NCBI GenBank assembly: GCA_945890485.1
Contig: CAMDCN010000006.1
Location: 124,001-188,000 of the forward strand
Reading direction: 5' to 3'
DNA: 64,000 nt
Source: Candidatus Sulfopaludibacter sp. SbA3
Lineage (GTDB): Bacteria; Acidobacteriota; Terriglobia; Bryobacterales; Bryobacteraceae
Both the position numbers and the translations under genes were made by a program. The notes beneath the pieces are model-generated. The model made no database searches, was not told the origin of the DNA, and saw only the letters and a program-made list of their open reading frames with translations. Shown in pieces: positions 1 to 64,000 of the stretch (the first letter of the stretch is position 1; each line of letters begins with the position of its first letter).

Positions 1-67
1 GAACTTTTCTTCCGGCGTGGCGTCGAATAGAGCAGTAGACTTTGGACTCAGGGAAAGGAAGTCGGTT

Positions 68-769
68 ATGGCAGAATCCATTATCGGTTTCGGCTACGAA
101 GATGCCGCGGTGGCATCTCGGCCGGCTGACGCCCACGAAGAAGACGCCGAACTCCTTGCGGCGCTGAAAGCAAACCAGGAGAGCGCCTACGAGGTGCTGA
201 TATCCCGGTTCCAGCAACCGGTTTACAACCTGATTTATCGGCTTCTCAATGATCCGGCTGACGCTTGCGACGCCGTACAAGAGGTTTTCCTGAAGGTGTT
301 CCGCAACGTGGAATCGTTCCGCGGGCAGAGCAGTCTGAAGACCTGGGTCTATCGCATTGCGCTGAACGAGGCATACAACCATCGGCGATGGTTCAGCCGG
401 CACCGGAAGCAGGAAGTCGGATTGGAGACAGACGAGGAGGGTTCGCGGAGTTGGATCGAGTCTATCTCCGATCCGTCCCGCGACCCTTACGAGTTAACCC
501 TGAACGAGGAGCGGCACCAGTTGATTGAGGATGCCCTCCGAGAGATCAACCCTGATTTCCGTGCCGCCGTGGTCCTGCGCGATTTGGAAGAGCTCAGCTA
601 CGAAGAGATCGCCGAAGTCATGCAGGTCTCGCTCGGAACGGTGAAATCGAGAATTTTGCGAGGACGCGAATCGCTACGCCGCGTTCTTGTTGCCAAGGCC
701 AATGATTCGAAGGCGTATGTCCCAACTTCGTCGGGGAATTTGGGGTGGATGCAGGAGATCGTGAAATGA
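68..769 (+). CDS. ECF-type RNA polymerase sigma factor (sigma-70 family, RpoE-like)
   Basis: Alternative sigma factor that directs RNA polymerase to a regulon, normally held by the anti-sigma factor encoded next to it. Region 2 is seen in the segment around RFQQPVYNLIYRLL and DACDAVQEVFLKVFRN, and region 4 in LRDLEELSYEEIAEVM followed by SLGTVKSRILRGRESLR, a normal helix-turn-helix. The frame is open back to a GTG at 17, but the ATG at 68 follows an AGGAAG-type ribosome binding site and is preferred, giving 233 residues. The stop overlaps the start of the next gene by ATGA, so the two are probably translated together. Family membership is clear; the regulon is unknown. Confidence 0.93.
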   Translation: MAESIIGFGYEDAAVASRPADAHEEDAELLAALKANQESAYEVLISRFQQPVYNLIYRLLNDPADACDAVQEVFLKVFRNVESFRGQSSLKTWVYRIALNEAYNHRRWFSRHRKQEVGLETDEEGSRSWIESISDPSRDPYELTLNEERHQLIEDALREINPDFRAAVVLRDLEELSYEEIAEVMQVSLGTVKSRILRGRESLRRVLVAKANDSKAYVPTSSGNLGWMQEIVK

Positions 770-1467
770 GCACCGCGAACAGCCGCCAACATCCTACGGA
801 ATGCAAGGCCATTCAGCGTGAAGCGGTCGACTATCTGGATCGTTTGTGCACGGCCGCCCGAGCCCGGGAGATTAGCCGCCATTTGAGCGGCTGCTCGGCG
901 TGTACGCAACATCTAGACAGCATGATTCATCTGCGGCGAGGCGTTCGGGCCTTGCCGCCCCGTCCAGTTCCGACGAATTTGGCCGTATCCTTGCGGGTGG
1001 CCGCTTCCCGTCAACACTCGCGGCGGGCCTCTCAACTCCGCTGGCGGGATCGCCTGCGGCTGTGGACCGTCAATAGCTGGCGGCCGATTGCCGTGCCCAT
1101 GGTGGGCGGATTTGCAACGGCTTGCATGCTATTTGCGACGATCCTGCCGACGTTGTCCTCCCCGGTGTTAGCCAATGACGACGCGCCCGCGGCTTGGTAC
1201 CAAAGCGCTGAATTGAGTGATCTCGGGCCGTTCGGCCTGCCGGCGGATCATCTGACGTTGGACCTGATTCTGGATGAACAGGGCCGGATGATCGACTATT
1301 CCGTTCCGGATAGCGAAAGCGTTCTGATGAGCGACGTGGAACTTCGCCGGACGGTGGAGAACAATTTGCTGTTTATGCGGTTCAAGCCGGCCGAGTTTTT
1401 TGGTCAGCGCACCACCGGAAAACTGCGGATCACCATCCGCCGCAGCCAGTTGGAAGTTAAGGGCTGA
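766..1467 (+). CDS. Anti-sigma factor with zinc-finger N-terminus and TonB-C-like outer domain
   Basis: Membrane anti-sigma factor, presumed to bind the upstream sigma factor in the cytoplasm. Residues about 10-60 hold an H-x3-C-x2-C zinc-binding motif (H39, C43, C46) of the zf-HC2/ZAS kind. A membrane segment follows near AVPMVGGFATACMLFATILP. The outer part (LTLDLILDEQGRMIDYSV, then FMRFKPAEFFG) resembles the TonB C-terminal fold, including the FKPA element. This resemblance is by eye. The ATG at 766 overlaps the sigma-factor stop and has GCAGGAG upstream, so it is chosen over the ATG at 745. The next gene begins directly after the stop. Confidence 0.82.
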   Translation: MSTANSRQHPTECKAIQREAVDYLDRLCTAARAREISRHLSGCSACTQHLDSMIHLRRGVRALPPRPVPTNLAVSLRVAASRQHSRRASQLRWRDRLRLWTVNSWRPIAVPMVGGFATACMLFATILPTLSSPVLANDDAPAAWYQSAELSDLGPFGLPADHLTLDLILDEQGRMIDYSVPDSESVLMSDVELRRTVENNLLFMRFKPAEFFGQRTTGKLRITIRRSQLEVKG

Positions 1468-2208
1468 TTGGGGCAGAAACTCGGTCAGCACTTTCTGCAC
1501 AGCGCGCCCATGGTCGAGCGCATTGCGGCCGCCGTTTGCCGGTCGCAACCGAAGCAGATTATTGAAGTTGGCCCCGGTAAGGGTGTGCTGACGCAGCGCC
1601 TCCTCGCGACCGGCGCCGAGGTGATCGCCATTGAACTGGATCCGGCCATGGTGGCGATTCTGCGCGAGCGCTTCCCGGAGCACCCCTGCCTGACGATCGT
1701 CGAGGCCGATGTGCTCTCCGTTGACTTGGCGCAGTGGGGACCCGCGGTCCTTGCCGGAAATCTTCCGTATTACATCACTTCGCCGATTCTCGACCGGATT
1801 TTCAAGGCGCGTGCCGCCCTCCGCGAGGCGGTCTTACTCATTCAGAAGGAAGTGGCCGAGCGGCTCACCGCCTCGCCCAACTGCCGCGACTACGGCTATC
1901 TGAGCGTCGCCACGCAGACCTACAGCTCTCCGGAGTATCTGTTTCAAGTGAAGCCCGGGATGTTCCGGCCGCCGCCCAAAGTGGATAGCGCCGTCGTCCG
2001 GCTGACGTTACGGCCCGAGGCCGAGGACGCCGAGGCCTTCTTGCAGTTCGCGTCCCGCTGCTTTGCGCAGAAACGGAAAACGCTGCGGAACAACCTCGCG
2101 CCGTTTTACGGCCACGAGGTCGTGGACCTGCTGCCGGAGGCCTCGCTCCGAGCGGAGCAACTGAGCGTTTCCGCTTTGCGTGAGCTTTATGCCCGCCTGA
2201 TCGCGTAG
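1468..2208 (+). CDS. rsmA: 16S rRNA (adenine(1518)-N(6)/adenine(1519)-N(6))-dimethyltransferase RsmA/KsgA
   Basis: Dimethylates two adjacent adenines in the 3' hairpin of 16S rRNA during late small-subunit maturation, using S-adenosylmethionine. The start GQKLGQHFL is the family's usual N-terminus. The SAM site is VGPGKG at residues 34-39, the acidic loop is IELDPAM, and the catalytic motif is NLPYYITSPIL at 98-108. Length 246 residues is slightly short for the family. The only credible start is a TTG that directly follows the TGA of the anti-sigma gene, implying coupled translation. This links envelope-stress-type regulation genes to a ribosome maturation enzyme, although the linkage may be chance. 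Confidence 0.95.
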   Translation: MGQKLGQHFLHSAPMVERIAAAVCRSQPKQIIEVGPGKGVLTQRLLATGAEVIAIELDPAMVAILRERFPEHPCLTIVEADVLSVDLAQWGPAVLAGNLPYYITSPILDRIFKARAALREAVLLIQKEVAERLTASPNCRDYGYLSVATQTYSSPEYLFQVKPGMFRPPPKVDSAVVRLTLRPEAEDAEAFLQFASRCFAQKRKTLRNNLAPFYGHEVVDLLPEASLRAEQLSVSALRELYARLIA

Positions 2209-2217
2209 AATCAACCG

Positions 2218-3459
2218 ATGCTCGTTTCTCGTACTCGCCTCGCCGCCGCCGCCATTTTCATGCAGGTGCTGCTTGGCGTAATCTATTCCTGGTCTGTGTT
2301 TCGCGGACCACTGGCGCAACTGCATGGCTGGTCTCGTGCCGAGACGATTGCGCCCTATCGTTATTCCATGTTGGCGTTTGCGGTAGCCATGATCCTGGGT
2401 GGCATCTGGCAGGACCGGAAGGGCCCGCGCGTGGTGGCCACCACCGGCGGCCTGCTACTGGGGCTCGGCTGCCTGCTTGCCGCCTGGCTAGGCGACTCGC
2501 TGAACGGGCTGATTTTCTCTTACGGTATCGTCGCGGCGTTCGGTGTCGGTTTTGCGTATGTCACCCCGATTGCGACCTGCATCAAATGGTTCCCGGACCA
2601 GCGCGGCCGGATTGTCGGTTTGGCCGTGATGGGGTTTGGCGTTGGCCCGCTGCTGTTTGGCCCGTTGCTCGAAGCGCTGCTGGGGAAGGACCCGGCCCAA
2701 TTCGCCGTGACGGTGCCTCGGACATTCCTGATTCTATCGGTCATCTTTTTCGTCGGCGTGGTCGGCGCGGCCCAGCTCTACCAGGTTCCTCCGGCCGGCT
2801 GGCGACCCGCTGGGTGGAGCCCGCCGGTGGGGCAGGCGGCGGCGGTGGAGATATCGCCACGCACCATGCTGGGGATGTGGCAGTTTTATGTGCTTTGGTT
2901 TGTGTACTTTCTAGGAACCGCGGTGGGTCTGACCGCCATCGGCGAGGCGACTCCGCTGCTGCAGGAGATGGCGAAGTCGACGGCGATTCTGTCCGCCGGC
3001 GCGGCGCTGGGTGTGATGAGCATATGCAACGGAGTCGGGCGGCTGGCCTGGGGAAGCGTGTCGGACCGCTTCGGGCGGAAACCGGCGGTGCTGATGATGT
3101 GTGTCGTCTCCGTGGTGGCATGCCTGGGATTCCTGCGGACGGCCGGAAGCTTCGGCGCACTTCTGCTGGGACTCTGCCTGGCGGCGTTTGCCTACGGCGG
3201 CTATCTGGCCCTGATGCCGGCGTACACGGCGGATTACTTCGGTCCGAAGAACGTTGGTGCGAACTACGGCCTGGTTTTTTCGGCCTGGGGACTCTGCGGA
3301 TTCCTCATTCCTGGGTATTTTGCGGGAATTATGGACCGCGCCCGGCTGGCGGGAGATTTGGCCGCCGGATATAGCGAAGTCTATTGGAAACTTGCGGTTA
3401 TCGCAGCGGTGGGCGCGGCCGTGGCCGCCCTGCTTCGTCCTCCGCGTCGTGTAATGTAG
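2218..3459 (+). CDS. OFA-family MFS transporter (oxalate/formate antiporter-like)
   Basis: Twelve-helix major facilitator, probably exchanging or importing small carboxylates. The N-terminus VLLGVIYSWSVFRGPL and the loop GIWQDRKGPR after helix 2 are typical of the oxalate/formate antiporter group, and the second-half loop GSVSDRFGRKPAV is the matching MFS motif. There are 413 residues, of normal length. The gene starts nine bases after rsmA, with the ATG just downstream of TAGAATCAACCG and no strong ribosome binding site. Substrate cannot be told from sequence alone. Confidence 0.85.
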   Translation: MLVSRTRLAAAAIFMQVLLGVIYSWSVFRGPLAQLHGWSRAETIAPYRYSMLAFAVAMILGGIWQDRKGPRVVATTGGLLLGLGCLLAAWLGDSLNGLIFSYGIVAAFGVGFAYVTPIATCIKWFPDQRGRIVGLAVMGFGVGPLLFGPLLEALLGKDPAQFAVTVPRTFLILSVIFFVGVVGAAQLYQVPPAGWRPAGWSPPVGQAAAVEISPRTMLGMWQFYVLWFVYFLGTAVGLTAIGEATPLLQEMAKSTAILSAGAALGVMSICNGVGRLAWGSVSDRFGRKPAVLMMCVVSVVACLGFLRTAGSFGALLLGLCLAAFAYGGYLALMPAYTADYFGPKNVGANYGLVFSAWGLCGFLIPGYFAGIMDRARLAGDLAAGYSEVYWKLAVIAAVGAAVAALLRPPRRVM

Positions 3460-3530
3460 TCAAAAATTAATAGTCCATCTATATCATTTTGTTATCTTGG
3501 TATAAAGCTCATTCAGGGCTCTATCTCCTC

Positions 3531-6500
3531 ATGAAAACAAAATTCTGTAGTGCGTTAGCACTTGCTGTTCTTCTGCAGTTGCCCGCCATGGCGCAAACCG
3601 TTGCCGGTTTTGGCGCCGTTTCCGGTGTGGTTCGCGATGCTTCCGGCGCCGTAGTGCCGGGGGCCGACGTGTTAGTTTCGAACGAATCCAAGGGCATTCG
3701 CCGCCCTCTGACAACCAATGAGGCTGGCGTATTCACCGCTCCAGCCCTTGTTCCCGCGAGTGGCTACGAAGTACGGGTTTCCAAGCAAGGCTTTACGCCC
3801 TTTGAGGGCAAGAACCTCGAAGTGCTGGTCGGCCAAAACGTGAATATGGCGGTCTCCTTGAATGTCGCCAGCGCGGCTACTCAGGTGGACGTCAGCGACG
3901 CTGCCCCTCTGGTGGAAGCCAATAAGACCGGCGTCTCGCAGGTGGTGGGTTCGGCGCAGATTCAAAATCTGCCAATCAACGGCCGCCGCGTGGACAGCTT
4001 TGTCCTGCTGACTCCGGCTGTTACCAACGACGGCACCTTTGGGTTGATTTCGTTCCGCGGCATCGCCGGCGGCAACGCCTTCCTGACGGACGGAAACGAT
4101 ACGACCAATCAGTTCTACAACGAGAACGCTGGCCGTACGCGCATCAGTTCCCAGATTTCGCAGGACGCCGTGCAGGAGTTTCAGGTGCTTTCGAACGGGT
4201 ACTCGGCCGAGTTCGGCCGCGCTAGCGGCGGCGTAATCAACACCGTGACCCGCTCGGGTGGCAACGATGTGCACGGCACTGCCTATTGGTTCTTCCGGAA
4301 CCAGGATTTCAGTGCCCGCGACCGCTATGCCTCCTTTAATCCCGAAGAGAAGCGGCAGCAGTTTGGCGGATCGGTTGGCGGCGCGATCGTAAAGGACAAG
4401 CTCTTCTACTTCACGAACGTCGAGTTGACCCGGCGGAATTTCCCGTTGATCAACACCCTGATCAACCCAAATCTCTTCAACAGCTCGGGCGCCTTTATCG
4501 GGGCCTGCACCGCACCCGCCTCGGCCTGTCAGGCGGCGCAGTCTATCTTCGCCCGCCAGTTCCAGACGCTGGAGCGCACGGCAGACTCCGAACTCGGCTT
4601 CGCCAAGATTGATTGGCGCCCATCGGACCGCCACAGCTTCAGTTTCTCCGGCAACTACCTGCGCTGGATTTCGCCCAACGGCATTCAGACGCAGGCTGTG
4701 CTGACCAACGGCAACGGTATCGGCAATAACGCCAACTCCACCGTGCGTACGCGCTACGGGCGCGCTAGCTGGACTGCTATCCCGACGAGTTCCATCGTGA
4801 ACGAGTTCCGGTTCGGCTGGTTTAAAGATCGTCTGTTCGACGACGTCAATCCGGCGTTGATTCCCGCCAGCACGGGCCGCTTGGGTCTGAGCGTTCAGGG
4901 CCAATCCAACCTCGGCACCGCAGTCGACTATCCCCGGCTGAACCCGTCGGAACAGCGCTTCCAGCTTGCGGACACATTCAATTGGACCGCCGGCAAGCAC
5001 TCCTGGAAGTTCGGCTTCGACTTTGCTAACACGCAAGACTATTCGAGTATCCTTCGCAACCAATTCGGCACCTACTCGTACGGCACGTTCACGGACTTCG
5101 CCTACGATTTCTCGCGGATCCAAAATCCCAACGGACGCGCCATCGGGAAAAGCTGGCAGAGCTTCACGCAGACGATTGGCAATCCGGTTCTGGACTTCAC
5201 AACGCGGGACTATTCGCTGTTTTTCCAGGATCAGTTCCGCGCCACCCAGAAGTTGACTGTGAATTTTGGCGTCCGTTGGGACTATTCGCAGTTACCACAG
5301 CCCAGTCAGGTGAACCCCAACTATCCCCAAACCGGTATCATCAACTCGCCAAAGACCAACTTCGCTCCGCGCATGGGCTTGGCTTATGCGTTGAACAACA
5401 AGACCGTCATCCGGACCGGCTATGGCATTTTCGTCGCCCGCTTCCCCGGTACGATGATGCAGACGCTGTTCCTGCAGAACGGTCTCTATCAGCCGCAGGT
5501 TTTGCTCCAGAACGGTGCTGCGGCCGGGCCGTCCTTTCCAAACATCCTACCGTCAAATGCTTCCGGTCTGCCGGGCGGCGCGGTCAGCTTGGCGTTCGCG
5601 GATAAGGATCTGCGGAACCCGTACACGCAGCAGTGGGATTTCGCGATCGAGCGGCAGTTGACGCAGAATCTCGGCCTTACATTGAACTACATCGGCAGCC
5701 GCGGCGTGGCGATTTTCACCAACCGGGATCTGAACATTGGTGGATTCGGCAATCCCGTGACTTACCGCATTCTGGACGCCAATAATGCACAGACGGGAAC
5801 CTACACGACGAATGCCTATTACACGGCGAACCGCATCGATCCGCGGTATCAGCGGATCACGCAGATCGAAAACGGAGGCAACACCTACTACCACGGGCTG
5901 GCTGTGCAAGTGAACAAGCGGATGGCCAAGGGCTTCCAGAGTTCAGTGGCTTACACGTGGTCGCATGCGATCGATACGGCGAACCAGGGAGGTGGCTCCA
6001 ACGCCCTCTTCTTTGACTTCCTCCGTTCAACTTTCAATGGTGACTATTCGGCCGATAAGGGTTCCTCGCAGCTCGATCAGCGCCACCGTGCTGTAATCAC
6101 CAGCATCTGGGAGCCAGAATACGGCAAGAAGTCAGGCAACAGCTTCGTGAAATGGGTGGTTGCCAACTGGCAGCTTTCGCAGATCACGACGCTGGCCTCG
6201 GGCCAGCCAACGACGACGACGATACGGATCGCCGGGGCCCCGTACGCTGGCGCTGCCTTCAACACGACGTTGAATGGCTTGGGCGGCAGCAACCGGGTAC
6301 CATTCCTGCCCTTCGCCAATCTGAACCTCGACAACGTTTACCGGACGGACGCTCGCATCACGAAGACGTTGCCGTTCAGTGAGCGGGTGAAGGCCTACGC
6401 GAGTTTCGAGGCATTCAATATTAGCAACAGCCAATACAACACCGGAATCATCACTGAAGCTTACAACTTGAGTACGATCGGTGGCGTACAGGCGATTCGC

Positions 6501-6596
6501 CCCAGCAACGGCCTCGGCAACGGGACCGCTTCGCAAGGCTTCCCGGATGGCACCAACGCCCGCCGGACCCAAGTCAGCCTGCGTCTCGTTTTCTAA
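3531..6596 (+). CDS. TonB-dependent receptor, Oar-like, with carboxypeptidase regulatory-like N-terminal domain
   Basis: Outer-membrane receptor of about 1,021 residues. A signal peptide (MKTKFCSALALAVLLQLPAM, cut after AQ) is followed by a CarboxypepD_reg-like domain (GVVRDASGAVVPGADV), a plug domain (INGRRVDSFVLLTPAV; GRASGGVINTVTRSGGN), then a long beta-barrel ending in VSLRLVF with the terminal Phe used by the BAM machinery. The frame opens at 3489, but the signal peptide fixes the start at the ATG at 3531. Upstream DNA (3,461-3,510) is AT-rich and likely holds the promoter. No SusD partner is adjacent. Ligand unknown; oligosaccharides or peptides are usual guesses for this group. Confidence 0.92.
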   Translation: MKTKFCSALALAVLLQLPAMAQTVAGFGAVSGVVRDASGAVVPGADVLVSNESKGIRRPLTTNEAGVFTAPALVPASGYEVRVSKQGFTPFEGKNLEVLVGQNVNMAVSLNVASAATQVDVSDAAPLVEANKTGVSQVVGSAQIQNLPINGRRVDSFVLLTPAVTNDGTFGLISFRGIAGGNAFLTDGNDTTNQFYNENAGRTRISSQISQDAVQEFQVLSNGYSAEFGRASGGVINTVTRSGGNDVHGTAYWFFRNQDFSARDRYASFNPEEKRQQFGGSVGGAIVKDKLFYFTNVELTRRNFPLINTLINPNLFNSSGAFIGACTAPASACQAAQSIFARQFQTLERTADSELGFAKIDWRPSDRHSFSFSGNYLRWISPNGIQTQAVLTNGNGIGNNANSTVRTRYGRASWTAIPTSSIVNEFRFGWFKDRLFDDVNPALIPASTGRLGLSVQGQSNLGTAVDYPRLNPSEQRFQLADTFNWTAGKHSWKFGFDFANTQDYSSILRNQFGTYSYGTFTDFAYDFSRIQNPNGRAIGKSWQSFTQTIGNPVLDFTTRDYSLFFQDQFRATQKLTVNFGVRWDYSQLPQPSQVNPNYPQTGIINSPKTNFAPRMGLAYALNNKTVIRTGYGIFVARFPGTMMQTLFLQNGLYQPQVLLQNGAAAGPSFPNILPSNASGLPGGAVSLAFADKDLRNPYTQQWDFAIERQLTQNLGLTLNYIGSRGVAIFTNRDLNIGGFGNPVTYRILDANNAQTGTYTTNAYYTANRIDPRYQRITQIENGGNTYYHGLAVQVNKRMAKGFQSSVAYTWSHAIDTANQGGGSNALFFDFLRSTFNGDYSADKGSSQLDQRHRAVITSIWEPEYGKKSGNSFVKWVVANWQLSQITTLASGQPTTTTIRIAGAPYAGAAFNTTLNGLGGSNRVPFLPFANLNLDNVYRTDARITKTLPFSERVKAYASFEAFNISNSQYNTGIITEAYNLSTIGGVQAIRPSNGLGNGTASQGFPDGTNARRTQVSLRLVF

Positions 6597-6601
6597 CAAT
6601 T

Positions 6602-6615
6602 ACGAAACGAACCCA
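6602..6615 (-). repeat. Copy 1 of recurring 14-mer TGGGTTCGTTTCGT (non-coding copy)
   Basis: Exact copy, read on the minus strand, lying between the receptor stop and the terminator stem. It is the only one of the five exact copies outside a coding region. See the finding on this word. Confidence 0.8.
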
Positions 6616-6655
6616 ACCGGCGGCAGAGCTTACCGGCTCTGCCGCCGGTTTTCTA
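6615..6655 (+). terminator. Rho-independent terminator of the TonB-dependent receptor gene
   Basis: A perfect 15-bp stem (6615-6629 with 6636-6650, arms beginning AACCGGCGGCAGAGC) with a six-base loop is followed by a T-rich TTTTCT-type tail on the plus strand. It sits 18 bases after the receptor stop and just before the convergent chemoreceptor gene. Confidence 0.93.
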
Positions 6656-8167
6656 TTTGCCGACCAGTTCGCCGAGTTGCTGTACCGAATGCCGCAGCCG
6701 GCTGTTCTGGTCCATCAATTCGTGGCTCGACGCCGCCGTCTGTTCAGAGTTCGCGGCGATCGACTGGGTCAGGCCATTAAGCTCCGTCATCGACTGCGTC
6801 GCCCCTTCCATTTGCGTCAACTGGCTCCGGCAGACTCCCGCCAGGGCGTCGACCACCTTGGCCACTTCTTGGCCTTTGCCGACAATGACGTCGAAATTTG
6901 CGGAGACCATTTCGCAGAGAGCCACGCCGCTCTCGGTTCGCTTCAACGCTTCCGAGATGCGGGTTTCGGTTTGCTGCGCCGCCTCTGTCGAGCGCATCGC
7001 CAGATTGCGTACTTCGTCGGCCACCACGGCAAACCCGGCGCCGGATTCGCCTGCCCGGGCTGCCTCCACGGCCGCGTTGAGCGCCAGTAGATTCGTCTGA
7101 AATGCGATGGCGTCCACTTCCTTGATAATGCTCGCGATTTCGCGGCTTGAGGCGCGGATCGCGTGCATCGCCTGCAGCATTTCGTCGATCTCTCGTTTGC
7201 CCTGCTTTCCCGCGGCGCCAGCATCGGAAGCCAAGTCGTGCGCGTCGTCAGCAATGCGGATCTTCTTCCGGGATGCTTCGATGCTGGTCTGCAGGTGGTC
7301 GGAACTTTGGGCCGTCACTGACGCTTGATGCGTCGCGCCTTGGGCCAGGCTTTGTCCGGCGCTGGCAATCTGCGCCGCAGCCGAGGCCGCGTCCTGCGCC
7401 ACCCGCTCCACATCCAGAATGACACTGCGGAGTGGTCCGTTAATCCAACGCTTGTTCAACCACCAGAAACCGATAATCACCAGGATCGTCACCGGGATCA
7501 TCCACGCCGAGATCCGCGCCATTCCCATCATGGCGAGTTGGTCCACCGGCGCCAGATCGCTCGTCAACAGAAACATTCCGTGGACCTCTCCGGCTCGCCA
7601 GCCTTCCATTGGAAAGCCCAGCATGTCCTTGCCGTCGCCTGTCGGGCTCGTCCCAGGGTCTCCGTGGCACGTCATGCAGTCGGCCGTCATCCGAACCGGC
7701 CGCGCATAGATTACCTGATTCTTCGCTTTGTCCACAGCAAAGAATTCGCTGATCTTGCCTTCATCGATCTGCCGCAGAATCTCGGCTTCGTCGGCCCGGG
7801 GAGCGTTCTTGGCATTCCGCGGATTGCTCCGCACTACGCGGAACTGGAATCCCTGCTCCTTCGCCGCTTGTTCCACGGCTCGCCACGCGGCGACCACGGG
7901 AACGGTCTGGTAGATCGTGGTCTGGCGGAAGTCCGTAGCGGCCTTCGCGTCGCCTGCCAGCTTTTCAATGTTAAAGGCACCGGCCCGCGTCAGCGACGAA
8001 ATCGATTCCCTCACGTTTTCGGCTTCAATCAGCGTACTGCGCATGGTCTCTCGCATCATGGAGGCGCCCTGCTCCTGAATGACCACCCGCACAACCAAAA
8101 ATGCCGTGCACGTCGCCAGCAAAATTCCGCCAGTGGCGGCCAGGATAATCTTCCTTCCGAGTACCAT
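6653..8167 (-). CDS. Methyl-accepting chemotaxis protein with haem-binding DUF3365/Tll0287-like sensor domain
   Basis: Membrane chemoreceptor of 504 residues. The order is: N-terminal membrane helix (about 7-30), periplasmic domain with a c-type haem motif CMTCH at 164-168, second helix (about 218-236), and a cytoplasmic signalling domain. The signalling hairpin tip ([20 protein letters not shown] and EVRNLAMRS) is intact. The haem motif within a domain of the Tll0287/DUF3365 sort suggests sensing of redox state, oxygen or nitric oxide. No HAMP domain is obvious. No CheA or CheW lies nearby, so it must signal to a distant pathway. The start ATG is preceded by GGAGAC. Haem attachment is inferred from the motif. 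Confidence 0.88.
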
Positions 8168-8283
8168 GAATAGTCTCCTTACCTAAGCAGGCATATCGCC
8201 CAAGGAAAAGGTTCCATGAATTTTAGAGAGTATTGATCGATTTTGCTAACGGTTTCCGCCTGTTCATGATAGAGAACTATAGT

Positions 8284-8784
8284 ATGAACTTTGCCTCCTT
8301 CCCTTCCGCCTCCCCCCAACTGGCCACTGGTCTTCCCATCGGTATGCAGATGGGGGGCTATCAGCCACCCCCGCAGGGCGGAGGCTATCCCCCTCCTCAA
8401 GGTGGCTACCCGCCTCCCCAGCAGCCGTATCAGCCGAGCAGCATGCCTAACAATGTCGCCGCCCTGCTCTGCTACGCGTTGGGGATTATTACCGGCATCC
8501 TCTTCCTGTTCCTGGAGCCCTACAATCGCGACCGCACGATCCGGTTCCACGCCTGGCAGTCGATCTTTACCTTCGGCGGTATGTTCGTGGCCCAGATTGC
8601 CTTGTCCATCATCGGCATCATTGCGACCAAGATCTTCGGCTTGCTGGGGCTGCTCGTCAGTCTGGTCGGCCTCGGCCTCAGCCTGGTAACGCTCGGCTTG
8701 TGGATCTTCCTCATGGTGAAGGCGTATCAGGGCGAGAAGTTCTCCCTGCCCATCGTTGGACCGATGGCGGAACAAAAAGCGTAG
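8284..8784 (+). CDS. Small membrane protein with Pro/Gly-rich N-terminus, DUF4870-like
   Basis: The N-terminal third is a flexible Gly-Tyr-Pro-rich stretch with repeats of the GGYPPPQ kind. The rest holds two or three membrane helices separated by YNRDRTIRFHAWQSI, which matches the DUF4870/Tic20-like families. Function is unknown. The frame is open upstream to 8233; the ATG at 8284 (MNFASF) is chosen because the stretch before it is short and not protein-like, but 8266 is possible. It diverges from the chemoreceptor gene. Confidence 0.72.
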   Translation: MNFASFPSASPQLATGLPIGMQMGGYQPPPQGGGYPPPQGGYPPPQQPYQPSSMPNNVAALLCYALGIITGILFLFLEPYNRDRTIRFHAWQSIFTFGGMFVAQIALSIIGIIATKIFGLLGLLVSLVGLGLSLVTLGLWIFLMVKAYQGEKFSLPIVGPMAEQKA

Positions 8785-8814
8785 CCAGATTCCTGGCCGA
8801 CACGTCTTTTTAAC

Positions 8815-9846
8815 GTGGTATTGCGCATTCCTGCACTCCTGACCCTCGCTCTGGGCCTTCTACAGGCCCAGAGCCCTTCTCCTTCGCTCCCCACGATTGG
8901 CATCATCGACTTCTTCGGTGTCCGCAAAGCGAGCGTCGAACGCCTGAAAAAGGCTCTTGGCGTCGCCGAGGGTGGCCCTCTGCCGCGGTCGAAGGCGGAG
9001 GTGGAAGACAAGATGGAGCTGATTAATGGCGTCGTCCGCGCCCGCCTTGAAGCGGTGTGCTGTGAGGATGGCAAGGCCGTTCTCTATATTGGGGTTGAAG
9101 AGCGCGGCGCCCCGGCGTTCAACTACCGCGAGGCTCCCGAGGGCACGGCGAAGCTCCCCGAGGAAGTGGTCGATGCCTACCTCGACTTCTTCGAAAAGCT
9201 GCAAACGGCGATCCGGCAAGGGGATATCGTGGAGGACCTGACGCGCGGCCACAGCATTATGGCGAACCGCGAGGCGCAGGCGGCGCAACTGAAGTTTCTG
9301 CCCTTGGCCGAAACTCACGAGGCGGTTCTCCGCGAAGTGCTCCGCAATAGCGAAGACGAGGTGGAGCGCGCGATGGCCGCCTATGTCATCGCCTACGTTC
9401 CGAAGAAGGCCACCATCGTGAACGACCTGCAGTATGCGCTGCAGGATCCCAACGACGGTGTCCGCAACAACGCCATGCGCTCGTTGCTTGGGTTGACCAT
9501 CCTCAGCGAAAAGCAGCCCAAACTTGGCTTAAAGGTCAGCCCTACCTGGTTCGTCGAGCAGTTGAACTCCCTCGTGTGGAGCGACCGCAACAAGGCCGCC
9601 ACGGCGCTCCTGACGTTAACGGAGAAGCGGGACGCGGGTCTGCTCGAGATGCTGCGCGACCGCGCTGTTGACTCGTTGATCGACATGGCCCGCTGGCGGC
9701 ACCTAAGCCACGCTCTGCCGGGCTACATTCTGCTCGGCCGGATGGCGGGTATCGAAGAGGCGCGGCTACAGGCGGCCTGGAGCGAGGGCAAGCACCAGCC
9801 GTTTAACGAAGAGATCATCCGCGAACTGACCCGGAAGAAGAAGTAG
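8815..9846 (+). CDS. Secreted protein with HEAT-like repeats, function unknown
   Basis: 343 residues starting at a GTG, with a signal peptide (MVLRIPALLTLALGLLQAQS). The first domain (GIIDFFGVRKASVERLKKAL) resembles a POTRA-type beta-alpha unit by eye, which is only a guess. The second half is helical with HEAT-like units (VLREVLRNSEDEVERAMAA; ALQDPNDGVRNNAMRSLLGL). Such repeats usually bind other proteins. Likely periplasmic. The plus-strand gene upstream ends 30 bases before it. Confidence 0.7.
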   Translation: MVLRIPALLTLALGLLQAQSPSPSLPTIGIIDFFGVRKASVERLKKALGVAEGGPLPRSKAEVEDKMELINGVVRARLEAVCCEDGKAVLYIGVEERGAPAFNYREAPEGTAKLPEEVVDAYLDFFEKLQTAIRQGDIVEDLTRGHSIMANREAQAAQLKFLPLAETHEAVLREVLRNSEDEVERAMAAYVIAYVPKKATIVNDLQYALQDPNDGVRNNAMRSLLGLTILSEKQPKLGLKVSPTWFVEQLNSLVWSDRNKAATALLTLTEKRDAGLLEMLRDRAVDSLIDMARWRHLSHALPGYILLGRMAGIEEARLQAAWSEGKHQPFNEEIIRELTRKKK

Positions 9847-9849
9847 CGG

Positions 9850-10695
9850 TTACCGCAACTTCCGCTCTTTCAGAAAGGCAATCAGCGCCGCCGGATCGTC
9901 CGTGATGATGGCATCGACCTTGGCCGCCACTAGCTTTTCCCAATCGGCGGGGGTATTCGCGGTCCACGGCACCACCTGCAAACCCGCTGCGTGGGCAGCC
10001 GCGACTTTCTCCGGGGTCACCAACTGGTGAATCGGGCTGACGATCGTCGAATCGCCCGCCTTGGCAACTTCGACGAAATCCCGCCCGGCCTCTTCCCGCT
10101 TGGTTGGAAACAGCGCGCTCCGCCGGATCTCCGGCGCTATTCGCTTCATCGCGTGCAACGTCCGGTAGTCAAAACTCTGCAGAATCACCCGCTTTTCAAG
10201 GCCATGCTTCTTCACGACCGCCAGCACCAACCGGACAAACTCCTCCGGAGCCGGGGTCCACTCCGGATGCGCCGGCGCCATCTTGGTTTCGATGTTGAAC
10301 TCCACGTTGGCCTTCTTCGCCAGGGTGAAGACGGCATCGAGGGTCGGCACCCGCGTCCCGGGAATCGCTTGCTGCTTCGGGAACTGGGGATTGGCCTTGG
10401 CGCCGCAATCCCATTTCTGGAGCTCGGCGAAGGTCATCTCCCGGATCACTCGCGTCGCCCCCGCCGGCCCCTCGCAGTAGGCCGGGTTCATCGTCTCATC
10501 GTGCGAGACCACGACGACGTTATCCTTCGTCACGGCCATATCGAGTTCGAGGACGTCGACAACCTGTTCCATCGCGTATTGAAACGCCGGGATCGTGTTC
10601 TCCGGCCGGACTGCCCGCGCGCCACGGTGCCCATGGACCTGAATCTGCGCCGTCATCATCGTCGTCATGACCAAGAGTAAAATAAGGGGTCGCAC
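9850..10695 (-). CDS. Secreted glycerophosphodiester phosphodiesterase
   Basis: Hydrolyses glycerophosphodiesters to glycerol-3-phosphate and an alcohol in the periplasm. The family motif HGHRGARAVRPENT (residues 21-34) gives one catalytic histidine, ELDMAVTKDNVVVVSHDE gives the metal ligands and second histidine, and VDAIITDDP closes the barrel. A signal peptide (MRPLILLLVMTTMMTA) precedes the domain. Length 281 residues is normal. It converges on the HEAT-like gene with a three-base gap and diverges from the Gfo/Idh/MocA gene. Confidence 0.92.
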   Translation of the reverse strand: MRPLILLLVMTTMMTAQIQVHGHRGARAVRPENTIPAFQYAMEQVVDVLELDMAVTKDNVVVVSHDETMNPAYCEGPAGATRVIREMTFAELQKWDCGAKANPQFPKQQAIPGTRVPTLDAVFTLAKKANVEFNIETKMAPAHPEWTPAPEEFVRLVLAVVKKHGLEKRVILQSFDYRTLHAMKRIAPEIRRSALFPTKREEAGRDFVEVAKAGDSTIVSPIHQLVTPEKVAAAHAAGLQVVPWTANTPADWEKLVAAKVDAIITDDPAALIAFLKERKLR

Positions 10696-10747
10696 CCGAC
10701 CAATCTAGCAAGCTCACATTGCAAACGCGTAACGACAAAGGACGCCT

Positions 10748-12061
10748 ATGAACCGCCGTCAAGCTCTCGCTCTTACCGCTCTCAGCTACTCCCGCATTCT
10801 CGGCGCGAACGACCGCCTGCGGATGGGCTTCATCGGCCTCGGCAACCGCGGAGACCAGGTGCATGACGGATTTCTCGAATTCGGCGACTCCCAGACCGTG
10901 GCCGTCTGTGACCTCCGCGACGATTACCTGGACTTTGCCGCGAAGAAGTCTCGCTCGACGCCGGTTCGCTATACGGACTACCGGAAGCTGCTCGAAGACA
11001 AGAACGTCGACGCCGTCGCCATCGCGACGCCCGACCATTGGCACGCCATCATGATGATCGACGCGTGCCGCGCCGGCAAGGACGTCTATGTCGAAAAGCC
11101 GCTCTCGCTGACGGTGGCGGAAGGCCGCCGCATGGTGCAGGTGGCTGGAGAGACGAAGCGGATCGTTCAGGTCGGCATCCAGCGCCGCAGCTCGAAGATG
11201 CTGCAGGAAGCCGTCGCGTACTTGAAGGGCGGGGAACTGGGCCACATCACCGTCGCCCGCGGATTCCACGTGCAGAACGAAGCCCCGAACGGCATCGGCA
11301 TGGCGCCGGACGCTCCGCCCCCCAGCGCGGAGCTGTGGGAGCAGTGGCTGGGCCCGGCACCGAAAGTGCCGTTCAACCGGAATCGCGCGTTTTACAATTT
11401 CCGCTGGTTCTATGACTACTCCGGCGGCCAGATCACCAACTTTGGCGTCCACTACATGGACATGCTGCGGTGGGCCTGCCAGAAGCGGTCGCCTCGCTCC
11501 GTGGTCGCGATGGGCGGGCGATTTGCCGTCAAGGACAACCGAGAGATTCCGGATACCTGCGAAGTACTGTGGGACTTCGGCGACATGATGATGGTCTTCG
11601 TGCAGTACAACGCCAACGCCGCGCCCGCTTCCGCGGCCCGTGGAGCCGAGATGGAGATTCGCGGCACCAAAGGGACGATGTACATCTACGGCAACAAATG
11701 GGAGGTGGTCCCGGAGCGCTACACCGACATGCTGTTTGGGCAACGCACCCCGCTCGACCGGGAGTCAGAGCGCGGCTACAACCCGTCGAAGAAGGCAACC
11801 ATCGAGGGACGGTCCATGGAAGGCGCCAGCTCGACGCCGCCCCATGTGCGCAACTTTATTGACGCCGTGAAAGCGCGCGTCGCGCCGAGTTGCCCAATTG
11901 AGGAGGGGCACATCTCGACTTCGAATACGATCCTCGGCCATATCTCGCTGCGGACCCGCGCGCTGCTCGATTGGGATGCCAATGCTGAACGATTCACGAA
12001 CAATGAGGCCGCCAACAAGCTGTTGAGCTACAAGTACCGGGCGCCGTACAAGCTGGGTTAG
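10748..12061 (+). CDS. Gfo/Idh/MocA-family oxidoreductase, probably exported
   Basis: NAD(P)-dependent sugar or polyol dehydrogenase family, 437 residues. The nucleotide-binding loop is GFIGLGNRG (residues 28-35), and the family lysine lies in EKPLS at about 116-120. The N-terminus MNRRQALALTALSYSRILGA resembles the short twin-arginine-type leaders common on these enzymes in Acidobacteriota and Planctomycetota. The C-terminal domain has the GGQITNFGVHYMDMLRW element of the family. Substrate unknown. Its 3' end overlaps the convergent Cys-rich gene by four bases. Confidence 0.9.
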   Translation: MNRRQALALTALSYSRILGANDRLRMGFIGLGNRGDQVHDGFLEFGDSQTVAVCDLRDDYLDFAAKKSRSTPVRYTDYRKLLEDKNVDAVAIATPDHWHAIMMIDACRAGKDVYVEKPLSLTVAEGRRMVQVAGETKRIVQVGIQRRSSKMLQEAVAYLKGGELGHITVARGFHVQNEAPNGIGMAPDAPPPSAELWEQWLGPAPKVPFNRNRAFYNFRWFYDYSGGQITNFGVHYMDMLRWACQKRSPRSVVAMGGRFAVKDNREIPDTCEVLWDFGDMMMVFVQYNANAAPASAARGAEMEIRGTKGTMYIYGNKWEVVPERYTDMLFGQRTPLDRESERGYNPSKKATIEGRSMEGASSTPPHVRNFIDAVKARVAPSCPIEEGHISTSNTILGHISLRTRALLDWDANAERFTNNEAANKLLSYKYRAPYKLG

Positions 12062-12234
12062 CCGGCCGACGGCTGCTTGCGATCAAGCGGCACTTCGCAT
12101 TGGCAGCAGTCGCTGCAGCGCAGGCACTTGTGGCAACGGTGGAGTACACAGGTATCTTTGGTGCACCAAACGCAAAGGTCGCGCGAGGGATCACCACAGA
12201 TGGCGCACTCAAAGGTGGGAGCGTTGGGATTCAA
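12058..12234 (-). CDS. 58-residue cysteine-rich small protein (probable zinc-binding)
   Basis: A short gene easily missed because it uses a TTG start. The start lies in the sequence ATTGA, overlapping the TGA of the upstream gene, with AAAGAGG about nine bases before it. The product holds 11 cysteines in 58 residues: CAIC (10-13), CVWC (21-24), C29, C34, C37, C40, C43, C44 and C46, plus two histidines. The pairs suggest two or more treble-clef or ribbon-like zinc sites. It is the last gene of a minus-strand set (FecR protein, hypothetical, this). Function unknown. The Cys spacing and coupled start argue that it is real. Confidence 0.62.
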   Translation of the reverse strand: MNPNAPTFECAICGDPSRDLCVWCTKDTCVLHRCHKCLRCSDCCQCEVPLDRKQPSAG

Positions 12235-12821
12235 TCCTTGGCCTCTTTCGGTGCAGCCGGCCGCTTTTTCGCTGCGGGCGGCTGCTTGCTCAAGACACTC
12301 CGGCAGCGTTGGGCTTCGGTATCCATTACCTGCAATTCAGACTCGCGCGTGGCGGCGAGGTCTTTCATGTATTGCTCCAGAAAGTCACGGTTGGCTGCAT
12401 TCTCGTTGGCGATGCCCATGAGCAGATCCGCGATCGCGGGGTTCTGGTACCGCCGGACGCCCGCCGCGAGCGAGCCCAGCATCTGCTCCATCGATTGCAG
12501 CCGGAAGTAAGTGTCCATCGCGGACGTCACGCGGTTCGGGTCCTTGGCTAGCCGTTCGGCCGAAATCTGCAAGTAGGAGAGCGCCTTGCGCGTGTTCTGC
12601 CACTGCTGGACGTAGGCTTCCGGCGCGCCATTTTCCTTCCAGGCCTCGGGATTCAATTGGCCCAGGACCGGGTCTAACCGGTTCGCCGTGGCGACGAGCG
12701 CGGAGAGCTGTTTTCTGGTCTCCCACTCGGGCGGCAAACCTGCGGCCGGAGGCTGCGGACAAGCCAAGGCCGCAAACAGCGACCCTAGAACGAGACAACG
12801 GGTAGTCGTACTGATCCTCAC
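12231..12821 (-). CDS. Exported helical protein, function unknown
   Basis: 196 residues with a signal peptide or lipobox-like leader (CLVLGSLFAALACPQPP; a Cys follows LFAALA, so it may be a lipoprotein). The mature part is mostly helical with a Lys/Pro/Ala-rich tail. I recognise no domain. It begins nine bases after the FecR-like gene and overlaps the Cys-rich gene start, so the three are probably one operon. Confidence 0.65.
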   Translation of the reverse strand: MRISTTTRCLVLGSLFAALACPQPPAAGLPPEWETRKQLSALVATANRLDPVLGQLNPEAWKENGAPEAYVQQWQNTRKALSYLQISAERLAKDPNRVTSAMDTYFRLQSMEQMLGSLAAGVRRYQNPAIADLLMGIANENAANRDFLEQYMKDLAATRESELQVMDTEAQRCRSVLSKQPPAAKKRPAAPKEAKD

Positions 12822-12830
12822 TCCTTCAGT

Positions 12831-13628
12831 CTACAGCGGAGGCGGCGGGGGAGGAGGAGGCGGAGGCGGAGGAGGTGGCGGAGTGGCTTCGGTATCCGCC
12901 GGGCGTCCTCCGCCGGAGGGCACGCCTCCTGTCGGAGAGCCACCGCCGCGGGGGATCCGCATCATGATGTTGTAGTAGGCGTCGGTTGCTGCCTGCATGG
13001 TGCGGCGAAGCGCGCCGCCCTTGTCGAAGTTCTTTTGCGCCAACGGCTGATTCTTAAAGACGCGGACGTATTCGCCCGCATTCAACAACTTCGGCTCGCT
13101 CGGCGGGAGCAACGAATGCCGTACCGCGACCTGCCCTTCGTCGACGGTCACCAGGGTCGTCGCATCCTCGTCTTCAATCTGGACATCGAAGACGGTTCCC
13201 CGCACCGAGATAACCGCCGTAGGCGTCGTCACTCGATTGGGATTCGGCTGGCCTCCGAATTTTTGGATGTGCACCTTTACGCGGCCGAGATAAAGATCCA
13301 ACAGATCCTTCCAGCCGCCGGCGTTATTCCGGAAGATCACCCGGGAGTTCGGATACACCTCGAACGTGCTGCCATCGCTAACCTGGAACAGGGCAAAGCC
13401 ATCTGGGCCAGTCACGATAATCTGGCGCAGATTCACCCAGTCCCCTGGCTGCAGCGCCCACGGCGCACTGTCCTTGAGCACGGAAACTTGACCGTTGCTC
13501 TGTAAAACCTTGGCCGAACGTTCCCGCTCCGGCGAAAATAGAGACGGCGCTTGGGCAAACGAGATCGCCGTACACACGGCAGAAGCCACGACGAGGCGAA
13601 TCATCATTTGCGAAAACGAAGTTAGCAT
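12831..13628 (-). CDS. FecR-domain protein with poly-proline C-terminus
   Basis: Exported protein of about 265 residues with a FecR-type domain: KVLQSNGQVSVLKDSAPWAL, GDGFALFQVSDGSTFEVYPN-like core and TPTAVISVRGTVFDVQI. FecR domains usually sense outer-membrane signals or form periplasmic scaffolds. There is no anti-sigma zinc finger or cytoplasmic helix, so it is not a classical FecR regulator. The last residues are 15 consecutive prolines and a Leu. The ATG at 13607 would fit the signal peptide better (MMIRLVVASAVCTAISFAQ). It leads a three-gene minus-strand set. Confidence 0.75.
   Translation of the reverse strand: MLTSFSQMMIRLVVASAVCTAISFAQAPSLFSPERERSAKVLQSNGQVSVLKDSAPWALQPGDWVNLRQIIVTGPDGFALFQVSDGSTFEVYPNSRVIFRNNAGGWKDLLDLYLGRVKVHIQKFGGQPNPNRVTTPTAVISVRGTVFDVQIEDEDATTLVTVDEGQVAVRHSLLPPSEPKLLNAGEYVRVFKNQPLAQKNFDKGGALRRTMQAATDAYYNIMMRIPRGGGSPTGGVPSGGGRPADTEATPPPPPPPPPPPPPPPL
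12837..12881 (-). repeat. Poly-proline codon tract (G-rich on plus strand)
   Basis: Fifteen proline codons of all four kinds in a row. The plus strand is almost pure G with single C, A or T breaks, so it could slip in replication or form quadruplex DNA. Confidence 0.85.
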
Positions 13629-13848
13629 ACGGACATCGCGTAAACCGTTGCCGGTTCAGCGCACCTAAATTCTACCATCAAGTGGATCAGTCAACTGATG
13701 CCACTCCAATTGCAATGCAACTGAATGCCCCTTGGGGTACGTCCATCAAAATACTTTATAGATCAACAGCTTTGGCCGAGTCTGGCCGATAGATGTGGGT
13801 AAAATAGATCCAAGTCCTGGGTCAGCCGGCAACAGTTCCTCTCGATTC
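13629..13848. promoter_or_regulatory. Divergent intergenic region with operator-like repeats
   Basis: Largest gap in the window, between the FecR-like and BNR-repeat genes. It holds a palindrome ATCAGT-CA-ACTGAT (13686-13699), an imperfect direct repeat CAACTGATGCC / CAACTGAATGCC (13692-13702 and 13718-13729), and TGGCCGA twice at a 10-base period (13773-13779 and 13783-13789). TAAAAT at 13800-13805 is a possible -10 for the plus-strand gene. All by eye; no regulator is assigned. Confidence 0.4.
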
Positions 13849-15714
13849 ATGCGTCCCTTCCTTTTCATCGCGTTCGCGCTGCTGGCTACGGCCGGGGACA
13901 CCTTCGCGCAATGGCGCCGGCTGGGGAACGCCGCGGTGGACCTGCAGCTTTCCGGCCTCGCGACGGGACCTATGGACCGGGTGCAATTCCGAAGCGCTGA
14001 CGGCCGTCTGTTCGCCCGGGCTGGCGCGGGCCAGTGGTATTCCACCACGGATTTCGAATCATGGTCGCTGGAGGGATCTGAGCCTTCCACCAATTCTCTG
14101 CCAACGCCAATTCCGGACCGCCTGCCCGAGCCAGGTGCCATTCTGCGAGCAACGTCCGCCCGCGGTGTCATCTACGCGGCTGGGCAACACGTTTGGCGGT
14201 CCGATGACGGTGGCCGCTCGTGGACGAACCTGACCCAGTGGCGGCAGACTTCCTTGCTCGGCGCCGCCGCGGCTGATCTCGCTGTCTCCGCCAACGACCC
14301 GGCGTCGATTGCCGTCGCCACTGGCACAGGCGTTTGGCGCTCGGCTGATAGTGGACTCACCTGGTCGAGTTGCAATGCGGCCTTGCCGCACTTGCCGGTT
14401 CGCCGCATCCTCTCTCTACCGCGCGGATCCCAGGGCGCCCGCATCAGTTTTCTTTCCGCTCAGCCGGGCACCGCGGCGGCCTTTGAATGGCAACCCGGCG
14501 AGCGCACTGCTTGGCGGCCGGCTTCTGAACCTGCGCCGAATGCTACTCTGGTCGCCGCTTCCCGCCGCCTGGGAGCCATTGTCACTGTGGTGCAGGCACA
14601 GGGTGAATGGGCCTACGCCGGCTCCTCCGATGGCCGCTTGTGGACCTCGATGAACCGCGGCGCCGACTGGTCCGCTCCCGCCTTCAACCCCGGCGCTGCC
14701 GTAGAATCCATCTCCGTGGACGAGCGGGATCCTCGCCGGGCGATTGTCGTGCTCAGCCGCCAGGGGGCGGGCGCCGATACTTTGCGGACTCCCGCCGTCG
14801 CCTTGAGGACTTTAAATGGCGGCCTCTATTGGGACGACATCACCGCGAACCTGCCAGAGACGGCCGCGTTCGGGGTCACGGCCGATTTCTCGTCGAACGC
14901 CGTCTATGTGGCCACCCTTGGCGGACTCTACCAGGCTGACCTCACCGCCCCGTCGTGGACCCGGCTCTCGGGAGGAGGTCTGCCAGCGTCTCCGGTCCTC
15001 GATGTCCGGCTCGATGCCGCCGGCAACCAACTCTTCGCCGCCGTGTACGGCTTCGGCTTGTACACCGCGATCGCCCCGCACCGCGGCCGCGAACTCCGCG
15101 TGGTCCACGCCGCCGATTACACCGCCCGCCCGGCATCCCCCGGCGCGCTGCTCAGTATTCTCGGCGCCCGGGTGACTGATGTGACTGCTGGCGGACGACC
15201 GGCCTCCATACTTCCGTCTTCCGCGGCCGAGACTCACGTCCAGCTTCCCTATGACCTCACCGGCTCCGGCGTTGCGCTCTCCTTCCTCGCCGCCAACCAG
15301 CGGATCTCCCTAGGGCTCCCGCTACAACCCTCCTCGCCCGCCATTTTCGTCGACCCGGATGGCTCACCGCTGGCGCTCGATGGGGAATCCGGTGTCCTGC
15401 TCGATGCCCAGAATCCAGCGCGTGCCGCCTCTACCGTCCAGTTTCTTCTCAGCGGCCTTGGCCGGGTGGCGCCCGATTGGCCAGCCGGTCAGCCGGCACC
15501 CCTCGAAAACTTGCCGCAAGTGGTAGCCGACGTAAAGGCGTATCTGGACGGCGTGCCGCTTGAGGTTCTGCGGGCCACCCTGGCGCCCGGATACATTGGC
15601 TTTTATCTTGTCGAAGTGCGCCTTCCCAGCCTCGTCAATAGCGGTCCGGCCGAATTTCAAATCGAGGCGGGCAACGTTTTGAGCAATCGGGTGCGTCTAC
15701 ATATTGAACCGTAA
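13849..15714 (+). CDS. Secreted BNR/sialidase-like beta-propeller protein with Solibacter-type C-terminal domain
   Basis: About 621 residues. A signal peptide (MRPFLFIAFALLATAGDTFA) is followed by repeated Asp-box-like units (WRSDDGGRSWTNL, WRSADSGLTWSSC, WTSMNRGADWSAP), the mark of a BNR propeller. From about residue 430 a beta-sandwich begins (ASPGALLSILGARV; AETHVQLPYDL; LLSGLGRVAPDWPAGQPAP; LAPGYIGFYLVEVRLP). It matches what I recall of the TIGR03437 family found mostly in Solibacter-like genomes. The start at 13849 is chosen for the signal peptide; the frame is open from 13795. First gene of a four-gene plus-strand set. Confidence 0.82.
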   Translation: MRPFLFIAFALLATAGDTFAQWRRLGNAAVDLQLSGLATGPMDRVQFRSADGRLFARAGAGQWYSTTDFESWSLEGSEPSTNSLPTPIPDRLPEPGAILRATSARGVIYAAGQHVWRSDDGGRSWTNLTQWRQTSLLGAAAADLAVSANDPASIAVATGTGVWRSADSGLTWSSCNAALPHLPVRRILSLPRGSQGARISFLSAQPGTAAAFEWQPGERTAWRPASEPAPNATLVAASRRLGAIVTVVQAQGEWAYAGSSDGRLWTSMNRGADWSAPAFNPGAAVESISVDERDPRRAIVVLSRQGAGADTLRTPAVALRTLNGGLYWDDITANLPETAAFGVTADFSSNAVYVATLGGLYQADLTAPSWTRLSGGGLPASPVLDVRLDAAGNQLFAAVYGFGLYTAIAPHRGRELRVVHAADYTARPASPGALLSILGARVTDVTAGGRPASILPSSAAETHVQLPYDLTGSGVALSFLAANQRISLGLPLQPSSPAIFVDPDGSPLALDGESGVLLDAQNPARAASTVQFLLSGLGRVAPDWPAGQPAPLENLPQVVADVKAYLDGVPLEVLRATLAPGYIGFYLVEVRLPSLVNSGPAEFQIEAGNVLSNRVRLHIEP

Positions 15715-15735
15715 GGGCTCTGTAAGGAATTTTTT

Positions 15736-16272
15736 ATGCGCTATCTCGCTTTTCTATTGCCGCTGTTTTTGTTTGGTCAGGCCCCGCCTGAAAAGAAGAC
15801 TCCGAAGCTTGCCCCCTACTATCCGACTCCCGAAGTGATCGTCGAAAAGATGCTGCAACTCGGCAGCGTCAAGAAAGGCGAAAAGGTGTTTGATCTTGGC
15901 AGCGGCGACGGGCGCATCGTCATCATAGCGGCTGAGAAATTCGGCGCCAATGCGGTCGGCGTGGAGTTCGACAAAGACCTTTATCAGCAAAGCTCTGACC
16001 GGATCAAACGGCTCGGCCTCTCGGAACGCGCCAAAATCATCCATGGCGATCTGCTCGAGCAGGACTATACCAGCGCTGATGTCATCACGGTGTACCTATT
16101 GCCGGTTTCGAACGAAAAGGTGCGTCCGCTTCTCGAAAAACAGCTTAAGAAAGGGGCTCGTATCGTCGCCCACGATTTCACGATCGCCGGTTGGACGCCC
16201 GAGAAAGAAGTGTCGATCGACGACGACGGCGAAGGCCGTAGTCACACGTTATACTTGTATCGCCGACCCTAA
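15736..16272 (+). CDS. Class I SAM-dependent methyltransferase with predicted signal peptide
   Basis: 178 residues. The SAM site is FDLGSGDGRIVIIAAEKFGA and the acidic loop AVGVEFD. This wording is close to the FAM173-type lysine methyltransferases. Ahead of it is a hydrophobic leader (MRYLAFLLPLFLFGQ) that looks like a signal peptide. That is odd for an enzyme needing a cytoplasmic cofactor; it may be a membrane anchor instead. GTAAGGA lies just before the ATG. It starts 21 bases after the BNR gene and is followed closely by the histidine kinase. Target unknown. Confidence 0.8.
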   Translation: MRYLAFLLPLFLFGQAPPEKKTPKLAPYYPTPEVIVEKMLQLGSVKKGEKVFDLGSGDGRIVIIAAEKFGANAVGVEFDKDLYQQSSDRIKRLGLSERAKIIHGDLLEQDYTSADVITVYLLPVSNEKVRPLLEKQLKKGARIVAHDFTIAGWTPEKEVSIDDDGEGRSHTLYLYRRP

Positions 16273-16291
16273 TCAGTCGGCCTGATTCCAC

Positions 16292-17470
16292 GTGGCCTCC
16301 CCCCCTGTTGAAAAGCCCGCCGCGGCCGAACCGATTTCGCTGGCCCTGAACTGGAGAACCGCCTTAGCTGTCTTCCGGGCTGTCCTCGCGGTGTTGTGCT
16401 TGGGTCTGTCGCTCTCCGGATCCAATCCGAACACTCGAAATTTCGCCTTTCTCTGGGCCGGATTCACCCTCTATGCCGTGGTCGTCATCTTCTGGCGCCG
16501 GCTTGATCGTGATTTCCCGCTCTTCAGTCTACTCGTCGATACCGTTTTCCTACTCATTTGCGCCGCGCTGCCATTCGAGTACTCTGCCGGCATCACGTCG
16601 CTCTTCTATCTGTTTGTCCTCCTCGTCGCCGCTCTGCTGCATACGACCCGCGAAGTGGTGATTGTGATCGCGCTGACCATCGCCTTCTTCTATGCAGCCC
16701 GGCCGACAGAGATCGTTGTCCTCTCTCCCTCTCTACTGCTTTCCGGCATGGCGGTCACCATCATGGCGCTTCAAAAGAAGGCCTTGCAGGATCGGCTCTC
16801 CGCCGCCGCCAAACAATCGGTCATGTTCCGCTCGGAAGCTGAGCATGCCCGGGAAGCAGAACGTCAACGGATGGCCGCCGATTTCCACGACGGCCCTCTG
16901 CAGAGCTTCGTCGGCCTGCAGATGCGCCTCGAGGTCGTCAGGAAAATTCTGGAACGCGATCCGAAACTGGCCATGGAAGAGATTGTTCAGCTTCAAGAGC
17001 TTTCGAAAATGCAGGCCGCTGAACTCCGCGCCTTCGTCCGAAGCATGCGCCCGGTGGAGGTCGACGGCGCCGGTCTGGTGCCCTCGTTACGCAAGCTTGT
17101 CGAAGGCTTTGGCAAAGAGAGCGGAATTTCGGCCAACTTCGTCGGGGGGAACACCCGCGTCAGCCCGGATTCGCAAAGCTCTCTCGAAATCCTCCAAGTG
17201 GTTCGAGAAGCCCTCCACAATGTCCAGAAGCATTCCAAGGCCTCCCGCGTTACCGTCGGCGTCGGCCGGGAAGGCAACACCTTCGAACTATCGATCGAAG
17301 ACGATGGCACCGGATTCCCGTTCAGCGGCGCGTATACCCTCGAAGAACTCGAACTCCTGCGCCTGGGCCCGATCTCTATTCGCCGCCGCGTCCGCATTTT
17401 GGGCGGCGAGATGATGCTTGATTCCCAGCCCGGCAAAGGGGCGTCGCTAAAAATTCGCGTCCCGGTATGA
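16292..17470 (+). CDS. Sensor histidine kinase, HisKA_3 (NarL/DesK-type)
   Basis: 392 residues from a GTG start. The N-terminal half has about five or six membrane helices. A short coiled coil leads to the phosphoacceptor box FHDGPLQ (H199) and then to the ATPase domain, with DDGTGFPF and PGKGASLKIRVPV. The family usually pairs with a LuxR-type response regulator, but none is next to it, so it is an orphan here. It lies between the methyltransferase and the lipoprotein and overlaps the latter by four bases. Confidence 0.9.
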   Translation: MASPPVEKPAAAEPISLALNWRTALAVFRAVLAVLCLGLSLSGSNPNTRNFAFLWAGFTLYAVVVIFWRRLDRDFPLFSLLVDTVFLLICAALPFEYSAGITSLFYLFVLLVAALLHTTREVVIVIALTIAFFYAARPTEIVVLSPSLLLSGMAVTIMALQKKALQDRLSAAAKQSVMFRSEAEHAREAERQRMAADFHDGPLQSFVGLQMRLEVVRKILERDPKLAMEEIVQLQELSKMQAAELRAFVRSMRPVEVDGAGLVPSLRKLVEGFGKESGISANFVGGNTRVSPDSQSSLEILQVVREALHNVQKHSKASRVTVGVGREGNTFELSIEDDGTGFPFSGAYTLEELELLRLGPISIRRRVRILGGEMMLDSQPGKGASLKIRVPV

Positions 17471-18468
17471 GGCTCAGCGGCCTCCTCGTCGGCGTCGGCC
17501 TATTGTCCGCCTGCGGGCGCTATGGCGACTTTACCTTGCCGCCGCCGTCCGGTCCGGAGCGCCCGGTGCAATGGGTCTGGGAAGACTCCGGCTCGCCCGT
17601 GCTTCCGCGCGGTCCCGCAGGAACATTCGATAGCGTCGACGCGCTGAACCCTTCCATCGTCGCTGTGGCGGGCAAGCTTTGGAACTTCTATTCCGGGTGG
17701 GACGGCCGCCAATGGCGGACCGGCCTCGCCACCAGTGTCGATGGCGGCCAGTCCTGGACCCGCCACCCCGCGGCCCTTCTCGCGCCCGACCCCGCCGCCG
17801 GGGAAGGGCACTACATCAGCGCTAATGGCGCCACCGTCCATCAGGACGGCCGGTTTCTCCATTGGTATCAGGCCGGCAACCCCCCTCAGATCGCTCTCGC
17901 CACCAGCCCCGACGGCTTGAACTGGACCAAGCACGGCACGGTGCTTCCCCGCGGCCCCCGCGGCGCCTGGGACGAACTCGGCGTTGCCGATCCCTATGTT
18001 GTCGCCGCCGGCGGCCAGCTCTACCTTTTCTACCTCGGCCAGGACCGCGCCCGCCGCCAGCGCCTCGGAGTCGCCCTCTCCTCCGACGCCGGCCGCACTT
18101 GGACCAAACTGCGCGCCAATCCGATCCTCGAAATCGGCGCCCCCGGCCGCTTCGATTCGCTCGGCCTGGGAGAGCCAGCCGTCTGGACGTCTCACGGCCG
18201 CTGGTGGATGCTCTATACCGGCCGCGACCGCGCCGAACGCCGCAAGATCGGTCTGGCCGCGTCCTCCGATGGCATCCACTGGCAGCGTACGAGCGAGAGC
18301 CCGCTGATCGCCGGCCAGGCGCCCTGGAACTCTCAGGTCGTCTGCGATCCGGAGATCCTGCCCCTGCCTGATGGCAGCCTCCGGGTCTGGTACGGCGGCG
18401 GCGATGCCCCGCAGCCGGCGGAAAACCTTCACGGCCAAATCGGCCTAGGCCGCCTGGTTCCCCATTAG
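17467..18468 (+). CDS. GH43-like five-bladed beta-propeller lipoprotein
   Basis: 333 residues with a lipoprotein leader ending in LSAC. Repeats of the kind RTGLATSVDGGQSWTRH, IALATSPDGLNWTKHGTVL, LGVALSSDAGRTWTKL and IGLAASSDGIHWQRT mark a five-bladed propeller like the GH43/GH32 clan. Acidic residues at blade starts (NPSIVAV, DPYVVAAGG, GEPAVWTS, DPEILPLPDG) fit catalytic or binding positions of that clan, but activity is unproven. ATGA overlap with the kinase gene makes translational coupling likely. Its stop overlaps the convergent AAA+ gene by four bases. Confidence 0.78.
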   Translation: MRLSGLLVGVGLLSACGRYGDFTLPPPSGPERPVQWVWEDSGSPVLPRGPAGTFDSVDALNPSIVAVAGKLWNFYSGWDGRQWRTGLATSVDGGQSWTRHPAALLAPDPAAGEGHYISANGATVHQDGRFLHWYQAGNPPQIALATSPDGLNWTKHGTVLPRGPRGAWDELGVADPYVVAAGGQLYLFYLGQDRARRQRLGVALSSDAGRTWTKLRANPILEIGAPGRFDSLGLGEPAVWTSHGRWWMLYTGRDRAERRKIGLAASSDGIHWQRTSESPLIAGQAPWNSQVVCDPEILPLPDGSLRVWYGGGDAPQPAENLHGQIGLGRLVPH

Positions 18469-19517
18469 GCCGCCCTCTTCCCGGGCACCACGTCCAGCCG
18501 CTCGCTGCTCGAGTTCAACTCAAACCGCACCAGCGAATCGGGCGCGACGCGTCCCTCCGCCACCATCGCCGCCAGCGGTTGCATCACAAAACGGTGCAAC
18601 GTCCGCTTCAATTCGCGCGCGCCGTATTCGACGCTCGTCCCCCGCCGTAACAGGAACTGGCGGCTTCGCTTGGGCACCTCCACCCGGAAACTGCGATTGC
18701 CTAGTCGCCGGTCCAAATGCTCCTGGAGCACCCGTACCTGCAAATCGAGGATTTTTTCGAGCGCCGCCGCGTCGAGCGACTGGTAGGTCAGCATCAGATC
18801 GATCCGGTTCACAAACTCGGGAGCAAACTTCCGCTTCACTGCCGCCACCGCCACCGTCTCCAGACGCTTAGCCCCGCTCCGTCCCTCCTCAATGGACCGC
18901 ACCGTAGCCGTCTCCAAGCCGAACTCCGGCCGCAACTCCCGCGCCATTTCGCGCGCTCCCAAGTTGCTCGTCAGGAAGATCAGCGATCGCTCAAAGTTGA
19001 CGATCGAGTTGTCCCCCAACCGCAGCGACGCCTTGTCCAGTACGCCCAGCAGGAGTCGCTGCAGCGACCCGGCGGCCTTTTCGATCTCATCAAACAGCAC
19101 AATCGAAAGGTTGTTCTGCTCGCTCATCACCGCGTTCAGCTTCACCTGCGTCAGCAGCGGCTGCGTTTCCCGATGGCCCAGGTATCCCGGCGGCGCCCCG
19201 ATCAGCTTGGCTACCTCGTGCTCCATTTGGTACTCGCCGCAATCGATTCGCAAGACATTTTTAGCGTTGCCGTGCAAAACCTCGGCCAAGGCTTCCACTG
19301 TTCTCGTCTTGCCGGTACCCGTCGGGCCCAGCAAGAGGAATACCCCGATTGGCCGGCCCTCAGGCGACAAGCCGGCTTGATACATCTGAATGTACGGAAT
19401 AATCGCGTCCAGGCTCTCCGGCTGACCGATAACACGTTCAGCGAGTTGTTCAGCCATCTTGGCTCCACGCGGATTCAGAGCCGTCTTTTTGCTACGGGCA
19501 GGCAGTAAGGTCTTCAC
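18465..19517 (-). CDS. AAA+ ATPase with a single ClpA/ClpB D2-type module
   Basis: 350 residues. The module begins ERVIGQPESLDAIIPYIQ and has Walker A GPTGTGKT, pore loop GAPPGYLGHRE with the substrate-gripping Tyr, Walker B IVLFDEIEKA, sensor 1 FLTSNLGA, and the small D2 domain to the end. There is no Clp N-domain, no D1 module and no middle domain, so it is not ClpA, ClpB or ClpC. No ClpP-binding loop is obvious. It could unfold proteins as a one-ring machine. A start at 19457 (MAEQLAERVIGQ) is also possible. Confidence 0.82.
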   Translation of the reverse strand: MKTLLPARSKKTALNPRGAKMAEQLAERVIGQPESLDAIIPYIQMYQAGLSPEGRPIGVFLLLGPTGTGKTRTVEALAEVLHGNAKNVLRIDCGEYQMEHEVAKLIGAPPGYLGHRETQPLLTQVKLNAVMSEQNNLSIVLFDEIEKAAGSLQRLLLGVLDKASLRLGDNSIVNFERSLIFLTSNLGAREMARELRPEFGLETATVRSIEEGRSGAKRLETVAVAAVKRKFAPEFVNRIDLMLTYQSLDAAALEKILDLQVRVLQEHLDRRLGNRSFRVEVPKRSRQFLLRRGTSVEYGARELKRTLHRFVMQPLAAMVAEGRVAPDSLVRFELNSSSERLDVVPGKRAA

Positions 19518-19566
19518 GCTTCGGACTATACACCGACGTCACCAAGAAATCGGCGCGCGGGACTCT

Positions 19567-19603
19567 CGAAAAAGCCTGCTTTGCAAAACAAAGTAGTGGC
19601 TTT
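19567..19603 (-). terminator. Rho-independent terminator after wecB
   Basis: On the minus strand AAAGCC pairs with GGCTTT and the inner CTTTG with CAAAG around a five-base loop, with small bulges. The run GGCTTTTTCG follows. It overlaps the last bases of wecB and separates it from the AAA+ gene. Confidence 0.78.
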
Positions 19604-20735
19604 ATCTGCTGAAGAATGAGGCAGTTGCGTCGGCTATCCGCTCGCTGGCGCGCCCATCGCCGTATGGGTTGTGAACGAGGGCCATCGCATCTCGCAATTT
19701 GGGGTCGTCCAACAGCCGATTCGCTTCCAATAGAATTTTGCCCCGGTCCGTCCCGACCAGTTTTACCGTCCCCGCGGCGACCGCCTCCGGACGCTCCGTC
19801 TTCTCCCGCAATACCAGAATCGGCTTGCCGAGCGACGGTCCCTCTTCCTGCACCCCGCCCGAATCCGTGATCAACAGATACGCGCGGCGCATCAGGTCAA
19901 TGAACGGGACGTAGTCGAGCGGAGCGATCCGGTGGACATTCGGCCGATGCGCCAGTAGCCTGGTGACCGGGTCTTGCACATTGGGGTTCGGATGCACCGG
20001 GTATACAATTTCGACGTCCGGCCGCTCTGCGAGATCGGCCAAGGCTTGGCAGATCCGCTCAAATCCGCTGCCAAAACTCTCGCGCCGATGCGCGGTGACG
20101 ACGATCAGCTTTTTCGCCGGATTGAGCCGGCTCCAATCGGTATCCGCGACCATGGTTCCAGCTTCCAGGCCCCGTTTGACGTGGAGGACCGCGTCAATGC
20201 CTGTATTCCCGGTAACCCAGATGCGCTCATCCGCCACACCTTCCCGCCGCAGATTGTCCGCCGCCCAGGAGGTAGCGGCAAAGTGCAGGTCCGCCATCCG
20301 TCCGGTTAAGACACGGTTCATCTCTTCGGGAAACGGCTGCGCCAAGTCGCCCGTACGGAGCCCGGCTTCGATATGGCCCACCGGAACCCGCGCGTAAAAC
20401 GCCGCCAAAGCGCCACACAGTGTCGTTGTGGTGTCGCCTTGCACGAACGCGATCTCCGGCTTCCACCCGTCCGCCCCCATCAGCACCGGCTCCAGAGCCG
20501 CCATCATTCTCGCGGTGGACTGGAATAGCGTCTGGCCCGGTTGCATCAGGTTCAGGTCGTAATCAGGCTGCACCTCGAACGCGCCAAGCACCTGATCCAA
20601 CATGCCCCGATGCTGCGCCGTGACGCACACCCGCACCTCAAACCGTTCCGGCTGGCTTCGGAAATGCAGCACGACCGGGCAGAGCTTGATCGCCTCCGGA
20701 CGGGTGCCAAACAGGAACAGGACGCGTACTGGCAT
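19602..20735 (-). CDS. wecB: UDP-N-acetylglucosamine 2-epimerase (non-hydrolysing)
   Basis: Converts UDP-GlcNAc to UDP-ManNAc for surface polysaccharides. The family signatures are LFLFGTRPEAIKLCPVV at the N-terminus, VGHIEAGLRTGD in the middle and LLITDSGGVQEEGPSLGKP near the end. Length 377 residues is normal. It begins 13 bases after infA on the same strand and ends in a terminator, so infA and wecB may share a transcript. No other polysaccharide gene is adjacent. Confidence 0.95.
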   Translation of the reverse strand: MPVRVLFLFGTRPEAIKLCPVVLHFRSQPERFEVRVCVTAQHRGMLDQVLGAFEVQPDYDLNLMQPGQTLFQSTARMMAALEPVLMGADGWKPEIAFVQGDTTTTLCGALAAFYARVPVGHIEAGLRTGDLAQPFPEEMNRVLTGRMADLHFAATSWAADNLRREGVADERIWVTGNTGIDAVLHVKRGLEAGTMVADTDWSRLNPAKKLIVVTAHRRESFGSGFERICQALADLAERPDVEIVYPVHPNPNVQDPVTRLLAHRPNVHRIAPLDYVPFIDLMRRAYLLITDSGGVQEEGPSLGKPILVLREKTERPEAVAAGTVKLVGTDRGKILLEANRLLDDPKLRDAMALVHNPYGDGRASERIADATASFFSR

Positions 20736-20748
20736 CGCAAAAATCGGC

Positions 20749-20967
20749 CTATTTGTGGCGGTAGGTGATGCGGCCCTTCGTCAGATCGTAAGGGGACATT
20801 TCCAGCGTCACCCGGTCGCCCGCCAGCACGCGGATGCGATTGCGGCGCAGTTTGCCTGCCAAATGGGCCAAAACGATCTTTTCCTGGTCCAACTGAACGC
20901 TAAACAAACCACTGGGAAATTTCTCTACAACGGTTCCGGTTACTTCAATACTATCTTCTTTACTCAT
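20749..20967 (-). CDS. infA: Translation initiation factor IF-1
   Basis: 72 residues forming one S1/OB fold: [40 protein letters not shown] and [10 protein letters not shown]-1 covers the ribosomal A site during initiation. Compared with the common form it carries Gln-Glu changes in the loop [10 protein letters not shown] but no missing core residue. It has its own promoter and a GAGAGG ribosome binding site. It is not beside ribosomal protein genes here but leads into wecB, so it may be one of several infA copies. Confidence 0.95.
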
Positions 20968-20984
20968 TCGCCTCTCAACTCTTC

Positions 20985-21014
20985 AGTATAGTCTCAAAAA
21001 TTTGCGGCGGTGAA
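20985..21014 (-). promoter_or_regulatory. Sigma-70-type promoter of infA
   Basis: Minus-strand -35 TTCACC (21009-21014), 18-base spacer and -10 TATACT (20985-20990). The expected start of transcription is about ten bases before the infA ATG, giving a short leader that still holds GAGAGG. Confidence 0.6.
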
Positions 21015-21034
21015 CGATAAGTCCCTCGACCGCC

Positions 21035-22060
21035 ATGATTTCCATCAAAGATGCTGTTGATCAACTGGCCAACCGCGAACAAACGGCTCGGGAAGCGCTA
21101 ACCGCCTATCGGCAGGCGATCGAGCAGACCCAACATCACGTCTTTCCGCTATTCCCGCGGGCAGCCCAGGCCCAACAACCCGTCGTCCGCAAGATACTAC
21201 AGGATGTGGCCGCCACCCCGCAAGCGGTAGCGGGCAGCGCCGGCCGTTGGGCCGAGGCGGTTGCCACCTTTGCCGCGTGTGCGCAGGCGGCCCAAGCCCG
21301 AGACTTGGCGATGTTGCGCGAACTGCTCAGTCTTCTCGCCCAGGCGGCCGACGATTCGAGCGGTCTCTCACAAAACTCAGCGGCCGGCTTCGAGCATCTG
21401 GGCAAAAATCTGGAACAACTTTCGACGGCTCCGGACCTCGAAACCCTTCGTGACGGGTTGACCCAGCATATGGGGCGATTGCGGCAATTCGTCGCCCAGG
21501 TTTTGGCGGACCAGGAAAGGGCGACATCGCGCTTGGTTACCGAGGTGGCGCAGTTCGAGGGCCGTGTCGCCGAACTCGAAACACTCGCCTCCACCGACTC
21601 GCTCACCGGCATCGCCAATCGGCGATCCTTTGAAGCGTCGTTGGCCATGGCCATCGCCTCCGGGCAGAAACTTTCCCTGCTCCTCTACGACTTGGATGAA
21701 TTCAAGAGCATCAATGACCGTCTCGGGCATGAAGCAGGTGATCAGGTCCTCACCCACTTTGCCCATGTGTTGCGCGACGAGATCCGGGCCGATGACGTAG
21801 CCGCCCGGATTGGCGGCGATGAGTTTGTCGCTCTGCTGTACTGCCCGCTCGAAGGCGCGCTTCGCCGCAGCAAGCAGATCCTTGGACGCCTCGAACGACG
21901 GCATGAAGTCACCTGCAATGGCCGGTCGCTGTTTGTACCCATACGCGTCTCGGTCGGAGTGGTCGAGCACCTTGCGGGGGAAAGCGCGGCTTCGCTTCTC
22001 CGCCGGGCCGACGAAGCGATGTACGCCGTCAAGGGGCATCGGGCTGCCGCGCTGCGATAG
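21035..22060 (+). CDS. Diguanylate cyclase (GGDEF) with helical N-terminal domain
   Basis: Makes cyclic di-GMP from two GTP. The active site GGDEF is at residues 260-264 in ARIGGDEFVALL, and the product-inhibition site RADD lies five residues before it, so feedback control should be intact. The first 180 residues are helical and Ala/Gln-rich with no membrane segment, so the enzyme is probably cytoplasmic. No EAL domain is present. It diverges from infA. The signal sensed by the N-terminal part is unknown. Confidence 0.93.
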   Translation: MISIKDAVDQLANREQTAREALTAYRQAIEQTQHHVFPLFPRAAQAQQPVVRKILQDVAATPQAVAGSAGRWAEAVATFAACAQAAQARDLAMLRELLSLLAQAADDSSGLSQNSAAGFEHLGKNLEQLSTAPDLETLRDGLTQHMGRLRQFVAQVLADQERATSRLVTEVAQFEGRVAELETLASTDSLTGIANRRSFEASLAMAIASGQKLSLLLYDLDEFKSINDRLGHEAGDQVLTHFAHVLRDEIRADDVAARIGGDEFVALLYCPLEGALRRSKQILGRLERRHEVTCNGRSLFVPIRVSVGVVEHLAGESAASLLRRADEAMYAVKGHRAAALR

Positions 22061-22130
22061 ACGTATGGCCCATGGAGTCCAGTTGTCGAGGGAGTCCTGT
22101 GGCCTTGGGAGTCCGCGCGCGGCCATCCCG

Positions 22131-22148
22131 TATAATGTGAACCGGAAG
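22131..22148 (+). promoter_or_regulatory. Probable -10 and ribosome binding site of the SDR gene
   Basis: A consensus TATAAT (22131-22136) is followed by GGAAG (22144-22148) and a TTG start at 22157. The transcript leader would be about 14 bases. No good -35 is seen at the normal spacing; TTGGGA at 22105 is 20 bases away. Confidence 0.5.
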
Positions 22149-22156
22149 TACCCTCC

Positions 22157-22972
22157 TTGCAAGGTAAACGCATTCTCATCACTGGAGCCGGCCGTGGTAT
22201 CGGCAAGCGCCTCGCCATTGGCCTCGCCGCTAAAGGCGCCATCGTCGGGCTGCTTGCCCGCACAAAAGCCGAAATCGATCTCACCCATCTCGAAATACAA
22301 CACGCCGGAGGCGTCGCACTGCGCCTGCCCGGCGATGTCCGGGAACTCGATCGAATGATCATGGCTGCCGAGCGGATGCGTGCCAGTTTCGGCGGCACCG
22401 ACATCCTCATCTGCGCCGCCGGCGTCCAAGGGCCAATCGGGGCCATGCACGATGCCGACACCCGCGCGTGGCGGGAGACCTTTGAGACCAATGTTTTCGG
22501 CGTCATGCATGCTTGCCGTGCCGTGCTCCCGGAAATGGTTCAGCGCCGCGCCGGCAAAATCATCGTCATCAGCGGCGGTGGGTCGCTCACTCCTCGCCCT
22601 CACTTCTCCGCCTACGCCGCCTCCAAAGCCGCTGTCGTCCGGTTCGTGGAAACGATCTCCTCCGAGTATGCCGAACACAACGTCCAGGCCAACTGTCTCG
22701 CGCCCGGAGGTACCTATACCAACATGACCGATGAAATCCTTGCTGCTGGTGAAGAACGCGCCGGATGGAAGGAGATCGAGGACGCCCGCCAGATTCGGAT
22801 GACCGGCGGCGTCCCGCTCGAAAAGCAACTACAACTGGCTGTGTTTCTCGCCAGCGAGGCGTCGAATCACGTCTCCGGCAAGTTACTCCGCTACGACGAT
22901 GACTGGAGGAAGCTAGCGCAAGGCTCTGTAAGTCCGGAGCTTTTCACCTTACGTCGGATCACTAAAAGCTGA
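22157..22972 (+). CDS. Short-chain dehydrogenase/reductase (SDR)
   Basis: Classical SDR of 271 residues. The cofactor loop GAGRGIG is at residues 10-16, NAG is replaced by CAAGVQG, the catalytic Ser lies in VISGGGSL, and Tyr/Lys are in YAASK (153-157). The changed NAG motif (AAG) is common. Substrate unknown. The start is a TTG supported by the upstream GGAAG. It sits between the diguanylate cyclase and the hybrid kinase with no evident link. Confidence 0.92.
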   Translation: MQGKRILITGAGRGIGKRLAIGLAAKGAIVGLLARTKAEIDLTHLEIQHAGGVALRLPGDVRELDRMIMAAERMRASFGGTDILICAAGVQGPIGAMHDADTRAWRETFETNVFGVMHACRAVLPEMVQRRAGKIIVISGGGSLTPRPHFSAYAASKAAVVRFVETISSEYAEHNVQANCLAPGGTYTNMTDEILAAGEERAGWKEIEDARQIRMTGGVPLEKQLQLAVFLASEASNHVSGKLLRYDDDWRKLAQGSVSPELFTLRRITKS

Positions 22973-23019
22973 TTCGCGATACTCTGTTCATAAGCGGAGC
23001 AACTAGCTCCCATGAGCAT

Positions 23020-25371
23020 TTGTCCTTGCGTCAACTGTTGTTCTTTCTCGTGTTCGCGTTCGCCTCGGGGCTTTGGGCTCAACCCGCACCGATCCGGATA
23101 GGCTCCGCTTCGGCCGAGCCGGATGCCTATTCGCTACCCGACGGCACCGCGACTGGTTTCTTCGTCGAGGTCTTCCGCGAGGCCGCCCGGCGGGAGGGCC
23201 TGACCATTTCCTGGGTCTTCTCCGATCGTGCCGCGGATGTCGCTCTCGAGTCCGGCAAGGTCGACATCTACGCGGGTATTTTCCCTACGCCCGAACGCCG
23301 CCGGAGGCTGCACCTTACCGAACCGTGGTGGACCGTACCCACCTACTTCGCCGTCGCCGAGAACTCCGCGCTCCACTCGACGAAGCATCTGGCCGGGCAT
23401 TCGCTCTTGTACAGCAGTTCGCCGCCCTTGCCGGCACCTATAGAGGACCTGCTCCCGGGGGTTCAGGCGAGTGTCGTGCGGGCCGCACCAGACCGGATGA
23501 GTGCCGTCTGCCTCGGCGAAGCCGACGCGGCGTTTTTCACCCAACCTGTGCTCCGCTCTCTCTTGCTCGATCGGCCGGCACCCTGCGAGAAGCGCTCGCT
23601 TCGGCTCCTGCTCCAGAACGATTTCAGTATGCGTCTTGCCATCGCCAGTCAACCAGCACAAGCGGCACTGGCGAATCGACTCCGCGACCGGATCGGCGAA
23701 ATGGCGCTCGACGGCGCGCTGGGCGCGTTGGCTCGGAAATTTGATCAGGCGCCGCTGCCGTCAGATGCCTTCGCTCTCCGTTCCCCGTGGAATCCTCTCT
23801 CCGTCGGTTTGGCTCTTAGCGGCCTGCTGCTTCTCGGCGGTCTAAGCTGGGCTCTGCTTCGGTTGCGCGCCTCGCGCCTCGAAGCCGAACGGGCGGCGCT
23901 TGCCAAGGAACAGTTTCTGGCCATGATGAGCCACGAGATCCGTACGCCGATGAACGCCGCCCTCGGCTACATGGATCTGCTGCTCGAAACCCGCCTTGAG
24001 CCCGAGCAGCGCTCGTTTGTTGAAGACATCGGCCGTGCGACCAGCTCCTTGCTGTCGGTTCTTTCCGGCATCATGGAATACGCCAAGCTTCGCAGCGAGG
24101 CCCCAGCCACACCCGCTGAGCCATTTGATGTATCCCGCCTTCTCGACGAGGTGGTCGCCACCATCGCTCTAACCGCCGAATCCAAAGGCCTCGATCTGTT
24201 GATCGACGTTCGGCCCGCGGTGCCCATCGAACTGCTTGGCGACGCCTCACGCCTGCGTCAGGTGCTCACGAATCTCCTGGCAAACTCCATCAAATTTACT
24301 GAGGCCGGCTATGTCCGGCTGCAGGTGAACTACACAGGCGCTTTGGAAATCACCGTCTCGGACTCCGGTATTGGCATTCCCCCCGACAAGCAGAGTGAGA
24401 TATTCGAACCGTTCGCCCAAGTCGATTCCTCCGATAGTCGAAGCCACGGCGGTGTTGGATTGGGACTTGCGATCGTCCGTGCCTTGGTCACGGGCATGAA
24501 CGGAACTCTTCGGCTCGAAAGCCGGGTAAGTTTCGGTTCCCAGTTCCATATCAGCCTTCCGTTCCAACGCTCTGGCGCCGCGCCAGGATGGCTGGAGGCG
24601 GCGGCCGGCAGCGGAAGCCGCGGCCAAATCGCGATCGTCGCGGCTCGCTCTGCCAACGCCAACCTGCTCGCCGAATATTTTCAGCACGTCGGTTGGGAGG
24701 TCTGGACGTTCCCCGACGCAGCCGCGGCGCAATCGCAGGCTCCGGCCCTGAAACCAGGTTGGTGGCTCGCCGCCGAACCCGCGGCCGCTCCTGACGCGGT
24801 TGGTCTGGCGCAGTGGGCCACGGGGCGCGGCGCCGCCCGCACCCTGCTTCTCAGTTCCACCAGCGCCTTGCGCTTAGTTTCTGAACCCACCCGCCTCGCC
24901 TACACGTCGGTGTGCACTTGGCCCGTTACCCCGGCCACCGTCCGCCGCCTGCTGCAAAATGAAGCCCCGGCTCCCACAGATCAAGACGCCGCGCTGCTCC
25001 CGGTGCTGGTGGTCGACGATAATCCGATCAATCGTAAAGTGGCCGGCGCCTTGCTCTCTCGTCTGGGTTGCACTGTCGAATATGCTGAAAACGGGCGCAT
25101 CGCTCTCGAAAAATGCCGCCACTCCCGTTTCGGCCTAGTTTTGATGGATTGCCAGATGCCCATCATGGACGGCTACGAATCTACCCAACGCATTCGCGCC
25201 ATGGCCAGTGATCACGTCCCCATCTACGGCGTCAGCGCCAGCACCGATATGGAAACCTACCGCCGCTGCCTCGATGCTGGGATGGACGGCTATTCGCCCA
25301 AACCGGTATCGCTCCAGAATCTTCGCGTGCTGCTTAAGGCAGTGGCGCCGCGCTCTGCTCCGGCGTCGTAA
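23020..25371 (+). CDS. Hybrid sensor histidine kinase with periplasmic solute-binding domain and receiver
   Basis: 783 residues. A signal peptide ([19 protein letters not shown]) is followed by a type-3 solute-binding domain ([40 protein letters not shown]), a membrane helix near 260-280, HisKA with [14 protein letters not shown] (H305), and HATPase motifs [21 protein letters not shown] and [11 protein letters not shown] stretch from about 530 to 645 looks like a receiver that has lost its Asp. A good receiver closes the protein ([13 protein letters not shown]710 in [15 protein letters not shown]). No HPt domain is adjacent. The start is a TTG. Its last 38 bases overlap the convergent DUF1080 gene. 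Confidence 0.9.
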
Positions 25372-26035
25372 CGCCCGGCGGCAGTTCCATAATCCGGATG
25401 TTCCGGAAGTGAATCTTCGCCCCCTCGCTCTCGAGGCACAGGTAGCCTTTTTTCTGCGAAGACTTCGCAATCCCGTTCACAAACTTGCCATTAATGGCGA
25501 GCTTGATCACCCCGTCCACCGCTACCACGTCGTAAGTATTCCACTGCCCGCGCGGCAAGCACCGCATCTCCACCGAGCGGCTTCGGCCCGCCCGCGGCGT
25601 ATCCGGAACCGTCGTCACCCCGCCCACGCCAAATAGCTCGCCGCTGACGTACGAATCCGTCGGCATCACCCCGTCGCGTATATGCAGCTTCGGCCAATCC
25701 AGTTCCAGCATCTGGACTTCCACGCCATCCGGCAACCGGTTCTTCTCCCCCGGCCGTGCCCCGCTCCATACAAACACGCCGCTATTCCCGCCCGGCTCCG
25801 TGTGCATCCATTCGATATGCAGAATGAAATTCTCATACATCCGGTCGCTCCGCATCACCCCAATCGGCAGGCCCTTGCAGATCAATTCCCCATTCACTAC
25901 CGACCACGTATCCGGGTCCGTATTCACGTTCACCCAGCCTGACAAGTCTTTCCCGTTAAACAGGTCCCGGAACCCCAACGGAGGATCGGCGGCCCAGCCC
26001 AGCGCAGCGAAAAGGAATACTGTAAGCAGTTTCAT
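25334..26035 (-). CDS. DUF1080 (3-keto-disaccharide hydrolase-like) secreted protein
   Basis: 233 residues: signal peptide [16 protein letters not shown], then the family opening [15 protein letters not shown], the core [15 protein letters not shown], and [20 protein letters not shown] at the end. The fold is a concanavalin-like sandwich. Some members hydrolyse 3-keto sugars made by Gfo/Idh/MocA-type dehydrogenases, which fits the Gfo/Idh/MocA gene in this window, though not next to it. The convergent overlap with the kinase gene is unusually long. Confidence 0.9.
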
Positions 26036-26056
26036 TTTTACCTACGATAATAGGTC

Positions 26057-27097
26057 ATGCGGCGTTTGGCTACCCTCCTCTCCGTCCTTGCCCTGCTCTG
26101 CCTCCCGGCCAGCACCCTCGACCGCTCGGAGTTCGCCAGCCTTGTCGCCAGCCTCTCGGAGCCCGAAGGCTACTTCGACACCGACAATCTCATCTCGAAC
26201 GAGTCCACGTTTCTCACCGTGGCCGGCCGTTTGCGCACTCTCCCGCGCGGCGGGGTCTATCTCGGTGTCGGCCCCGATCAGAACTACTCTTACATCGCCC
26301 ACCTTCGCCCTCAACTGGCCTTTATGGTCGATATCCGCCGTGGCAATCTCCTCGAACATCTCCTCTTTCGCGGCCTCTTCGCCCAGTCCCGCAACCGTCT
26401 CGAATATCTTTGCCTTCTTCTCGGTCGCGCTGTCCCCGCCGACCTCGCCGCCTGGGATCAACGCTCTGTCGCCGACCTGGTTCGCTACATCGACGCCGCG
26501 CCGCGCCAACCCAAGCCCCCGCCCCTCGCCGACCCCGGCCTGCCCCTCTCCGACGAAGACCGGAAGACCATCACCGGCTTCCACCAGCGTTTCCTCGCCG
26601 ATGGCCTCGACCTCCGGTTCAGCTCCCACGGCCGCGAACCCCGCCCGTACTACCCCCGCCTCCGCGATCTCGTCCTGGCCGCTGACGCCGCGGGCCAACC
26701 GGCCAGCTATCTCGCCAACGAAGACGATTTCCGCTACGTCCAACGCATGCACCGCGAAAACCGCATCGTTCCCGTCGTCGCCAATCTCGCCGGCGAAAAG
26801 TCGCTCCGCGCGATCGCCGAATACGTCCGCCGCGAGAAGCTCGCCGTCGCCGCCATTTACACCTCGAACGTCGAACAGTACCTCTACCGGGGCGGGGAAC
26901 TGGCCCGTTTCGCGCGCAATCTCGACGCCTTCCCCCGCACGCCGGATTCGCTCATCATCCGCAGCGGCATGGGCCCGTACGCTCGCGGCAATACCTACAG
27001 CGATCAACTCGTCCAGCCGCTCGAAGGCTTCCTATCCGACTTCGCCGCCGGTCGCCTCCGCTCCTACGCCGACATTATCCGCGCGAGCAAGCCCTAG
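26057..27097 (+). CDS. Conserved secreted protein with GVGPDQN motif, function unknown
   Basis: 346 residues with a signal peptide (MRRLATLLSVLALLCLPAST). The opening LVASLSEPEGYFDTDNLISN and the segment GGVYLGVGPDQNYSYIAHLR followed by LAFMVDIRRGNLLEHLLF look strongly constrained and remind me of an uncharacterised family seen in several phyla. The glycine-rich strand-turn followed by an Asp at a strand end resembles a Rossmann-type SAM site, but this is a guess. It diverges from the DUF1080 gene by 21 bases and overlaps the convergent PPK2 gene by four. Confidence 0.68.
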   Translation: MRRLATLLSVLALLCLPASTLDRSEFASLVASLSEPEGYFDTDNLISNESTFLTVAGRLRTLPRGGVYLGVGPDQNYSYIAHLRPQLAFMVDIRRGNLLEHLLFRGLFAQSRNRLEYLCLLLGRAVPADLAAWDQRSVADLVRYIDAAPRQPKPPPLADPGLPLSDEDRKTITGFHQRFLADGLDLRFSSHGREPRPYYPRLRDLVLAADAAGQPASYLANEDDFRYVQRMHRENRIVPVVANLAGEKSLRAIAEYVRREKLAVAAIYTSNVEQYLYRGGELARFARNLDAFPRTPDSLIIRSGMGPYARGNTYSDQLVQPLEGFLSDFAAGRLRSYADIIRASKP

Positions 27098-28155
27098 CCT
27101 TCCAGCGTCAGCCCGCCCCGCATCTCGCCGCGCTCGTACACCACATTCGCCCGGCCCACCAGCAGCGTATCCAGCCGGCCAATCGCCTTCACGTCTTTGT
27201 TGTGATAAGGCAGTTGATGCAGCACATATCGCATCGCATGGATGCGCGCCCGCTTCTTGCAGTCGGACTTGATCACTGTCCACGGCGCTTCTTCCGTGTC
27301 GGTGTAGAAGAACATCGCTTCTTTGGCCTGGGTATATTCGTCCCACTTCCCGAGTGATGCCAAGTCAATCGGAGAAAGCTTCCACTGCTTCAGCGGATGC
27401 GTCTCGCGCTCCTTGAATCGACGCCGCTGCTCTTCCTGGCTCACCGAAAACCAAAGCTTGAACAGGTGAATCCCGCTCCGCACCAGGTTTCGTTCAAACT
27501 CCGGCGCCTGCCGCATGAACTCGCTGTACTCCTGGTCCGTGCAGAACCCCATCACCCGTTCCACCCCGGCGCGGTTGTACCAAGACCGGTCGAACAGTAC
27601 GATCTCCCCCGCCGTCGGTAGCTCTGCTATATAGCGCTGCAGGTACCACTGCCCCGTCTCAATCTCGCTCGGCTTCGAGAGCGCCACAACCCGCGCGCCG
27701 CGAGGATTCAGGTGCTCCATGAAGCGACGGATCGTTCCTCCCTTGCCCGCCGCGTCGCGGCCTTCAAACAGGATTACCACCCGCTGCCCCGTCGCTTTCA
27801 CCCAAGCCTGCAGCTTCAGCAACTCCACCTGCACGTGATACTTGTGCCGCTCGTAGTTCTTCCGCGACATGCGGTTCTTGTAAGGATACGCCCCGTCGAG
27901 CCAATCCTCGGCTAACTCATCGTCCGGGTCCGTGTCGGCGGCCACCTCCGCCTCGCTCCGGCGTCGCAGAGCCCTCCGCAGCGTGTCCACTTCGTCGGGA
28001 GATGCGCCTTCGAGAATCGCTTCGATCTGGTCCTGCTTGGCCGTGCTGGCAATGTCCTCCATCGCCACGGACTGCGCCTCCTTGGCGGACTCAATCGCTT
28101 CATGGATGGTGATGGCCGCCGCGCTCGGGCGCTTGCGGGGAGTTCTGGTTGCCAT
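27094..28155 (-). CDS. ppk2: Polyphosphate kinase 2
   Basis: Transfers phosphate between polyphosphate and nucleotides. The single PPK2 domain has Walker A FEGRDAAGKGGTIRRF, Walker B VLFDRSWYNRAGVERV, and the lid region RFKERETHPLKQWKLSP. At 353 residues from the ATG at 28155 it is a one-domain class I-type enzyme with an acidic N-terminal extension. The frame is open to 28191, but that would overlap the upstream gene by 29 bases. It is the last gene of a six-gene minus-strand train. A polyphosphate-binding CHAD gene lies about 9 kb away. Confidence 0.94.
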   Translation of the reverse strand: MATRTPRKRPSAAAITIHEAIESAKEAQSVAMEDIASTAKQDQIEAILEGASPDEVDTLRRALRRRSEAEVAADTDPDDELAEDWLDGAYPYKNRMSRKNYERHKYHVQVELLKLQAWVKATGQRVVILFEGRDAAGKGGTIRRFMEHLNPRGARVVALSKPSEIETGQWYLQRYIAELPTAGEIVLFDRSWYNRAGVERVMGFCTDQEYSEFMRQAPEFERNLVRSGIHLFKLWFSVSQEEQRRRFKERETHPLKQWKLSPIDLASLGKWDEYTQAKEAMFFYTDTEEAPWTVIKSDCKKRARIHAMRYVLHQLPYHNKDVKAIGRLDTLLVGRANVVYERGEMRGGLTLEG

Positions 28156-28162
28156 AGGAGAG

Positions 28163-30073
28163 TTACAAAAGCCGGGCGCCCGTACGGGCATCGAAAATCA
28201 AAGAGGACTTCGGAGGGATCGTCACTTCCAGCGTACTACCATTTCGCAAATGCACCCGCGCCGTGCCCCCGTCCTTGTCATGAATGAGTAACAATCCGCC
28301 GCCCACGTGCACCGGCCGGTCGCCGTCGACATAGATATGCGCGCCTGCCGCTCGCAGCGCCTCCCGCCACTCGCCAGCGCCCTTGATCTCCTTCGTTCCC
28401 GGAGTCAGTTCGGCGGTGAACGCCGCACTCAGCCGCTCACCATCGCAGTAACCCGGCTTACCTTGAAAGATCACCTTCCGGCCTTTGTCGAGTAACTGGC
28501 TCCGGATCCAACGCCGCTGCTCCGCCGTCAGCAGCCAGGTGTTCGCGAACACGATCACGGCAAAGCGAGTCAGGTCCATCTTCGGCACATCGGCCAGATG
28601 AACTGTTTCAATCCCCGCACCGCTCCGCCACGCCTCGCCCATCGTTCGGTTCACCGCAATCGGATCCGTATACGGGTCTGTCTCCGCCGAATGCCCCGTG
28701 TAGTAGTACACCTCAGTATCGAACACAAACAGCACATCCCCGGCCGGTTCATAGGGGCGCTCGTGATACTTCTCGAGCAACGCCTTCAACTGGGTGATCT
28801 CCGCCATCAGCCGCCGGTCCATCCACCATCCGGCATGGTTCGCCGGGCCAAAATCATAGAACCAAAGCCCCATTCCGCGCGTATAGCTTTCGAGTACGTT
28901 CCGGCGAATCACCGCGATATCCGCCGGTACATCGGTTAGGTTAAACGCCGTATCGACGTTGTTCAGCCATTTCCATGACGGGGTCTGGTCCATCTCATCG
29001 AGAAACAGCTTCCCGTGGAAGCGGATGGACTCAATCAACGCCCGCGTAATGCCACTTCCGCCTAAGTCCCGGTAGTTCGCCCCATAAGCCTGCGGCGCGC
29101 TGAGATAGTCGACATCTTTCGCCGCCAACACCTTCTGTAGACTCAAGTGTCCGCCCGTTGCCTGTCGCGCGAACATCGAAAAGAAGTAACCATAGAAGGT
29201 CCCCGCCAGAATCGGCCGCGGCCAATTCTTTTTCACCACCCCGCAGAAGTAGATGATCAAATCCGCCACTAACTCCTGCTGGCAGCGATAGTACTCGATC
29301 ACGCGCTTCCGCTTCACCGGATCCCGGAAGTACCCATCGTCCACCGCCGCCCGCTCCGCCACGGTCGGCACCGGCCCGCCCAACAGCTTCTGCATCGGAG
29401 CGCTGGCGTCGGGTTCGTTTCGCATAAAGCCCCATTGGTGCCACTCGCCATACACCCCGCAACACACATGCAGCCCCGCCAGCGCCGCCCCCTCCGGCGT
29501 CTTGGCCAACCCCCGCAACAGCTCCACGGTCTTTGCCGTTGCCATCGCCTTCCACTTCTCGCTCGCCATGCTCACCCGCGGCGTCCGCCGCAGATCGTCC
29601 ATCAGAATCCGCACTGGCGTCGTCCGCTCAATCTTTTCGAGATCGCCATTTACGAAACGAACCCATTCCTCCGGATGCTTCTCCGCCCACCATCCCGGCG
29701 CATTCAAATGCCACCGGATCACGATCGCCGCCTCCGGGCAGGCGTCCAGTACTCCCCGCAGATGCCGCCGCACCGTGGCCAGATCCAGCGGCCCTTCCTT
29801 CGGCCAAACCAGCTCCAGGAACAGGTCAATCTGGAACAGCCGGAAGCCAGCCGTCGCAAACGCCCGCAAATTCCGCTGCGGTTCCTCCTCCCACGTCCAC
29901 CGCCCTCCGGGGCAGTCCGTCAACGCGTAAAAACACGCATACGTCGACTTCCCGTTCACGAACAAAGTGGGCTTGTTGTTCCACGTCCCCACCCGCGCCT
30001 CCACCGGCTTCCCTCCAGCCGCCGTCAAAACGGATAACGAACAAGCCTGCAGAAACGCGCGTCGATCGAGCAT
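28163..30073 (-). CDS. GH42-like beta-galactosidase-type glycoside hydrolase, exported
   Basis: About 636 residues. The leader MLDRRAFLQACSLSVLTAAG looks like a weak twin-arginine-type signal and fixes the start at 30073, although the frame is open to 30190. A TIM barrel follows (NLRAFATAGFRLFQIDLFLE; GLHVCCGVYGEWHQWGF; KLFLDEMDQTPSW) with acidic residues at barrel strand ends. A class I glutamine-amidotransferase-like domain (VIVFANTWLLTAEQRRWI) and a beta-sandwich tail complete the GH42 layout. The exact family and substrate are uncertain. It starts 11 bases after the Hsp70 gene. Confidence 0.72.
   Translation of the reverse strand: MLDRRAFLQACSLSVLTAAGGKPVEARVGTWNNKPTLFVNGKSTYACFYALTDCPGGRWTWEEEPQRNLRAFATAGFRLFQIDLFLELVWPKEGPLDLATVRRHLRGVLDACPEAAIVIRWHLNAPGWWAEKHPEEWVRFVNGDLEKIERTTPVRILMDDLRRTPRVSMASEKWKAMATAKTVELLRGLAKTPEGAALAGLHVCCGVYGEWHQWGFMRNEPDASAPMQKLLGGPVPTVAERAAVDDGYFRDPVKRKRVIEYYRCQQELVADLIIYFCGVVKKNWPRPILAGTFYGYFFSMFARQATGGHLSLQKVLAAKDVDYLSAPQAYGANYRDLGGSGITRALIESIRFHGKLFLDEMDQTPSWKWLNNVDTAFNLTDVPADIAVIRRNVLESYTRGMGLWFYDFGPANHAGWWMDRRLMAEITQLKALLEKYHERPYEPAGDVLFVFDTEVYYYTGHSAETDPYTDPIAVNRTMGEAWRSGAGIETVHLADVPKMDLTRFAVIVFANTWLLTAEQRRWIRSQLLDKGRKVIFQGKPGYCDGERLSAAFTAELTPGTKEIKGAGEWREALRAAGAHIYVDGDRPVHVGGGLLLIHDKDGGTARVHLRNGSTLEVTIPPKSSLIFDARTGARLL
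29652..29665 (-). repeat. Copy 2 of recurring 14-mer TGGGTTCGTTTCGT
   Basis: Exact copy inside the GH42-like gene, in gene sense, read as WVRFV. A near copy differing at the last base (GGGTTCGTTTCGC) lies at 29411-29423 in the same gene in the other direction, read as RNEP. Confidence 0.8.
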
Positions 30074-30083
30074 ACGCCGTAGT

Positions 30084-31292
30084 CTACCCTCCCAACGCCA
30101 ACCCATGCGCAATCGAGGTGAACTCGCTGCCAGACTCGATCCGCTCCGCTCCAAACCGCTCTTCGAAGATCCGCCGCACCGCCGGCACAAACGATGTCCC
30201 GCCCGTCAAAAACACCCGGTCCACCTGCTTCGCCCCCAGCCGGTCCACACATCCCGCAATCGCCGCCAAGTCCTCGGCAATCCACTCTTCAAAATCCGCT
30301 CGCCGCACCGTCGCGCCAATATCCACGCTGCCTTCCGAGAACCGGAACTCCGCCGACTCCGCGCTCGAAAGCTCTCGTTTCGTCCGCTGCACCGCCTGAT
30401 GCAGCCGGTAGCCCAGGTCTTCATTCACTAGGTCATACAACGCCCGCAGCTTCTCTGGTTCTTCACTTTGCCCCGGCAGCGTCTTCAGCAAATGCAGCGT
30501 CTCCTTCGAACGCAGAAACGAAAGATAGTGCCACCGCTCCAGATTCGAGTACAGCCACACCGGTACCGGCAGCCGCTTCCCCATCGACCCAATCGAACTC
30601 CCCAACCCCAACTCCGGCGAAACCACATGCCGGATCAGCCGCGCGTCGAACGTATCGCCCGCCAGCCCTACGCCGTCATTCCCCAAGAGCTCCCGTCCCC
30701 CGGGCCCCACCCGCAGCAGTGAGAAGTCGCTCGTGCCGCCGCCGAAATCGCCCACCAACAGCAACTCATCATTCCGCAAGCGCGCCGCGTAAAATCCAGC
30801 CGCCGCCACCGGTTCCATTTCGAACTCGACCCGCTCAAATCCCGCCAGCGTGAAAGCCTGCCGCAGCCGTTCGACGGCATACGCATCGTCGGCCTCGCTA
30901 TCGGCCCCCACGAACCGCACCGGCCGTCCCACCCGCGCCTCCCGCACCGGAACCCCGAACTGCCGCTCGGCCTCCGTCCGCAGGTCTCGCAGCAGAATCG
31001 CGATCAGCTCTTCAATCGTGTAGTGTCGCCCCAATACCTCCGTCGACCGCAGGCTCCGGCTCGCCAGAAACGACTTCAACGATTGGATGAGCCGCCCCTT
31101 GGCGTCCGCATCCAGGTACTGCGTAATCGCCTCCGGCCCTGTCCACCATTGTGCCCGCGCCGCCCTCCGCGCCTCGGCGTAGAGGATGGACCGGTACGAC
31201 TCCGATCCATCCGCAAACTGCGCCATCTTCACCACGCCGTCCACTCGCACGGCGATGGAGCTATTGGTTGTCCCGAAATCCAGTCCAACCAT
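30084..31292 (-). CDS. Hsp70-family ATPase lacking a substrate-binding domain (YegD-like)
   Basis: 402 residues covering only the actin-like ATPase. Phosphate loop 1 is GLDFGTTNSSIAV, loop 2 is LLVGDFGGGTSDFSLL, and the adenosine motif is VFLTGGTSFVPAVRRIFEER. DnaK is about 640 residues; here the whole peptide-binding half is absent and no linker is seen. YegD-type proteins share this form, and their role is unclear. The ATG overlaps the preceding stop as TAATG. Its place between a dehydratase and a glycosidase gene gives no obvious client. Confidence 0.88.
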   Translation of the reverse strand: MVGLDFGTTNSSIAVRVDGVVKMAQFADGSESYRSILYAEARRAARAQWWTGPEAITQYLDADAKGRLIQSLKSFLASRSLRSTEVLGRHYTIEELIAILLRDLRTEAERQFGVPVREARVGRPVRFVGADSEADDAYAVERLRQAFTLAGFERVEFEMEPVAAAGFYAARLRNDELLLVGDFGGGTSDFSLLRVGPGGRELLGNDGVGLAGDTFDARLIRHVVSPELGLGSSIGSMGKRLPVPVWLYSNLERWHYLSFLRSKETLHLLKTLPGQSEEPEKLRALYDLVNEDLGYRLHQAVQRTKRELSSAESAEFRFSEGSVDIGATVRRADFEEWIAEDLAAIAGCVDRLGAKQVDRVFLTGGTSFVPAVRRIFEERFGAERIESGSEFTSIAHGLALGG

Positions 31293-32425
31293 TACCGGGT
31301 TAACTTTACACCGTGCGACAGCTTCTCAATGCCGTCCGGGTTCCAAGCAAATCCATAGCCCGGTCCATCCGGAACCTGAATATAGCCCTCACTATCGATC
31401 ACCGGCCGCGTCAAAAACACCTCGTCCAAGTACGGTTCCGGTGTCAGATACTCCACCCACCGCGCATTGCCCGCCGCAGCCGTTAGATGCAGATCCGCCG
31501 CCAGCCCCACGCCCGTGTTCCAGCCGTGCGGCACTACCAGAATGTTATGGTCGTCCGCGTACTGGCCAATCCGGTGCTGCTCGGTCAACCCGCCCACCTT
31601 CGTCACGTCCGGCTGCAAGTAGTCCACCGCGCGCCGTTCAATCCACGGCAGAAACGACTGCCGCCGCGTCAACACTTCGCCCGCCGCAATCGGCACCTTG
31701 CCGTGCCGCGTCAGCTCGATGTAGCCTTCCAGATCGTCCGGCCGCAGCGGCTCTTCGAACCAGGCGACTTCGTACTCGGCCAACATCTCCGCCGTTCGCA
31801 GCGCCCACTTGTAGCCATGCGGCCACAGCGCATCGGAGCCGCCCGCGTCCACCATCAATTCGCAGTCCTCGCCGATCGCCTCGCGCGACTCGCGCACGAT
31901 GGCTTCGTCCACTCGCGCGTTCTGCCGGCCAAACGGGCCCCAGCCGATCTTGAACGCGCGGAACCCGCGCGCGTAGGCCGCTTCGAGCTTGGCCCGCATC
32001 AGCCCTGGCTCTTCCATCAGCATGGAGGCATAGGGCTTCACGCGGCTCCGCAGCTTGCCGCCCAGCAGGCGATGAATCGGCTGCCCGGTCACCTGTCCCA
32101 ACATGTCCCACAGCGCCATGTCGATGCCCGAGATCGCGTGCGTCACGCTCCCGCCACGCCCCTGCCAGAACGTGTTCTGGTGCAGCATCTCTGTGGTCGC
32201 CGCCGGGTCGATCGCGGAAGCGCCTTCGTACAGAGGCCGCAGCAGGTCGAGTGCGGCTTGCACCAGTCCGGCCGAGGTATAGACGCTGCCCAGCGCCGTC
32301 AAGCCGGTGTCGGTCACCACCTCCACCAGAGTCCGCGTCTGCTCCAAATCCGAGAAGCGCGACGGCCAATCCACATAGGCTTTCCCGTAGAGCGGAATCG
32401 CCCGAATCAATTGAATACGATGCAT
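31292..32425 (-). CDS. Mandelate racemase/muconate lactonising-type dehydratase (enolase superfamily)
   Basis: 377 residues, cytoplasmic. Metal ligands are D193 (MVDAGG), E224 (WFEEP) and E250 (AAGEV); the acid-base pair D273 (QPDVTKVGG) and H300 (VVPHGWNTGVG) and Lys159 (FKIGWG) fit the sugar-acid dehydratases of the mandelate racemase group. The typical substrate is an aldonate or similar acid, consistent with a neighbouring glycosidase. It is coupled by TAATG overlaps to the regulator gene before it and the Hsp70 gene after it. Confidence 0.88.
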   Translation of the reverse strand: MHRIQLIRAIPLYGKAYVDWPSRFSDLEQTRTLVEVVTDTGLTALGSVYTSAGLVQAALDLLRPLYEGASAIDPAATTEMLHQNTFWQGRGGSVTHAISGIDMALWDMLGQVTGQPIHRLLGGKLRSRVKPYASMLMEEPGLMRAKLEAAYARGFRAFKIGWGPFGRQNARVDEAIVRESREAIGEDCELMVDAGGSDALWPHGYKWALRTAEMLAEYEVAWFEEPLRPDDLEGYIELTRHGKVPIAAGEVLTRRQSFLPWIERRAVDYLQPDVTKVGGLTEQHRIGQYADDHNILVVPHGWNTGVGLAADLHLTAAAGNARWVEYLTPEPYLDEVFLTRPVIDSEGYIQVPDGPGYGFAWNPDGIEKLSHGVKLTR

Positions 32426-33387
32426 TAGTCTGTTTCCTTAAACGTGAGCGTCAGCACGGTCACGTCATCCCCTTCGTCGGTGAACCCATCCGAGTACACC
32501 ATCATTTTCGTGCGCCCCTTGGTCGAGACGGCGTCCATTTGAATCGAGACGCGATCGAACATCCCGATCACGGTGTTATTCGATTCGAGCATTTGCTCAT
32601 CGAGCTCTCCAGCCGGATGACCACAATTGGCGTAGAGCAGCGTGGCATCGCGGCGGTCCCAGATGGCGTAGAACAACGTGGCATAGCAGGTATCGTTTGT
32701 CGCGGCGTGGAACAGCCGGTTGATCTGCGCCAGCAGCACCTGCGGCTGGCTGTGGTCGCCGGCGCGGAAAAGCGCCTGCAGGTTCGCCATCATTAACGCG
32801 GCTGGAATGCCTTTGCCCGAAACGTCCGCGAGCACGAACGCGAGCCGGTCAGGGCTCAGCGGAAAGAAATCGTAGTAGTCCCCGCCGACCTCATTCGCCG
32901 GTTCAAAGCGCACCGCGATCTCGACTCCGGCCATTTGCGGCGCGGGGGCCAGCAGCCGCTGCTGCACCTTCCGGGCGAGTTCGAGTTCGGCCTCGCGCGC
33001 CCGTTTCCGCTGCACATGCGCTTCGATCTTTTCGAGCAGATGCCGGTTATCGAACGGCTTGGTGAGGAAGTCGACCGCGCCCCGCTGCATCGCTTGGACG
33101 GCGAGTTCGATATCGCCCCAAGCGGTCATCGCGATGACGGGCGCGCCGCCGCGCAGCTCAGCGATGAGGGCGAGGCCCTCTTCGCCGGAGGTGGTATCCC
33201 GCGTGAAGTTCATGTCGGTGAGGATGAGGTCGAAGGCGCGCGCAGCGACGGCTTCCCGGGCGGCCGCCGGCGAATCGACGGTCTTCACCTGATGTCCCGC
33301 GCCGCGGAGCAGCAGGCTCAGGGCCACGAGAATATCGGGATTGTCGTCGCAGGCGAGGATGGAGACTGGCACAAGGGGCGGTCTCAC
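32425..33387 (-). CDS. Response regulator fused to PP2C-type (RsbU/SpoIIE) phosphatase
   Basis: 320 residues. The receiver has the acidic pair D14/D15 (ACDDN), phospho-acceptor D58 (ILTDMNF), T88 and K110 (FLTKPFDN). A coiled linker leads to a PP2C phosphatase with GGDYYDFF, FVLADVSGKGIPAAL and VYSDGFTDEG, all metal sites kept. Such proteins dephosphorylate anti-sigma antagonists in partner-switching pathways, but no STAS or HPK partner is adjacent. The stop overlaps the next start as TAATG. The gene starts four bases after the upstream reading frame ends. Confidence 0.92.
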   Translation of the reverse strand: MRPPLVPVSILACDDNPDILVALSLLLRGAGHQVKTVDSPAAAREAVAARAFDLILTDMNFTRDTTSGEEGLALIAELRGGAPVIAMTAWGDIELAVQAMQRGAVDFLTKPFDNRHLLEKIEAHVQRKRAREAELELARKVQQRLLAPAPQMAGVEIAVRFEPANEVGGDYYDFFPLSPDRLAFVLADVSGKGIPAALMMANLQALFRAGDHSQPQVLLAQINRLFHAATNDTCYATLFYAIWDRRDATLLYANCGHPAGELDEQMLESNNTVIGMFDRVSIQMDAVSTKGRTKMMVYSDGFTDEGDDVTVLTLTFKETD

Positions 33388-33391
33388 TATC

Positions 33392-34687
33392 CTAACGAGA
33401 TTGGGTGGGCGCCTTCACGATCACTAGGTCGACGGAGGTGGTTTGGGGCTCGACTCGCGCTCCCGCGCCGGTCCACTGGCCGTCGACCTGCACCGAGGCG
33501 AAGACGGAGTAGGGATGCCCGGAGAAGAGCGACAGTTGGGCGGTTCCCTCCGCGCCGGTGGTAAGCCGTTCGGTGTATGAGTCGGTCGTTTGGCCATGTA
33601 TGTCGACCCCGGCGGCCAGTTTGCCGTCCGGCCAGCGGACGCGGACGGTGAGGACGCGCTTGGGGGGCGTTGGGTTCAACCGGAAGACGACCCCCTGTCG
33701 CACCTCATTCAGGCGCAACGGGACGGGCATGGAGGTGTAGGGCTCATCGCTATCGGCGGGTCTCGCCTCGAGCAGCAGGTTGCCCGGCGGCGCTTCGTCC
33801 CAGGCGAATTCGCCCCGCTCGTTGGCGGTCGTGCTAGCGATGTTGCTCCCCGCTCGGGACTCCGCGTACCGATACGATACGCTGGCGCCTGCCGCGGCCG
33901 AACCATCGGGCCGCACCACCCGCCCCGCGATCTTTCCGGCGGCCGTCAGCGCGAGAGGCCCATAACCACAACCATTGGCACTTACTTCCAACTCGGGAGT
34001 GGGCCCGATGCTCGTGTAGCCCGGTTTTTCGGTCTCGACCCAATACTGGCCCGGCTCCACGTTATCGATCGAGTAGGCGCCATTCGCATCGGTTATAACC
34101 GACCAGCTCTTCGACTTGCCATGGATGCGCACCGTCGCGTCCGGGATTCTGGGCCATCCATTGCTTCCCGGCAAGAGCCTGCCCACCGCCGAGACTCGGC
34201 CATAGATCCGGCGGCGCGGTGTCCCGTCTCGCAACTCGCGCGCATAGGCCCAGTCCTCCTGAGGAACACGGAAATGTTCCTTCTGGTAGGCACAAGACCA
34301 TGTCTGGAGACGAATGAGCGGCGGCCAATGCCGCTCGAACTCCCACCACCATTTCAACCTGTCCCAGGTCCGGGAATGCCAAGAGTAGGTCTTCCAGTGA
34401 TCCGCCGTTAAGAGATACGACTCACCCATCCGAAAGTCGTCCCAGGAGTCGGGGAAGACAAGCACCTCCGTGGTTCCTGCCGGCAGCCCTCGATAGATCT
34501 CCTTCACCGAAAACCGCGACCAACGTCCCTGCATCGGTGGCGCCTTGTCCACCACGGTTCCGAGAAGCAAGATCGCGTTCTCTGGTACCTGCTGACAAAG
34601 TGGGCCGAGAATCTGCGGCCCGCAGGTTGTCCCCCACCCCAACCCCGCGGTCCCCAACACCAACACCAACAACAGGCGCATAATCAA
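33392..34687 (-). CDS. Secreted protein with tandem carboxypeptidase regulatory-like domains
   Basis: 431 residues: signal peptide (MIMRLLLVLVLGTAGLGWG), a Cys-containing N-terminal domain (TCGPQILGPLCQ; ENAILLLGTVVDKAPP), then beta-sandwich units such as ATVRIHGKSKSWSVITDANG with YSIDNVEPGQYWVETEKPGY, and GRVVRPDGSAAAGASVSYRY. These are CarboxypepD_reg/CNA-B-like folds. Surface or periplasmic; no enzyme site seen. First gene of the packed minus-strand train, so its promoter region probably drives all six genes. It diverges from the M48-like gene by 26 bases. Confidence 0.75.
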   Translation of the reverse strand: MIMRLLLVLVLGTAGLGWGTTCGPQILGPLCQQVPENAILLLGTVVDKAPPMQGRWSRFSVKEIYRGLPAGTTEVLVFPDSWDDFRMGESYLLTADHWKTYSWHSRTWDRLKWWWEFERHWPPLIRLQTWSCAYQKEHFRVPQEDWAYARELRDGTPRRRIYGRVSAVGRLLPGSNGWPRIPDATVRIHGKSKSWSVITDANGAYSIDNVEPGQYWVETEKPGYTSIGPTPELEVSANGCGYGPLALTAAGKIAGRVVRPDGSAAAGASVSYRYAESRAGSNIASTTANERGEFAWDEAPPGNLLLEARPADSDEPYTSMPVPLRLNEVRQGVVFRLNPTPPKRVLTVRVRWPDGKLAAGVDIHGQTTDSYTERLTTGAEGTAQLSLFSGHPYSVFASVQVDGQWTGAGARVEPQTTSVDLVIVKAPTQSR

Positions 34688-34713
34688 ATCATACCGTCCG
34701 TCAGGAGTAACTC

Positions 34714-35268
34714 ATGAAACAACTACTGACCGTCCTCTGTACCCTCCCCTTACTCGCCCAGTCCGTCGACAAGACCCAACTCATTAGCCAACATAGGGCC
34801 ACCGAAATCCGCCACCAAACCCGGCCCGTCGACGACCCCGCCCTCACCACCTACGCCGCCAACCTCCTCCTCCGGCTGAAAGCGAACACCCCCGTCGAAC
34901 TCGTCCACTCCCATTCCCCCCGCCCCACCGCCCTCCCCGGCGGCCCCCTCTTCCTCCCCGTCTCCCTCCTCCTGCAAGCCAACAGCGAAGCCGAACTCGC
35001 CACCGCCATCGGACACGCTCTCGGCCACGCCGCCGCGCCCCTCACCATCACCGACGGTCGCGGACCCACCATCGTCATCACGGACCCGCACGCCACCGTC
35101 CCCCCAGCCTTCCGCTCCCGCCTCCCCGAGGCTGAAGCCGCCGCCGACCGCTTCGCCGCCGCCATGGTCAGCCAAGCCACTCTCGACGCCGAAGCCTTCC
35201 GCGCCGCCCAAGCCGCCGCCCAGGCCCCCCTTCCCCCCAAACCGGCTCCCACGCTCCAGCGCCGATAA
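34714..35268 (+). CDS. M48-like protease homologue with a broken zinc site
   Basis: 184 residues with a signal peptide (MKQLLTVLCTLPLLAQS) and GGAGT before the ATG. The segment ALPGGPLFLPVSLLLQANSE then AELATAIGHALGHAA lines up by eye with the M48 pattern around HExxH, but here the motif is HALGH (101-105): both histidines stay and the catalytic Glu is Ala. The third ligand region is also unclear and the protein is shorter than M48 enzymes. It may be a non-catalytic relative. Very high C content in the coding strand. Confidence 0.62.
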   Translation: MKQLLTVLCTLPLLAQSVDKTQLISQHRATEIRHQTRPVDDPALTTYAANLLLRLKANTPVELVHSHSPRPTALPGGPLFLPVSLLLQANSEAELATAIGHALGHAAAPLTITDGRGPTIVITDPHATVPPAFRSRLPEAEAAADRFAAAMVSQATLDAEAFRAAQAAAQAPLPPKPAPTLQRR

Positions 35269-35270
35269 CT

Positions 35271-36956
35271 TTGACAGCCGTTCCGCCGCTCTGGGACACT
35301 AAGAAGTTACTCCCAGAACCTAAATTGACTCCTCCCCCCGATCCAAGCCTTCGCGAGATGCGCGAAGAGATTCGCCGCCGCCGTACCTTCGCCATCATTT
35401 CCCATCCGGACGCCGGCAAAACCACTCTGACGGAGAAGCTGCTGCTCTACGCCGGAGAGGTCGAGACCGCCGGCTCCGTCCGGCCAAAGAAGAACCGTGG
35501 CCATGCTACCTCCGACTGGATGGCCATGGAACAGGCGCGCGGCATCTCCATCACCTCCACCGCCCTCCAGTTCGAACACGGCGGCTGCCTCTTCAATCTC
35601 CTCGACACCCCGGGCCACCAGGACTTCAGCGAAGACACCTACCGCACCCTCACCGCCGTCGATAGCGCCGTCATGGTCCTCGATGGCGCCAAAGGCATCG
35701 AGCCGCAGACCCGTAAGCTCTTCGACGTCTGCCGCATGCGCCGCATCCCCGTGCTGACCTTCATCAACAAGATGGACCAGCCCGGCCTCGATCCCATGGA
35801 ACTCCTCGACGAGATCGAGCGCGTCCTCGGCATGGTCGCCGTCCCCTTCAACTGGCCGGTCGGCTATGGAAACCGCTTCCAGGGCGTTGTTGATCTCAAG
35901 ACCCGTCAACTCCTCCGCTACCAGCGCACCCTCGGCGGTCAGGTCCGCTCGGAAACCGAGGAGATGTCCATCGACGATCCCCGTTTCGCCGCTACCGTCG
36001 GCGAAGACAACGCCACCCAACTCGCCGATGCCTCCGCCCTGCTCGAAGTCGCCATCCCGCCCTTCGATCGGGAACGCTTCCTGCTTGGCCTGCAAACCCC
36101 GGTCTTCTTCGGCAGCGCCCTGAACAACTTCGGCGTCGACTGCTTCCTCGAAGCGCTCACCCACCTCGCGCCGTCGCCGATGCCTCGCCTCAGCAAGGAC
36201 GGCCTCATCGAAGCCGACTCGCCCGAATTCTCCGCCTTCGTCTTCAAGATCCAGGGCAACATGGACCCCATGCACCGCGACAGCATGGCCTTCCTCCGCA
36301 TCTGCTCCGGCCGCTTCGACCGGGACATGCTCGTCCACCATCCGCGCCAAGGCAAGAAGTTCCGCATGACGCGCCCCCACCGGCTCTTCGCCCGCGACCG
36401 CCAGGGCCTCGATATGGCCTTCGCCGGCGACGTCGTCGGCGTCGTCAACCCCGGCATGTTCATCATCGGCGATACGCTCAGCACCAATCCCGAGATCGAG
36501 TTCGAACGCATCCCCAGCTTCCAGCCGGAGTTCTTCGGCGTCCTCCGCAACACGGACATGAGCCGCACGAAGCAGTTCCGCAAAGGCATCACCCAGATGG
36601 CCGAAGAGGGCGTCGTGCAGGTTTATTACGATCCCGACGGCGTCCGCCGCGAACCCGTCCTCGGCGCGGTGGGCCGCCTGCAGTTCGACGTCGTCGAATC
36701 GCGGCTCGCGCAGGAGTATGGCGTCCATGCCACGCTCGACACGCTTCCCTATATCTGCGCCCGCTGGCCCCGCGGCACCCCCGAGGCACTCGCCAAAGTC
36801 CGCTGGCCAAGCTCCGGCGTCGTGCGTTTCCGCGACCAGTTCGATCAGCTCGTCTGCCTCTTCACGACGAAGTGGGAGTTGCAGTCGATCTCGCGCGACT
36901 ACCCCGACGTCCGCTTCCACGAAACCAACGAAGTGCCGTTAACGCGGACGAGCTAA
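35271..36956 (+). CDS. prfC: Peptide chain release factor 3
   Basis: GTPase that recycles RF1 and RF2 after termination. G1 is ISHPDAGKTT, G3 DTPGHQDF, G4 NKMDQPG, and the later domains (FVFKIQGNMDPMHRDSMAFL; GAVGRLQFDVVESRLAQEYG) are those of RF3. The open frame begins at a TTG at 35271, but the ATG at 35358 (MREEIRRRRTFAI) gives the usual N-terminal length and may be the true start; neither has a clear ribosome binding site. The upstream 29 residues are Pro-rich. The last 18 bases overlap the convergent CHAD gene. Confidence 0.95.
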   Translation: MTAVPPLWDTKKLLPEPKLTPPPDPSLREMREEIRRRRTFAIISHPDAGKTTLTEKLLLYAGEVETAGSVRPKKNRGHATSDWMAMEQARGISITSTALQFEHGGCLFNLLDTPGHQDFSEDTYRTLTAVDSAVMVLDGAKGIEPQTRKLFDVCRMRRIPVLTFINKMDQPGLDPMELLDEIERVLGMVAVPFNWPVGYGNRFQGVVDLKTRQLLRYQRTLGGQVRSETEEMSIDDPRFAATVGEDNATQLADASALLEVAIPPFDRERFLLGLQTPVFFGSALNNFGVDCFLEALTHLAPSPMPRLSKDGLIEADSPEFSAFVFKIQGNMDPMHRDSMAFLRICSGRFDRDMLVHHPRQGKKFRMTRPHRLFARDRQGLDMAFAGDVVGVVNPGMFIIGDTLSTNPEIEFERIPSFQPEFFGVLRNTDMSRTKQFRKGITQMAEEGVVQVYYDPDGVRREPVLGAVGRLQFDVVESRLAQEYGVHATLDTLPYICARWPRGTPEALAKVRWPSSGVVRFRDQFDQLVCLFTTKWELQSISRDYPDVRFHETNEVPLTRTS

Positions 36957-37781
36957 CATCTCCCGCACGGATTGGCGGAACGCCGGGTCCCGGTAACGGT
37001 CGCGCACCGGCGGCCACCACGCTGCGAACGCCTCTTCTTCGGCCTGCAGCACCTGAGCCAGGCTCGGCCAAACCTCCCCAACCGTCTCGCGCAGCACCAC
37101 CCGGTCCTGCAGTCCGCCGAGTTCATCCTGAATCGTCTTCAGCTCCGCGATCCATGCCTGCAACTCCGGGCCGTAGTGATCGGCGAAGAACTCAGCCTGA
37201 TAGCGGATTGCCTTCACACGCTTCCGCAGGTCATGCAGAATCTCGCCGGACTCGGCGTCCCAGCCCGCGTGAAGAAACAAACGGCATCCCAGCGGCAGCA
37301 GCAGATCCGGCAGCGCCGGCCGCAACGGCAACTCCGCAGCCGTCCGGTAGGCTGGACATTTTATCCATTCACGCAACGAATTCTGCAGTGTTTCATAGCG
37401 CCGGCCCCGCAGTGTGTCCCGCAAACCGGCGAATTGCTCGTCACGCTGTTGGTGCAGTGCGCGAAGCACGGCTTCATCCAAACCTTCCAGCTCGGACAAT
37501 TTGGCTAGCAAAACGTCCAGATCCCGCACTCCTCCCAACCGGCGGCTAATCTTGCTGATCGTCCGGTCGTTGGCTTCGTTTGGCAATCGGATCACGAATC
37601 CGAACGTCTCGATGGCTGCCCGCATGCGCCGCATTCCCACGCGCATCTGATGCAGCGGCTCCGGATCCTTATCCCGGAGCACGGCCTTCTCTTCCTTCGA
37701 GAAGTGCCGGAGATTCCGGCGGACGACCCGGCGGGCGAACGAACCCAAAGTGTCCTTGGGTTCGTTTCGTCGGGCCGTCAC
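36939..37781 (-). CDS. CHAD-domain protein (polyphosphate-binding)
   Basis: 280 residues, all helical. Conserved histidines and basic residues include EPLHQMRVGMRRMRAAIETF and EILHDLRKRVKAIRYQAEFF, the two halves of a CHAD domain. CHAD proteins bind inorganic polyphosphate. No CYTH domain is attached. The gene begins 14 bases after the TonB-dependent receptor stop on the same strand. A 14-mer repeat copy covers codons 4-8 (RRNEPK). Confidence 0.92.
   Translation of the reverse strand: MTARRNEPKDTLGSFARRVVRRNLRHFSKEEKAVLRDKDPEPLHQMRVGMRRMRAAIETFGFVIRLPNEANDRTISKISRRLGGVRDLDVLLAKLSELEGLDEAVLRALHQQRDEQFAGLRDTLRGRRYETLQNSLREWIKCPAYRTAAELPLRPALPDLLLPLGCRLFLHAGWDAESGEILHDLRKRVKAIRYQAEFFADHYGPELQAWIAELKTIQDELGGLQDRVVLRETVGEVWPSLAQVLQAEEEAFAAWWPPVRDRYRDPAFRQSVREMLARPR
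37757..37770 (+). repeat. Copy 3 of recurring 14-mer TGGGTTCGTTTCGT
   Basis: Exact copy at the start of the CHAD gene, antisense to it, read by the gene as RNEPK near the N-terminus. Confidence 0.8.
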
Positions 37782-37795
37782 GCCGGTATCCCTCC

Positions 37796-40700
37796 TTAGA
37801 ACGTCAGCCGCAGCGCGAACTGCATCTGACGCGGGGTGCCAACAATGCCGGTGATGATGCCGGCGTTCGGGTTCCCGATGCTCGCATTCGGGATGTCGAA
37901 CTGGGTGTGGTTGAACAGGTTGAACATCTCGGCGCGGAACTGCAGCTTGAACCGTTCGGTCAGCATGAAGTTCTTAAACAGAGAGAAGTCGACGTTCTCA
38001 CGACCCGGTCCGCGCAACACGTTGCGGCCACCGTTGCCGTAGGTGAACACCGTGGGTGTCCCCCACGCGGCGCCGCTGGCTGCCGTCCCGAAGGACGTAT
38101 CGAACCAACGAGCGATCGTCGGGTTGTCGAGCGTACCGTCCTTGAAGCGATCCGGACGGCTACCGCCCGCGTTCGCCACCGAAGCGGCCAACGTCGGAGT
38201 AAACGGCAAGCCGGACTGAATCTGAAGAATCAGGTTCGTATCCCAGCCGCCGAACACGTTGTCCACCACACCGTTCCCCGAGCTGAACTTCCGGCCTTTG
38301 CCGAAAGGCAGTTCGTAGTTGGTGCTGTAGACAAACCGGTGCTTGATGTCGAAGCCCGAAGTACCGCGATCCAGGTTCCGGTAGCGGATGTCCTGCGGGA
38401 TCGGTCCGTTGTCGCCGCCGCCGAACTGGTTCGGCACGTTGTCAATGGAGTGAGCCCAGGTATAGGCCGCCAGGAAGCCGAGGCCATTGTTGAAGCGGCG
38501 TTCGACGGTGGATTGCAGCGAGTGATAGGACGACAAGCCGTCCGACACGTTGTAGTCCACGTTCACGACGCCCGGGGCGCGCGAGAACAGCGGCCGGCGA
38601 GGCGCGGGAGCGCCTGGCCCGGGAACGGGCTGGTTAAAGTTGTAGACCGTCTCGAGGCGGCGGCCCAAGTTGCCGACGTAACCGATCTTGAACACGAGAT
38701 CCCAAGGCAACTGTTGCTGCACCTGCAGGTTGTACTGCTGGGCGTAGCCCGAACGGAGGTTCGGATCGACTCCCAGGAAGCTACCCACCGGATTCGCCAC
38801 CGCGGCATCAAAGTTCAGGCTCGGAATCGGCGGCAGGCCATCGGAGACGCGCCGGGGATTCGCGACGAACTGGTTGATGTCGACGACGTTGATGGGGCCA
38901 AACGGCAACTGCCGGTGACGCCGCATGACGACGCTTTCGCTGCCCACCGGGTTGAAGAACACGCCGTAGCCGCCACGGATGACGGTGCCGTTCTTCACGC
39001 GATAAGCAAAGCCGAAGCGCGGAGCAAAGTTGTTCCGGTCCGAATTCACGCCCGTGCGGTCGTCCGTGTTGAAGCCCGCGATCAGCAGTTTGGCATTGGC
39101 CACGTCGTAGTTGGTCCAACGGTTGGTCACTTCCGTCGTCGGGGTGTCGAACTCATAGCGCATACCGAAGTTCAAGGTCAGCCGGTCGGTGATCTTCCAG
39201 TCGTCCTGCACGAAGAAGTTCGATTCCCACAAGCGAATGCCGGGGGCAAACAGGGTGAAGTCCTGTTCGATGGTGCTGGCGGTGCCGAGGATCAATGCCG
39301 CCATGGCGTCGCCCGTAGCGCCCGCGTTGTTCGGGTTGTCCGTGAACGTCCGGCCGAAGTTAAAGCGGCCGTTGCCACGGTTGGTCTGGTACTGCGTCAA
39401 CTGCCGGCGGCGGAAGTCCACGCCGTACTTCAGCGTGTGGCGGCCGCGCAAGTTGGTGAAGTTCACACCCGGGTGATACGTGTTCTCAATGCGGATGATG
39501 GGTAGCGAACGGGTCTGACCAATGCCGGTATAGCCGGCCGGGCTGAAGATGGGGATACCATTCGAATTCGGCCCCTGGTTCGATCCGCGCACACCCAGCT
39601 TTTCGCCGAGCTGCGCGCCGTCGACGGCGCCTTCCTGCACGAAGTTCAGTGCAAAGCGGTTGAAGCCCACGCGCGCTTCCATGACGAAAGTCGGCGTGAT
39701 GGTCCGCACCCAGCTCAGCACCGAGTGGTAGGCCTTCAGCGCGGAGTCACCGGCGAAGGTGTCTTCGTTGCCCAGGCTCACCGGGTCGCTGATGCCAGGC
39801 AGAGTGACCGGGGCGAAGGTGGACGGACGGGTGGTGGTCGTGTCCTGCCGCGAGAAACGGCCGAAGACGGTATTGCGATCATTCCAATTCCAGTCGAGGC
39901 GGATGTCGCCCTGGTTCCAGCGCTGCTTGTCGCCCGGGTTGGTGACGTGGTTGTTCACGAGGCCGGCCCGCTGAGGCAGCGGATACGCATTCACCAGCTT
40001 GGACATGACTGGGTCGAAGCGGTTCAGCGGAATCTGCCGGTTGGGGAAGGGATCGCGAGTGAAGCCCGTTGCGGTGCCGGGGGCGGCGCGCAACGTGTTC
40101 GGGTCGAAGATGTCCCGGACGGCGGCGAAGTTACCCACGCGGGTCTCGGCCGTCGGCACACTGTTGACGAACGTCCGCTGCAGGCTGCGGCGGAAGCCTT
40201 CGTAGTTGCCAAAGAAGAACAGCTTGTTCTTGATCGCGGGGCCGCCCAGGCTGGCTCCGAACTGGTTCTGGCGCAGCGTCGGTTTCACCGCGCTGAAGAA
40301 GTTCCGGGCGTCGAACTTGTCGTTGCGAAGGAAGTTGTACGCGCTGCCATGCAGCTCGTTCGAACCCGACTTCGTAATGACGTTCACGGTGGCGCCGGAG
40401 TTCCGGCCTTGGTCCGCGGTGAAGAGGCTGGTCTGGATCTTGAATTCGCGTACGGCCTCGACGGAGGGCCGCAACACGATGGAAAGCGTGAGGCGTTCGT
40501 TGTTGTCGATGCCGTCCCAGAGGAAGTTGTTCGAGCCTTCGCGGTTGCCGTTGGCGAAAATTTCGCTGCCGGGCCGCAAGTCGTCAGGACGGGTGCCGCT
40601 CATAATCGTGGAGCGGCTGCCGAAGCCAACGCCGGTCACGCCCGGTCCAAGCGTGGCAAGTTGCACGAAGTTGCGGCCATTCAGCGGCAATTCGGCGACC

Positions 40701-41101
40701 TGCCGCTGCTCGACCACTTGGCCGATCGACGAGGAATCGCTTTCAATTAAGGGTGTCGAGGCTTTCACTTCGACGGTTTCGGTTACCGTGCCGACTTCGA
40801 GCGCGATGTCGAAGCGCGCGGTTTGGTTCACTTCGAGGGTCAGATCCTGGAAGGCTTGGCGGAAGCCGGTCTTCGTGGCCGTGATCTTATAGCGGCCCGG
40901 AGGCAGCAGCGGAATGGTGAAGAAGCCGTTGGAATCGGATTCCACTTCGCGTGTCGCGGAGGTATCCAAGTTCTGTGCAGCTACTTTTGCGCCGCCAACG
41001 GCGGCCGACGATTTGTCGGTAATGGTGCCGGTCACGGACGAACTGGTTTGTGCCCATGCTGCGGCCATCAGGCCCAGACATAATATGGCAAGACGTATCA
41101 T
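37796..41101 (-). CDS. TonB-dependent receptor, Oar-like (second)
   Basis: 1,101 residues. Signal peptide MIRLAILCLGLMAAAWA, CarboxypepD_reg-like domain (SVTGTITDKSSAAVGGAKVA), plug (LPLNGRNFVQLATLGPGV; GRNSGATVNVITKSGSNE), long beta-barrel and C-terminal MQFALRLTF. It is closest in layout to the third receptor in the window. It diverges from the PSD1/DUF1501 pair, a pairing often seen in Solibacter-like genomes, and the 85-base gap between them must carry both promoters. Ligand unknown. Confidence 0.93.
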   Translation of the reverse strand: MIRLAILCLGLMAAAWAQTSSSVTGTITDKSSAAVGGAKVAAQNLDTSATREVESDSNGFFTIPLLPPGRYKITATKTGFRQAFQDLTLEVNQTARFDIALEVGTVTETVEVKASTPLIESDSSSIGQVVEQRQVAELPLNGRNFVQLATLGPGVTGVGFGSRSTIMSGTRPDDLRPGSEIFANGNREGSNNFLWDGIDNNERLTLSIVLRPSVEAVREFKIQTSLFTADQGRNSGATVNVITKSGSNELHGSAYNFLRNDKFDARNFFSAVKPTLRQNQFGASLGGPAIKNKLFFFGNYEGFRRSLQRTFVNSVPTAETRVGNFAAVRDIFDPNTLRAAPGTATGFTRDPFPNRQIPLNRFDPVMSKLVNAYPLPQRAGLVNNHVTNPGDKQRWNQGDIRLDWNWNDRNTVFGRFSRQDTTTTRPSTFAPVTLPGISDPVSLGNEDTFAGDSALKAYHSVLSWVRTITPTFVMEARVGFNRFALNFVQEGAVDGAQLGEKLGVRGSNQGPNSNGIPIFSPAGYTGIGQTRSLPIIRIENTYHPGVNFTNLRGRHTLKYGVDFRRRQLTQYQTNRGNGRFNFGRTFTDNPNNAGATGDAMAALILGTASTIEQDFTLFAPGIRLWESNFFVQDDWKITDRLTLNFGMRYEFDTPTTEVTNRWTNYDVANAKLLIAGFNTDDRTGVNSDRNNFAPRFGFAYRVKNGTVIRGGYGVFFNPVGSESVVMRRHRQLPFGPINVVDINQFVANPRRVSDGLPPIPSLNFDAAVANPVGSFLGVDPNLRSGYAQQYNLQVQQQLPWDLVFKIGYVGNLGRRLETVYNFNQPVPGPGAPAPRRPLFSRAPGVVNVDYNVSDGLSSYHSLQSTVERRFNNGLGFLAAYTWAHSIDNVPNQFGGGDNGPIPQDIRYRNLDRGTSGFDIKHRFVYSTNYELPFGKGRKFSSGNGVVDNVFGGWDTNLILQIQSGLPFTPTLAASVANAGGSRPDRFKDGTLDNPTIARWFDTSFGTAASGAAWGTPTVFTYGNGGRNVLRGPGRENVDFSLFKNFMLTERFKLQFRAEMFNLFNHTQFDIPNASIGNPNAGIITGIVGTPRQMQFALRLTF

Positions 41102-41174
41102 TGGTATTTCTTTTTCTCCCTGGCGCTCCGTAACGTGGTCTTAACAGAGCGCGGCTGGCGTTATCATATCGCCA

Positions 41175-41180
41175 TATAAT
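41175..41180 (+). promoter_or_regulatory. Consensus -10 (TATAAT) six bases before the PSD1 gene
   Basis: TATAAT is followed by six bases and the ATG at 41187, so transcription from it would start at or next to the A of the start codon. No convincing -35 is present at 16-18 bases. A second possible pair is TTAACA (41141-41146) with TATCAT (41162-41167). Confidence 0.45.
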
Positions 41181-41186
41181 GGCTCT

Positions 41187-43328
41187 ATGTGGAAGCCGGT
41201 ACTGCTCGCCGCCGCGGCTGTGACGCTGATCGCTGCGTCGATAAACCCCAAGGATGACGCCTGGATCGGCGGCCGCCGGTCCTATTGGGCGTTCCAGCCG
41301 GTTGTGCGACCCACCGCGCCCGCCCTCAGTCCAAATCCCATCGATGCGTTCCTGCTCGAACAGCTCCAGGCGAAGGGCCTCACGCCTTCGCCGCCCCTCG
41401 ACAAGGCCCGCCTCGCTCGCCGGGTCACGCTTGACCTCACCGGACTTCCCCCCACGGCCGCGGAAGTAGAGCGTTTCGTCGCCGACCGTTCTCCGAAAGC
41501 CTATGAGAATCTGGTCGACCGTCTCATCGCCTCGCCCGCCTATGGCGAACGCTGGGCCCTCCGCTGGCTGGATATCGTCCGCTACGCCGACACCAACGGC
41601 TATGAACTCGACGCCGAACGGCCTCACTCCTGGCGCTACCGCGACTATGTCGTTGATAGCTTCAACGCGAACAAGCCCTACGACCGCTTCTTGAAAGAGC
41701 AGATCGCCGGCGACGAACTCTATCCTGGCGACCGCCAGGCGCTGATCGCGACGGGTTTCCACCGCGCCGGACCGATTCACCTCGTCGGCGGGAATCAGGA
41801 CGCCGAGATGAACCGCCAGGAAGTTCTCACGGAGATGACCCTGGGCGTATCGAACGTCTTTCTCGGCATGACCGTCGGGTGCGCCCGCTGCCATAACCAT
41901 AAATTCGATCCCATTCTGCAGGCTGACTACTACCGGCTGCAGGCCGTTTTTGCCGCGACCGATCTCAAGGACATCGAGATCGTTTCGCCGGAAGAGAAGG
42001 CCGCGCATGAAGCCGCCATGAAGGCGTGGAACGCCCGGCTGAAGCCGATCACCGACGAGATTGCGGCGATCGAGAAGCCGGTCCGGGAACGCATTCGAGA
42101 AGAGCGCAAGGCGAAGCTGGAGAAGCGTTTCCTGGAGGCGATGGAGATTCCCAAAGAGAAACGGACTCCGGAGCAGGAGAAGGTCGCGAAGGAAGGCAAC
42201 AGCCAAATCAATCCAACTTGGGATGTCGTGGTGAACGCGATTGAGCCCAAGGAGAAGGAGCGCCGCGCCGGACTGCGCAGGCAGATGCACCTGCTGGAGT
42301 TTGAAAAGCCGGAGCCGCTCCGGACCGCCTACGCTGTCGCCAATATGGACAAGGCGCCGGTGACGCACATTCTCAAGATCGGCGACCACCGGCATAAGCT
42401 CGACCCCGTCGAACCGGGCTTCCTGACCGTGCTCGGCGCCCTGGATGCGCCGGTCGGTCCGGAGGGCCGCCGTGCCGCTTTGGCCAATTGGCTCGCTCGC
42501 CCGGAGCATCCGCTGACCGCACGTGTGATGGCCAATCGCATTTGGCAGTTGCGCATGGGCTCGGGCCTGGTGCCGACGCCGAACGATTTCGGCATCCTGG
42601 GCGGCAAGGCATCGAACCGCAAGCTGCTCGATTGGCTGGCCGCGGAGTTTGTCTCGTCCGGTTGGAACATCAAACACATGGACCGGCTGATCGTCACGAC
42701 CGCCGCCTACCGGCAGTCGGCCGATATCGACGCGAAGAAGGCCGCCATCGACGGAGACAATAAATACTACTGGCGGATGAACCGCCGCCGCCTGGAAGGC
42801 GAGGCGATCCGCGACTCGCTCCTGATGGCGACCGGCCAACTCAATACCCGCATGGGCGGCGTGCCCGTGAAGGTGCCAATTGAGCAGGAGATCTACGACA
42901 TCATCTTTACCGAAGCCGAGCCGGACAATCTTTGGCCCATCCTGCCAGACAAGCGCGAGCACAACCGGCGGAGCCTCTATCTACTCAACAAGCGCACCGT
43001 TCGGCTGCCGATCCTGAACAACTTCGACCAGCCGGACGCGGTCAGTTCCTGTCCGGTTCGCGCCAACTCGACGCACGCGCTGCAGGCGCTGACGCTGATG
43101 AACTCCGACTTCGCCTACGAGCAGGCGCAGGCATTCGCCGAACGCCTGAAGCCCGGCTGCTCCTCGCCGCAGTGCCAGGTCCGTCGCGCCTACGAACTGG
43201 CGCTGCAGCGAGCGCCGAAACCGGCCGAGATGCAGCTCTCGCTCGACTATCTCAACCGCCAGAAGATGCCTCTGGTCGACTTTGCCCGCGCCATACTGAA
43301 CCGCCATGAATTCGTCTATATCCCGTAG
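41187..43328 (+). CDS. PSCyt2 (DUF1549) / PSD1 (DUF1553) protein with CxxCH motif
   Basis: 713 residues, exported ([17 protein letters not shown]). The DUF1549 part runs from [20 protein letters not shown] through [20 protein letters not shown] and [18 protein letters not shown] and holds a haem-type motif CARCH at 232-236. DUF1553 follows ([40 protein letters not shown]). The usual N-terminal PSCyt1 haem domain is absent. A coiled, charged insert (about 270-350) separates the two. It overlaps the DUF1501 gene by 23 bases, the common pairing. Substrate unknown; electron transfer is inferred only from CxxCH. Confidence 0.9.
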
Positions 43329-44706
43329 GAACATCCTTCGCCATGGCGTCGGCGCCGTGGCAGCCGAATGGCTGCTGCAGCGCGATCTGCTCGCCCAAGC
43401 CCGCACGAATCCGCTGGCCGCTAAGACGCCGCATTTTGAGCCGAAGGCCAAGGCGGTGATCTTCCTGTTCATGGTCGGCGCGCCGAGCTCGATCGACATG
43501 TTCGATCCCAAGCCGGCGCTTGAGAAGTACGCGGGGCAGAAGTTGCCCGAAAGCTACGGCAAGATCACGAGTCAGTTCACGGTGGGTGATACGCCGTTGC
43601 TCCCTTCGCCGTGGAAGTTCAACCGGCATGGGCGGAGCGGGTTGCCGGTCTCGACGCTGTACTCGAATGTGGCGAAACACGTTGACGACATCTGCTTCGT
43701 ACGGAGTTTCTATACGGAAAGCGTCGTCCACGCGCCGGCGATGTATCAGGTGCACACGGGCCGCGTCCTGACCGGCTATCCGTCCATGGGTTCCTGGGTG
43801 ACCTATGGCCTCGGCAGTCCAGCGGACAACCTGCCGGCCTACGTCGCGATGCCGCAGCCTGAAGGCACGCCGGAAGGCGGTACGCCGTGCTGGGGTTCGG
43901 GCTTCCTGCCTGCGGTCTATCAAGGCACGCTGTTGCGTAGCGGTCCTTCGCCCATTTTGCATCTGAAGAATCCGGGGGATGTCACCGCCCAGCGGCAGCG
44001 CTCGACGCTTGACCTGCTGCAGAAGATGAACGATCTCGACACGCAGCCGGAAGACTCTGAGATGGCCGCCCGCATCGCCAGCTACGAACTCGCCTTCAAG
44101 ATGCAGAGTGCGGCGCCGGAGGCGGTCGATATCATGAAGGAGTCCGAGGAGACGCGGAAGCTCTACGGCATCGACAAGCCGCAAACGCGCGACTTCGGCA
44201 CCCGCCTACTGCTCGCCCGGCGGCTGGTCGAACGCGGCGTGCGGTTCGTGCAGGTGTACTCCGGCGGCGGCCCGGTGAGCATTCAGTGGGACGCGCATTC
44301 GAACCTGGTATCGAACCACGAGAAGATGGCGGGCTTGACGGACCAGCCGATTGCGGCCCTGCTGCAGGATCTGAAGGCGCGCGGCTTGCTCGACGATACG
44401 CTCGTCATCTGGGGCTCGGAGTTCGGGCGTTTGCCGATGTCGGAAAGCGGCAACGGCCGCGACCATAACCCGCACGGCTACACGATGTGGTTTGCCGGTG
44501 GCGGGGCGAAGGGCGGGACCGTGGTCGGCGAGACCGACGAACTCGGCCTGCGCGGTATCGGCGAGCGCTATCACATGCGCGACTTCCACGCGACCATGCT
44601 GCACATGATGGGACTCGACCAGCACAAGCTCTTTTATCTGCACAATGGGCGGAATGAAAAGCTGACTGACTTCGGCGGGAATTTGATTACGAAGCTCTAC
44701 ACCTGA
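43306..44706 (+). CDS. DUF1501 protein with twin-arginine signal
   Basis: 466 residues. The N-terminus has [19 protein letters not shown], a twin-arginine export signal. The body has [55 protein letters not shown] and [17 protein letters not shown], the alkaline-phosphatase-like core of the sulfatase-related DUF1501 family. It partners the overlapping PSD1 gene. Export by Tat suggests a folded, metal-bearing product. The last ten bases overlap the convergent HAF-repeat gene. Confidence 0.9.
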
Positions 44707-45776
44707 TTGCGTCGCCAGCGGCCAAAAGCGACGCACGCAAGGCCTGCCACCACTAGGCCAACCGTGCCGGGTTCGGGAACGTTGGAGACGGCCGCGGGTT
44801 CGAAGCCGGAGACCAGCGGCGGCGGGGCAATCGGATTCAACAGAACGGCCATTTGCTCGCCGTTGTAGAGCCCGGTGCCAACGATCTGCCCGCTATCGTT
44901 GATGCCGTAGGCGGCGAGGAGCTGCCAGCCGGAGTTGGGGGCGACGAGGTCGTTCAGGTTCCGCATCTGGCCATTGGCATACACGAAGGCAGCCATTGTC
45001 GCATCTCCTGTGACCCAGGACGAACCCACCACGTTGCCCGCTTGATTGATGCCATAGGCGTAGCTGGCCACGCCTCCCAGCGTGCCGAGCCCGGTCATCG
45101 AGCCGTTGTAGTAAAGGAACGCCTCCAGGTATCCATTCGCCCGCGTCGAGTGCCCCACTACTTGCTTGGCGTCGTTCAGCGCCGTCGCGTAACTCGAGTT
45201 GCCGCCGAGGGTTCCGATCTGCTGCAGTTGCCCGTTTGACGAAACGAAGCCAATCATGTCCCCGGCGGCCGTCTCGCCGTACCCGGCAACCTCGCCGGTT
45301 GCGTTGATGCCGTAGGCCGATGCCCAATTGCCGCCGGCCAGCGTGCCGAGGTACTCCACCTGACCCCCGACGGTGCGGAAGGCTTGCCCGTTCTGCATGC
45401 CCGCCACTTGGCCCGACCCGTTAATCGCCATCGCGTTGCCGTCGCCCTGGCCGATCGCTCCGGGAGCGCCGTTCTGCCACTGCACCGCGGTTCCGTTCGC
45501 TGAGCCGACAACGGTCCCCGCGTTATTGATGCCGCTCGCGTACTGCTGGGTGCTGGCCGGAAGCCCGGCCAGTTCGATCAACGATCCGCCATTCCAAACG
45601 AACCCGCGGAAGTCGCCCTGTACATTGGCGCTGGTGCCAACGACAACGCCATTGTTACTGATGGCATAGGCCGTCGCCGGGCCTCCGAGATTGCCTAAGC
45701 CGAAGATCTGATAGGAGGGCACGGCCCATAGAGCATTGCAGCTCAACACAGCAAACAGGAGGTTCAAAACACGCAT
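44697..45776 (-). CDS. HAF-repeat extracellular protein with PEP-CTERM sorting signal
   Basis: About 359 residues. Signal peptide [18 protein letters not shown], then six or seven HAF-type repeats such as [40 protein letters not shown] and [20 protein letters not shown]. The C-terminus is [20 protein letters not shown] followed by RWRRNQV: the PEP motif, a membrane helix and a basic tail, the signal read by exosortase. This implies an exosortase elsewhere in the genome. The start at 45776 has GGAGGGG upstream; the frame is open to 45914. Confidence 0.87.
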
Positions 45777-45879
45777 GGGGAAGGGTTCCCCTCCAGTCTG
45801 GCATCGAAAGATCCGGGGGAGTCGCCGGAGAAATCCTAGATGTGTCGCATTTCCAAGTACCTTGCCCGTACGGGATACA

Positions 45880-47295
45880 ATGGCGAAACTTGTGACTTCC
45901 AAGCTGCTTCGCACCCTGGCCCTGCTCGCGATCTATTTAGGGATCACCTATCTATGGCCCCCGCCCGCCGGCATTAAGGAAACCGATTGGCGACTGTTCG
46001 CGGTTTTCGTGGCGACAGTGAGCGGCTTGATCCTGCAGCCGCTGCCGGGGGGCGCGGTGGTGCTGATCGGCGTGACGGCCTCGGCGGTGGTGGGCGGGCT
46101 GAGCATCAAAGGCGCGTTGGAGGGCTACTCCGATTCGACGGTGTGGCTGGTGATGGCGGCATTTTTCATCTCCCGCTCCCTGCTGAACACGGGATTGGCG
46201 CGTCGCATCGCGTTGATTTTCGTGCGGGCGTTTGGGTCGACTTCCCTGGGTGTCACGTATGCGTTAGCGCTCAGTGATGTGACGCTGGCGACGATCATTC
46301 CTTCAAACGGCGCACGGTCGGGCGGCGTGACGTTGCCCATTGTCCGGTCGATTGCGGAGCTTTACGGATCCTTGCCGGGAGAGTCCGCGGGGAAGTTGGG
46401 CACCTACCTGATGCTGGCGGTGTACCAGTCGATCTGTGTGAGCGCGGCAATGTTCCTGACCGGTCAGGCCTCGAATCCGCTCGCGGCGCAGATGGCCGGG
46501 CAGCAAGGGTTCCCGATCACGTGGACCAGTTGGTTTATTGCCGGGGCCGTGCCCGGAGCGCTGTCGCTTGCGATCATCCCGCGTGTGGTGATGTGGATGT
46601 CGCCGCCCGCGATCCTGAAGACGCCGGAGGCCCGGGTGTTCGCCTCGTCGGAACTGGCGAAGATGGGCCCCATGTCGACGGCCGAGCGGATTCTGGCACT
46701 GATTTTTGTTGGCGTTTGTGGATTGTGGGCCACGAGCGGTTGGCACAAAATGGACATTACGCTGACGGCGCTGCTGGGCTGCGCGGCGCTACTGCTGACG
46801 GGCGTGTTGAGCTGGGAAGACGTGAAAACGGAGACGGCCGCGTGGGATATCTTCATCTGGTACGGAGGACTGCTGCGTCTGGGCCGGGCATTGAATGACG
46901 GCGGGGTGACGACGGCCTTCGCCAAGAGTATCGGGGCGCAGTTCACTGACTCCGGCTGGGTGCTGCTCTTCATTGTGGCGCTGCTGATCTACTTCTATGC
47001 GCACTACTTCCTGGCCAGCATCACGGCGCACCTGTTGGCGCTGTACCCGCCGTTTCTGGCGCTGCTGATCCTGAAGGGCGCGCCGCTGGGCTTGGTCGTC
47101 TTTGCCTTCGCCTGCTTTACGAACTTCTCGGCCGGGCTGACCAACTATGGAACGACGCCAAGCCCCATGTTCTTCGCCCACGGCTACGCGACGTTTCCAC
47201 TCTGGTGGCGCGTTGGGTTCGTTTGCTCGCTCGTGAACATCGCCATCTGGTCGACGTTCGGTTTCGGCTGGTGGAAGCTGCTCGGGATCTGGTAA
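45880..47295 (+). CDS. DASS-family anion/dicarboxylate symporter (CitT-like)
   Basis: 471 residues with about 12 membrane helices. Family features are the IIPSNGARSGGVTLPI segment, FLTGQASNPLA (the SNT-type anion motif region), and NFSAGLTNYGTTPSPMFFA in the second repeat, all as in the CitT/SodiT1 group that moves malate, oxoglutarate, citrate or tartrate. Start at the ATG at 45880; the frame is open to 45736 but would overlap the divergent gene. Its stop codon directly abuts the stop of the convergent glycosyltransferase gene. Confidence 0.88.
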   Translation: MAKLVTSKLLRTLALLAIYLGITYLWPPPAGIKETDWRLFAVFVATVSGLILQPLPGGAVVLIGVTASAVVGGLSIKGALEGYSDSTVWLVMAAFFISRSLLNTGLARRIALIFVRAFGSTSLGVTYALALSDVTLATIIPSNGARSGGVTLPIVRSIAELYGSLPGESAGKLGTYLMLAVYQSICVSAAMFLTGQASNPLAAQMAGQQGFPITWTSWFIAGAVPGALSLAIIPRVVMWMSPPAILKTPEARVFASSELAKMGPMSTAERILALIFVGVCGLWATSGWHKMDITLTALLGCAALLLTGVLSWEDVKTETAAWDIFIWYGGLLRLGRALNDGGVTTAFAKSIGAQFTDSGWVLLFIVALLIYFYAHYFLASITAHLLALYPPFLALLILKGAPLGLVVFAFACFTNFSAGLTNYGTTPSPMFFAHGYATFPLWWRVGFVCSLVNIAIWSTFGFGWWKLLGIW

Positions 47296-48831
47296 CTAGC
47301 GGGCGGCTTCGAGCTGCACCTGACGGGCGCGTTCAAAGGCCTGCTTGTTCTGATACTCGAACCAGAACTTGCTACCGGCCGCCCAGAAGTAACCTCCCGC
47401 GAAGAGCGAAAGAAACGGGATGGCCAGGAAGTTGTAGGTTTCGATCGAGTACCACATCATCCATACGAAGTAGCTGCCGGCGAGGGTTTCGATATAGGGC
47501 AACGTACCGATTTTGCTCTTGTACTTTTCCTTCGACGCAATCTTGCCGATGCCATACTTCGGCGTCCGGGCGAACGCGGTTTGGTGGCCGACGATGGCCT
47601 CCATGACGGCTTTGGCGTTCGAGAGGGTCAACGCGACACCGGCCATCATCAACCACGGCAGGTATTTGATCGACTTCGTCCATCCCTTGCCGTGCAACTG
47701 GCGCTGGGCGACCAGATAGAACGCCGAGATCGACCAGAAGCTCGCGATCATCAGCGGCAGATCGACGAACACCATCTGCATCCAGCCCATGTAGAAGCGG
47801 CAGATCATGACCGGAAGCATCAGCAGGCTCATAACGATCATGAGCGGGTACGCGATGTTCGGGGTGAGGTGGCAAATGGCTTCGAGCTTGATGCGCCATG
47901 GCTGATCGCTCTTGAGGATCATCGGCAGGAGTTTCTTGGCGCACTGCGTCAGGCCCTTCGACCAGCGGGTCTGTTGCACCTGGAAGCCGTGCATGTCCGT
48001 GGGGAGTTCGCTGGGGCACTCGACTTCAGGCACATAGACGAACTGCCAGCCTTTGAGTTGGGCGCGGTAGGAGAGGTCGGAATCCTCGGTGAGCGTATCG
48101 TGCTGCCAACCGCCGGCGTCTTCGATCATCTCCTTGCGGAGAATGCCGGCCGTACCGTTGAAGTTGAAGAACAGTCCGCCGCCAGCGCGGGCGACGTGTT
48201 CGAGAACGAAGTGGCCATCAAGCAGCATGGTCTGCACTTCGGTGAGTTTGTTGACGCTCTGATTCAGGTAGGTCCAGCGGGTCTGCACGACGCCGACTTT
48301 CGGGTCAGCGAAGTAGTGGATGGTGCGCTGGAGGAAATCGGTGGGAACAACGAAGTCGGCATCGAAAACCGCGACCACGATGCCAGTAGCCGTTTTCAGG
48401 CCTTCCTGCAAAGCGCCGGCCTTGTAGCCATGGCGATTGGTGCGGTGGTGGTATTCGATGGGGTGGCCCATGGCGCGATACTCGGCCACGAGGCGTTCGG
48501 TGAACGGATGGGTCTCGTCGGTGGAATCGTCGAGCACCTGAATCTGCAATTTGTCTTTCGGGTAGTCGATTTTGACAATGGTTTCGACAAGCCGTTCGAC
48601 GACGAAGCGCTCGTTGTAGAGGGGAAGTTGAATCGTAACCGGAGGCAGTTCGTCGAAGCGGTGCGGCGGCGTCGAGAGCAGATTCTTGCGGTGCTTGAAG
48701 TAGCCGCGAATCATCTCGTAGCGGTGCATCCCATAGAAGCTCAGGACGAGCAAAATCGCGAAGTACGGCACGATCAGAAGGTAGTCGAAGAGAGCGAGGG
48801 AGTGGACACCGGCGAAGGTATCGTCGAACAT
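47296..48831 (-). CDS. Family 2 processive-type glycosyltransferase, membrane-bound
   Basis: 511 residues. An N-terminal membrane helix is followed by a GT-A domain: VTIQLPLYNERFVVERLVET, VLDDSTDET, FDADFVVP (metal-binding DxD), TEDSDLSYR (catalytic acid) and QQTRWSKG (QxxRW), then three or four membrane helices. This is the layout of cellulose-synthase-like or glucomannan-synthase-like enzymes. The ATG at 48831 (MFDDTF) is chosen because earlier starts (48894, 48987) would overlap the divergent gene. No PilZ domain is seen. Product unknown. Confidence 0.88.
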   Translation of the reverse strand: MFDDTFAGVHSLALFDYLLIVPYFAILLVLSFYGMHRYEMIRGYFKHRKNLLSTPPHRFDELPPVTIQLPLYNERFVVERLVETIVKIDYPKDKLQIQVLDDSTDETHPFTERLVAEYRAMGHPIEYHHRTNRHGYKAGALQEGLKTATGIVVAVFDADFVVPTDFLQRTIHYFADPKVGVVQTRWTYLNQSVNKLTEVQTMLLDGHFVLEHVARAGGGLFFNFNGTAGILRKEMIEDAGGWQHDTLTEDSDLSYRAQLKGWQFVYVPEVECPSELPTDMHGFQVQQTRWSKGLTQCAKKLLPMILKSDQPWRIKLEAICHLTPNIAYPLMIVMSLLMLPVMICRFYMGWMQMVFVDLPLMIASFWSISAFYLVAQRQLHGKGWTKSIKYLPWLMMAGVALTLSNAKAVMEAIVGHQTAFARTPKYGIGKIASKEKYKSKIGTLPYIETLAGSYFVWMMWYSIETYNFLAIPFLSLFAGGYFWAAGSKFWFEYQNKQAFERARQVQLEAAR

Positions 48832-48892
48832 TTCCCGCTTGAGCTGTTCAAAAGCCGACTGGTTGGTGACGAAAAACGCTATGGTAGTTGGC

Positions 48893-50086
48893 ATGCGCGC
48901 GCTAGGGGTGGGCGGATCGATACTAGGCGTTGGCTTGCTGGCTTTGGTTGGAGCTGCGCAATACCGCAGCAACCCAGTCCCCGCCATTATCCTCTACCTA
49001 TCTATTTCAATAGTATATCTGATCCTTGTAACGTACTTTTCAGGACCTGACCGCCTGCCGTCGGTCCGGTTCGTTTTGGGGTTTGCGCTGCTATTTCGCC
49101 TGGAAGCGTTCTGGATGGCCTCCGTGTTCACCGACGACCTGTATCGCTACCGCTGGGAAGGCCGGTTGCAACTGGCCGGCGGGAACCCATACCAGGAACG
49201 CCCAGGCGACGCCCGTTGGAGCATCCTGCGGGACGAAACGTTTCCGCTGGTGGACGGCAAGGATTTCAAGGCCGTGTACGGCCCGCTGGTGGAGCATCTG
49301 CAAAGGGAGATGGCACGACTATCGGATTCCGTATGGATCTACAAAGTCCCGGCGATCCTGGCGGATTTGGCGCTGCTGCTACTGATCGCACGGTGGCACG
49401 GTGCACGGGCGGCGCTGCTGTATGGGTGGTGCCCATTGGCGGTGGTGGAGTTCGCCGGGATGGGACACAACGACGCACTGCTGATTCTGATGCTGTCGGT
49501 GGCTATGCGCTACCGATCAGGGCTGGCTCTGGGGTTGGCGATTGCCGTCAAGTGGTGGCCCGCGCTTTTGCTGCCTGCGTTTTTTCGAGCCGATCGGAGG
49601 ACCGCCTGGGCGTTACTGGTTCCGATCGTGCTGTTTCTTCCGTATCTCAGCGACATTCGGGAAAATGCCGACTTTGCGAGTGGCTTCCTTGGCGGCTGGT
49701 CTAACAACCCGAGTTTGTTCTGGTTGATTGAGTTAGTGGCGCCGACGCGGGCCGCGGCGAAGTATGTGGTGTTGGGGCTGCTGGCGGTGGTGGCGTTGCT
49801 ACCCCTTCGGTTGGACCAATCGATCCTGACGACTACTCTGGCGATCCTGCTGCTTTCGGCGAATGTCCATCCTTGGTACCTCACTTGGCTTCTGCCGCAC
49901 TGGGCGGTGCTGGCGGCGCCGCCGTTGGCCGTTTGGATGGCGCTGACGCCTCTTCAGTATTGGGCGCTGACCGAATGGCGCACCTCGGGGCGGTGGGTGG
50001 AGCGGGGGCCGTGGAACGGGGTGGTCTACGGTACCGCGGCCGGAGTGCTATTCCTGTGGTGGGTGCGTCGTCGTCGCGTACAATAG
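48893..50086 (+). CDS. GT-C-type polyprenol-phosphate mannosyltransferase-like membrane protein
   Basis: 397 residues with about ten membrane helices. The loop after helix 2 has FTDDLYRYRWEGRLQLAGG with NPYQER, the acidic catalytic motif of GT-C enzymes that use lipid-linked sugars. Starts at 48881 and 48839 are also possible. It diverges from the family 2 glycosyltransferase with a gap of about 60 bases, so the two may serve one glycan. Confidence 0.78.
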   Translation: MRALGVGGSILGVGLLALVGAAQYRSNPVPAIILYLSISIVYLILVTYFSGPDRLPSVRFVLGFALLFRLEAFWMASVFTDDLYRYRWEGRLQLAGGNPYQERPGDARWSILRDETFPLVDGKDFKAVYGPLVEHLQREMARLSDSVWIYKVPAILADLALLLLIARWHGARAALLYGWCPLAVVEFAGMGHNDALLILMLSVAMRYRSGLALGLAIAVKWWPALLLPAFFRADRRTAWALLVPIVLFLPYLSDIRENADFASGFLGGWSNNPSLFWLIELVAPTRAAAKYVVLGLLAVVALLPLRLDQSILTTTLAILLLSANVHPWYLTWLLPHWAVLAAPPLAVWMALTPLQYWALTEWRTSGRWVERGPWNGVVYGTAAGVLFLWWVRRRRVQ

Positions 50087-50106
50087 AGGTTTGGAGTTTT
50101 AGGGCG

Positions 50107-50526
50107 TTGCAAGAGCAGATCCGCGCGGTGGGTAAGATCTTTATCGGTTTTGGCATTTTTGGAGCAGTAGCTTCAGCCGGGATTGTTGCGGCTTTCGGCG
50201 GGCCCTCTGGCTTATTGGCGTTCGATGCCGACGCCAAGCACAATGACCTAACGACGATTCCCCTGGAACGGCTGATTGCGGCGGCCTATATCGCGTTTAG
50301 CTTGGCGATGTCGATTCCGCTGGTTGTAGTGGGGCGGGGAATCCTGCGATGGCAGTTGTGGGCACACACTGGCGGCATACTTACCGCGGCCGCGACGGTG
50401 TTGTTATTTCCATTCGGCACCGCAATCGGCATTTATGCCCTTTGGGTGATGTTACTCCCAGAGACCGAGCCCTTGTTCGTTAACCCACCGGAATCCAGAA
50501 AAAACGCGCCAGTAAGATCGCTGTAA
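50107..50526 (+). CDS. Small membrane protein, function unknown
   Basis: 139 residues with three or four membrane helices (IFIGFGIFGAVASAGIVAAF; LIAAAYIAFSLAMSIPLVVV; TGGILTAAATVLLFPFG; AIGIYALWVMLLP). The start is a TTG at 50107 with GGAG about 11 bases upstream; there is no ATG in a suitable place. It begins 20 bases after the GT-C gene and may share its transcript. The final ALWVMLLPETEPLF pattern is common in small DUF-type membrane proteins. Its last 47 bases overlap the convergent permease gene. Confidence 0.62.
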   Translation: MQEQIRAVGKIFIGFGIFGAVASAGIVAAFGGPSGLLAFDADAKHNDLTTIPLERLIAAAYIAFSLAMSIPLVVVGRGILRWQLWAHTGGILTAAATVLLFPFGTAIGIYALWVMLLPETEPLFVNPPESRKNAPVRSL

Positions 50527-51778
50527 GGACCCAGAGAAACGGGCTGATTTCGCGTGCACGGCCGGCCGCTACGGTCAGGAGCGTATGGGCGATAAGGCCG
50601 AAGGCCAGTCCAGTGGCGATGCTGAAGGTCAGCGGAATGGCGGCCAAGGTAAGAAATGCCGGGATCGCGGCGGGATAGTCGCCCCAGGCGACTTCGCTCG
50701 CGTGGGTCATCATCAGCGCACCAACCAGGATCAGCGCGGGCGCGGTGGCATAAGCTGGAACCGCTCCGAGCCACGGCGCCACAAAAAAGGTACCCAGAAA
50801 CAGAAGCCCGGTGACGATGGCCGTGACGCCGCTGCGCCCTCCCGCGGCTACTCCCGCGGCGCTCTCGATATAGCTGACAACCGTCGAGGTGCCGAGCAGA
50901 GCTCCGCCCATCGTGGCCACGGAATCGGTGACCAGGATGCGGTCGACGCGCGGAATGCGTCCGGAGGAGTCCTGCAGTCCGGCCCGTTTGGAGACGGCGA
51001 GGAGCGTGCCCAGATTGTCGAAGAGGTCGACGAAGAGAAAGGCGAAAATGATCTCGAAAAGCCCCAGCCGGAGGGCGCCGGCGATGTCGAGCTGCCCGGC
51101 GGTGGCGGCTATGGCCGTCAGCGATGCGTCCGGGGCGGGACGGCCGCCCCAACCAGCAAAAAGTGCGGTAGCGACCAAGCCGAACAACATCGCGCCGGGT
51201 ACGCGGCGGACGAGCAATATGGCCGTCAGTAAGAGTCCGGCGAGGGCAGTCGCGGGACCGGGCGAGCGGAGGTCGCCGAGAGCCAGCGCCGTAGCCGGAT
51301 GGGCCACCACAATGCCGGCGTTCTTCAAGCCGATGAACGCGATGAACAGCCCGATGCCGGCGGCGACGGCGGAGTAGAGCGAGGCCGGGACCGCTTCCAC
51401 CAGCCGGCGGCGAAGGCCGGTCAAGGTCAGGAGCAAGAAAATGGCGCCGGAGAGAAACACGGCGCCTAGGGCGGTTTGCCAAGCGATGCCCATGCCTTGA
51501 ACAACGGCATAAGCGAAGTAAGCGTTCAAACCCATGCCAGGCGCCATGGCTAACGGGTAGCGAGCCACGGCGCCCATCAGGATACTAGCCAAGCCGGCGG
51601 CCAGACACGTCGCGGCGGTTACCGCGGCTGCCGGCATGCCGGCTTCAGCCAGAATGGAGGGGTTGACGAAGACGATGTAAGCCATCGTCAGGAAGGTGGT
51701 GCAACCGGCGAGAATCTCGGTGCGCCAGTTGGTTCCTAACCCGGCAAAGGCAAAGTACTCCGCCAACTCTGTTTTCAT
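50480..51778 (-). CDS. NCS2-family purine permease (AzgA-like, guanine/hypoxanthine)
   Basis: 432 residues with 13-14 membrane segments. The N-terminus (GTNWRTEILAGCTTFLTMAY; IVFVNPSIL), the segment PLAMAPGMGLNAYFAY, and VDLFDNLGTLLAVSKRAGLQ with TSTVVSYIESAAGVAAGGRS are those of AzgA-type proton-coupled importers. The ATG follows the stop of the upstream gene with no gap (TAA-ATG), so the permease is translated with a secreted lectin-like gene. Confidence 0.9.
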   Translation of the reverse strand: MKTELAEYFAFAGLGTNWRTEILAGCTTFLTMAYIVFVNPSILAEAGMPAAAVTAATCLAAGLASILMGAVARYPLAMAPGMGLNAYFAYAVVQGMGIAWQTALGAVFLSGAIFLLLTLTGLRRRLVEAVPASLYSAVAAGIGLFIAFIGLKNAGIVVAHPATALALGDLRSPGPATALAGLLLTAILLVRRVPGAMLFGLVATALFAGWGGRPAPDASLTAIAATAGQLDIAGALRLGLFEIIFAFLFVDLFDNLGTLLAVSKRAGLQDSSGRIPRVDRILVTDSVATMGGALLGTSTVVSYIESAAGVAAGGRSGVTAIVTGLLFLGTFFVAPWLGAVPAYATAPALILVGALMMTHASEVAWGDYPAAIPAFLTLAAIPLTFSIATGLAFGLIAHTLLTVAAGRAREISPFLWVLTAILLARFFWIPVG

Positions 51779-52744
51779 TTAGTCGATGCGCAGGGAGCTG
51801 ATGCGGTTGTTCCAAGCGCCGCGGTTGAAGTTACGCATATTCGGGACGTCGCGGGTGATCATCTCCGTGCGGCCGCCGAGGTTCGCCTGATCGGATACCG
51901 TGATGCGGCTGGCGCGGCCAAAGAAGCGGATGGAACTGAAGCTGTTGTTCCAATCGCTGCTCAAACGCTGGCGTTGGTCGCCGGCGACGACGCAGAAGGC
52001 TTCGCCCTTGTACTGGGGCTTGGTGTAGAAGCAGGCGCCGTCGCCATCCATCTTCCACATATTCGCATTCTGGTCGAAGTACTTGGCGTCGCGGTTGCCC
52101 ACACCAGCACCGGGCCGATTGTATTGTTGGTTGTTGGTGTCGTAGCGGCTGTTTCCAGAATTGGGATAATTCTGCTGGTTCTGCTGATTCTGCTGATTCT
52201 GGCGGTCGCGCCGGTTCTGGCGGTTGGGCCGATTGTTATAGCCGGGCTGGTTCTGGGTGTTCGTGTTGTACCCGGCCACACGGCGCAGCGTCCATTGCTG
52301 GTTGATCTCACCGTTCTTGTTGTAGGTGTTGATCTTGACGCCGTTATCTTTCTTGCCGTATGGAATGTCGAGGGCCTTGCCGGAGGCGTTGACGATGATG
52401 ACCGCTCCGTTGTTGCCCGACTCCAAACGCCAACGTTGCGCATCCGAGTTGCTGAGCTGTTGGCCCGCGACCGGTTCCGAGTTGTTCGGACGGGTCTGGG
52501 TCAGCGCATAGCCGTTCATTCCATTACGAATATAGACGAAGCCGCCGCCAGCGTCCTGAATATCCCAAAACTGATTGTCGGTATTGCGGTTCTCGTATTG
52601 GATGATGGTCCGCTGGTCATTTCGATCGAGGTCGAGAACCTTCTGCGAGAGGTTGCTGAGGATCTCGTAGCGGCCGGGACCTTCGTAGCCGTTCTGGGCG
52701 AAAGCCGCAAGCGGCAACAAGAGGGCGATGAGGGTTTTCTTCAT
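51779..52744 (-). CDS. Secreted ricin-type lectin / beta-gamma-crystallin-like protein
   Basis: 321 residues. Signal peptide MKKTLIALLLPLAAFA. The first domain is a ricin-type trefoil with QxW units (NQFWDIQDAGGG; AQRWRLESGNNG; NQQWTLRRV). An Asn/Gln/Arg-rich linker (about 170-225) leads to a beta-gamma-crystallin-like domain (GACFYTKPQYKGEAFCVVAG; NNSFSSIRFFGRASRITVSD; NNRISSLRID). Likely a carbohydrate-binding surface protein. The start at 52744 is fixed by the signal peptide. It lies 30 bases after the S46 peptidase gene and abuts the permease gene. Confidence 0.8.
   Translation of the reverse strand: MKKTLIALLLPLAAFAQNGYEGPGRYEILSNLSQKVLDLDRNDQRTIIQYENRNTDNQFWDIQDAGGGFVYIRNGMNGYALTQTRPNNSEPVAGQQLSNSDAQRWRLESGNNGAVIIVNASGKALDIPYGKKDNGVKINTYNKNGEINQQWTLRRVAGYNTNTQNQPGYNNRPNRQNRRDRQNQQNQQNQQNYPNSGNSRYDTNNQQYNRPGAGVGNRDAKYFDQNANMWKMDGDGACFYTKPQYKGEAFCVVAGDQRQRLSSDWNNSFSSIRFFGRASRITVSDQANLGGRTEMITRDVPNMRNFNRGAWNNRISSLRID
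52170..52205 (-). repeat. Nine-base tandem repeat encoding NQQ units
   Basis: Three copies of a 9-base unit (plus strand TTCTGCTGR, then a degenerate TTCTGGCGG) in the linker of the lectin gene. Copy number may vary between strains. Confidence 0.75.
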
Positions 52745-52774
52745 GGAATGTTTTGCTCCGCGGATAGGATGCAT

Positions 52775-54814
52775 TTACTGGACGCCGAGTTCCTTCAGAA
52801 CGGCATTTGCCCGATAAACTTTGCGGAGCGACTCGATGATACCCTGGCTGGCCACATGGACGGAGCGTTCGCGGGAATCCCGATAGAGGTATTGGTTCGG
52901 GAGGCCTTCGATGTTGCCGTCGAACAGAATGCCAACGATTTCGCCCTTTGTGTTCACCGTAGGGCTGCCGGAGTTGCCGCCGTGGGTGTCGGCGGTGGAG
53001 ACGAAGTTGTACGGAGTCTTTAGTTTCAGCGCCGTCTTGGCTTTGATCCAGGAGGGCGGTAGAGCGAAGGGTTCCACACCCGTGGCGCGCTTGTACAGGC
53101 CACTGAAGTCGGTGGCCCATGGGACGGATTTGCCGGCGGCGTTGGTATAGCCCTTCACGGGCGCGTAGGTCAGGCGGAGGGTGAACGTCGCGTCCGGATA
53201 CTCCTTGTCGCCATAAATAGCGAAGCGGGCTTGGGCGATCCGGGAGGCGCTGGACACCGTTACGGCCTCGACGCGGTCCTCGAAGCGTTTGCGCAATTCC
53301 CGCGCCTTCGGATCGAGGGCTTTGGCGACTTTCATCATCGCGTCGTCAAAAGCGGCGGGGGACTTGCGGATGGCGACATCGGCCAACTTGGAGTTGGTCA
53401 CGTAGTAGGCAGCAGCCGCAATGGGGGTACGCCCGGCCAGGATCTCGACGACGAATGGTTCCGTGGGGCCGAAGGTGGAGACGAGGTTTTCGAAGAAGTT
53501 CGTGAGCGCAAGCTTTTCAAGTGACGGGTAAATCGGCGCCGTGGAATAGAGAGCCTGCTCCTGGGCCGACAGGTTGGCATCGTTCCATTCGCGCAGGCGT
53601 TCGCCATTCGGTTTCGCCTTCTCCGCCTGATAGCGCAGCAGGCCCCTGGCGATGCCGAAGAGTTCGGAGCCGGTGCCGGGGGCGCGTTCGGTGAAGGTGA
53701 ACTGCGTATAGAACGCTTTGTATTCGGAGTAGGCTGCGGCGATCTCGTCCCAGGTTTTGCCGAAGCGGGCCTGCTTGGCGGGGTCGTCAGCGATGGCCTT
53801 GCGGAGACGGTTCTCCTGCTCCTGCTTTAGGCGCATGAGTTCGGGCTCTTTCAGGCCAGCCAGGAAACCGGTGCGCGCCTTGATGCTGTTTTGCAGTCCG
53901 GCGAGGAGGTCGCGGGCAATGCGCTTGTTCTCGGCATCCAGTTCGCCAAACGCCAGGAGCTTTTTGACCAGACGGCCATTGGATTCGAGCGAAAGCGGCA
54001 TGACGACGTCGCGTTGGAACTCGAGTTCGGCCATCGTGGCGAGGCGCTCGGTGCGGCCGGGGTGGCCGGAGACGAAAATGAGTTCGTTATTCTTCGCGCC
54101 AGTTTTGGACCACGGGAGGAAGTTCTTCACTTGGGCGGGTTTACCGTTTTCGTACGCGCGGAAGAGCGTGAAGTCGAGGCAGTAGCGGGGGAACGTGAAG
54201 TTATCGGGATCGCCTCCGAAGGCCGCGATGCCTTCTTCCGGGGCGAAGACGAGCCGCACGTCGGTGTACTTCTTATATTGATAGAGGTCGTATTGGCCGC
54301 CGGAATAGAGCGTGACAACTTCGCAGCGGTTGCCGGAGGCGGCGCTGCAATCCTTTTCGAGGGCGGAAGCGTTGGATCGCCGAATGCGCGCCGCTTCTGC
54401 CGGGGCCGTGGCATCCGTTGTGCCCGCCTTGATCTTATCGGTGACCGTTTCAATCTTCTGCAGGACGTTGACTTCGAGACTCGGGCACGGCTTTTCGTCG
54501 GCCGCGGAGCCGGCGGCGAAGCCATTCTTCATGTAGTCGTTCTCTTTCGAGGAGACCTGATAGATACAGTCCGCGCCGACGTGATGATTTGTGAAAAGCA
54601 ACCCGTTCGGGGAGACAAAGGAGCCGGAGCCGCCGTTGTTAAAACGAACCGAAGCGAGCTGCAGCGTGTTCAAAAACTGGTCGGTGACTGTGAAGCCGAA
54701 CTTCTTCTTCACCTCCTCACGGGGAAACTTGTTGAAGAGCCACATGCCTTCCTCGGCGGTGCCCGGTAGGGCGGCGAAGAGCATAAAAAGCGGAAGAAGC
54801 GGGAGTCGACGCAT
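52775..54814 (-). CDS. S46-family serine peptidase (dipeptidyl-peptidase 7/11-like)
   Basis: About 679 residues, exported (MRRLPLLPLFMLFAALPGTA, then EEGMWLFNKFP, the family opening). The catalytic triad lies in GLLFTNHHVGADC (His), GGDPDNFTFPRYCLDFTLFR (Asp) and THGGNSGSPTVNTKGE (Ser). S46 enzymes remove dipeptides from peptide N-termini in the periplasm. The start may be 54823. It is first in a three-gene minus-strand operon with a lectin-like protein and a purine permease. Confidence 0.93.
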   Translation of the reverse strand: MRRLPLLPLFMLFAALPGTAEEGMWLFNKFPREEVKKKFGFTVTDQFLNTLQLASVRFNNGGSGSFVSPNGLLFTNHHVGADCIYQVSSKENDYMKNGFAAGSAADEKPCPSLEVNVLQKIETVTDKIKAGTTDATAPAEAARIRRSNASALEKDCSAASGNRCEVVTLYSGGQYDLYQYKKYTDVRLVFAPEEGIAAFGGDPDNFTFPRYCLDFTLFRAYENGKPAQVKNFLPWSKTGAKNNELIFVSGHPGRTERLATMAELEFQRDVVMPLSLESNGRLVKKLLAFGELDAENKRIARDLLAGLQNSIKARTGFLAGLKEPELMRLKQEQENRLRKAIADDPAKQARFGKTWDEIAAAYSEYKAFYTQFTFTERAPGTGSELFGIARGLLRYQAEKAKPNGERLREWNDANLSAQEQALYSTAPIYPSLEKLALTNFFENLVSTFGPTEPFVVEILAGRTPIAAAAYYVTNSKLADVAIRKSPAAFDDAMMKVAKALDPKARELRKRFEDRVEAVTVSSASRIAQARFAIYGDKEYPDATFTLRLTYAPVKGYTNAAGKSVPWATDFSGLYKRATGVEPFALPPSWIKAKTALKLKTPYNFVSTADTHGGNSGSPTVNTKGEIVGILFDGNIEGLPNQYLYRDSRERSVHVASQGIIESLRKVYRANAVLKELGVQ

Positions 54815-54948
54815 TAAATCCATTCTTGCATAAGCGGATTTCAAAAATTGTAAACCGCTGAATAGAGTAGAGTTACTAGGATTTTTCGACAGTTCCAAGT
54901 GTACAGGTAGCGCCTGAGTGTGAGATACTCGGGTTTCGGCTTACGGCA

Positions 54949-56307
54949 ATGAACCAAGTGGACGAGGCGATTGCCCGTTATCACAGCATCCTCGAAACAG
55001 AACCTTTCCGCGACTTGAGCTGGGTGGAGCGCTTCCATGGAGCGTTGCGGACACGGAAACTGGAGCTGGGCAGTCGCCCGGTATCGCCATTTCTGCGACC
55101 GCATTTGGTCACCCGGGAGCAGTACGACGGGTTAGTGAAGGGTGGACAACTCCTCGCTTCGGCAGTGGATCAGCTACGGAAGATGGCGATGGAAAATCCT
55201 GCGCTGCTGACGCGGATGGATCTGTTGCCCGCCGAGCGGATGTTAGCTTCGGTAAACCCCGGTTATAAGCACTTCGCCGTGACCGGCTTGCTCGATACCG
55301 CTTTATCGAACGGCCATATGCGCTTTTCGGACTACTGCGCCGAGACTCCCGTGGGTGTGCTCTATGCCGAAGTCTTGGCGGATGAGCTCTACGAAACCGG
55401 CCCGATGAAAGAGTTCCGCAAGGTGACCAAGCTAGCGAAGCTGGGCGGCGTGAAGTACCTGCAGGCAGCGTTGCTGAAGGCGTACAAGGAATTTGGCGGA
55501 AAGAACGCTCCGCAGGTGGCGATCCTGGAGATGCGCCATCCTTTCGAGACACTGGAGTCGCGCGAGTATCACCTGTTGGCGGAGAATTTCTCTGCTCACG
55601 GGCTGCCGACCATCATCGCTTCTCCGGAGCAGTTGGAGTACAAGAACGGCGTCCTGCGGAAGGGCGAATTTGTCATCGACATCGTTTACCGCCGGATGAA
55701 GACGCGCGAGTTTGTCGTGCACTTTGATCCCAATAATCACCCGCTGGTCCGGGCATATCGGGATGGGAAGGTCTGCGTCGTGAATAGCTTCCGCTCCGAT
55801 ATGGCGCAGAAGAAGGCCGTGTTTGATCTTCTGACAGACGAAGCGGTGCTGGCGCATTTCCCGGCGGCAGACCGCGTGGCGATTCGGAAACTGATTCCGA
55901 CGACGCGCGTGGTAAGCGAACGGATGGTCGCTTGGGACGGGACGGACGAAGTCGATCTGCCCCAGTTCATTGTGGCGAACCGGGAGCGTTTGGTGCTTCG
56001 GCCCAACGACGACACCGAAGAGCGGCAGACGTTCACTGGTGATGAGATGGATCAGGCGGGTTGGGAGCGCGCCGTGCGTACGGCGTTGCGGAGCCCTTAC
56101 GTCGTGCAGGAAAACGTGAAGTCGCCGACGGCGAAATTCCCGGTATACAGTTACGGCTCGATCGACCTGAAAGAGATGCGGGTAGAGGTTCATCCGCATG
56201 TGTATCTCGGCAAAGTGCAAAGCGCTTCGAGTTGGCTGACACCGGCGGCCGGGACCTTCTCGACGGTAACCGGGATTACGCCGACGTACTTACTCGAGTC
56301 GAAGTAA
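54949..56307 (+). CDS. Circularly permuted ATP-grasp-like protein, function unknown
   Basis: 452 residues, cytoplasmic. The middle (QVAILEMRHPFETLESREYH) and the end (RLVLRPNDDTEERQTFTGDE; YVVQENVKSPTAKFPVYSYG) look like the permuted ATP-grasp/glutathionylspermidine-synthase fold, with RPNDD and VVQE as possible metal and nucleotide ligands. I assign the fold by eye only. It diverges from the S46 gene across about 130 bases of AT-rich DNA. The last 32 bases overlap the convergent DinB gene. Confidence 0.62.
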   Translation: MNQVDEAIARYHSILETEPFRDLSWVERFHGALRTRKLELGSRPVSPFLRPHLVTREQYDGLVKGGQLLASAVDQLRKMAMENPALLTRMDLLPAERMLASVNPGYKHFAVTGLLDTALSNGHMRFSDYCAETPVGVLYAEVLADELYETGPMKEFRKVTKLAKLGGVKYLQAALLKAYKEFGGKNAPQVAILEMRHPFETLESREYHLLAENFSAHGLPTIIASPEQLEYKNGVLRKGEFVIDIVYRRMKTREFVVHFDPNNHPLVRAYRDGKVCVVNSFRSDMAQKKAVFDLLTDEAVLAHFPAADRVAIRKLIPTTRVVSERMVAWDGTDEVDLPQFIVANRERLVLRPNDDTEERQTFTGDEMDQAGWERAVRTALRSPYVVQENVKSPTAKFPVYSYGSIDLKEMRVEVHPHVYLGKVQSASSWLTPAAGTFSTVTGITPTYLLESK

Positions 56308-56803
56308 GGCGGTCGATCTGGGCGGCGTGGCGTTCGCCGTGCCGGAGGATCAGCAGGCAGGCGTCCCCGAAGTTGGGCCGGAGGAACCACGCGTAGGGCG
56401 ATGTGAGTTTCAACCGCCGCCAGCAGAGCGGTTCCGCCTGGCGGATTAGTTCGCGCAGTTCGGCGTGCGAATCAAGAAGGGCGGAGAGAACGCCGGGGCG
56501 CGCTTGGGGGCCGGGACGGGCGGCTGCGGGAGTGGTGAGCTTGGCGGGTTTCGTCAGAGCCGTGGTCAGGTAGCCACCGAGAAGCGTGGGGCGCCAGTTG
56601 CCGTCCGCCAGGGGCTCGGAGCGCGTGGCGATGGGCCTTAGCCGCTTGAGGTAGTCGGTGTTGAGGATCGCCATGTGTTCGAGGACCTGGGCGACGGACC
56701 AGCCGGAGGATGGAACGCCGGAGAGGTCAGCGTGGCGGAGCCGGGCGTCGAGTTTGTCGAGACCGGCGAAGATTTGGAGTTGGAGTTGCGTTTGGGTGTT
56801 CAT
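56276..56803 (-). CDS. DinB-family putative metal-dependent protein
   Basis: 175 residues in a four-helix bundle. Likely metal ligands are in WSVAQVLEHMAILNTDYL (His) and ILRHGERHAAQIDRL (two His), the DinB/YfiT pattern. Members transfer bacillithiol or mycothiol or have no known role. The ATG lies 77 bases inside the end of the TetR gene, so either translation is coupled or the TetR C-terminus has grown over it. A later start is possible but would remove the first helix. Confidence 0.8.
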   Translation of the reverse strand: MNTQTQLQLQIFAGLDKLDARLRHADLSGVPSSGWSVAQVLEHMAILNTDYLKRLRPIATRSEPLADGNWRPTLLGGYLTTALTKPAKLTTPAAARPGPQARPGVLSALLDSHAELRELIRQAEPLCWRRLKLTSPYAWFLRPNFGDACLLILRHGERHAAQIDRLTSTRVSTSA

Positions 56804-57356
56804 GGCTTGGGGTCCAGCGGGCGACGATAGATTCGACAACGTCGTCGAGGGGGAGATTGGGTTGATAGAGCGCGAAGTGCTCGCAAACGCCATCGATTTG
56901 GGCGAAGAGCGCGTAGGCATCGGGCTCCGAAAGATCGGCTTCGAGGGAGGAGCGGATGGCTTGGGTCCAGGTGGCGAGGAGTGGGCCAAGGGTAGCGAGG
57001 GCAGCGGGTTGAGAGCGAACGGAATAAAAGAGCCTCCAGAAGGGGAGGTGTTTGCGGACGAGGGCGGCGGCGCCGCGGATCAGGGTGGGTAGGCGCTGCG
57101 CAGGGTGGACCTGGGCGGCGAGGGCGAAGGAGGCCTGGACATCGATGAGGCCGCGCTCGAACAGGGCGAGGAGCAGAGCGTCTTTGCTGGGGAAATGGGA
57201 GTAGAGAAGTCCCGTGGCGAGGCCGGCTTCGGTAGCGATGGCTTTTACGGAGGTGCTGGCGAAGCCGTCGCGGGCGAAGAGCAGCAGGGCGGCGTCGAGG
57301 AGGCGGGTGCGGGTGGCGGAACGGAGGAGCTGATTCTGGGAGGGGGTGCGGGGCAC
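56727..57356 (-). CDS. TetR-family transcriptional repressor
   Basis: About 209 residues. The N-terminal helix-turn-helix reads TRTRLLDAALLLFARDGFAS then TSVKAIATEAGLATGLLYSH with FPSKDALLLAL, standard for TetR. The core ends near VVESIVARWTP, and a low-complexity tail rich in Pro, Arg and Asn follows in the region shared with the DinB gene. The start is the GTG at 57356; a TATAAT and a palindrome lie just upstream, suggesting a leaderless, self-repressed message. Likely ligand-controlled repressor of itself and the DinB gene. Confidence 0.85.
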   Translation of the reverse strand: MPRTPSQNQLLRSATRTRLLDAALLLFARDGFASTSVKAIATEAGLATGLLYSHFPSKDALLLALFERGLIDVQASFALAAQVHPAQRLPTLIRGAAALVRKHLPFWRLFYSVRSQPAALATLGPLLATWTQAIRSSLEADLSEPDAYALFAQIDGVCEHFALYQPNLPLDDVVESIVARWTPSHEHPNATPTPNLRRSRQTRRPAPPR

Positions 57357-57362
57357 AGACCG

Positions 57363-57391
57363 ATTATAGACTGAACAATCATTCAATAGAA
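57363..57391 (-). promoter_or_regulatory. TetR promoter with operator in the spacer
   Basis: Minus strand: -10 TATAAT (57363-57368), weak -35 TTCTAT (57386-57391), 17-base spacer. The near-palindrome TGAATGATTGTTCA (57372-57385; five of seven pairs match) fills the spacer. The -10 ends seven bases from the GTG, so transcripts would begin at the start codon. Confidence 0.55.
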
Positions 57392-57960
57392 AGAATCCAA
57401 GCCGACCAGTTGGCTTCGACCTCGTCCGGCGAGGGGTAGAGGTTGGGGGCGTGGCGCCGGTAGCTGGCGGCGAAGGGGCGATAGGCGGGTTCGATTTCGA
57501 GGCGGAAAATTGCAGGGAGTTCGATCGCCGAGAGGGCCAACGTGGCAAGCTCCGGAGGAGGTGGGCAGCTGCGATTCAGATACAGCTTGGCGAGGAGATG
57601 CCAAGCTTCGATCCGTTGGGGGCGAGCGGCTTCGGGCACGCGGCGAAGATGATGGGCGAGACCGAGGACGGCTTGCAGCTCATGGTGGGTGTCGGGAGTG
57701 CGAAGTTTGTATGGCTTGGGCGGACGCTTGGTGATTTCGGCGATCAGCCAGGCTTCGTCGAAGCCAGCCCATTCGCCGGCGATATCGAAGAGGTTGAATT
57801 CGACGGCGGGGGCGACTTCGTTTTGGAAGATGGCCTCGAGTTCGTCATCAGAAAACGGAGACTCGGCGAGGGTGCGGGCGATGTAAGGGAACGAGAGGCG
57901 GGAGTCGGTGTCGAGGAAGAGATCGGAGAGGGCGAGCCAGACGGGGTGACGAGGGTTCAT
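57379..57960 (-). CDS. Uncharacterised cytoplasmic protein (DUF7079-like)
   Basis: 193 residues. The opening HPVWLALSDLFLDTDSRLSF then PYIARTLAESPFSDDELEAI and FNLFDIAGEWAGFDEAWL look conserved and bring to mind a family I recall as DUF7079; the number is from memory. No catalytic motif seen. The ATG at 57960 is preferred over an upstream start at 57975. Its TGA stop falls inside the TetR operator. It lies between the third receptor and the TetR gene on the minus strand. Confidence 0.68.
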   Translation of the reverse strand: MNPRHPVWLALSDLFLDTDSRLSFPYIARTLAESPFSDDELEAIFQNEVAPAVEFNLFDIAGEWAGFDEAWLIAEITKRPPKPYKLRTPDTHHELQAVLGLAHHLRRVPEAARPQRIEAWHLLAKLYLNRSCPPPPELATLALSAIELPAIFRLEIEPAYRPFAASYRRHAPNLYPSPDEVEANWSAWILSIE

Positions 57961-58013
57961 GGTGGCGACAGGCACGCCGCGGACGGCCGGCGTGCCTGTC
58001 TACGGTGGGGTGC

Positions 58014-61000
58014 CTAGAAGATGATCTTCAGTGCAATTTGCATGTTACGCGGTTCGCCGAAGCCGAGTCCAGGAGCGGAGCCGCCGTTGCGCGTGTTGGT
58101 GATGACGCCGAAGCCTGCCGTGCTGGCGAGCGACGTGCCCGGGTTGGCCCAGTTGGTCCGGTTGGTGATATTGAAAATCTCAAACCGGAGCTGCGTGGTG
58201 ATCCGCTCGGTGATGGGAGTTGCCTTGAACACCGAGAAGTCGATGGAGCCGAAGCCAGGGCCATAGATGGCATTGCGGCCGAGGTTGCCGAACGTGCCCT
58301 GGGCCGGACGGGCGAAGGCGGCCGGGTTGAACCAGCGGAGCGTGCGGACGGCGGGATTCTGCACGACGCCGGAGAACGGGTCGCCGACCAGGTCGACGCG
58401 GTCGCGGGACTCGCCCGTGCCGCTGACGTTGGTACCGGCGAGGATGTTGAGCGGCGAGCCGCTGTGGGCGGTCATGAGCGCGTTGACGGTCCAGCCTTTC
58501 GTCAGTAGCGGAAGCGCTTTCCCAAAGACCGGAAGGTCGTAGGAGACGAAGCTCGTCAGGATGTGGCGCACGTCGAACGTTGAACTGCCGCGTTCGTTGG
58601 CGAGGTCGTTTGAGTTCGTTGGCATGTTGTTGCGCACATCCGAGGTGTTGTCGATCGCGTGGCCCCAGGTGTAGTTGAAGTTCGCCGTGAGGCCCTTCTT
58701 GAGGGACTGCCGGAGCGAAGCCTGGAACGAGTGGTAGTTGCTGTTCGTTGCGGACTCCAACTGATTGATCGCGGCAAGGTCCGGGTACTGCCCGTAGTAT
58801 GGCCTCCTCAATTGTGCGCCGGCGACGACGCCGGGTGTCGGCATGTTGATGTTCCGCAGGACGCTGAGTTTACGGCCGCCACTGGCGACGTAGCCTGCTT
58901 GCAACAACGTGGAGCCAGTCAATTGATGTTGCACGTTGAAGTTGTAGTTCATCACGTAGGGGATGCGGAAGTTCTGGTCGACCGCGTAGGCGCCAAACGG
59001 CGGGCGGGGCTGCGCGGTGCCGAAGATTGGCTGATTCAAAACGATGTCGACGCCGGATAGGGCGATGGAGTACACCGGCGACGGGCCGCCAGGATTGGCA
59101 TGGACGCCCGCCGAACCGCCGTTCGGAGCGCCGGTGTTGGCGATGATGAAGTTCAGCGGCGGCACATCGTAGAAGAAACCAAAGCTGCCGCGGAGAACGG
59201 TTTTGCCGCCCTTGATGGGCGTATAGGCAAATCCAACGCGGGGCGCCAGGTTGTTCAGATCGCGGCGGTAGAGGGTGTCAAGGCCATTGCCCGGTCCCAC
59301 GAAACCACGGTCCGGCACGAAGGTGGTGATGCTGTTCTTGGCGTCGTGCAGGGGGCCATGATAGGTGTAGCGGACGCCGAAGTTGAGGTTGAACTGCGAG
59401 TTGACCTGCCAATTGTCGTGGGCCCACCAGTCGAACGAGTTCTGGTAGTAGTCGCGCTGCAGTTGGCCGCGGGTGATCTGGGCGCCGTTGGCGTTCGATG
59501 TGAAACCGGCCAGAAAGTCGGCCAGCGCACGCTGGTTGGCGTTGAGGGAAGAGTCCGTCGCCCAAGGGCCGCGGGCGCCGTCGAAGACGAAGCGTCCGCG
59601 TTTGTTGGTGTCGTAGAAGACATCAAGACGCGCGCGGCGGTACTCGCCGCCGACTTTGACCTGATGCCGGCCGTAGGAGAGCGACAGGTTGTCGACGAGG
59701 TGACCAGTGGTGTCGATGCGGCCGAGTGGCTGGGTCGGGCCAACGCCGGCGAAGCCGTTGATGGTCGTCGTGGGAGCACCGCTCAAGCTTGCTTCGGTCA
59801 CTCCGGTGTTGAGCCCGAGCGCCACCGGGTTGGCGGAGATATCGGAATCGTTGAACACCTGCAGAAAGAAGTTCACGCCGGCCGTAATCTGGTTGACGAT
59901 GCGTGGGCCAAAGACGCTGCTCTGCACGATGGAGACGTTGTGCATACGGCTGGGAGCGACCTGGAAGTACTCGCGATACGGCGAACCTGAGGCAGCGGCC
60001 TGTTTTCCAGTACCGCCGAAATAGCGTCCGGCGATGGTGTGATTGTCGTTGAACCGATGATCGATTTTGACGATGCCGTTGTAGGAGTCGTAGTCGTTCT
60101 GGTCGGTGGAGAGGAAGTTGTTCAAAGTGGCCGGGGTGCTATCGAAGCGGTTGGGCCAGAGGGAACGCAGGTTGAGAGCGACCTGGTTCACGGGAACCCC
60201 ATAGCGTGCAAGAATGTTGCGGGCGTCGGCGAACCAGGCGTCCGAAGGATGAGTGCCCTGGACGGCGTTGTTGGCGATGGCTACCTGCGCTTCTCCGGTT
60301 GCAAAGAAGAAGGTGCGGTTCTTGATGATGGGTCCGCCGACGGAAAAGCCGTACTGATTGGACCGGACTACGCGGGGCTTGGCGCCGGCGGGCTGCAGCG
60401 GCGACGGCTCGGCGAATGCCTCGTTGCGATTGAAGTAGTACAGCGAACCATGCAGATCATTCGTGCCGGACTTGATGACCAGGTTGACCGATGCGCCGCC
60501 GTTGCGGCCAGCTTCGGCGCTAGCATTGGTCTGCACGGAGAACTGGTCGATGGCTTCGACGGGCAGCAAGGTGCCGGCGATGCCGGAGACGCCGCCCTGG
60601 TTGACGGCGGAGGTGTTGTGGAAGGCGTCGTTGTTGTCGGCGCCATCGATCTGGTAGTTGTTGCCGGAGGTGCGCATCCCATTGACTGAGCTTGAGGCCG
60701 GAGAAACGCCGGGCGTTAGCTTCAGCATCTGGCGGAAGTCGCGGCCGTTCATGGGCAGGTCGGCGACAAGTTTGGGGCCGACGACGCCGACGAGCGCGGA
60801 GGAAGTAGTCTCCAGGCTGACGGCTTGGGCGGAGACTTCAACGGTAGACGCCTGCTGGGCGACGCCGAGGGCGATGATGACGTTGCTCGTCTTCGAGACG
60901 GCAACTTCGACATTTTCGTACCGCTTGGTTTCGAAACCGGTTTGCGAGACGACGATCGTGAACTTCCCAACAGGAAGTTCGGCGAACAGAAACTCTCCGG

Positions 61001-61172
61001 TGGCGGAGGCGAGGGTGGAACGGGTGAACCCGGTGGATGGGCTTTCGAGTTTTACGGCGGCGCCGGGAATGGAGGCGCCTGTCGCGTCCTGCACGAGGCC
61101 GGCAATGTTGCCGCGAAAGGTCTGCGCCGAAAGCGCGGAAAGAGAAAGCAATAGGAGCGCAAGTGCTCGCAT
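58014..61172 (-). CDS. TonB-dependent receptor, Oar-like (third)
   Basis: 1,052 residues. Signal peptide MRALALLLLSLSALSA, CarboxypepD_reg-like domain (GLVQDATGASIPGAAVKLES), plug (LPMNGRDFRQMLKLTPGV; GRNGGASVNLVIKSGTNDLH), barrel, and C-terminal MQIALKIIF. The signal peptide fixes the start at 61172; the frame is open to 61235. An inverted repeat lies about 50 bases upstream. It may be transcribed with the upstream FAD oxidoreductase or from its own promoter. Ligand unknown. Confidence 0.93.
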   Translation of the reverse strand: MRALALLLLSLSALSAQTFRGNIAGLVQDATGASIPGAAVKLESPSTGFTRSTLASATGEFLFAELPVGKFTIVVSQTGFETKRYENVEVAVSKTSNVIIALGVAQQASTVEVSAQAVSLETTSSALVGVVGPKLVADLPMNGRDFRQMLKLTPGVSPASSSVNGMRTSGNNYQIDGADNNDAFHNTSAVNQGGVSGIAGTLLPVEAIDQFSVQTNASAEAGRNGGASVNLVIKSGTNDLHGSLYYFNRNEAFAEPSPLQPAGAKPRVVRSNQYGFSVGGPIIKNRTFFFATGEAQVAIANNAVQGTHPSDAWFADARNILARYGVPVNQVALNLRSLWPNRFDSTPATLNNFLSTDQNDYDSYNGIVKIDHRFNDNHTIAGRYFGGTGKQAAASGSPYREYFQVAPSRMHNVSIVQSSVFGPRIVNQITAGVNFFLQVFNDSDISANPVALGLNTGVTEASLSGAPTTTINGFAGVGPTQPLGRIDTTGHLVDNLSLSYGRHQVKVGGEYRRARLDVFYDTNKRGRFVFDGARGPWATDSSLNANQRALADFLAGFTSNANGAQITRGQLQRDYYQNSFDWWAHDNWQVNSQFNLNFGVRYTYHGPLHDAKNSITTFVPDRGFVGPGNGLDTLYRRDLNNLAPRVGFAYTPIKGGKTVLRGSFGFFYDVPPLNFIIANTGAPNGGSAGVHANPGGPSPVYSIALSGVDIVLNQPIFGTAQPRPPFGAYAVDQNFRIPYVMNYNFNVQHQLTGSTLLQAGYVASGGRKLSVLRNINMPTPGVVAGAQLRRPYYGQYPDLAAINQLESATNSNYHSFQASLRQSLKKGLTANFNYTWGHAIDNTSDVRNNMPTNSNDLANERGSSTFDVRHILTSFVSYDLPVFGKALPLLTKGWTVNALMTAHSGSPLNILAGTNVSGTGESRDRVDLVGDPFSGVVQNPAVRTLRWFNPAAFARPAQGTFGNLGRNAIYGPGFGSIDFSVFKATPITERITTQLRFEIFNITNRTNWANPGTSLASTAGFGVITNTRNGGSAPGLGFGEPRNMQIALKIIF

Positions 61173-61223
61173 TATTAACACCTCAAGAAGGGATTGGGGT
61201 GCAGCGAGACTGGAGCTGCGTGA

Positions 61224-61253
61224 CTTATCGATCAATCACGGGCAATCGATAAG
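61224..61253. promoter_or_regulatory. Perfect 9-bp inverted repeat upstream of the third receptor
   Basis: CTTATCGAT (61224-61232) and ATCGATAAG (61245-61253), 12 bases apart, in the 110-base gap between the FAD oxidoreductase stop and the receptor start. A further TTATCGA lies at 61263-61269. There is no T-run, so an operator is more likely than a terminator. Confidence 0.5.
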
Positions 61254-61281
61254 GGACGAGATTTATCGAAGTGTAGCATCC

Positions 61282-62832
61282 CTACGCTTTCGGCTGGGGA
61301 ATCGGGTTCATGGCGAGGACTTGGCCGTCGGACTCCAGTCGGGCGCGGAGCGGGGCGTAAGGGAGCGCCTGGAGGGTCGACTTCGTGGCGAGGGCCTGCG
61401 CGGCGGCGGTGGCGGCGGCTTGGCCGAGGAGGAAGAAGGTCCACTCTAAACGGACTGCGCCGTAGGCGACGTGGCTACTCGATAAGCACGTTGGCGTAAT
61501 GAGGTTGGTGCATTCGTTGGCGCGAGGGAGCAGCGCGCGATAGGAGATGGGAAACGCTCCCCAGTCGTCGCCGCCGAAGACGAAGCCTTCGTTGTAGGCG
61601 GCGCCGTCTTTGATGATGCGGCGGACGTGGTGCGTGTCCGGTGGCCAGCAAGAGATGCCGACAGGATCGGCGATGGAGGGTTGGCCGATGCGGCGAGTAT
61701 GGTGTTCCGTGATGACGAAATCGGAGACGAGGCGGCGGGCGTCGCGGACGTAGAACTGGCGCGGCCAGCCGGCGTTGTCGGGGAACTCGTCAGCGCAAAC
61801 GCCCCAGTCTTTCCAGTGGCCGCCGAATGCCGGGTCGTTGGCCAATAGGTAGGCAAGGCCCTGGGTGAAGTGGAGATGTTCGGCGTATACGCGGCGGCGA
61901 ACGGCAGGGGAGCCGGCCGGGTAGGCGTAGTTCATGCCATAGAGATTGGCGGAGAGGTCGTGCCAGCTTCCCTGGTCGGTCTTGCCATTGGGCAGGTTGG
62001 CGTTGGGGCGGAAGAGTTGGCCGCCGGCCTTCACGTAGCGGTAGTAGATCTCGTATTGCTTGCGGTCGAAGCCTAGCGGTTTTACGAAAGGAACCCGATT
62101 GGCTGGGTTCTTCGTCAGGCACATGCGGAAGCAATAGCCCTGTAACCGGTGGTCGCCTTCGCCGGGTTCGCCAATGGGTTCGTTTCGTATTGTTGGGATG
62201 ACGCCGGAGGAGGGTACGCCAGGGCGCCAGTAGGGGTCGACGCGGACCTCAAAGTTACGATAGGTGTTTTCGGTGCGGATACCGTTTTTCGTTTCGCCGT
62301 ATTGGGAGTTGGCCTCGCGGCCGATGACGGTGCGGCAGCCGGTGGCGTGGAGCAGGTCGCCTTCGATGGAAGCGTCGATGAACTGGGAGGCGCCGATGCG
62401 TTGGCCGTTTTCGAGCGTGATGTGGGTGAGGAGCGGGCCGGTCTTGGTGGCCGAGCGAAGCTGGGCGTTGAGCAGGTAGGGGACGTCATGCTCCTTGAGC
62501 CAGGCGAGAAGCACGCGTTCGGCTACGCTCGACTCGAACTTGTAAATGGGTTCGTTTCGTCCATAGGCGGCGCCGATGCGGCGGTAGAACTCCGCGGCCA
62601 GGCCGCCGACGGCGGGCGAGTTGCGGAACCAGTGGTTGTCGAGGTCGGAGCTGCCGAGGCCCTCGACGGTGATGCCGCCGAGATGGCGGCTGGGTTCGAT
62701 AAGCAGCACCGAACGGCCCATTCTGCGGGCTTGAATGGCGGCGGTGATGCCGGCGGCGGAAGCGCCGTAGACGCAGATGTCGGGCTGCTGGGTTTGCGCG
62801 GCGAAGGCGAGGAGCAACTCGCGGCGGGTCAT
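61282..62832 (-). CDS. FAD-dependent oxidoreductase (FAD_oxidored family), exported
   Basis: 516 residues. The N-terminus MTRRELLLAFAAQTQQ is a weak twin-arginine-like leader. The FAD site is ICVYGASAAGITAAIQARRM, followed by LLIEPSRHLGGITVEGLGSS and FIDASIEGDLLHATG. This is the PF12831-type layout seen in many Acidobacteriota and Planctomycetota. Substrate unknown, often predicted sugars. The ATG overlaps the stop of the small upstream reading frame as ATGA. Two exact copies of the 14-mer repeat lie in it. Confidence 0.9.
   Translation of the reverse strand: MTRRELLLAFAAQTQQPDICVYGASAAGITAAIQARRMGRSVLLIEPSRHLGGITVEGLGSSDLDNHWFRNSPAVGGLAAEFYRRIGAAYGRNEPIYKFESSVAERVLLAWLKEHDVPYLLNAQLRSATKTGPLLTHITLENGQRIGASQFIDASIEGDLLHATGCRTVIGREANSQYGETKNGIRTENTYRNFEVRVDPYWRPGVPSSGVIPTIRNEPIGEPGEGDHRLQGYCFRMCLTKNPANRVPFVKPLGFDRKQYEIYYRYVKAGGQLFRPNANLPNGKTDQGSWHDLSANLYGMNYAYPAGSPAVRRRVYAEHLHFTQGLAYLLANDPAFGGHWKDWGVCADEFPDNAGWPRQFYVRDARRLVSDFVITEHHTRRIGQPSIADPVGISCWPPDTHHVRRIIKDGAAYNEGFVFGGDDWGAFPISYRALLPRANECTNLITPTCLSSSHVAYGAVRLEWTFFLLGQAAATAAAQALATKSTLQALPYAPLRARLESDGQVLAMNPIPQPKA
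62175..62188 (+). repeat. Copy 4 of recurring 14-mer TGGGTTCGTTTCGT
   Basis: Exact copy inside the FAD oxidoreductase gene, antisense to it, read by the gene as RNEPI. A one-mismatch copy lies at 62084-62096 in the other direction. Confidence 0.8.
62547..62560 (+). repeat. Copy 5 of recurring 14-mer TGGGTTCGTTTCGT
   Basis: Exact copy, 372 bases from copy 4 in the same gene, also read as RNEPI. Confidence 0.8.
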
Positions 62833-62960
62833 AGTGTTGTGGCGATTACCCGGGCACTGAGATTCGCGACGCCGGCTGGGCCGCGGGGGGTGGCGGCCGA
62901 GAAGCTGAAGTGGGCCGGATTGCCCGCACAGGGGACATAGATCGGTTCGAAGTGCGTCAT
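62829..62960 (-). CDS. 43-residue protein homologous to the C-terminus of the ABC-like gene
   Basis: ATG at 62960 to TGA at 62829, joined by ATGA overlap to the FAD oxidoreductase start. The frame is open further back to an ATG at 63050 (73 residues). Its last 25 residues, ending GPAGVANLSARVIATTL, match the end of the upstream ABC-like protein (RYTAGVANLRAQVTAEKL) at 14 of 25 positions by my count. It is either a tiny gene or a remnant of a second copy of that protein. Confidence 0.5.
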   Translation of the reverse strand: MTHFEPIYVPCAGNPAHFSFSAATPRGPAGVANLSARVIATTL

Positions 62961-63046
62961 AGCTTTTCGGCGAACGCCTGTGTGCCGTAGTTGGTGACCC
63001 TGGCTGGGTGGCGTTTTAGGCTTCGGAGAGGGCTGCTCAGAGCGCA
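62957..63046 (-). pseudogene. Decayed copy of the ABC-like protein's C-terminal tail
   Basis: Directly after the TGA of the ABC-like gene and in the same frame, 29 further codons end RHPARVTNYGTQAFAEKL and a second TGA, echoing the true end RYTAGVANLRAQVTAEKL. The second TGA overlaps the ATG of the 43-residue frame. Reading through the first stop would add these residues. Confidence 0.45.
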
Positions 63047-63988
63047 TCATAACTTCTCGGCGGTCACCTGCGCGCGGAGATTGGCGACGCCGGCGGTGTA
63101 GCGGGAGTCGGCCACAGAGAAGGCGAGCGCATCCTCCATCCAGTCGTGCCAGACGCCGTCGGGATCATGAGAGGCGGCGGTGAGCGTGTACTCCTGTGGA
63201 CAGAGCAGGCAGGGGAATTGGAAAGAGACACGGAGCGTTTGGCCCGCGGCGACGGGGCCAAGGGTGAGGCGCTCAAGTTCCGTGTTGGTGCCGTAAACCT
63301 CGAAGCCGATGCGCGTCCGGATCATGATGCCGATGACGGGTTGATCGACAGGTGCGTTGAACTTCACCGTGACGCGGATGGTCGATACCTCGCCGGAATG
63401 CAGGACGATCGTGGGTTGGCCGTTCTGGCCGAAGGTTTCGAGCGCGAGGATTTCGGCGCGTCCGTCGCCTCGGCGAAGGGCAGGGAAGAGGCCCGGTGGG
63501 ATGGATTCGCCCCAGGCGCGCTGGCGGGCGGCGATGTGGTGTTGATACTTCGGCAGAATTTCGCGATGGTCGCCGCGGGCGTGGAGGCGGCCTTCGTGGA
63601 GCCACCACACTTCGTCAGACAGCGCGGCGATGAGCTCCGGTTCGTGAGACGTGAACAGGACGGTGGCGCCGTTGCGGCGGAGACGCTCCAGGCCAATCGC
63701 GGCGCGGGCGCGGACGAGCGCGTCGCAGCCGGCGAGCGTGTGGTCGAGAGCGAGAGCGGAAACCGGCGCCAGATTCAGGGTGTCGGCGGGCCCGAGGTAG
63801 CGCGCGACGGTCGGGGTATGGACCTCGCCGGCATAGGGGCGATCGAGGCCGGCGGCGAGCCGGAGGAGTTCGCGCTGCCCGCTGCCGTCTTCGCCGATTA
63901 CGGCGATCAGCGCGCCGTCGGGGGCGGTGGCGGTAAGCTGGTCGAGAGGCGCGAGGGTGGCTTCGCGGAAATGAATGGCCATTGGCAC
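63047..63988 (-). CDS. ABC ATPase-like protein with degenerate ATP site and Wzt-type C-terminal domain
   Basis: 313 residues from a GTG; an ATG two codons in is equally possible. Residues 1-150 look like a shrunken ABC ATPase: the Walker A is GEDGSGQRE (32-40) with Gln at the Lys position, there is no Q-loop or LSGG signature, Walker B is ALALDHT (78-84) with His at the catalytic Glu, and the switch His is kept in LFTSHEPELI (H115). Residues about 180-290 form a Wzt C-terminal-like sandwich (GEVSTIRVTVKFNAPVDQPV; IMIRTRIGFEVYGTNTELER). Such domains bind the polysaccharide end in O-antigen export. Probably not a working ATPase. Upstream sequence lies beyond the window. Confidence 0.72.
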   Translation of the reverse strand: MPMAIHFREATLAPLDQLTATAPDGALIAVIGEDGSGQRELLRLAAGLDRPYAGEVHTPTVARYLGPADTLNLAPVSALALDHTLAGCDALVRARAAIGLERLRRNGATVLFTSHEPELIAALSDEVWWLHEGRLHARGDHREILPKYQHHIAARQRAWGESIPPGLFPALRRGDGRAEILALETFGQNGQPTIVLHSGEVSTIRVTVKFNAPVDQPVIGIMIRTRIGFEVYGTNTELERLTLGPVAAGQTLRVSFQFPCLLCPQEYTLTAASHDPDGVWHDWMEDALAFSVADSRYTAGVANLRAQVTAEKL

Positions 63989-64000
63989 TAGGATAGCGTT

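Follow-up and report, generated by a model that had tools for sequence, protein, structure and literature searches.

An asymmetric 14- to 18-base DNA word dispersed through an acidobacterial genome and recurring in other bacterial phyla

Few long signal words are known to accumulate genome-wide irrespective of gene content. The matS, parS and Noc sites are palindromic, and a word that serves self-recognition is expected to differ between phyla. Uptake words, the DUS of Neisseriaceae and the USS of Pasteurellaceae, were described from two bacterial families and are over-represented outside genes (PMC1939737, as excerpted), and 943 to nearly 6000 of them occur per Neisseriaceae genome (PMC3630211, as excerpted). 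Other repeated sequences include the REP elements, which are GTAG- and CGTC-tagged palindromes (PMC3733652, as excerpted), and HIP1 of cyanobacteria, for which a push by a methyltransferase together with mismatch repair has been proposed (PMC4390886, as excerpted).

A 14-base word, TGGGTTCGTTTCGT, was noticed in a 64-kb stretch of DNA (the window) belonging to a 7.13-Mb genome (G000). The initial annotation of the window reported five exact copies, all of which lie where it placed them, and near copies of a 13-base core at 29411, 45240 and 62084, which correspond to 14-mer matches at 29410-29423, 45239-45252 and 62084-62097. Its readings were also correct: three exact copies encode RNEP antisense, one encodes WVRFV in sense and one is intergenic. 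That first reading overlooked the alternation of G and C at position 4, an AAWW extension and a copy at 37571-37584. The copies are listed below; G001, G009 and G017 are congeners, and fractions give matching core positions.

6602..6615, minus strand: exact copy, intergenic, 5 bp past the stop codon of a gene for a TonB-type outer-membrane protein
29410..29423, plus strand: weak form CGGGTTCGTTTCGC, antisense, read MRNEPD
29652..29665, minus strand: exact copy, sense in gene 28163-30004(-), read WVRFV
37571..37584, plus strand: variant copy TGGCTTCGTTTGGC, antisense in gene 36939-37781(-), lost in G009 and G017
37757..37770, plus strand: exact copy, antisense, early in gene 36939-37781(-), read RNEP, 14/14 in G009 and G017
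45239..45252, minus strand: C form TGGCTTCGTTTCGT, sense in gene 44697-45776(-), read IGFVS
47214..47227, plus strand: weak form TGGGTTCGTTTGCT, 10/14 in G009, not conserved, probably a chance match
62084..62097, minus strand: weak form CGGGTTCCTTTCGT, 10/14 in G001 and 11/14 in G009, not conserved, probably a chance match
62175..62188, plus strand: exact copy, antisense in FAD_oxidored gene 61282-62832(-), read RNEP
62547..62560, plus strand: exact copy, antisense in the same FAD_oxidored gene, read RNEP, 14/14 in G001

The copy at 6602..6615, whose extended word is TTGGGTTCGTTTCGTAATT, adjoins a hairpin that, from the sequence, resembles a terminator. The product of gene 44697-45776(-) matches DUF3466 and has a PEP-CTERM-like tail scoring slightly below its cut-off.

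Abundance and placement of the word in the genome

The genome carries 58 exact copies of TGGGTTCGTTTCGT, 30 on the plus and 28 on the minus strand, and 59 of the sister form TGGCTTCGTTTCGT, with C at position 4; the reversed controls gave 0 for either form. The 117 exact copies of the two forms in 7.1 Mb are divided between the strands as 56 plus and 61 minus. Allowing up to one mismatch raises the count of the G form to 191 (control 1), and across all pattern searches the reversed controls did not exceed one per genome. A fifth-order Markov model predicts 0.013 copies against 23 observed in a 463-kb sample of G000, picked largely around known copies and therefore biased in density; by our own scaling, about 0.2 copies of TGGGTTCGTTTCGT are expected in the whole genome. 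All eight 14-mers with at least six copies in that sample derive from one motif family, and the full motif, wTGGSTTCGTTTCGTaaww, describes an asymmetric, non-palindromic word of 14 to 18 letters in which position 4 is G or C and the 3' end extends into AAWW. The window holds 10 matches with up to two mismatches; among 100 shuffles the average was 0.46 and none had more than 3. The window is itself a local excess, with five exact copies in 64 kb against a genome mean of about 0.5 per 64 kb.

The recurrence of RNEP in the window might suggest chance, a codon-use effect or a shared peptide as the origin. Copies are found on both strands, occupy all six reading frames, encode many different peptides and occur between genes; the six-frame use, together with the 58 copies against about 0.2 expected and the near-empty reversed controls, refutes this explanation, which retains next to no probability. 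The initial annotation had placed the word far above chance and named a genome-wide count near expectation as its refutation, and the count came out far from expectation.

Motif sites lie inside predicted genes in 60 of 64 cases, at a coding fraction of 0.895, so that genes are not avoided; the four intergenic sites compare with about seven expected, gene positions being those of a purpose-written simple caller and not of an annotation. A Pfam scan of 20 of the 42 listed site-bearing genes found two DNA glycosylases among genes of mixed families or with no match, and no functional bias among host genes can be claimed from these 20.

One alternative is a role in chromosome organisation or maintenance: a protein acting in the nucleoid or in segregation, occlusion or repair would bind the word at some hundred to a few hundred sites, and fitness would require enough of these sites, which would conserve the word in any gene. 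In favour of this, neighbouring copies less than 2 kb apart are in excess (11 against 3.8 expected, P 0.001); against it, the six long contigs carry the word evenly (chi-square 4.1, 5 df), even if the other 4.1 Mb of this draft assembly is half as dense. The word is also non-palindromic, unlike matS, parS and Noc sites. With GC skew as a proxy for the replication axis, motif strand agreed with skew at 28 of 56 sites (Spearman P 0.52). The strand bias about the replication axis that the initial annotation had proposed to look for was thus not seen by this proxy, and a polar replication or recombination word, with a Chi-, KOPS- or Ter-like role, was rejected. On contig C1 alone an apparent strand switch is seen at about 338-389 kb among 15 exact copies of either form; other contigs are mixed, and the switch was given no weight.

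Conservation, birth and loss of copies among congeners

Orthologues within the genus align across the word, whether or not they carry it, with no gap in 121 of 123 directional rows, some of which show the same locus twice; the two gapped rows involve G006 and G004. Copies were thus born and lost by point substitution and not by insertion, and their birth includes amino-acid changes. At 29652 the word is present only in G001 among the orthologues compared, G009, G016, G017, G010 and G006 having several core differences; agreement with the G000 word is graded from 6/14 in G006 through 9/14 in G017 and 11/14 in G009 to 14/14 in G001, and the protein changes from C or L to W and from Y to F.

Conservation at the same genes in relatives, which the initial annotation had asked about, was found. 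Within a contiguous syntenic block, G000 copies were compared with G009 over positions 1 to 100,000 of a contig chosen because both window genes have orthologues on it and already known to hold exact copies. Eight of the 11 alignable copies retain all ten invariant positions in G009, compared with 29% of phase-matched control windows (P 0.004); the other three are not kept. In the reverse direction, the ten positions of the G009 copies persist in G000 at 7 of 7 alignable sites (P 2e-4). Larger comparisons gave 13/17, 9/11, 7/10 and 7/7, figures that lean toward conservation since several G001, G009 and G017 loci were included for carrying the word. Such conservation at fixed orthologous places is also expected of a chromosome-organising site.

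Differences between orthologues cluster at positions 4, 11, 12 and 14, which also vary among copies within one genome. In G009 the sole core change of the copy at 62547..62560 is G to C at position 4, one of the degenerate ones, which turns P into A in the protein, and the copy at 45239..45252 is conserved but for T to C at position 14. The copy at 62175..62188 is intact (14/14) in G001 and G009 and matches at 10/14 in G006, and the intergenic copy at 6602..6615 had no alignable counterpart in G009 in the syntenic-block comparison. The weak form at 29410..29423 has at most one core change in G006, G004 and G015, of which the last two have no copy or one copy of the word; it is a doubtful copy, and protein constraint alone possibly accounts for it. 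The ratio of G to C at position 4 differs between the congeners G000 (58:59) and G009 (23:115; Fisher P 2e-8). Position-specific conservation, together with changes that favour degenerate positions, points to a signal that acts at the DNA level and is subject to selection or drive. The claim of the initial annotation that the constraint acts on DNA and not on protein is supported by the use of all six frames and by orthologues retaining the word more often than phase-matched control windows.

The word is patchy among close relatives, being rich in G000, G001, G009, G010, G016 and G017 and poor in G003, G004, G005, G011, G014 and G018. This patchiness, the birth of copies by substitution even at the cost of amino-acid changes and the HIP1 precedent would suit a by-product of mutation and repair, with sequences driven toward the word by the joint action of a modification enzyme and mismatch repair. 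Against it, a push with no function explains poorly why invariant positions are mostly kept while degenerate ones change. Moreover, known methyltransferase words are far shorter than 14 to 18 asymmetric bases. We consider this explanation quite improbable.

Recurrence of the word in other bacteria

A search across the whole collection found at least 102 stretches with the word, where about 15 chance matches are expected at even base composition by our own estimate. Among the matches listed, the 18-bp form recurs in Alphaproteobacteria, in an Isosphaeraceae planctomycete (in tandem arrays) and in other Acidobacteria, mostly between genes, and an unclassified genome holds 52 copies of the 16-mer. 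Of 41 genomes recounted, all chosen for holding the word, 26 have a single copy, which may be a chance match or a remnant. In genomes G443 and G441 the motif sites, 53 and 32 in number, lie without exception between genes, and many form arrays with nearly constant spacing. The occurrence of one word in several phyla, expected of a conserved DNA-binding domain, and these ordered arrays again favour a chromosome-organising site; on balance we hold that explanation to be possible but somewhat unlikely.

In G437, G438, G443 and G441 the copies lie within longer dispersed or tandem intergenic repeats (consensus anchored on a copy selected for carrying the word; among the loci, L269 duplicates L045 and L262 duplicates L065). 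Such repeats would agree with copies being relics or targets of a mobile element, inserted with short mobile repeats. For the coding copies compared in the window's genus the ungapped orthologue alignments contradict this, and viral contigs yielded only two stretches with the word, about the chance level by a rough estimate, so that carriage by viruses was rejected. A mobile origin is judged unlikely overall, although in the other phyla, where copies lie in such repeats, a mobile route may have contributed. Of the interpretations offered by the initial annotation, the mark of a mobile process fails in this genus, while the evidence points toward its chromosome-organising, uptake-type and protein-binding readings.

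A structured RNA was also considered and rejected: no Rfam family reached its gathering threshold in 13 loci, and the similar use of sense and antisense orientations argues against RNA. One alphaproteobacterial copy folds into a hairpin, with z -2.6; z was -1.5 and -0.4 for two array stretches, which are unremarkable.

In the literature collection searched, no paper was found that describes the word or contains TTCGTTTCGTAA, topical searches gave nothing on it, and none of the eight papers containing one of six 12-mers is on the subject, judged by title. A single DNA-reading system, ancient or passed between phyla, might recognise the same asymmetric 16- to 18-bp word in Acidobacteria, Alphaproteobacteria, Planctomycetes and others and write it by point substitution, through selection or molecular drive, even where proteins are altered; we give this nearly an even chance. 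The length of the word, its position-by-position conservation inside genes and its identity across unrelated phyla point to a DNA-binding factor, possibly part of a common DNA-exchange or chromosome-organising system in little-studied bacteria.

Candidate function and comparison with known systems

That the word is a functional DNA-level signal is very probable, and some protein probably reads it. As to how it acts, uptake is a conjecture and the leading candidate, its probability being put somewhat below even, with a chromosome-organisation site close behind. Under the uptake model, one sequence-specific protein would bind the word on double-stranded DNA in either orientation. Sites would appear by point mutation in ordinary sequence and would be kept or multiplied as word-bearing DNA is favoured: fragments with the word would be bound and taken in more readily in natural transformation and then recombined back, pulling near-matches toward the word. 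The whole explanation, a protein-read signal with uptake-type action, is advanced tentatively. Of 13 genomes examined in the genus, 12, word-poor ones included, have ComEC above its family cut-off, and congeners with no G-form copy also carry it. In a second set of ten genomes four score above the cut-off (G016 and G017 among them), five below, and G438, which has six copies of the 16-mer and whose completeness is not established, gave no match at E 0.001 or better.

Among other known systems, HIP1 resembles the word in its genome-wide over-representation and its patchiness between relatives, although it is an 8-bp palindrome tied to methyltransferases, as opposed to the 14 to 18 asymmetric bases of the present word. 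REP elements, as described in the excerpted source, are likewise many-copy short repeats, and in some genomes the word, like them, is intergenic; in the genus, however, it contains no palindrome, is mostly genic and arose by substitution instead of insertion. More generally, REP- and MITE-type repeats are mostly extragenic insertions, in contrast to the situation in the window's genus, where 60 of 64 sites lie in predicted genes and gaps occur in 2 of 123 orthologue rows. The parS, matS, Noc and SlmA sites, KOPS and Chi are also conserved DNA words within genes that are read by proteins. Chi and KOPS are shorter and strand-biased, and parS, matS and Noc sites differ in being palindromic and in their regional confinement, which is not visible here.

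The DUS and USS share several features with the word: a non-palindromic core with a less conserved, partly AT-rich flank, use of both strands with no orientation bias, genic as well as intergenic copies, and a strong genomic excess of one short word together with its near forms. The position-4 shift between G000 and G009 resembles the drift of uptake-word dialects, in which one position changes between congeners. Against this, with 117 copies in 7.1 Mb and not about one per kilobase, the exact forms have a density per megabase some 50 to 150 times lower than the excerpted Neisseriaceae figures, and the intergenic excess given for uptake words in the excerpted source is absent. Ordered intergenic arrays, as in G443 and G441, are atypical of uptake words, and DUS and USS are lineage-specific, with dialects in one family, while the present word is the same in Acidobacteria, Alphaproteobacteria and Isosphaeraceae. 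Its density, much too low, and its identity across phyla keep the word from being classed as a DUS or USS; if a single system does read it, it would represent a new kind of shared genomic signal and not a species-specific uptake word.

Abundance, placement and spacing

The word is a dispersed 14-mer, TGGGTTCGTTTCGT, with G at position 4 (G form); its counterpart with C is TGGCTTCGTTTCGT (C form), and copies of either are here termed S-exact. All five exact G-form copies reported in the initial annotation were found at their positions in the window, where ten matches with at most two mismatches occur versus a shuffle mean of 0.46. The genome of Candidatus Sulfopaludibacter sp. SbA3 (G000; 7.13 Mb, 35 contigs) contains 58 G-form copies, 30 forward and 28 reverse, and none of the reversed control; allowing one mismatch gives 191 places (control, 1), and the C form accounts for 59 of the 133 one-mismatch places (control, 0). 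The excess suspected from the window held against a Markov model of fifth order fitted to a 463-kb sample of the genome, mostly picked around known copies: the sample has 23 copies, versus 0.013 expected. Eight 14-mers reach six or more copies in this sample, all belonging to the word's single family. A position weight matrix yields the motif wTGGSTTCGTTTCGTaaww, for which the sample contains 64 sites scoring at least 13 and its reversed sequence contains zero.

Sixty of these 64 sites lie within predicted genes (coding fraction of the sequence, 0.895), 34 antisense and 26 sense, and the genic copies use all six reading frames, encoding peptides such as TKRTQ, DETNP, RNEP, WVRFV, LGSFR and GFVS. 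The word-bearing genes are functionally mixed (20 of the 42 listed site-bearing genes being among those scanned), and motif strand shows no correspondence with local GC skew in this genome (28 of 56 agree). The 117 S-exact copies (56 forward, 61 reverse) include 11 neighbours less than 2 kb apart versus 3.8 expected (P 0.001); their density is even across six contigs of known length (22.7 per Mb) and is 11.9 per Mb in the remaining 4.1 Mb. In the window, a strong inverted repeat with the shape of a terminator, associated with a TonB-type gene, directly adjoins the intergenic copy (6616-6650). The DNA-uptake machinery gene comEC of G000 lies at C20:49778-51823; this contig carries seven S-exact copies, of which the closest (C20:53940) is about 2 kb from the gene.

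Conservation among relatives

Orthologues of two window genes were retrieved from relatives and aligned through the word, across which they are separated by substitutions; over all fetched loci, core gaps occur in 2 of 123 directional site rows, one versus G006 and one versus G004. At copy 62547 the core of the relative G009 differs at position 4 alone, where G is replaced by C, the other permitted letter, changing proline to alanine in the protein. At copy 29652, among the genomes compared, the word is present in G000 and G001 only, and several core positions differ in G009, G016, G017, G010 and G006; the protein changes are leucine or cysteine to tryptophan and tyrosine to phenylalanine. The core matches are graded, with 6, 9, 11 and 14 of 14 in G006, G017, G009 and G001, respectively.

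In a contiguous syntenic block, 8 of the 11 G000 copies that can be aligned retain all ten invariant positions, versus 29% of phase-matched windows (P 0.004; 2 of 13 copies not alignable), and in the reverse direction all seven alignable G009 copies do (P 2e-4; 1 of 8 not alignable). Copies 29652, 37571 and 62084 are not conserved in this comparison. Larger comparisons, partly selected in that the relative's locus was chosen for bearing the word, give 13 of 17, 9 of 11, 7 of 10 and 7 of 7 kept. Changes cluster at positions 4, 11, 12 and 14, the most variable within each genome. The sequence evidence supports interpreting the word as a DNA-level signal with position-by-position conservation, and we infer that a protein would be its reader. 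Even G004 and G015, genomes with none or one G-form copy, retain the weak form at 29410 with no more than a single difference in the core, so that protein constraint may suffice at this site.

Distribution in the phylum and beyond

The G form occurs in 14 of 41 genomes of the first relatives search (70 copies in G001, 23 in G009), and 10 of 18 congeners carry a single copy at most. In the relatives G009 and G017 the word heads the lists of over-represented 10- and 12-mers. The G:C ratio at position 4 is 58:59 in G000, 23:115 in G009 and 13:36 in G016. In the family, counted from the table of genomes, S-exact copies occur in 56 of 121 and number five or more in 22 of these (reversed controls, maximum 1). 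Across the phylum, the 16-mer TGGSTTCGTTTCGTAA is present in 2 of 396 evenly drawn genomes, G000 included.

Other repeats and unusual copies were also recorded. The palindrome GCTATATAGC is over-represented in the G000 and G009 samples, TGCTATAGAG in those of G009 and G017, and the palindrome GCTATAGAGC in that of G017. G009 carries an array of six C-form copies (C10:39351-40198); five of them fall within the fetched locus L110 (7351-7928), where four have CTAACGAA after them, with which an inverted partial copy begins. The congener G004, with zero G-form copies, has other repeats, GAGCCGTGCTACC and GTCCCCTGGCTA (L215-L227), and the core GGGTTCGTTT in excess (9 versus 0.6 expected). At L099:4050-4260 (LNFE01000047.1) two copies lie within a long inverted repeat whose arms are joined by a short loop; this may be an assembly fold-back. 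In JABHAA01 (L045, L046, L048, L061, L090, L118) copies are embedded in a longer dispersed repeat, with a second word, GTGACAGTATACTAATTA or a near form, following in several loci and taking the form of a hairpin in L045.

Among about 85,000 species genomes, TTGGSTTCGTTTCGTAAT was found in at least 102 stretches. Viral contigs yielded only two stretches. When TGGSTTCGTTTCGTAA was recounted in 41 genomes, 26 had a single copy, some of which must be chance occurrences; reversed controls were 0 in all 41. Fifty-two copies were counted in the unclassified bacterium AM-2014_bin-0333 (G443), 16 in an Isosphaeraceae genome (G441), 11, 7 and 6 in the Alphaproteobacteria G436, G437 and G438, and 10 and 6 in the Acidobacteria G451 and G444. 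At the loci fetched, copies outside the window's genus are largely intergenic: all motif sites are so in G443 (53), G441 (32), G436 (11) and G437 (7), but 10 of 16 in G444 and 5 of 10 in G451 lie within predicted genes. Most G443 loci hold two or three copies spaced about 75 and 107-109 bp apart, the words ranking among the best-conserved blocks of these arrays. G441 has arrays of 64-65-bp period and one spaced 36-45 bp, and several alphaproteobacterial copies lie 3' of stop codons or between convergent genes.

Possible roles: uptake word or chromosome-organisation site

Between an uptake-type word and a chromosome-organisation site, we lean to the former because of the random orientation, the sites throughout genes, the AT-rich flank, the one-position shift between congeners and the graded approach to the word at 29652. 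Uptake words are described with random orientation, placement throughout genes, AT-rich flanks and one-position shifts between relatives (PMC3630211, PMC1939737). No paper carrying the word's sequence in this sense, or on the topic, was found in the literature search. ComEC scores above cut-off in 12 of 13 genus genomes, including members without the word, and the word-bearing G438 gave no ComEC match. This result in G438 counts against the uptake reading, as do three features of the word, namely its density, its lack of intergenic excess and its identity across phyla, and we therefore do not file it as DUS or USS.
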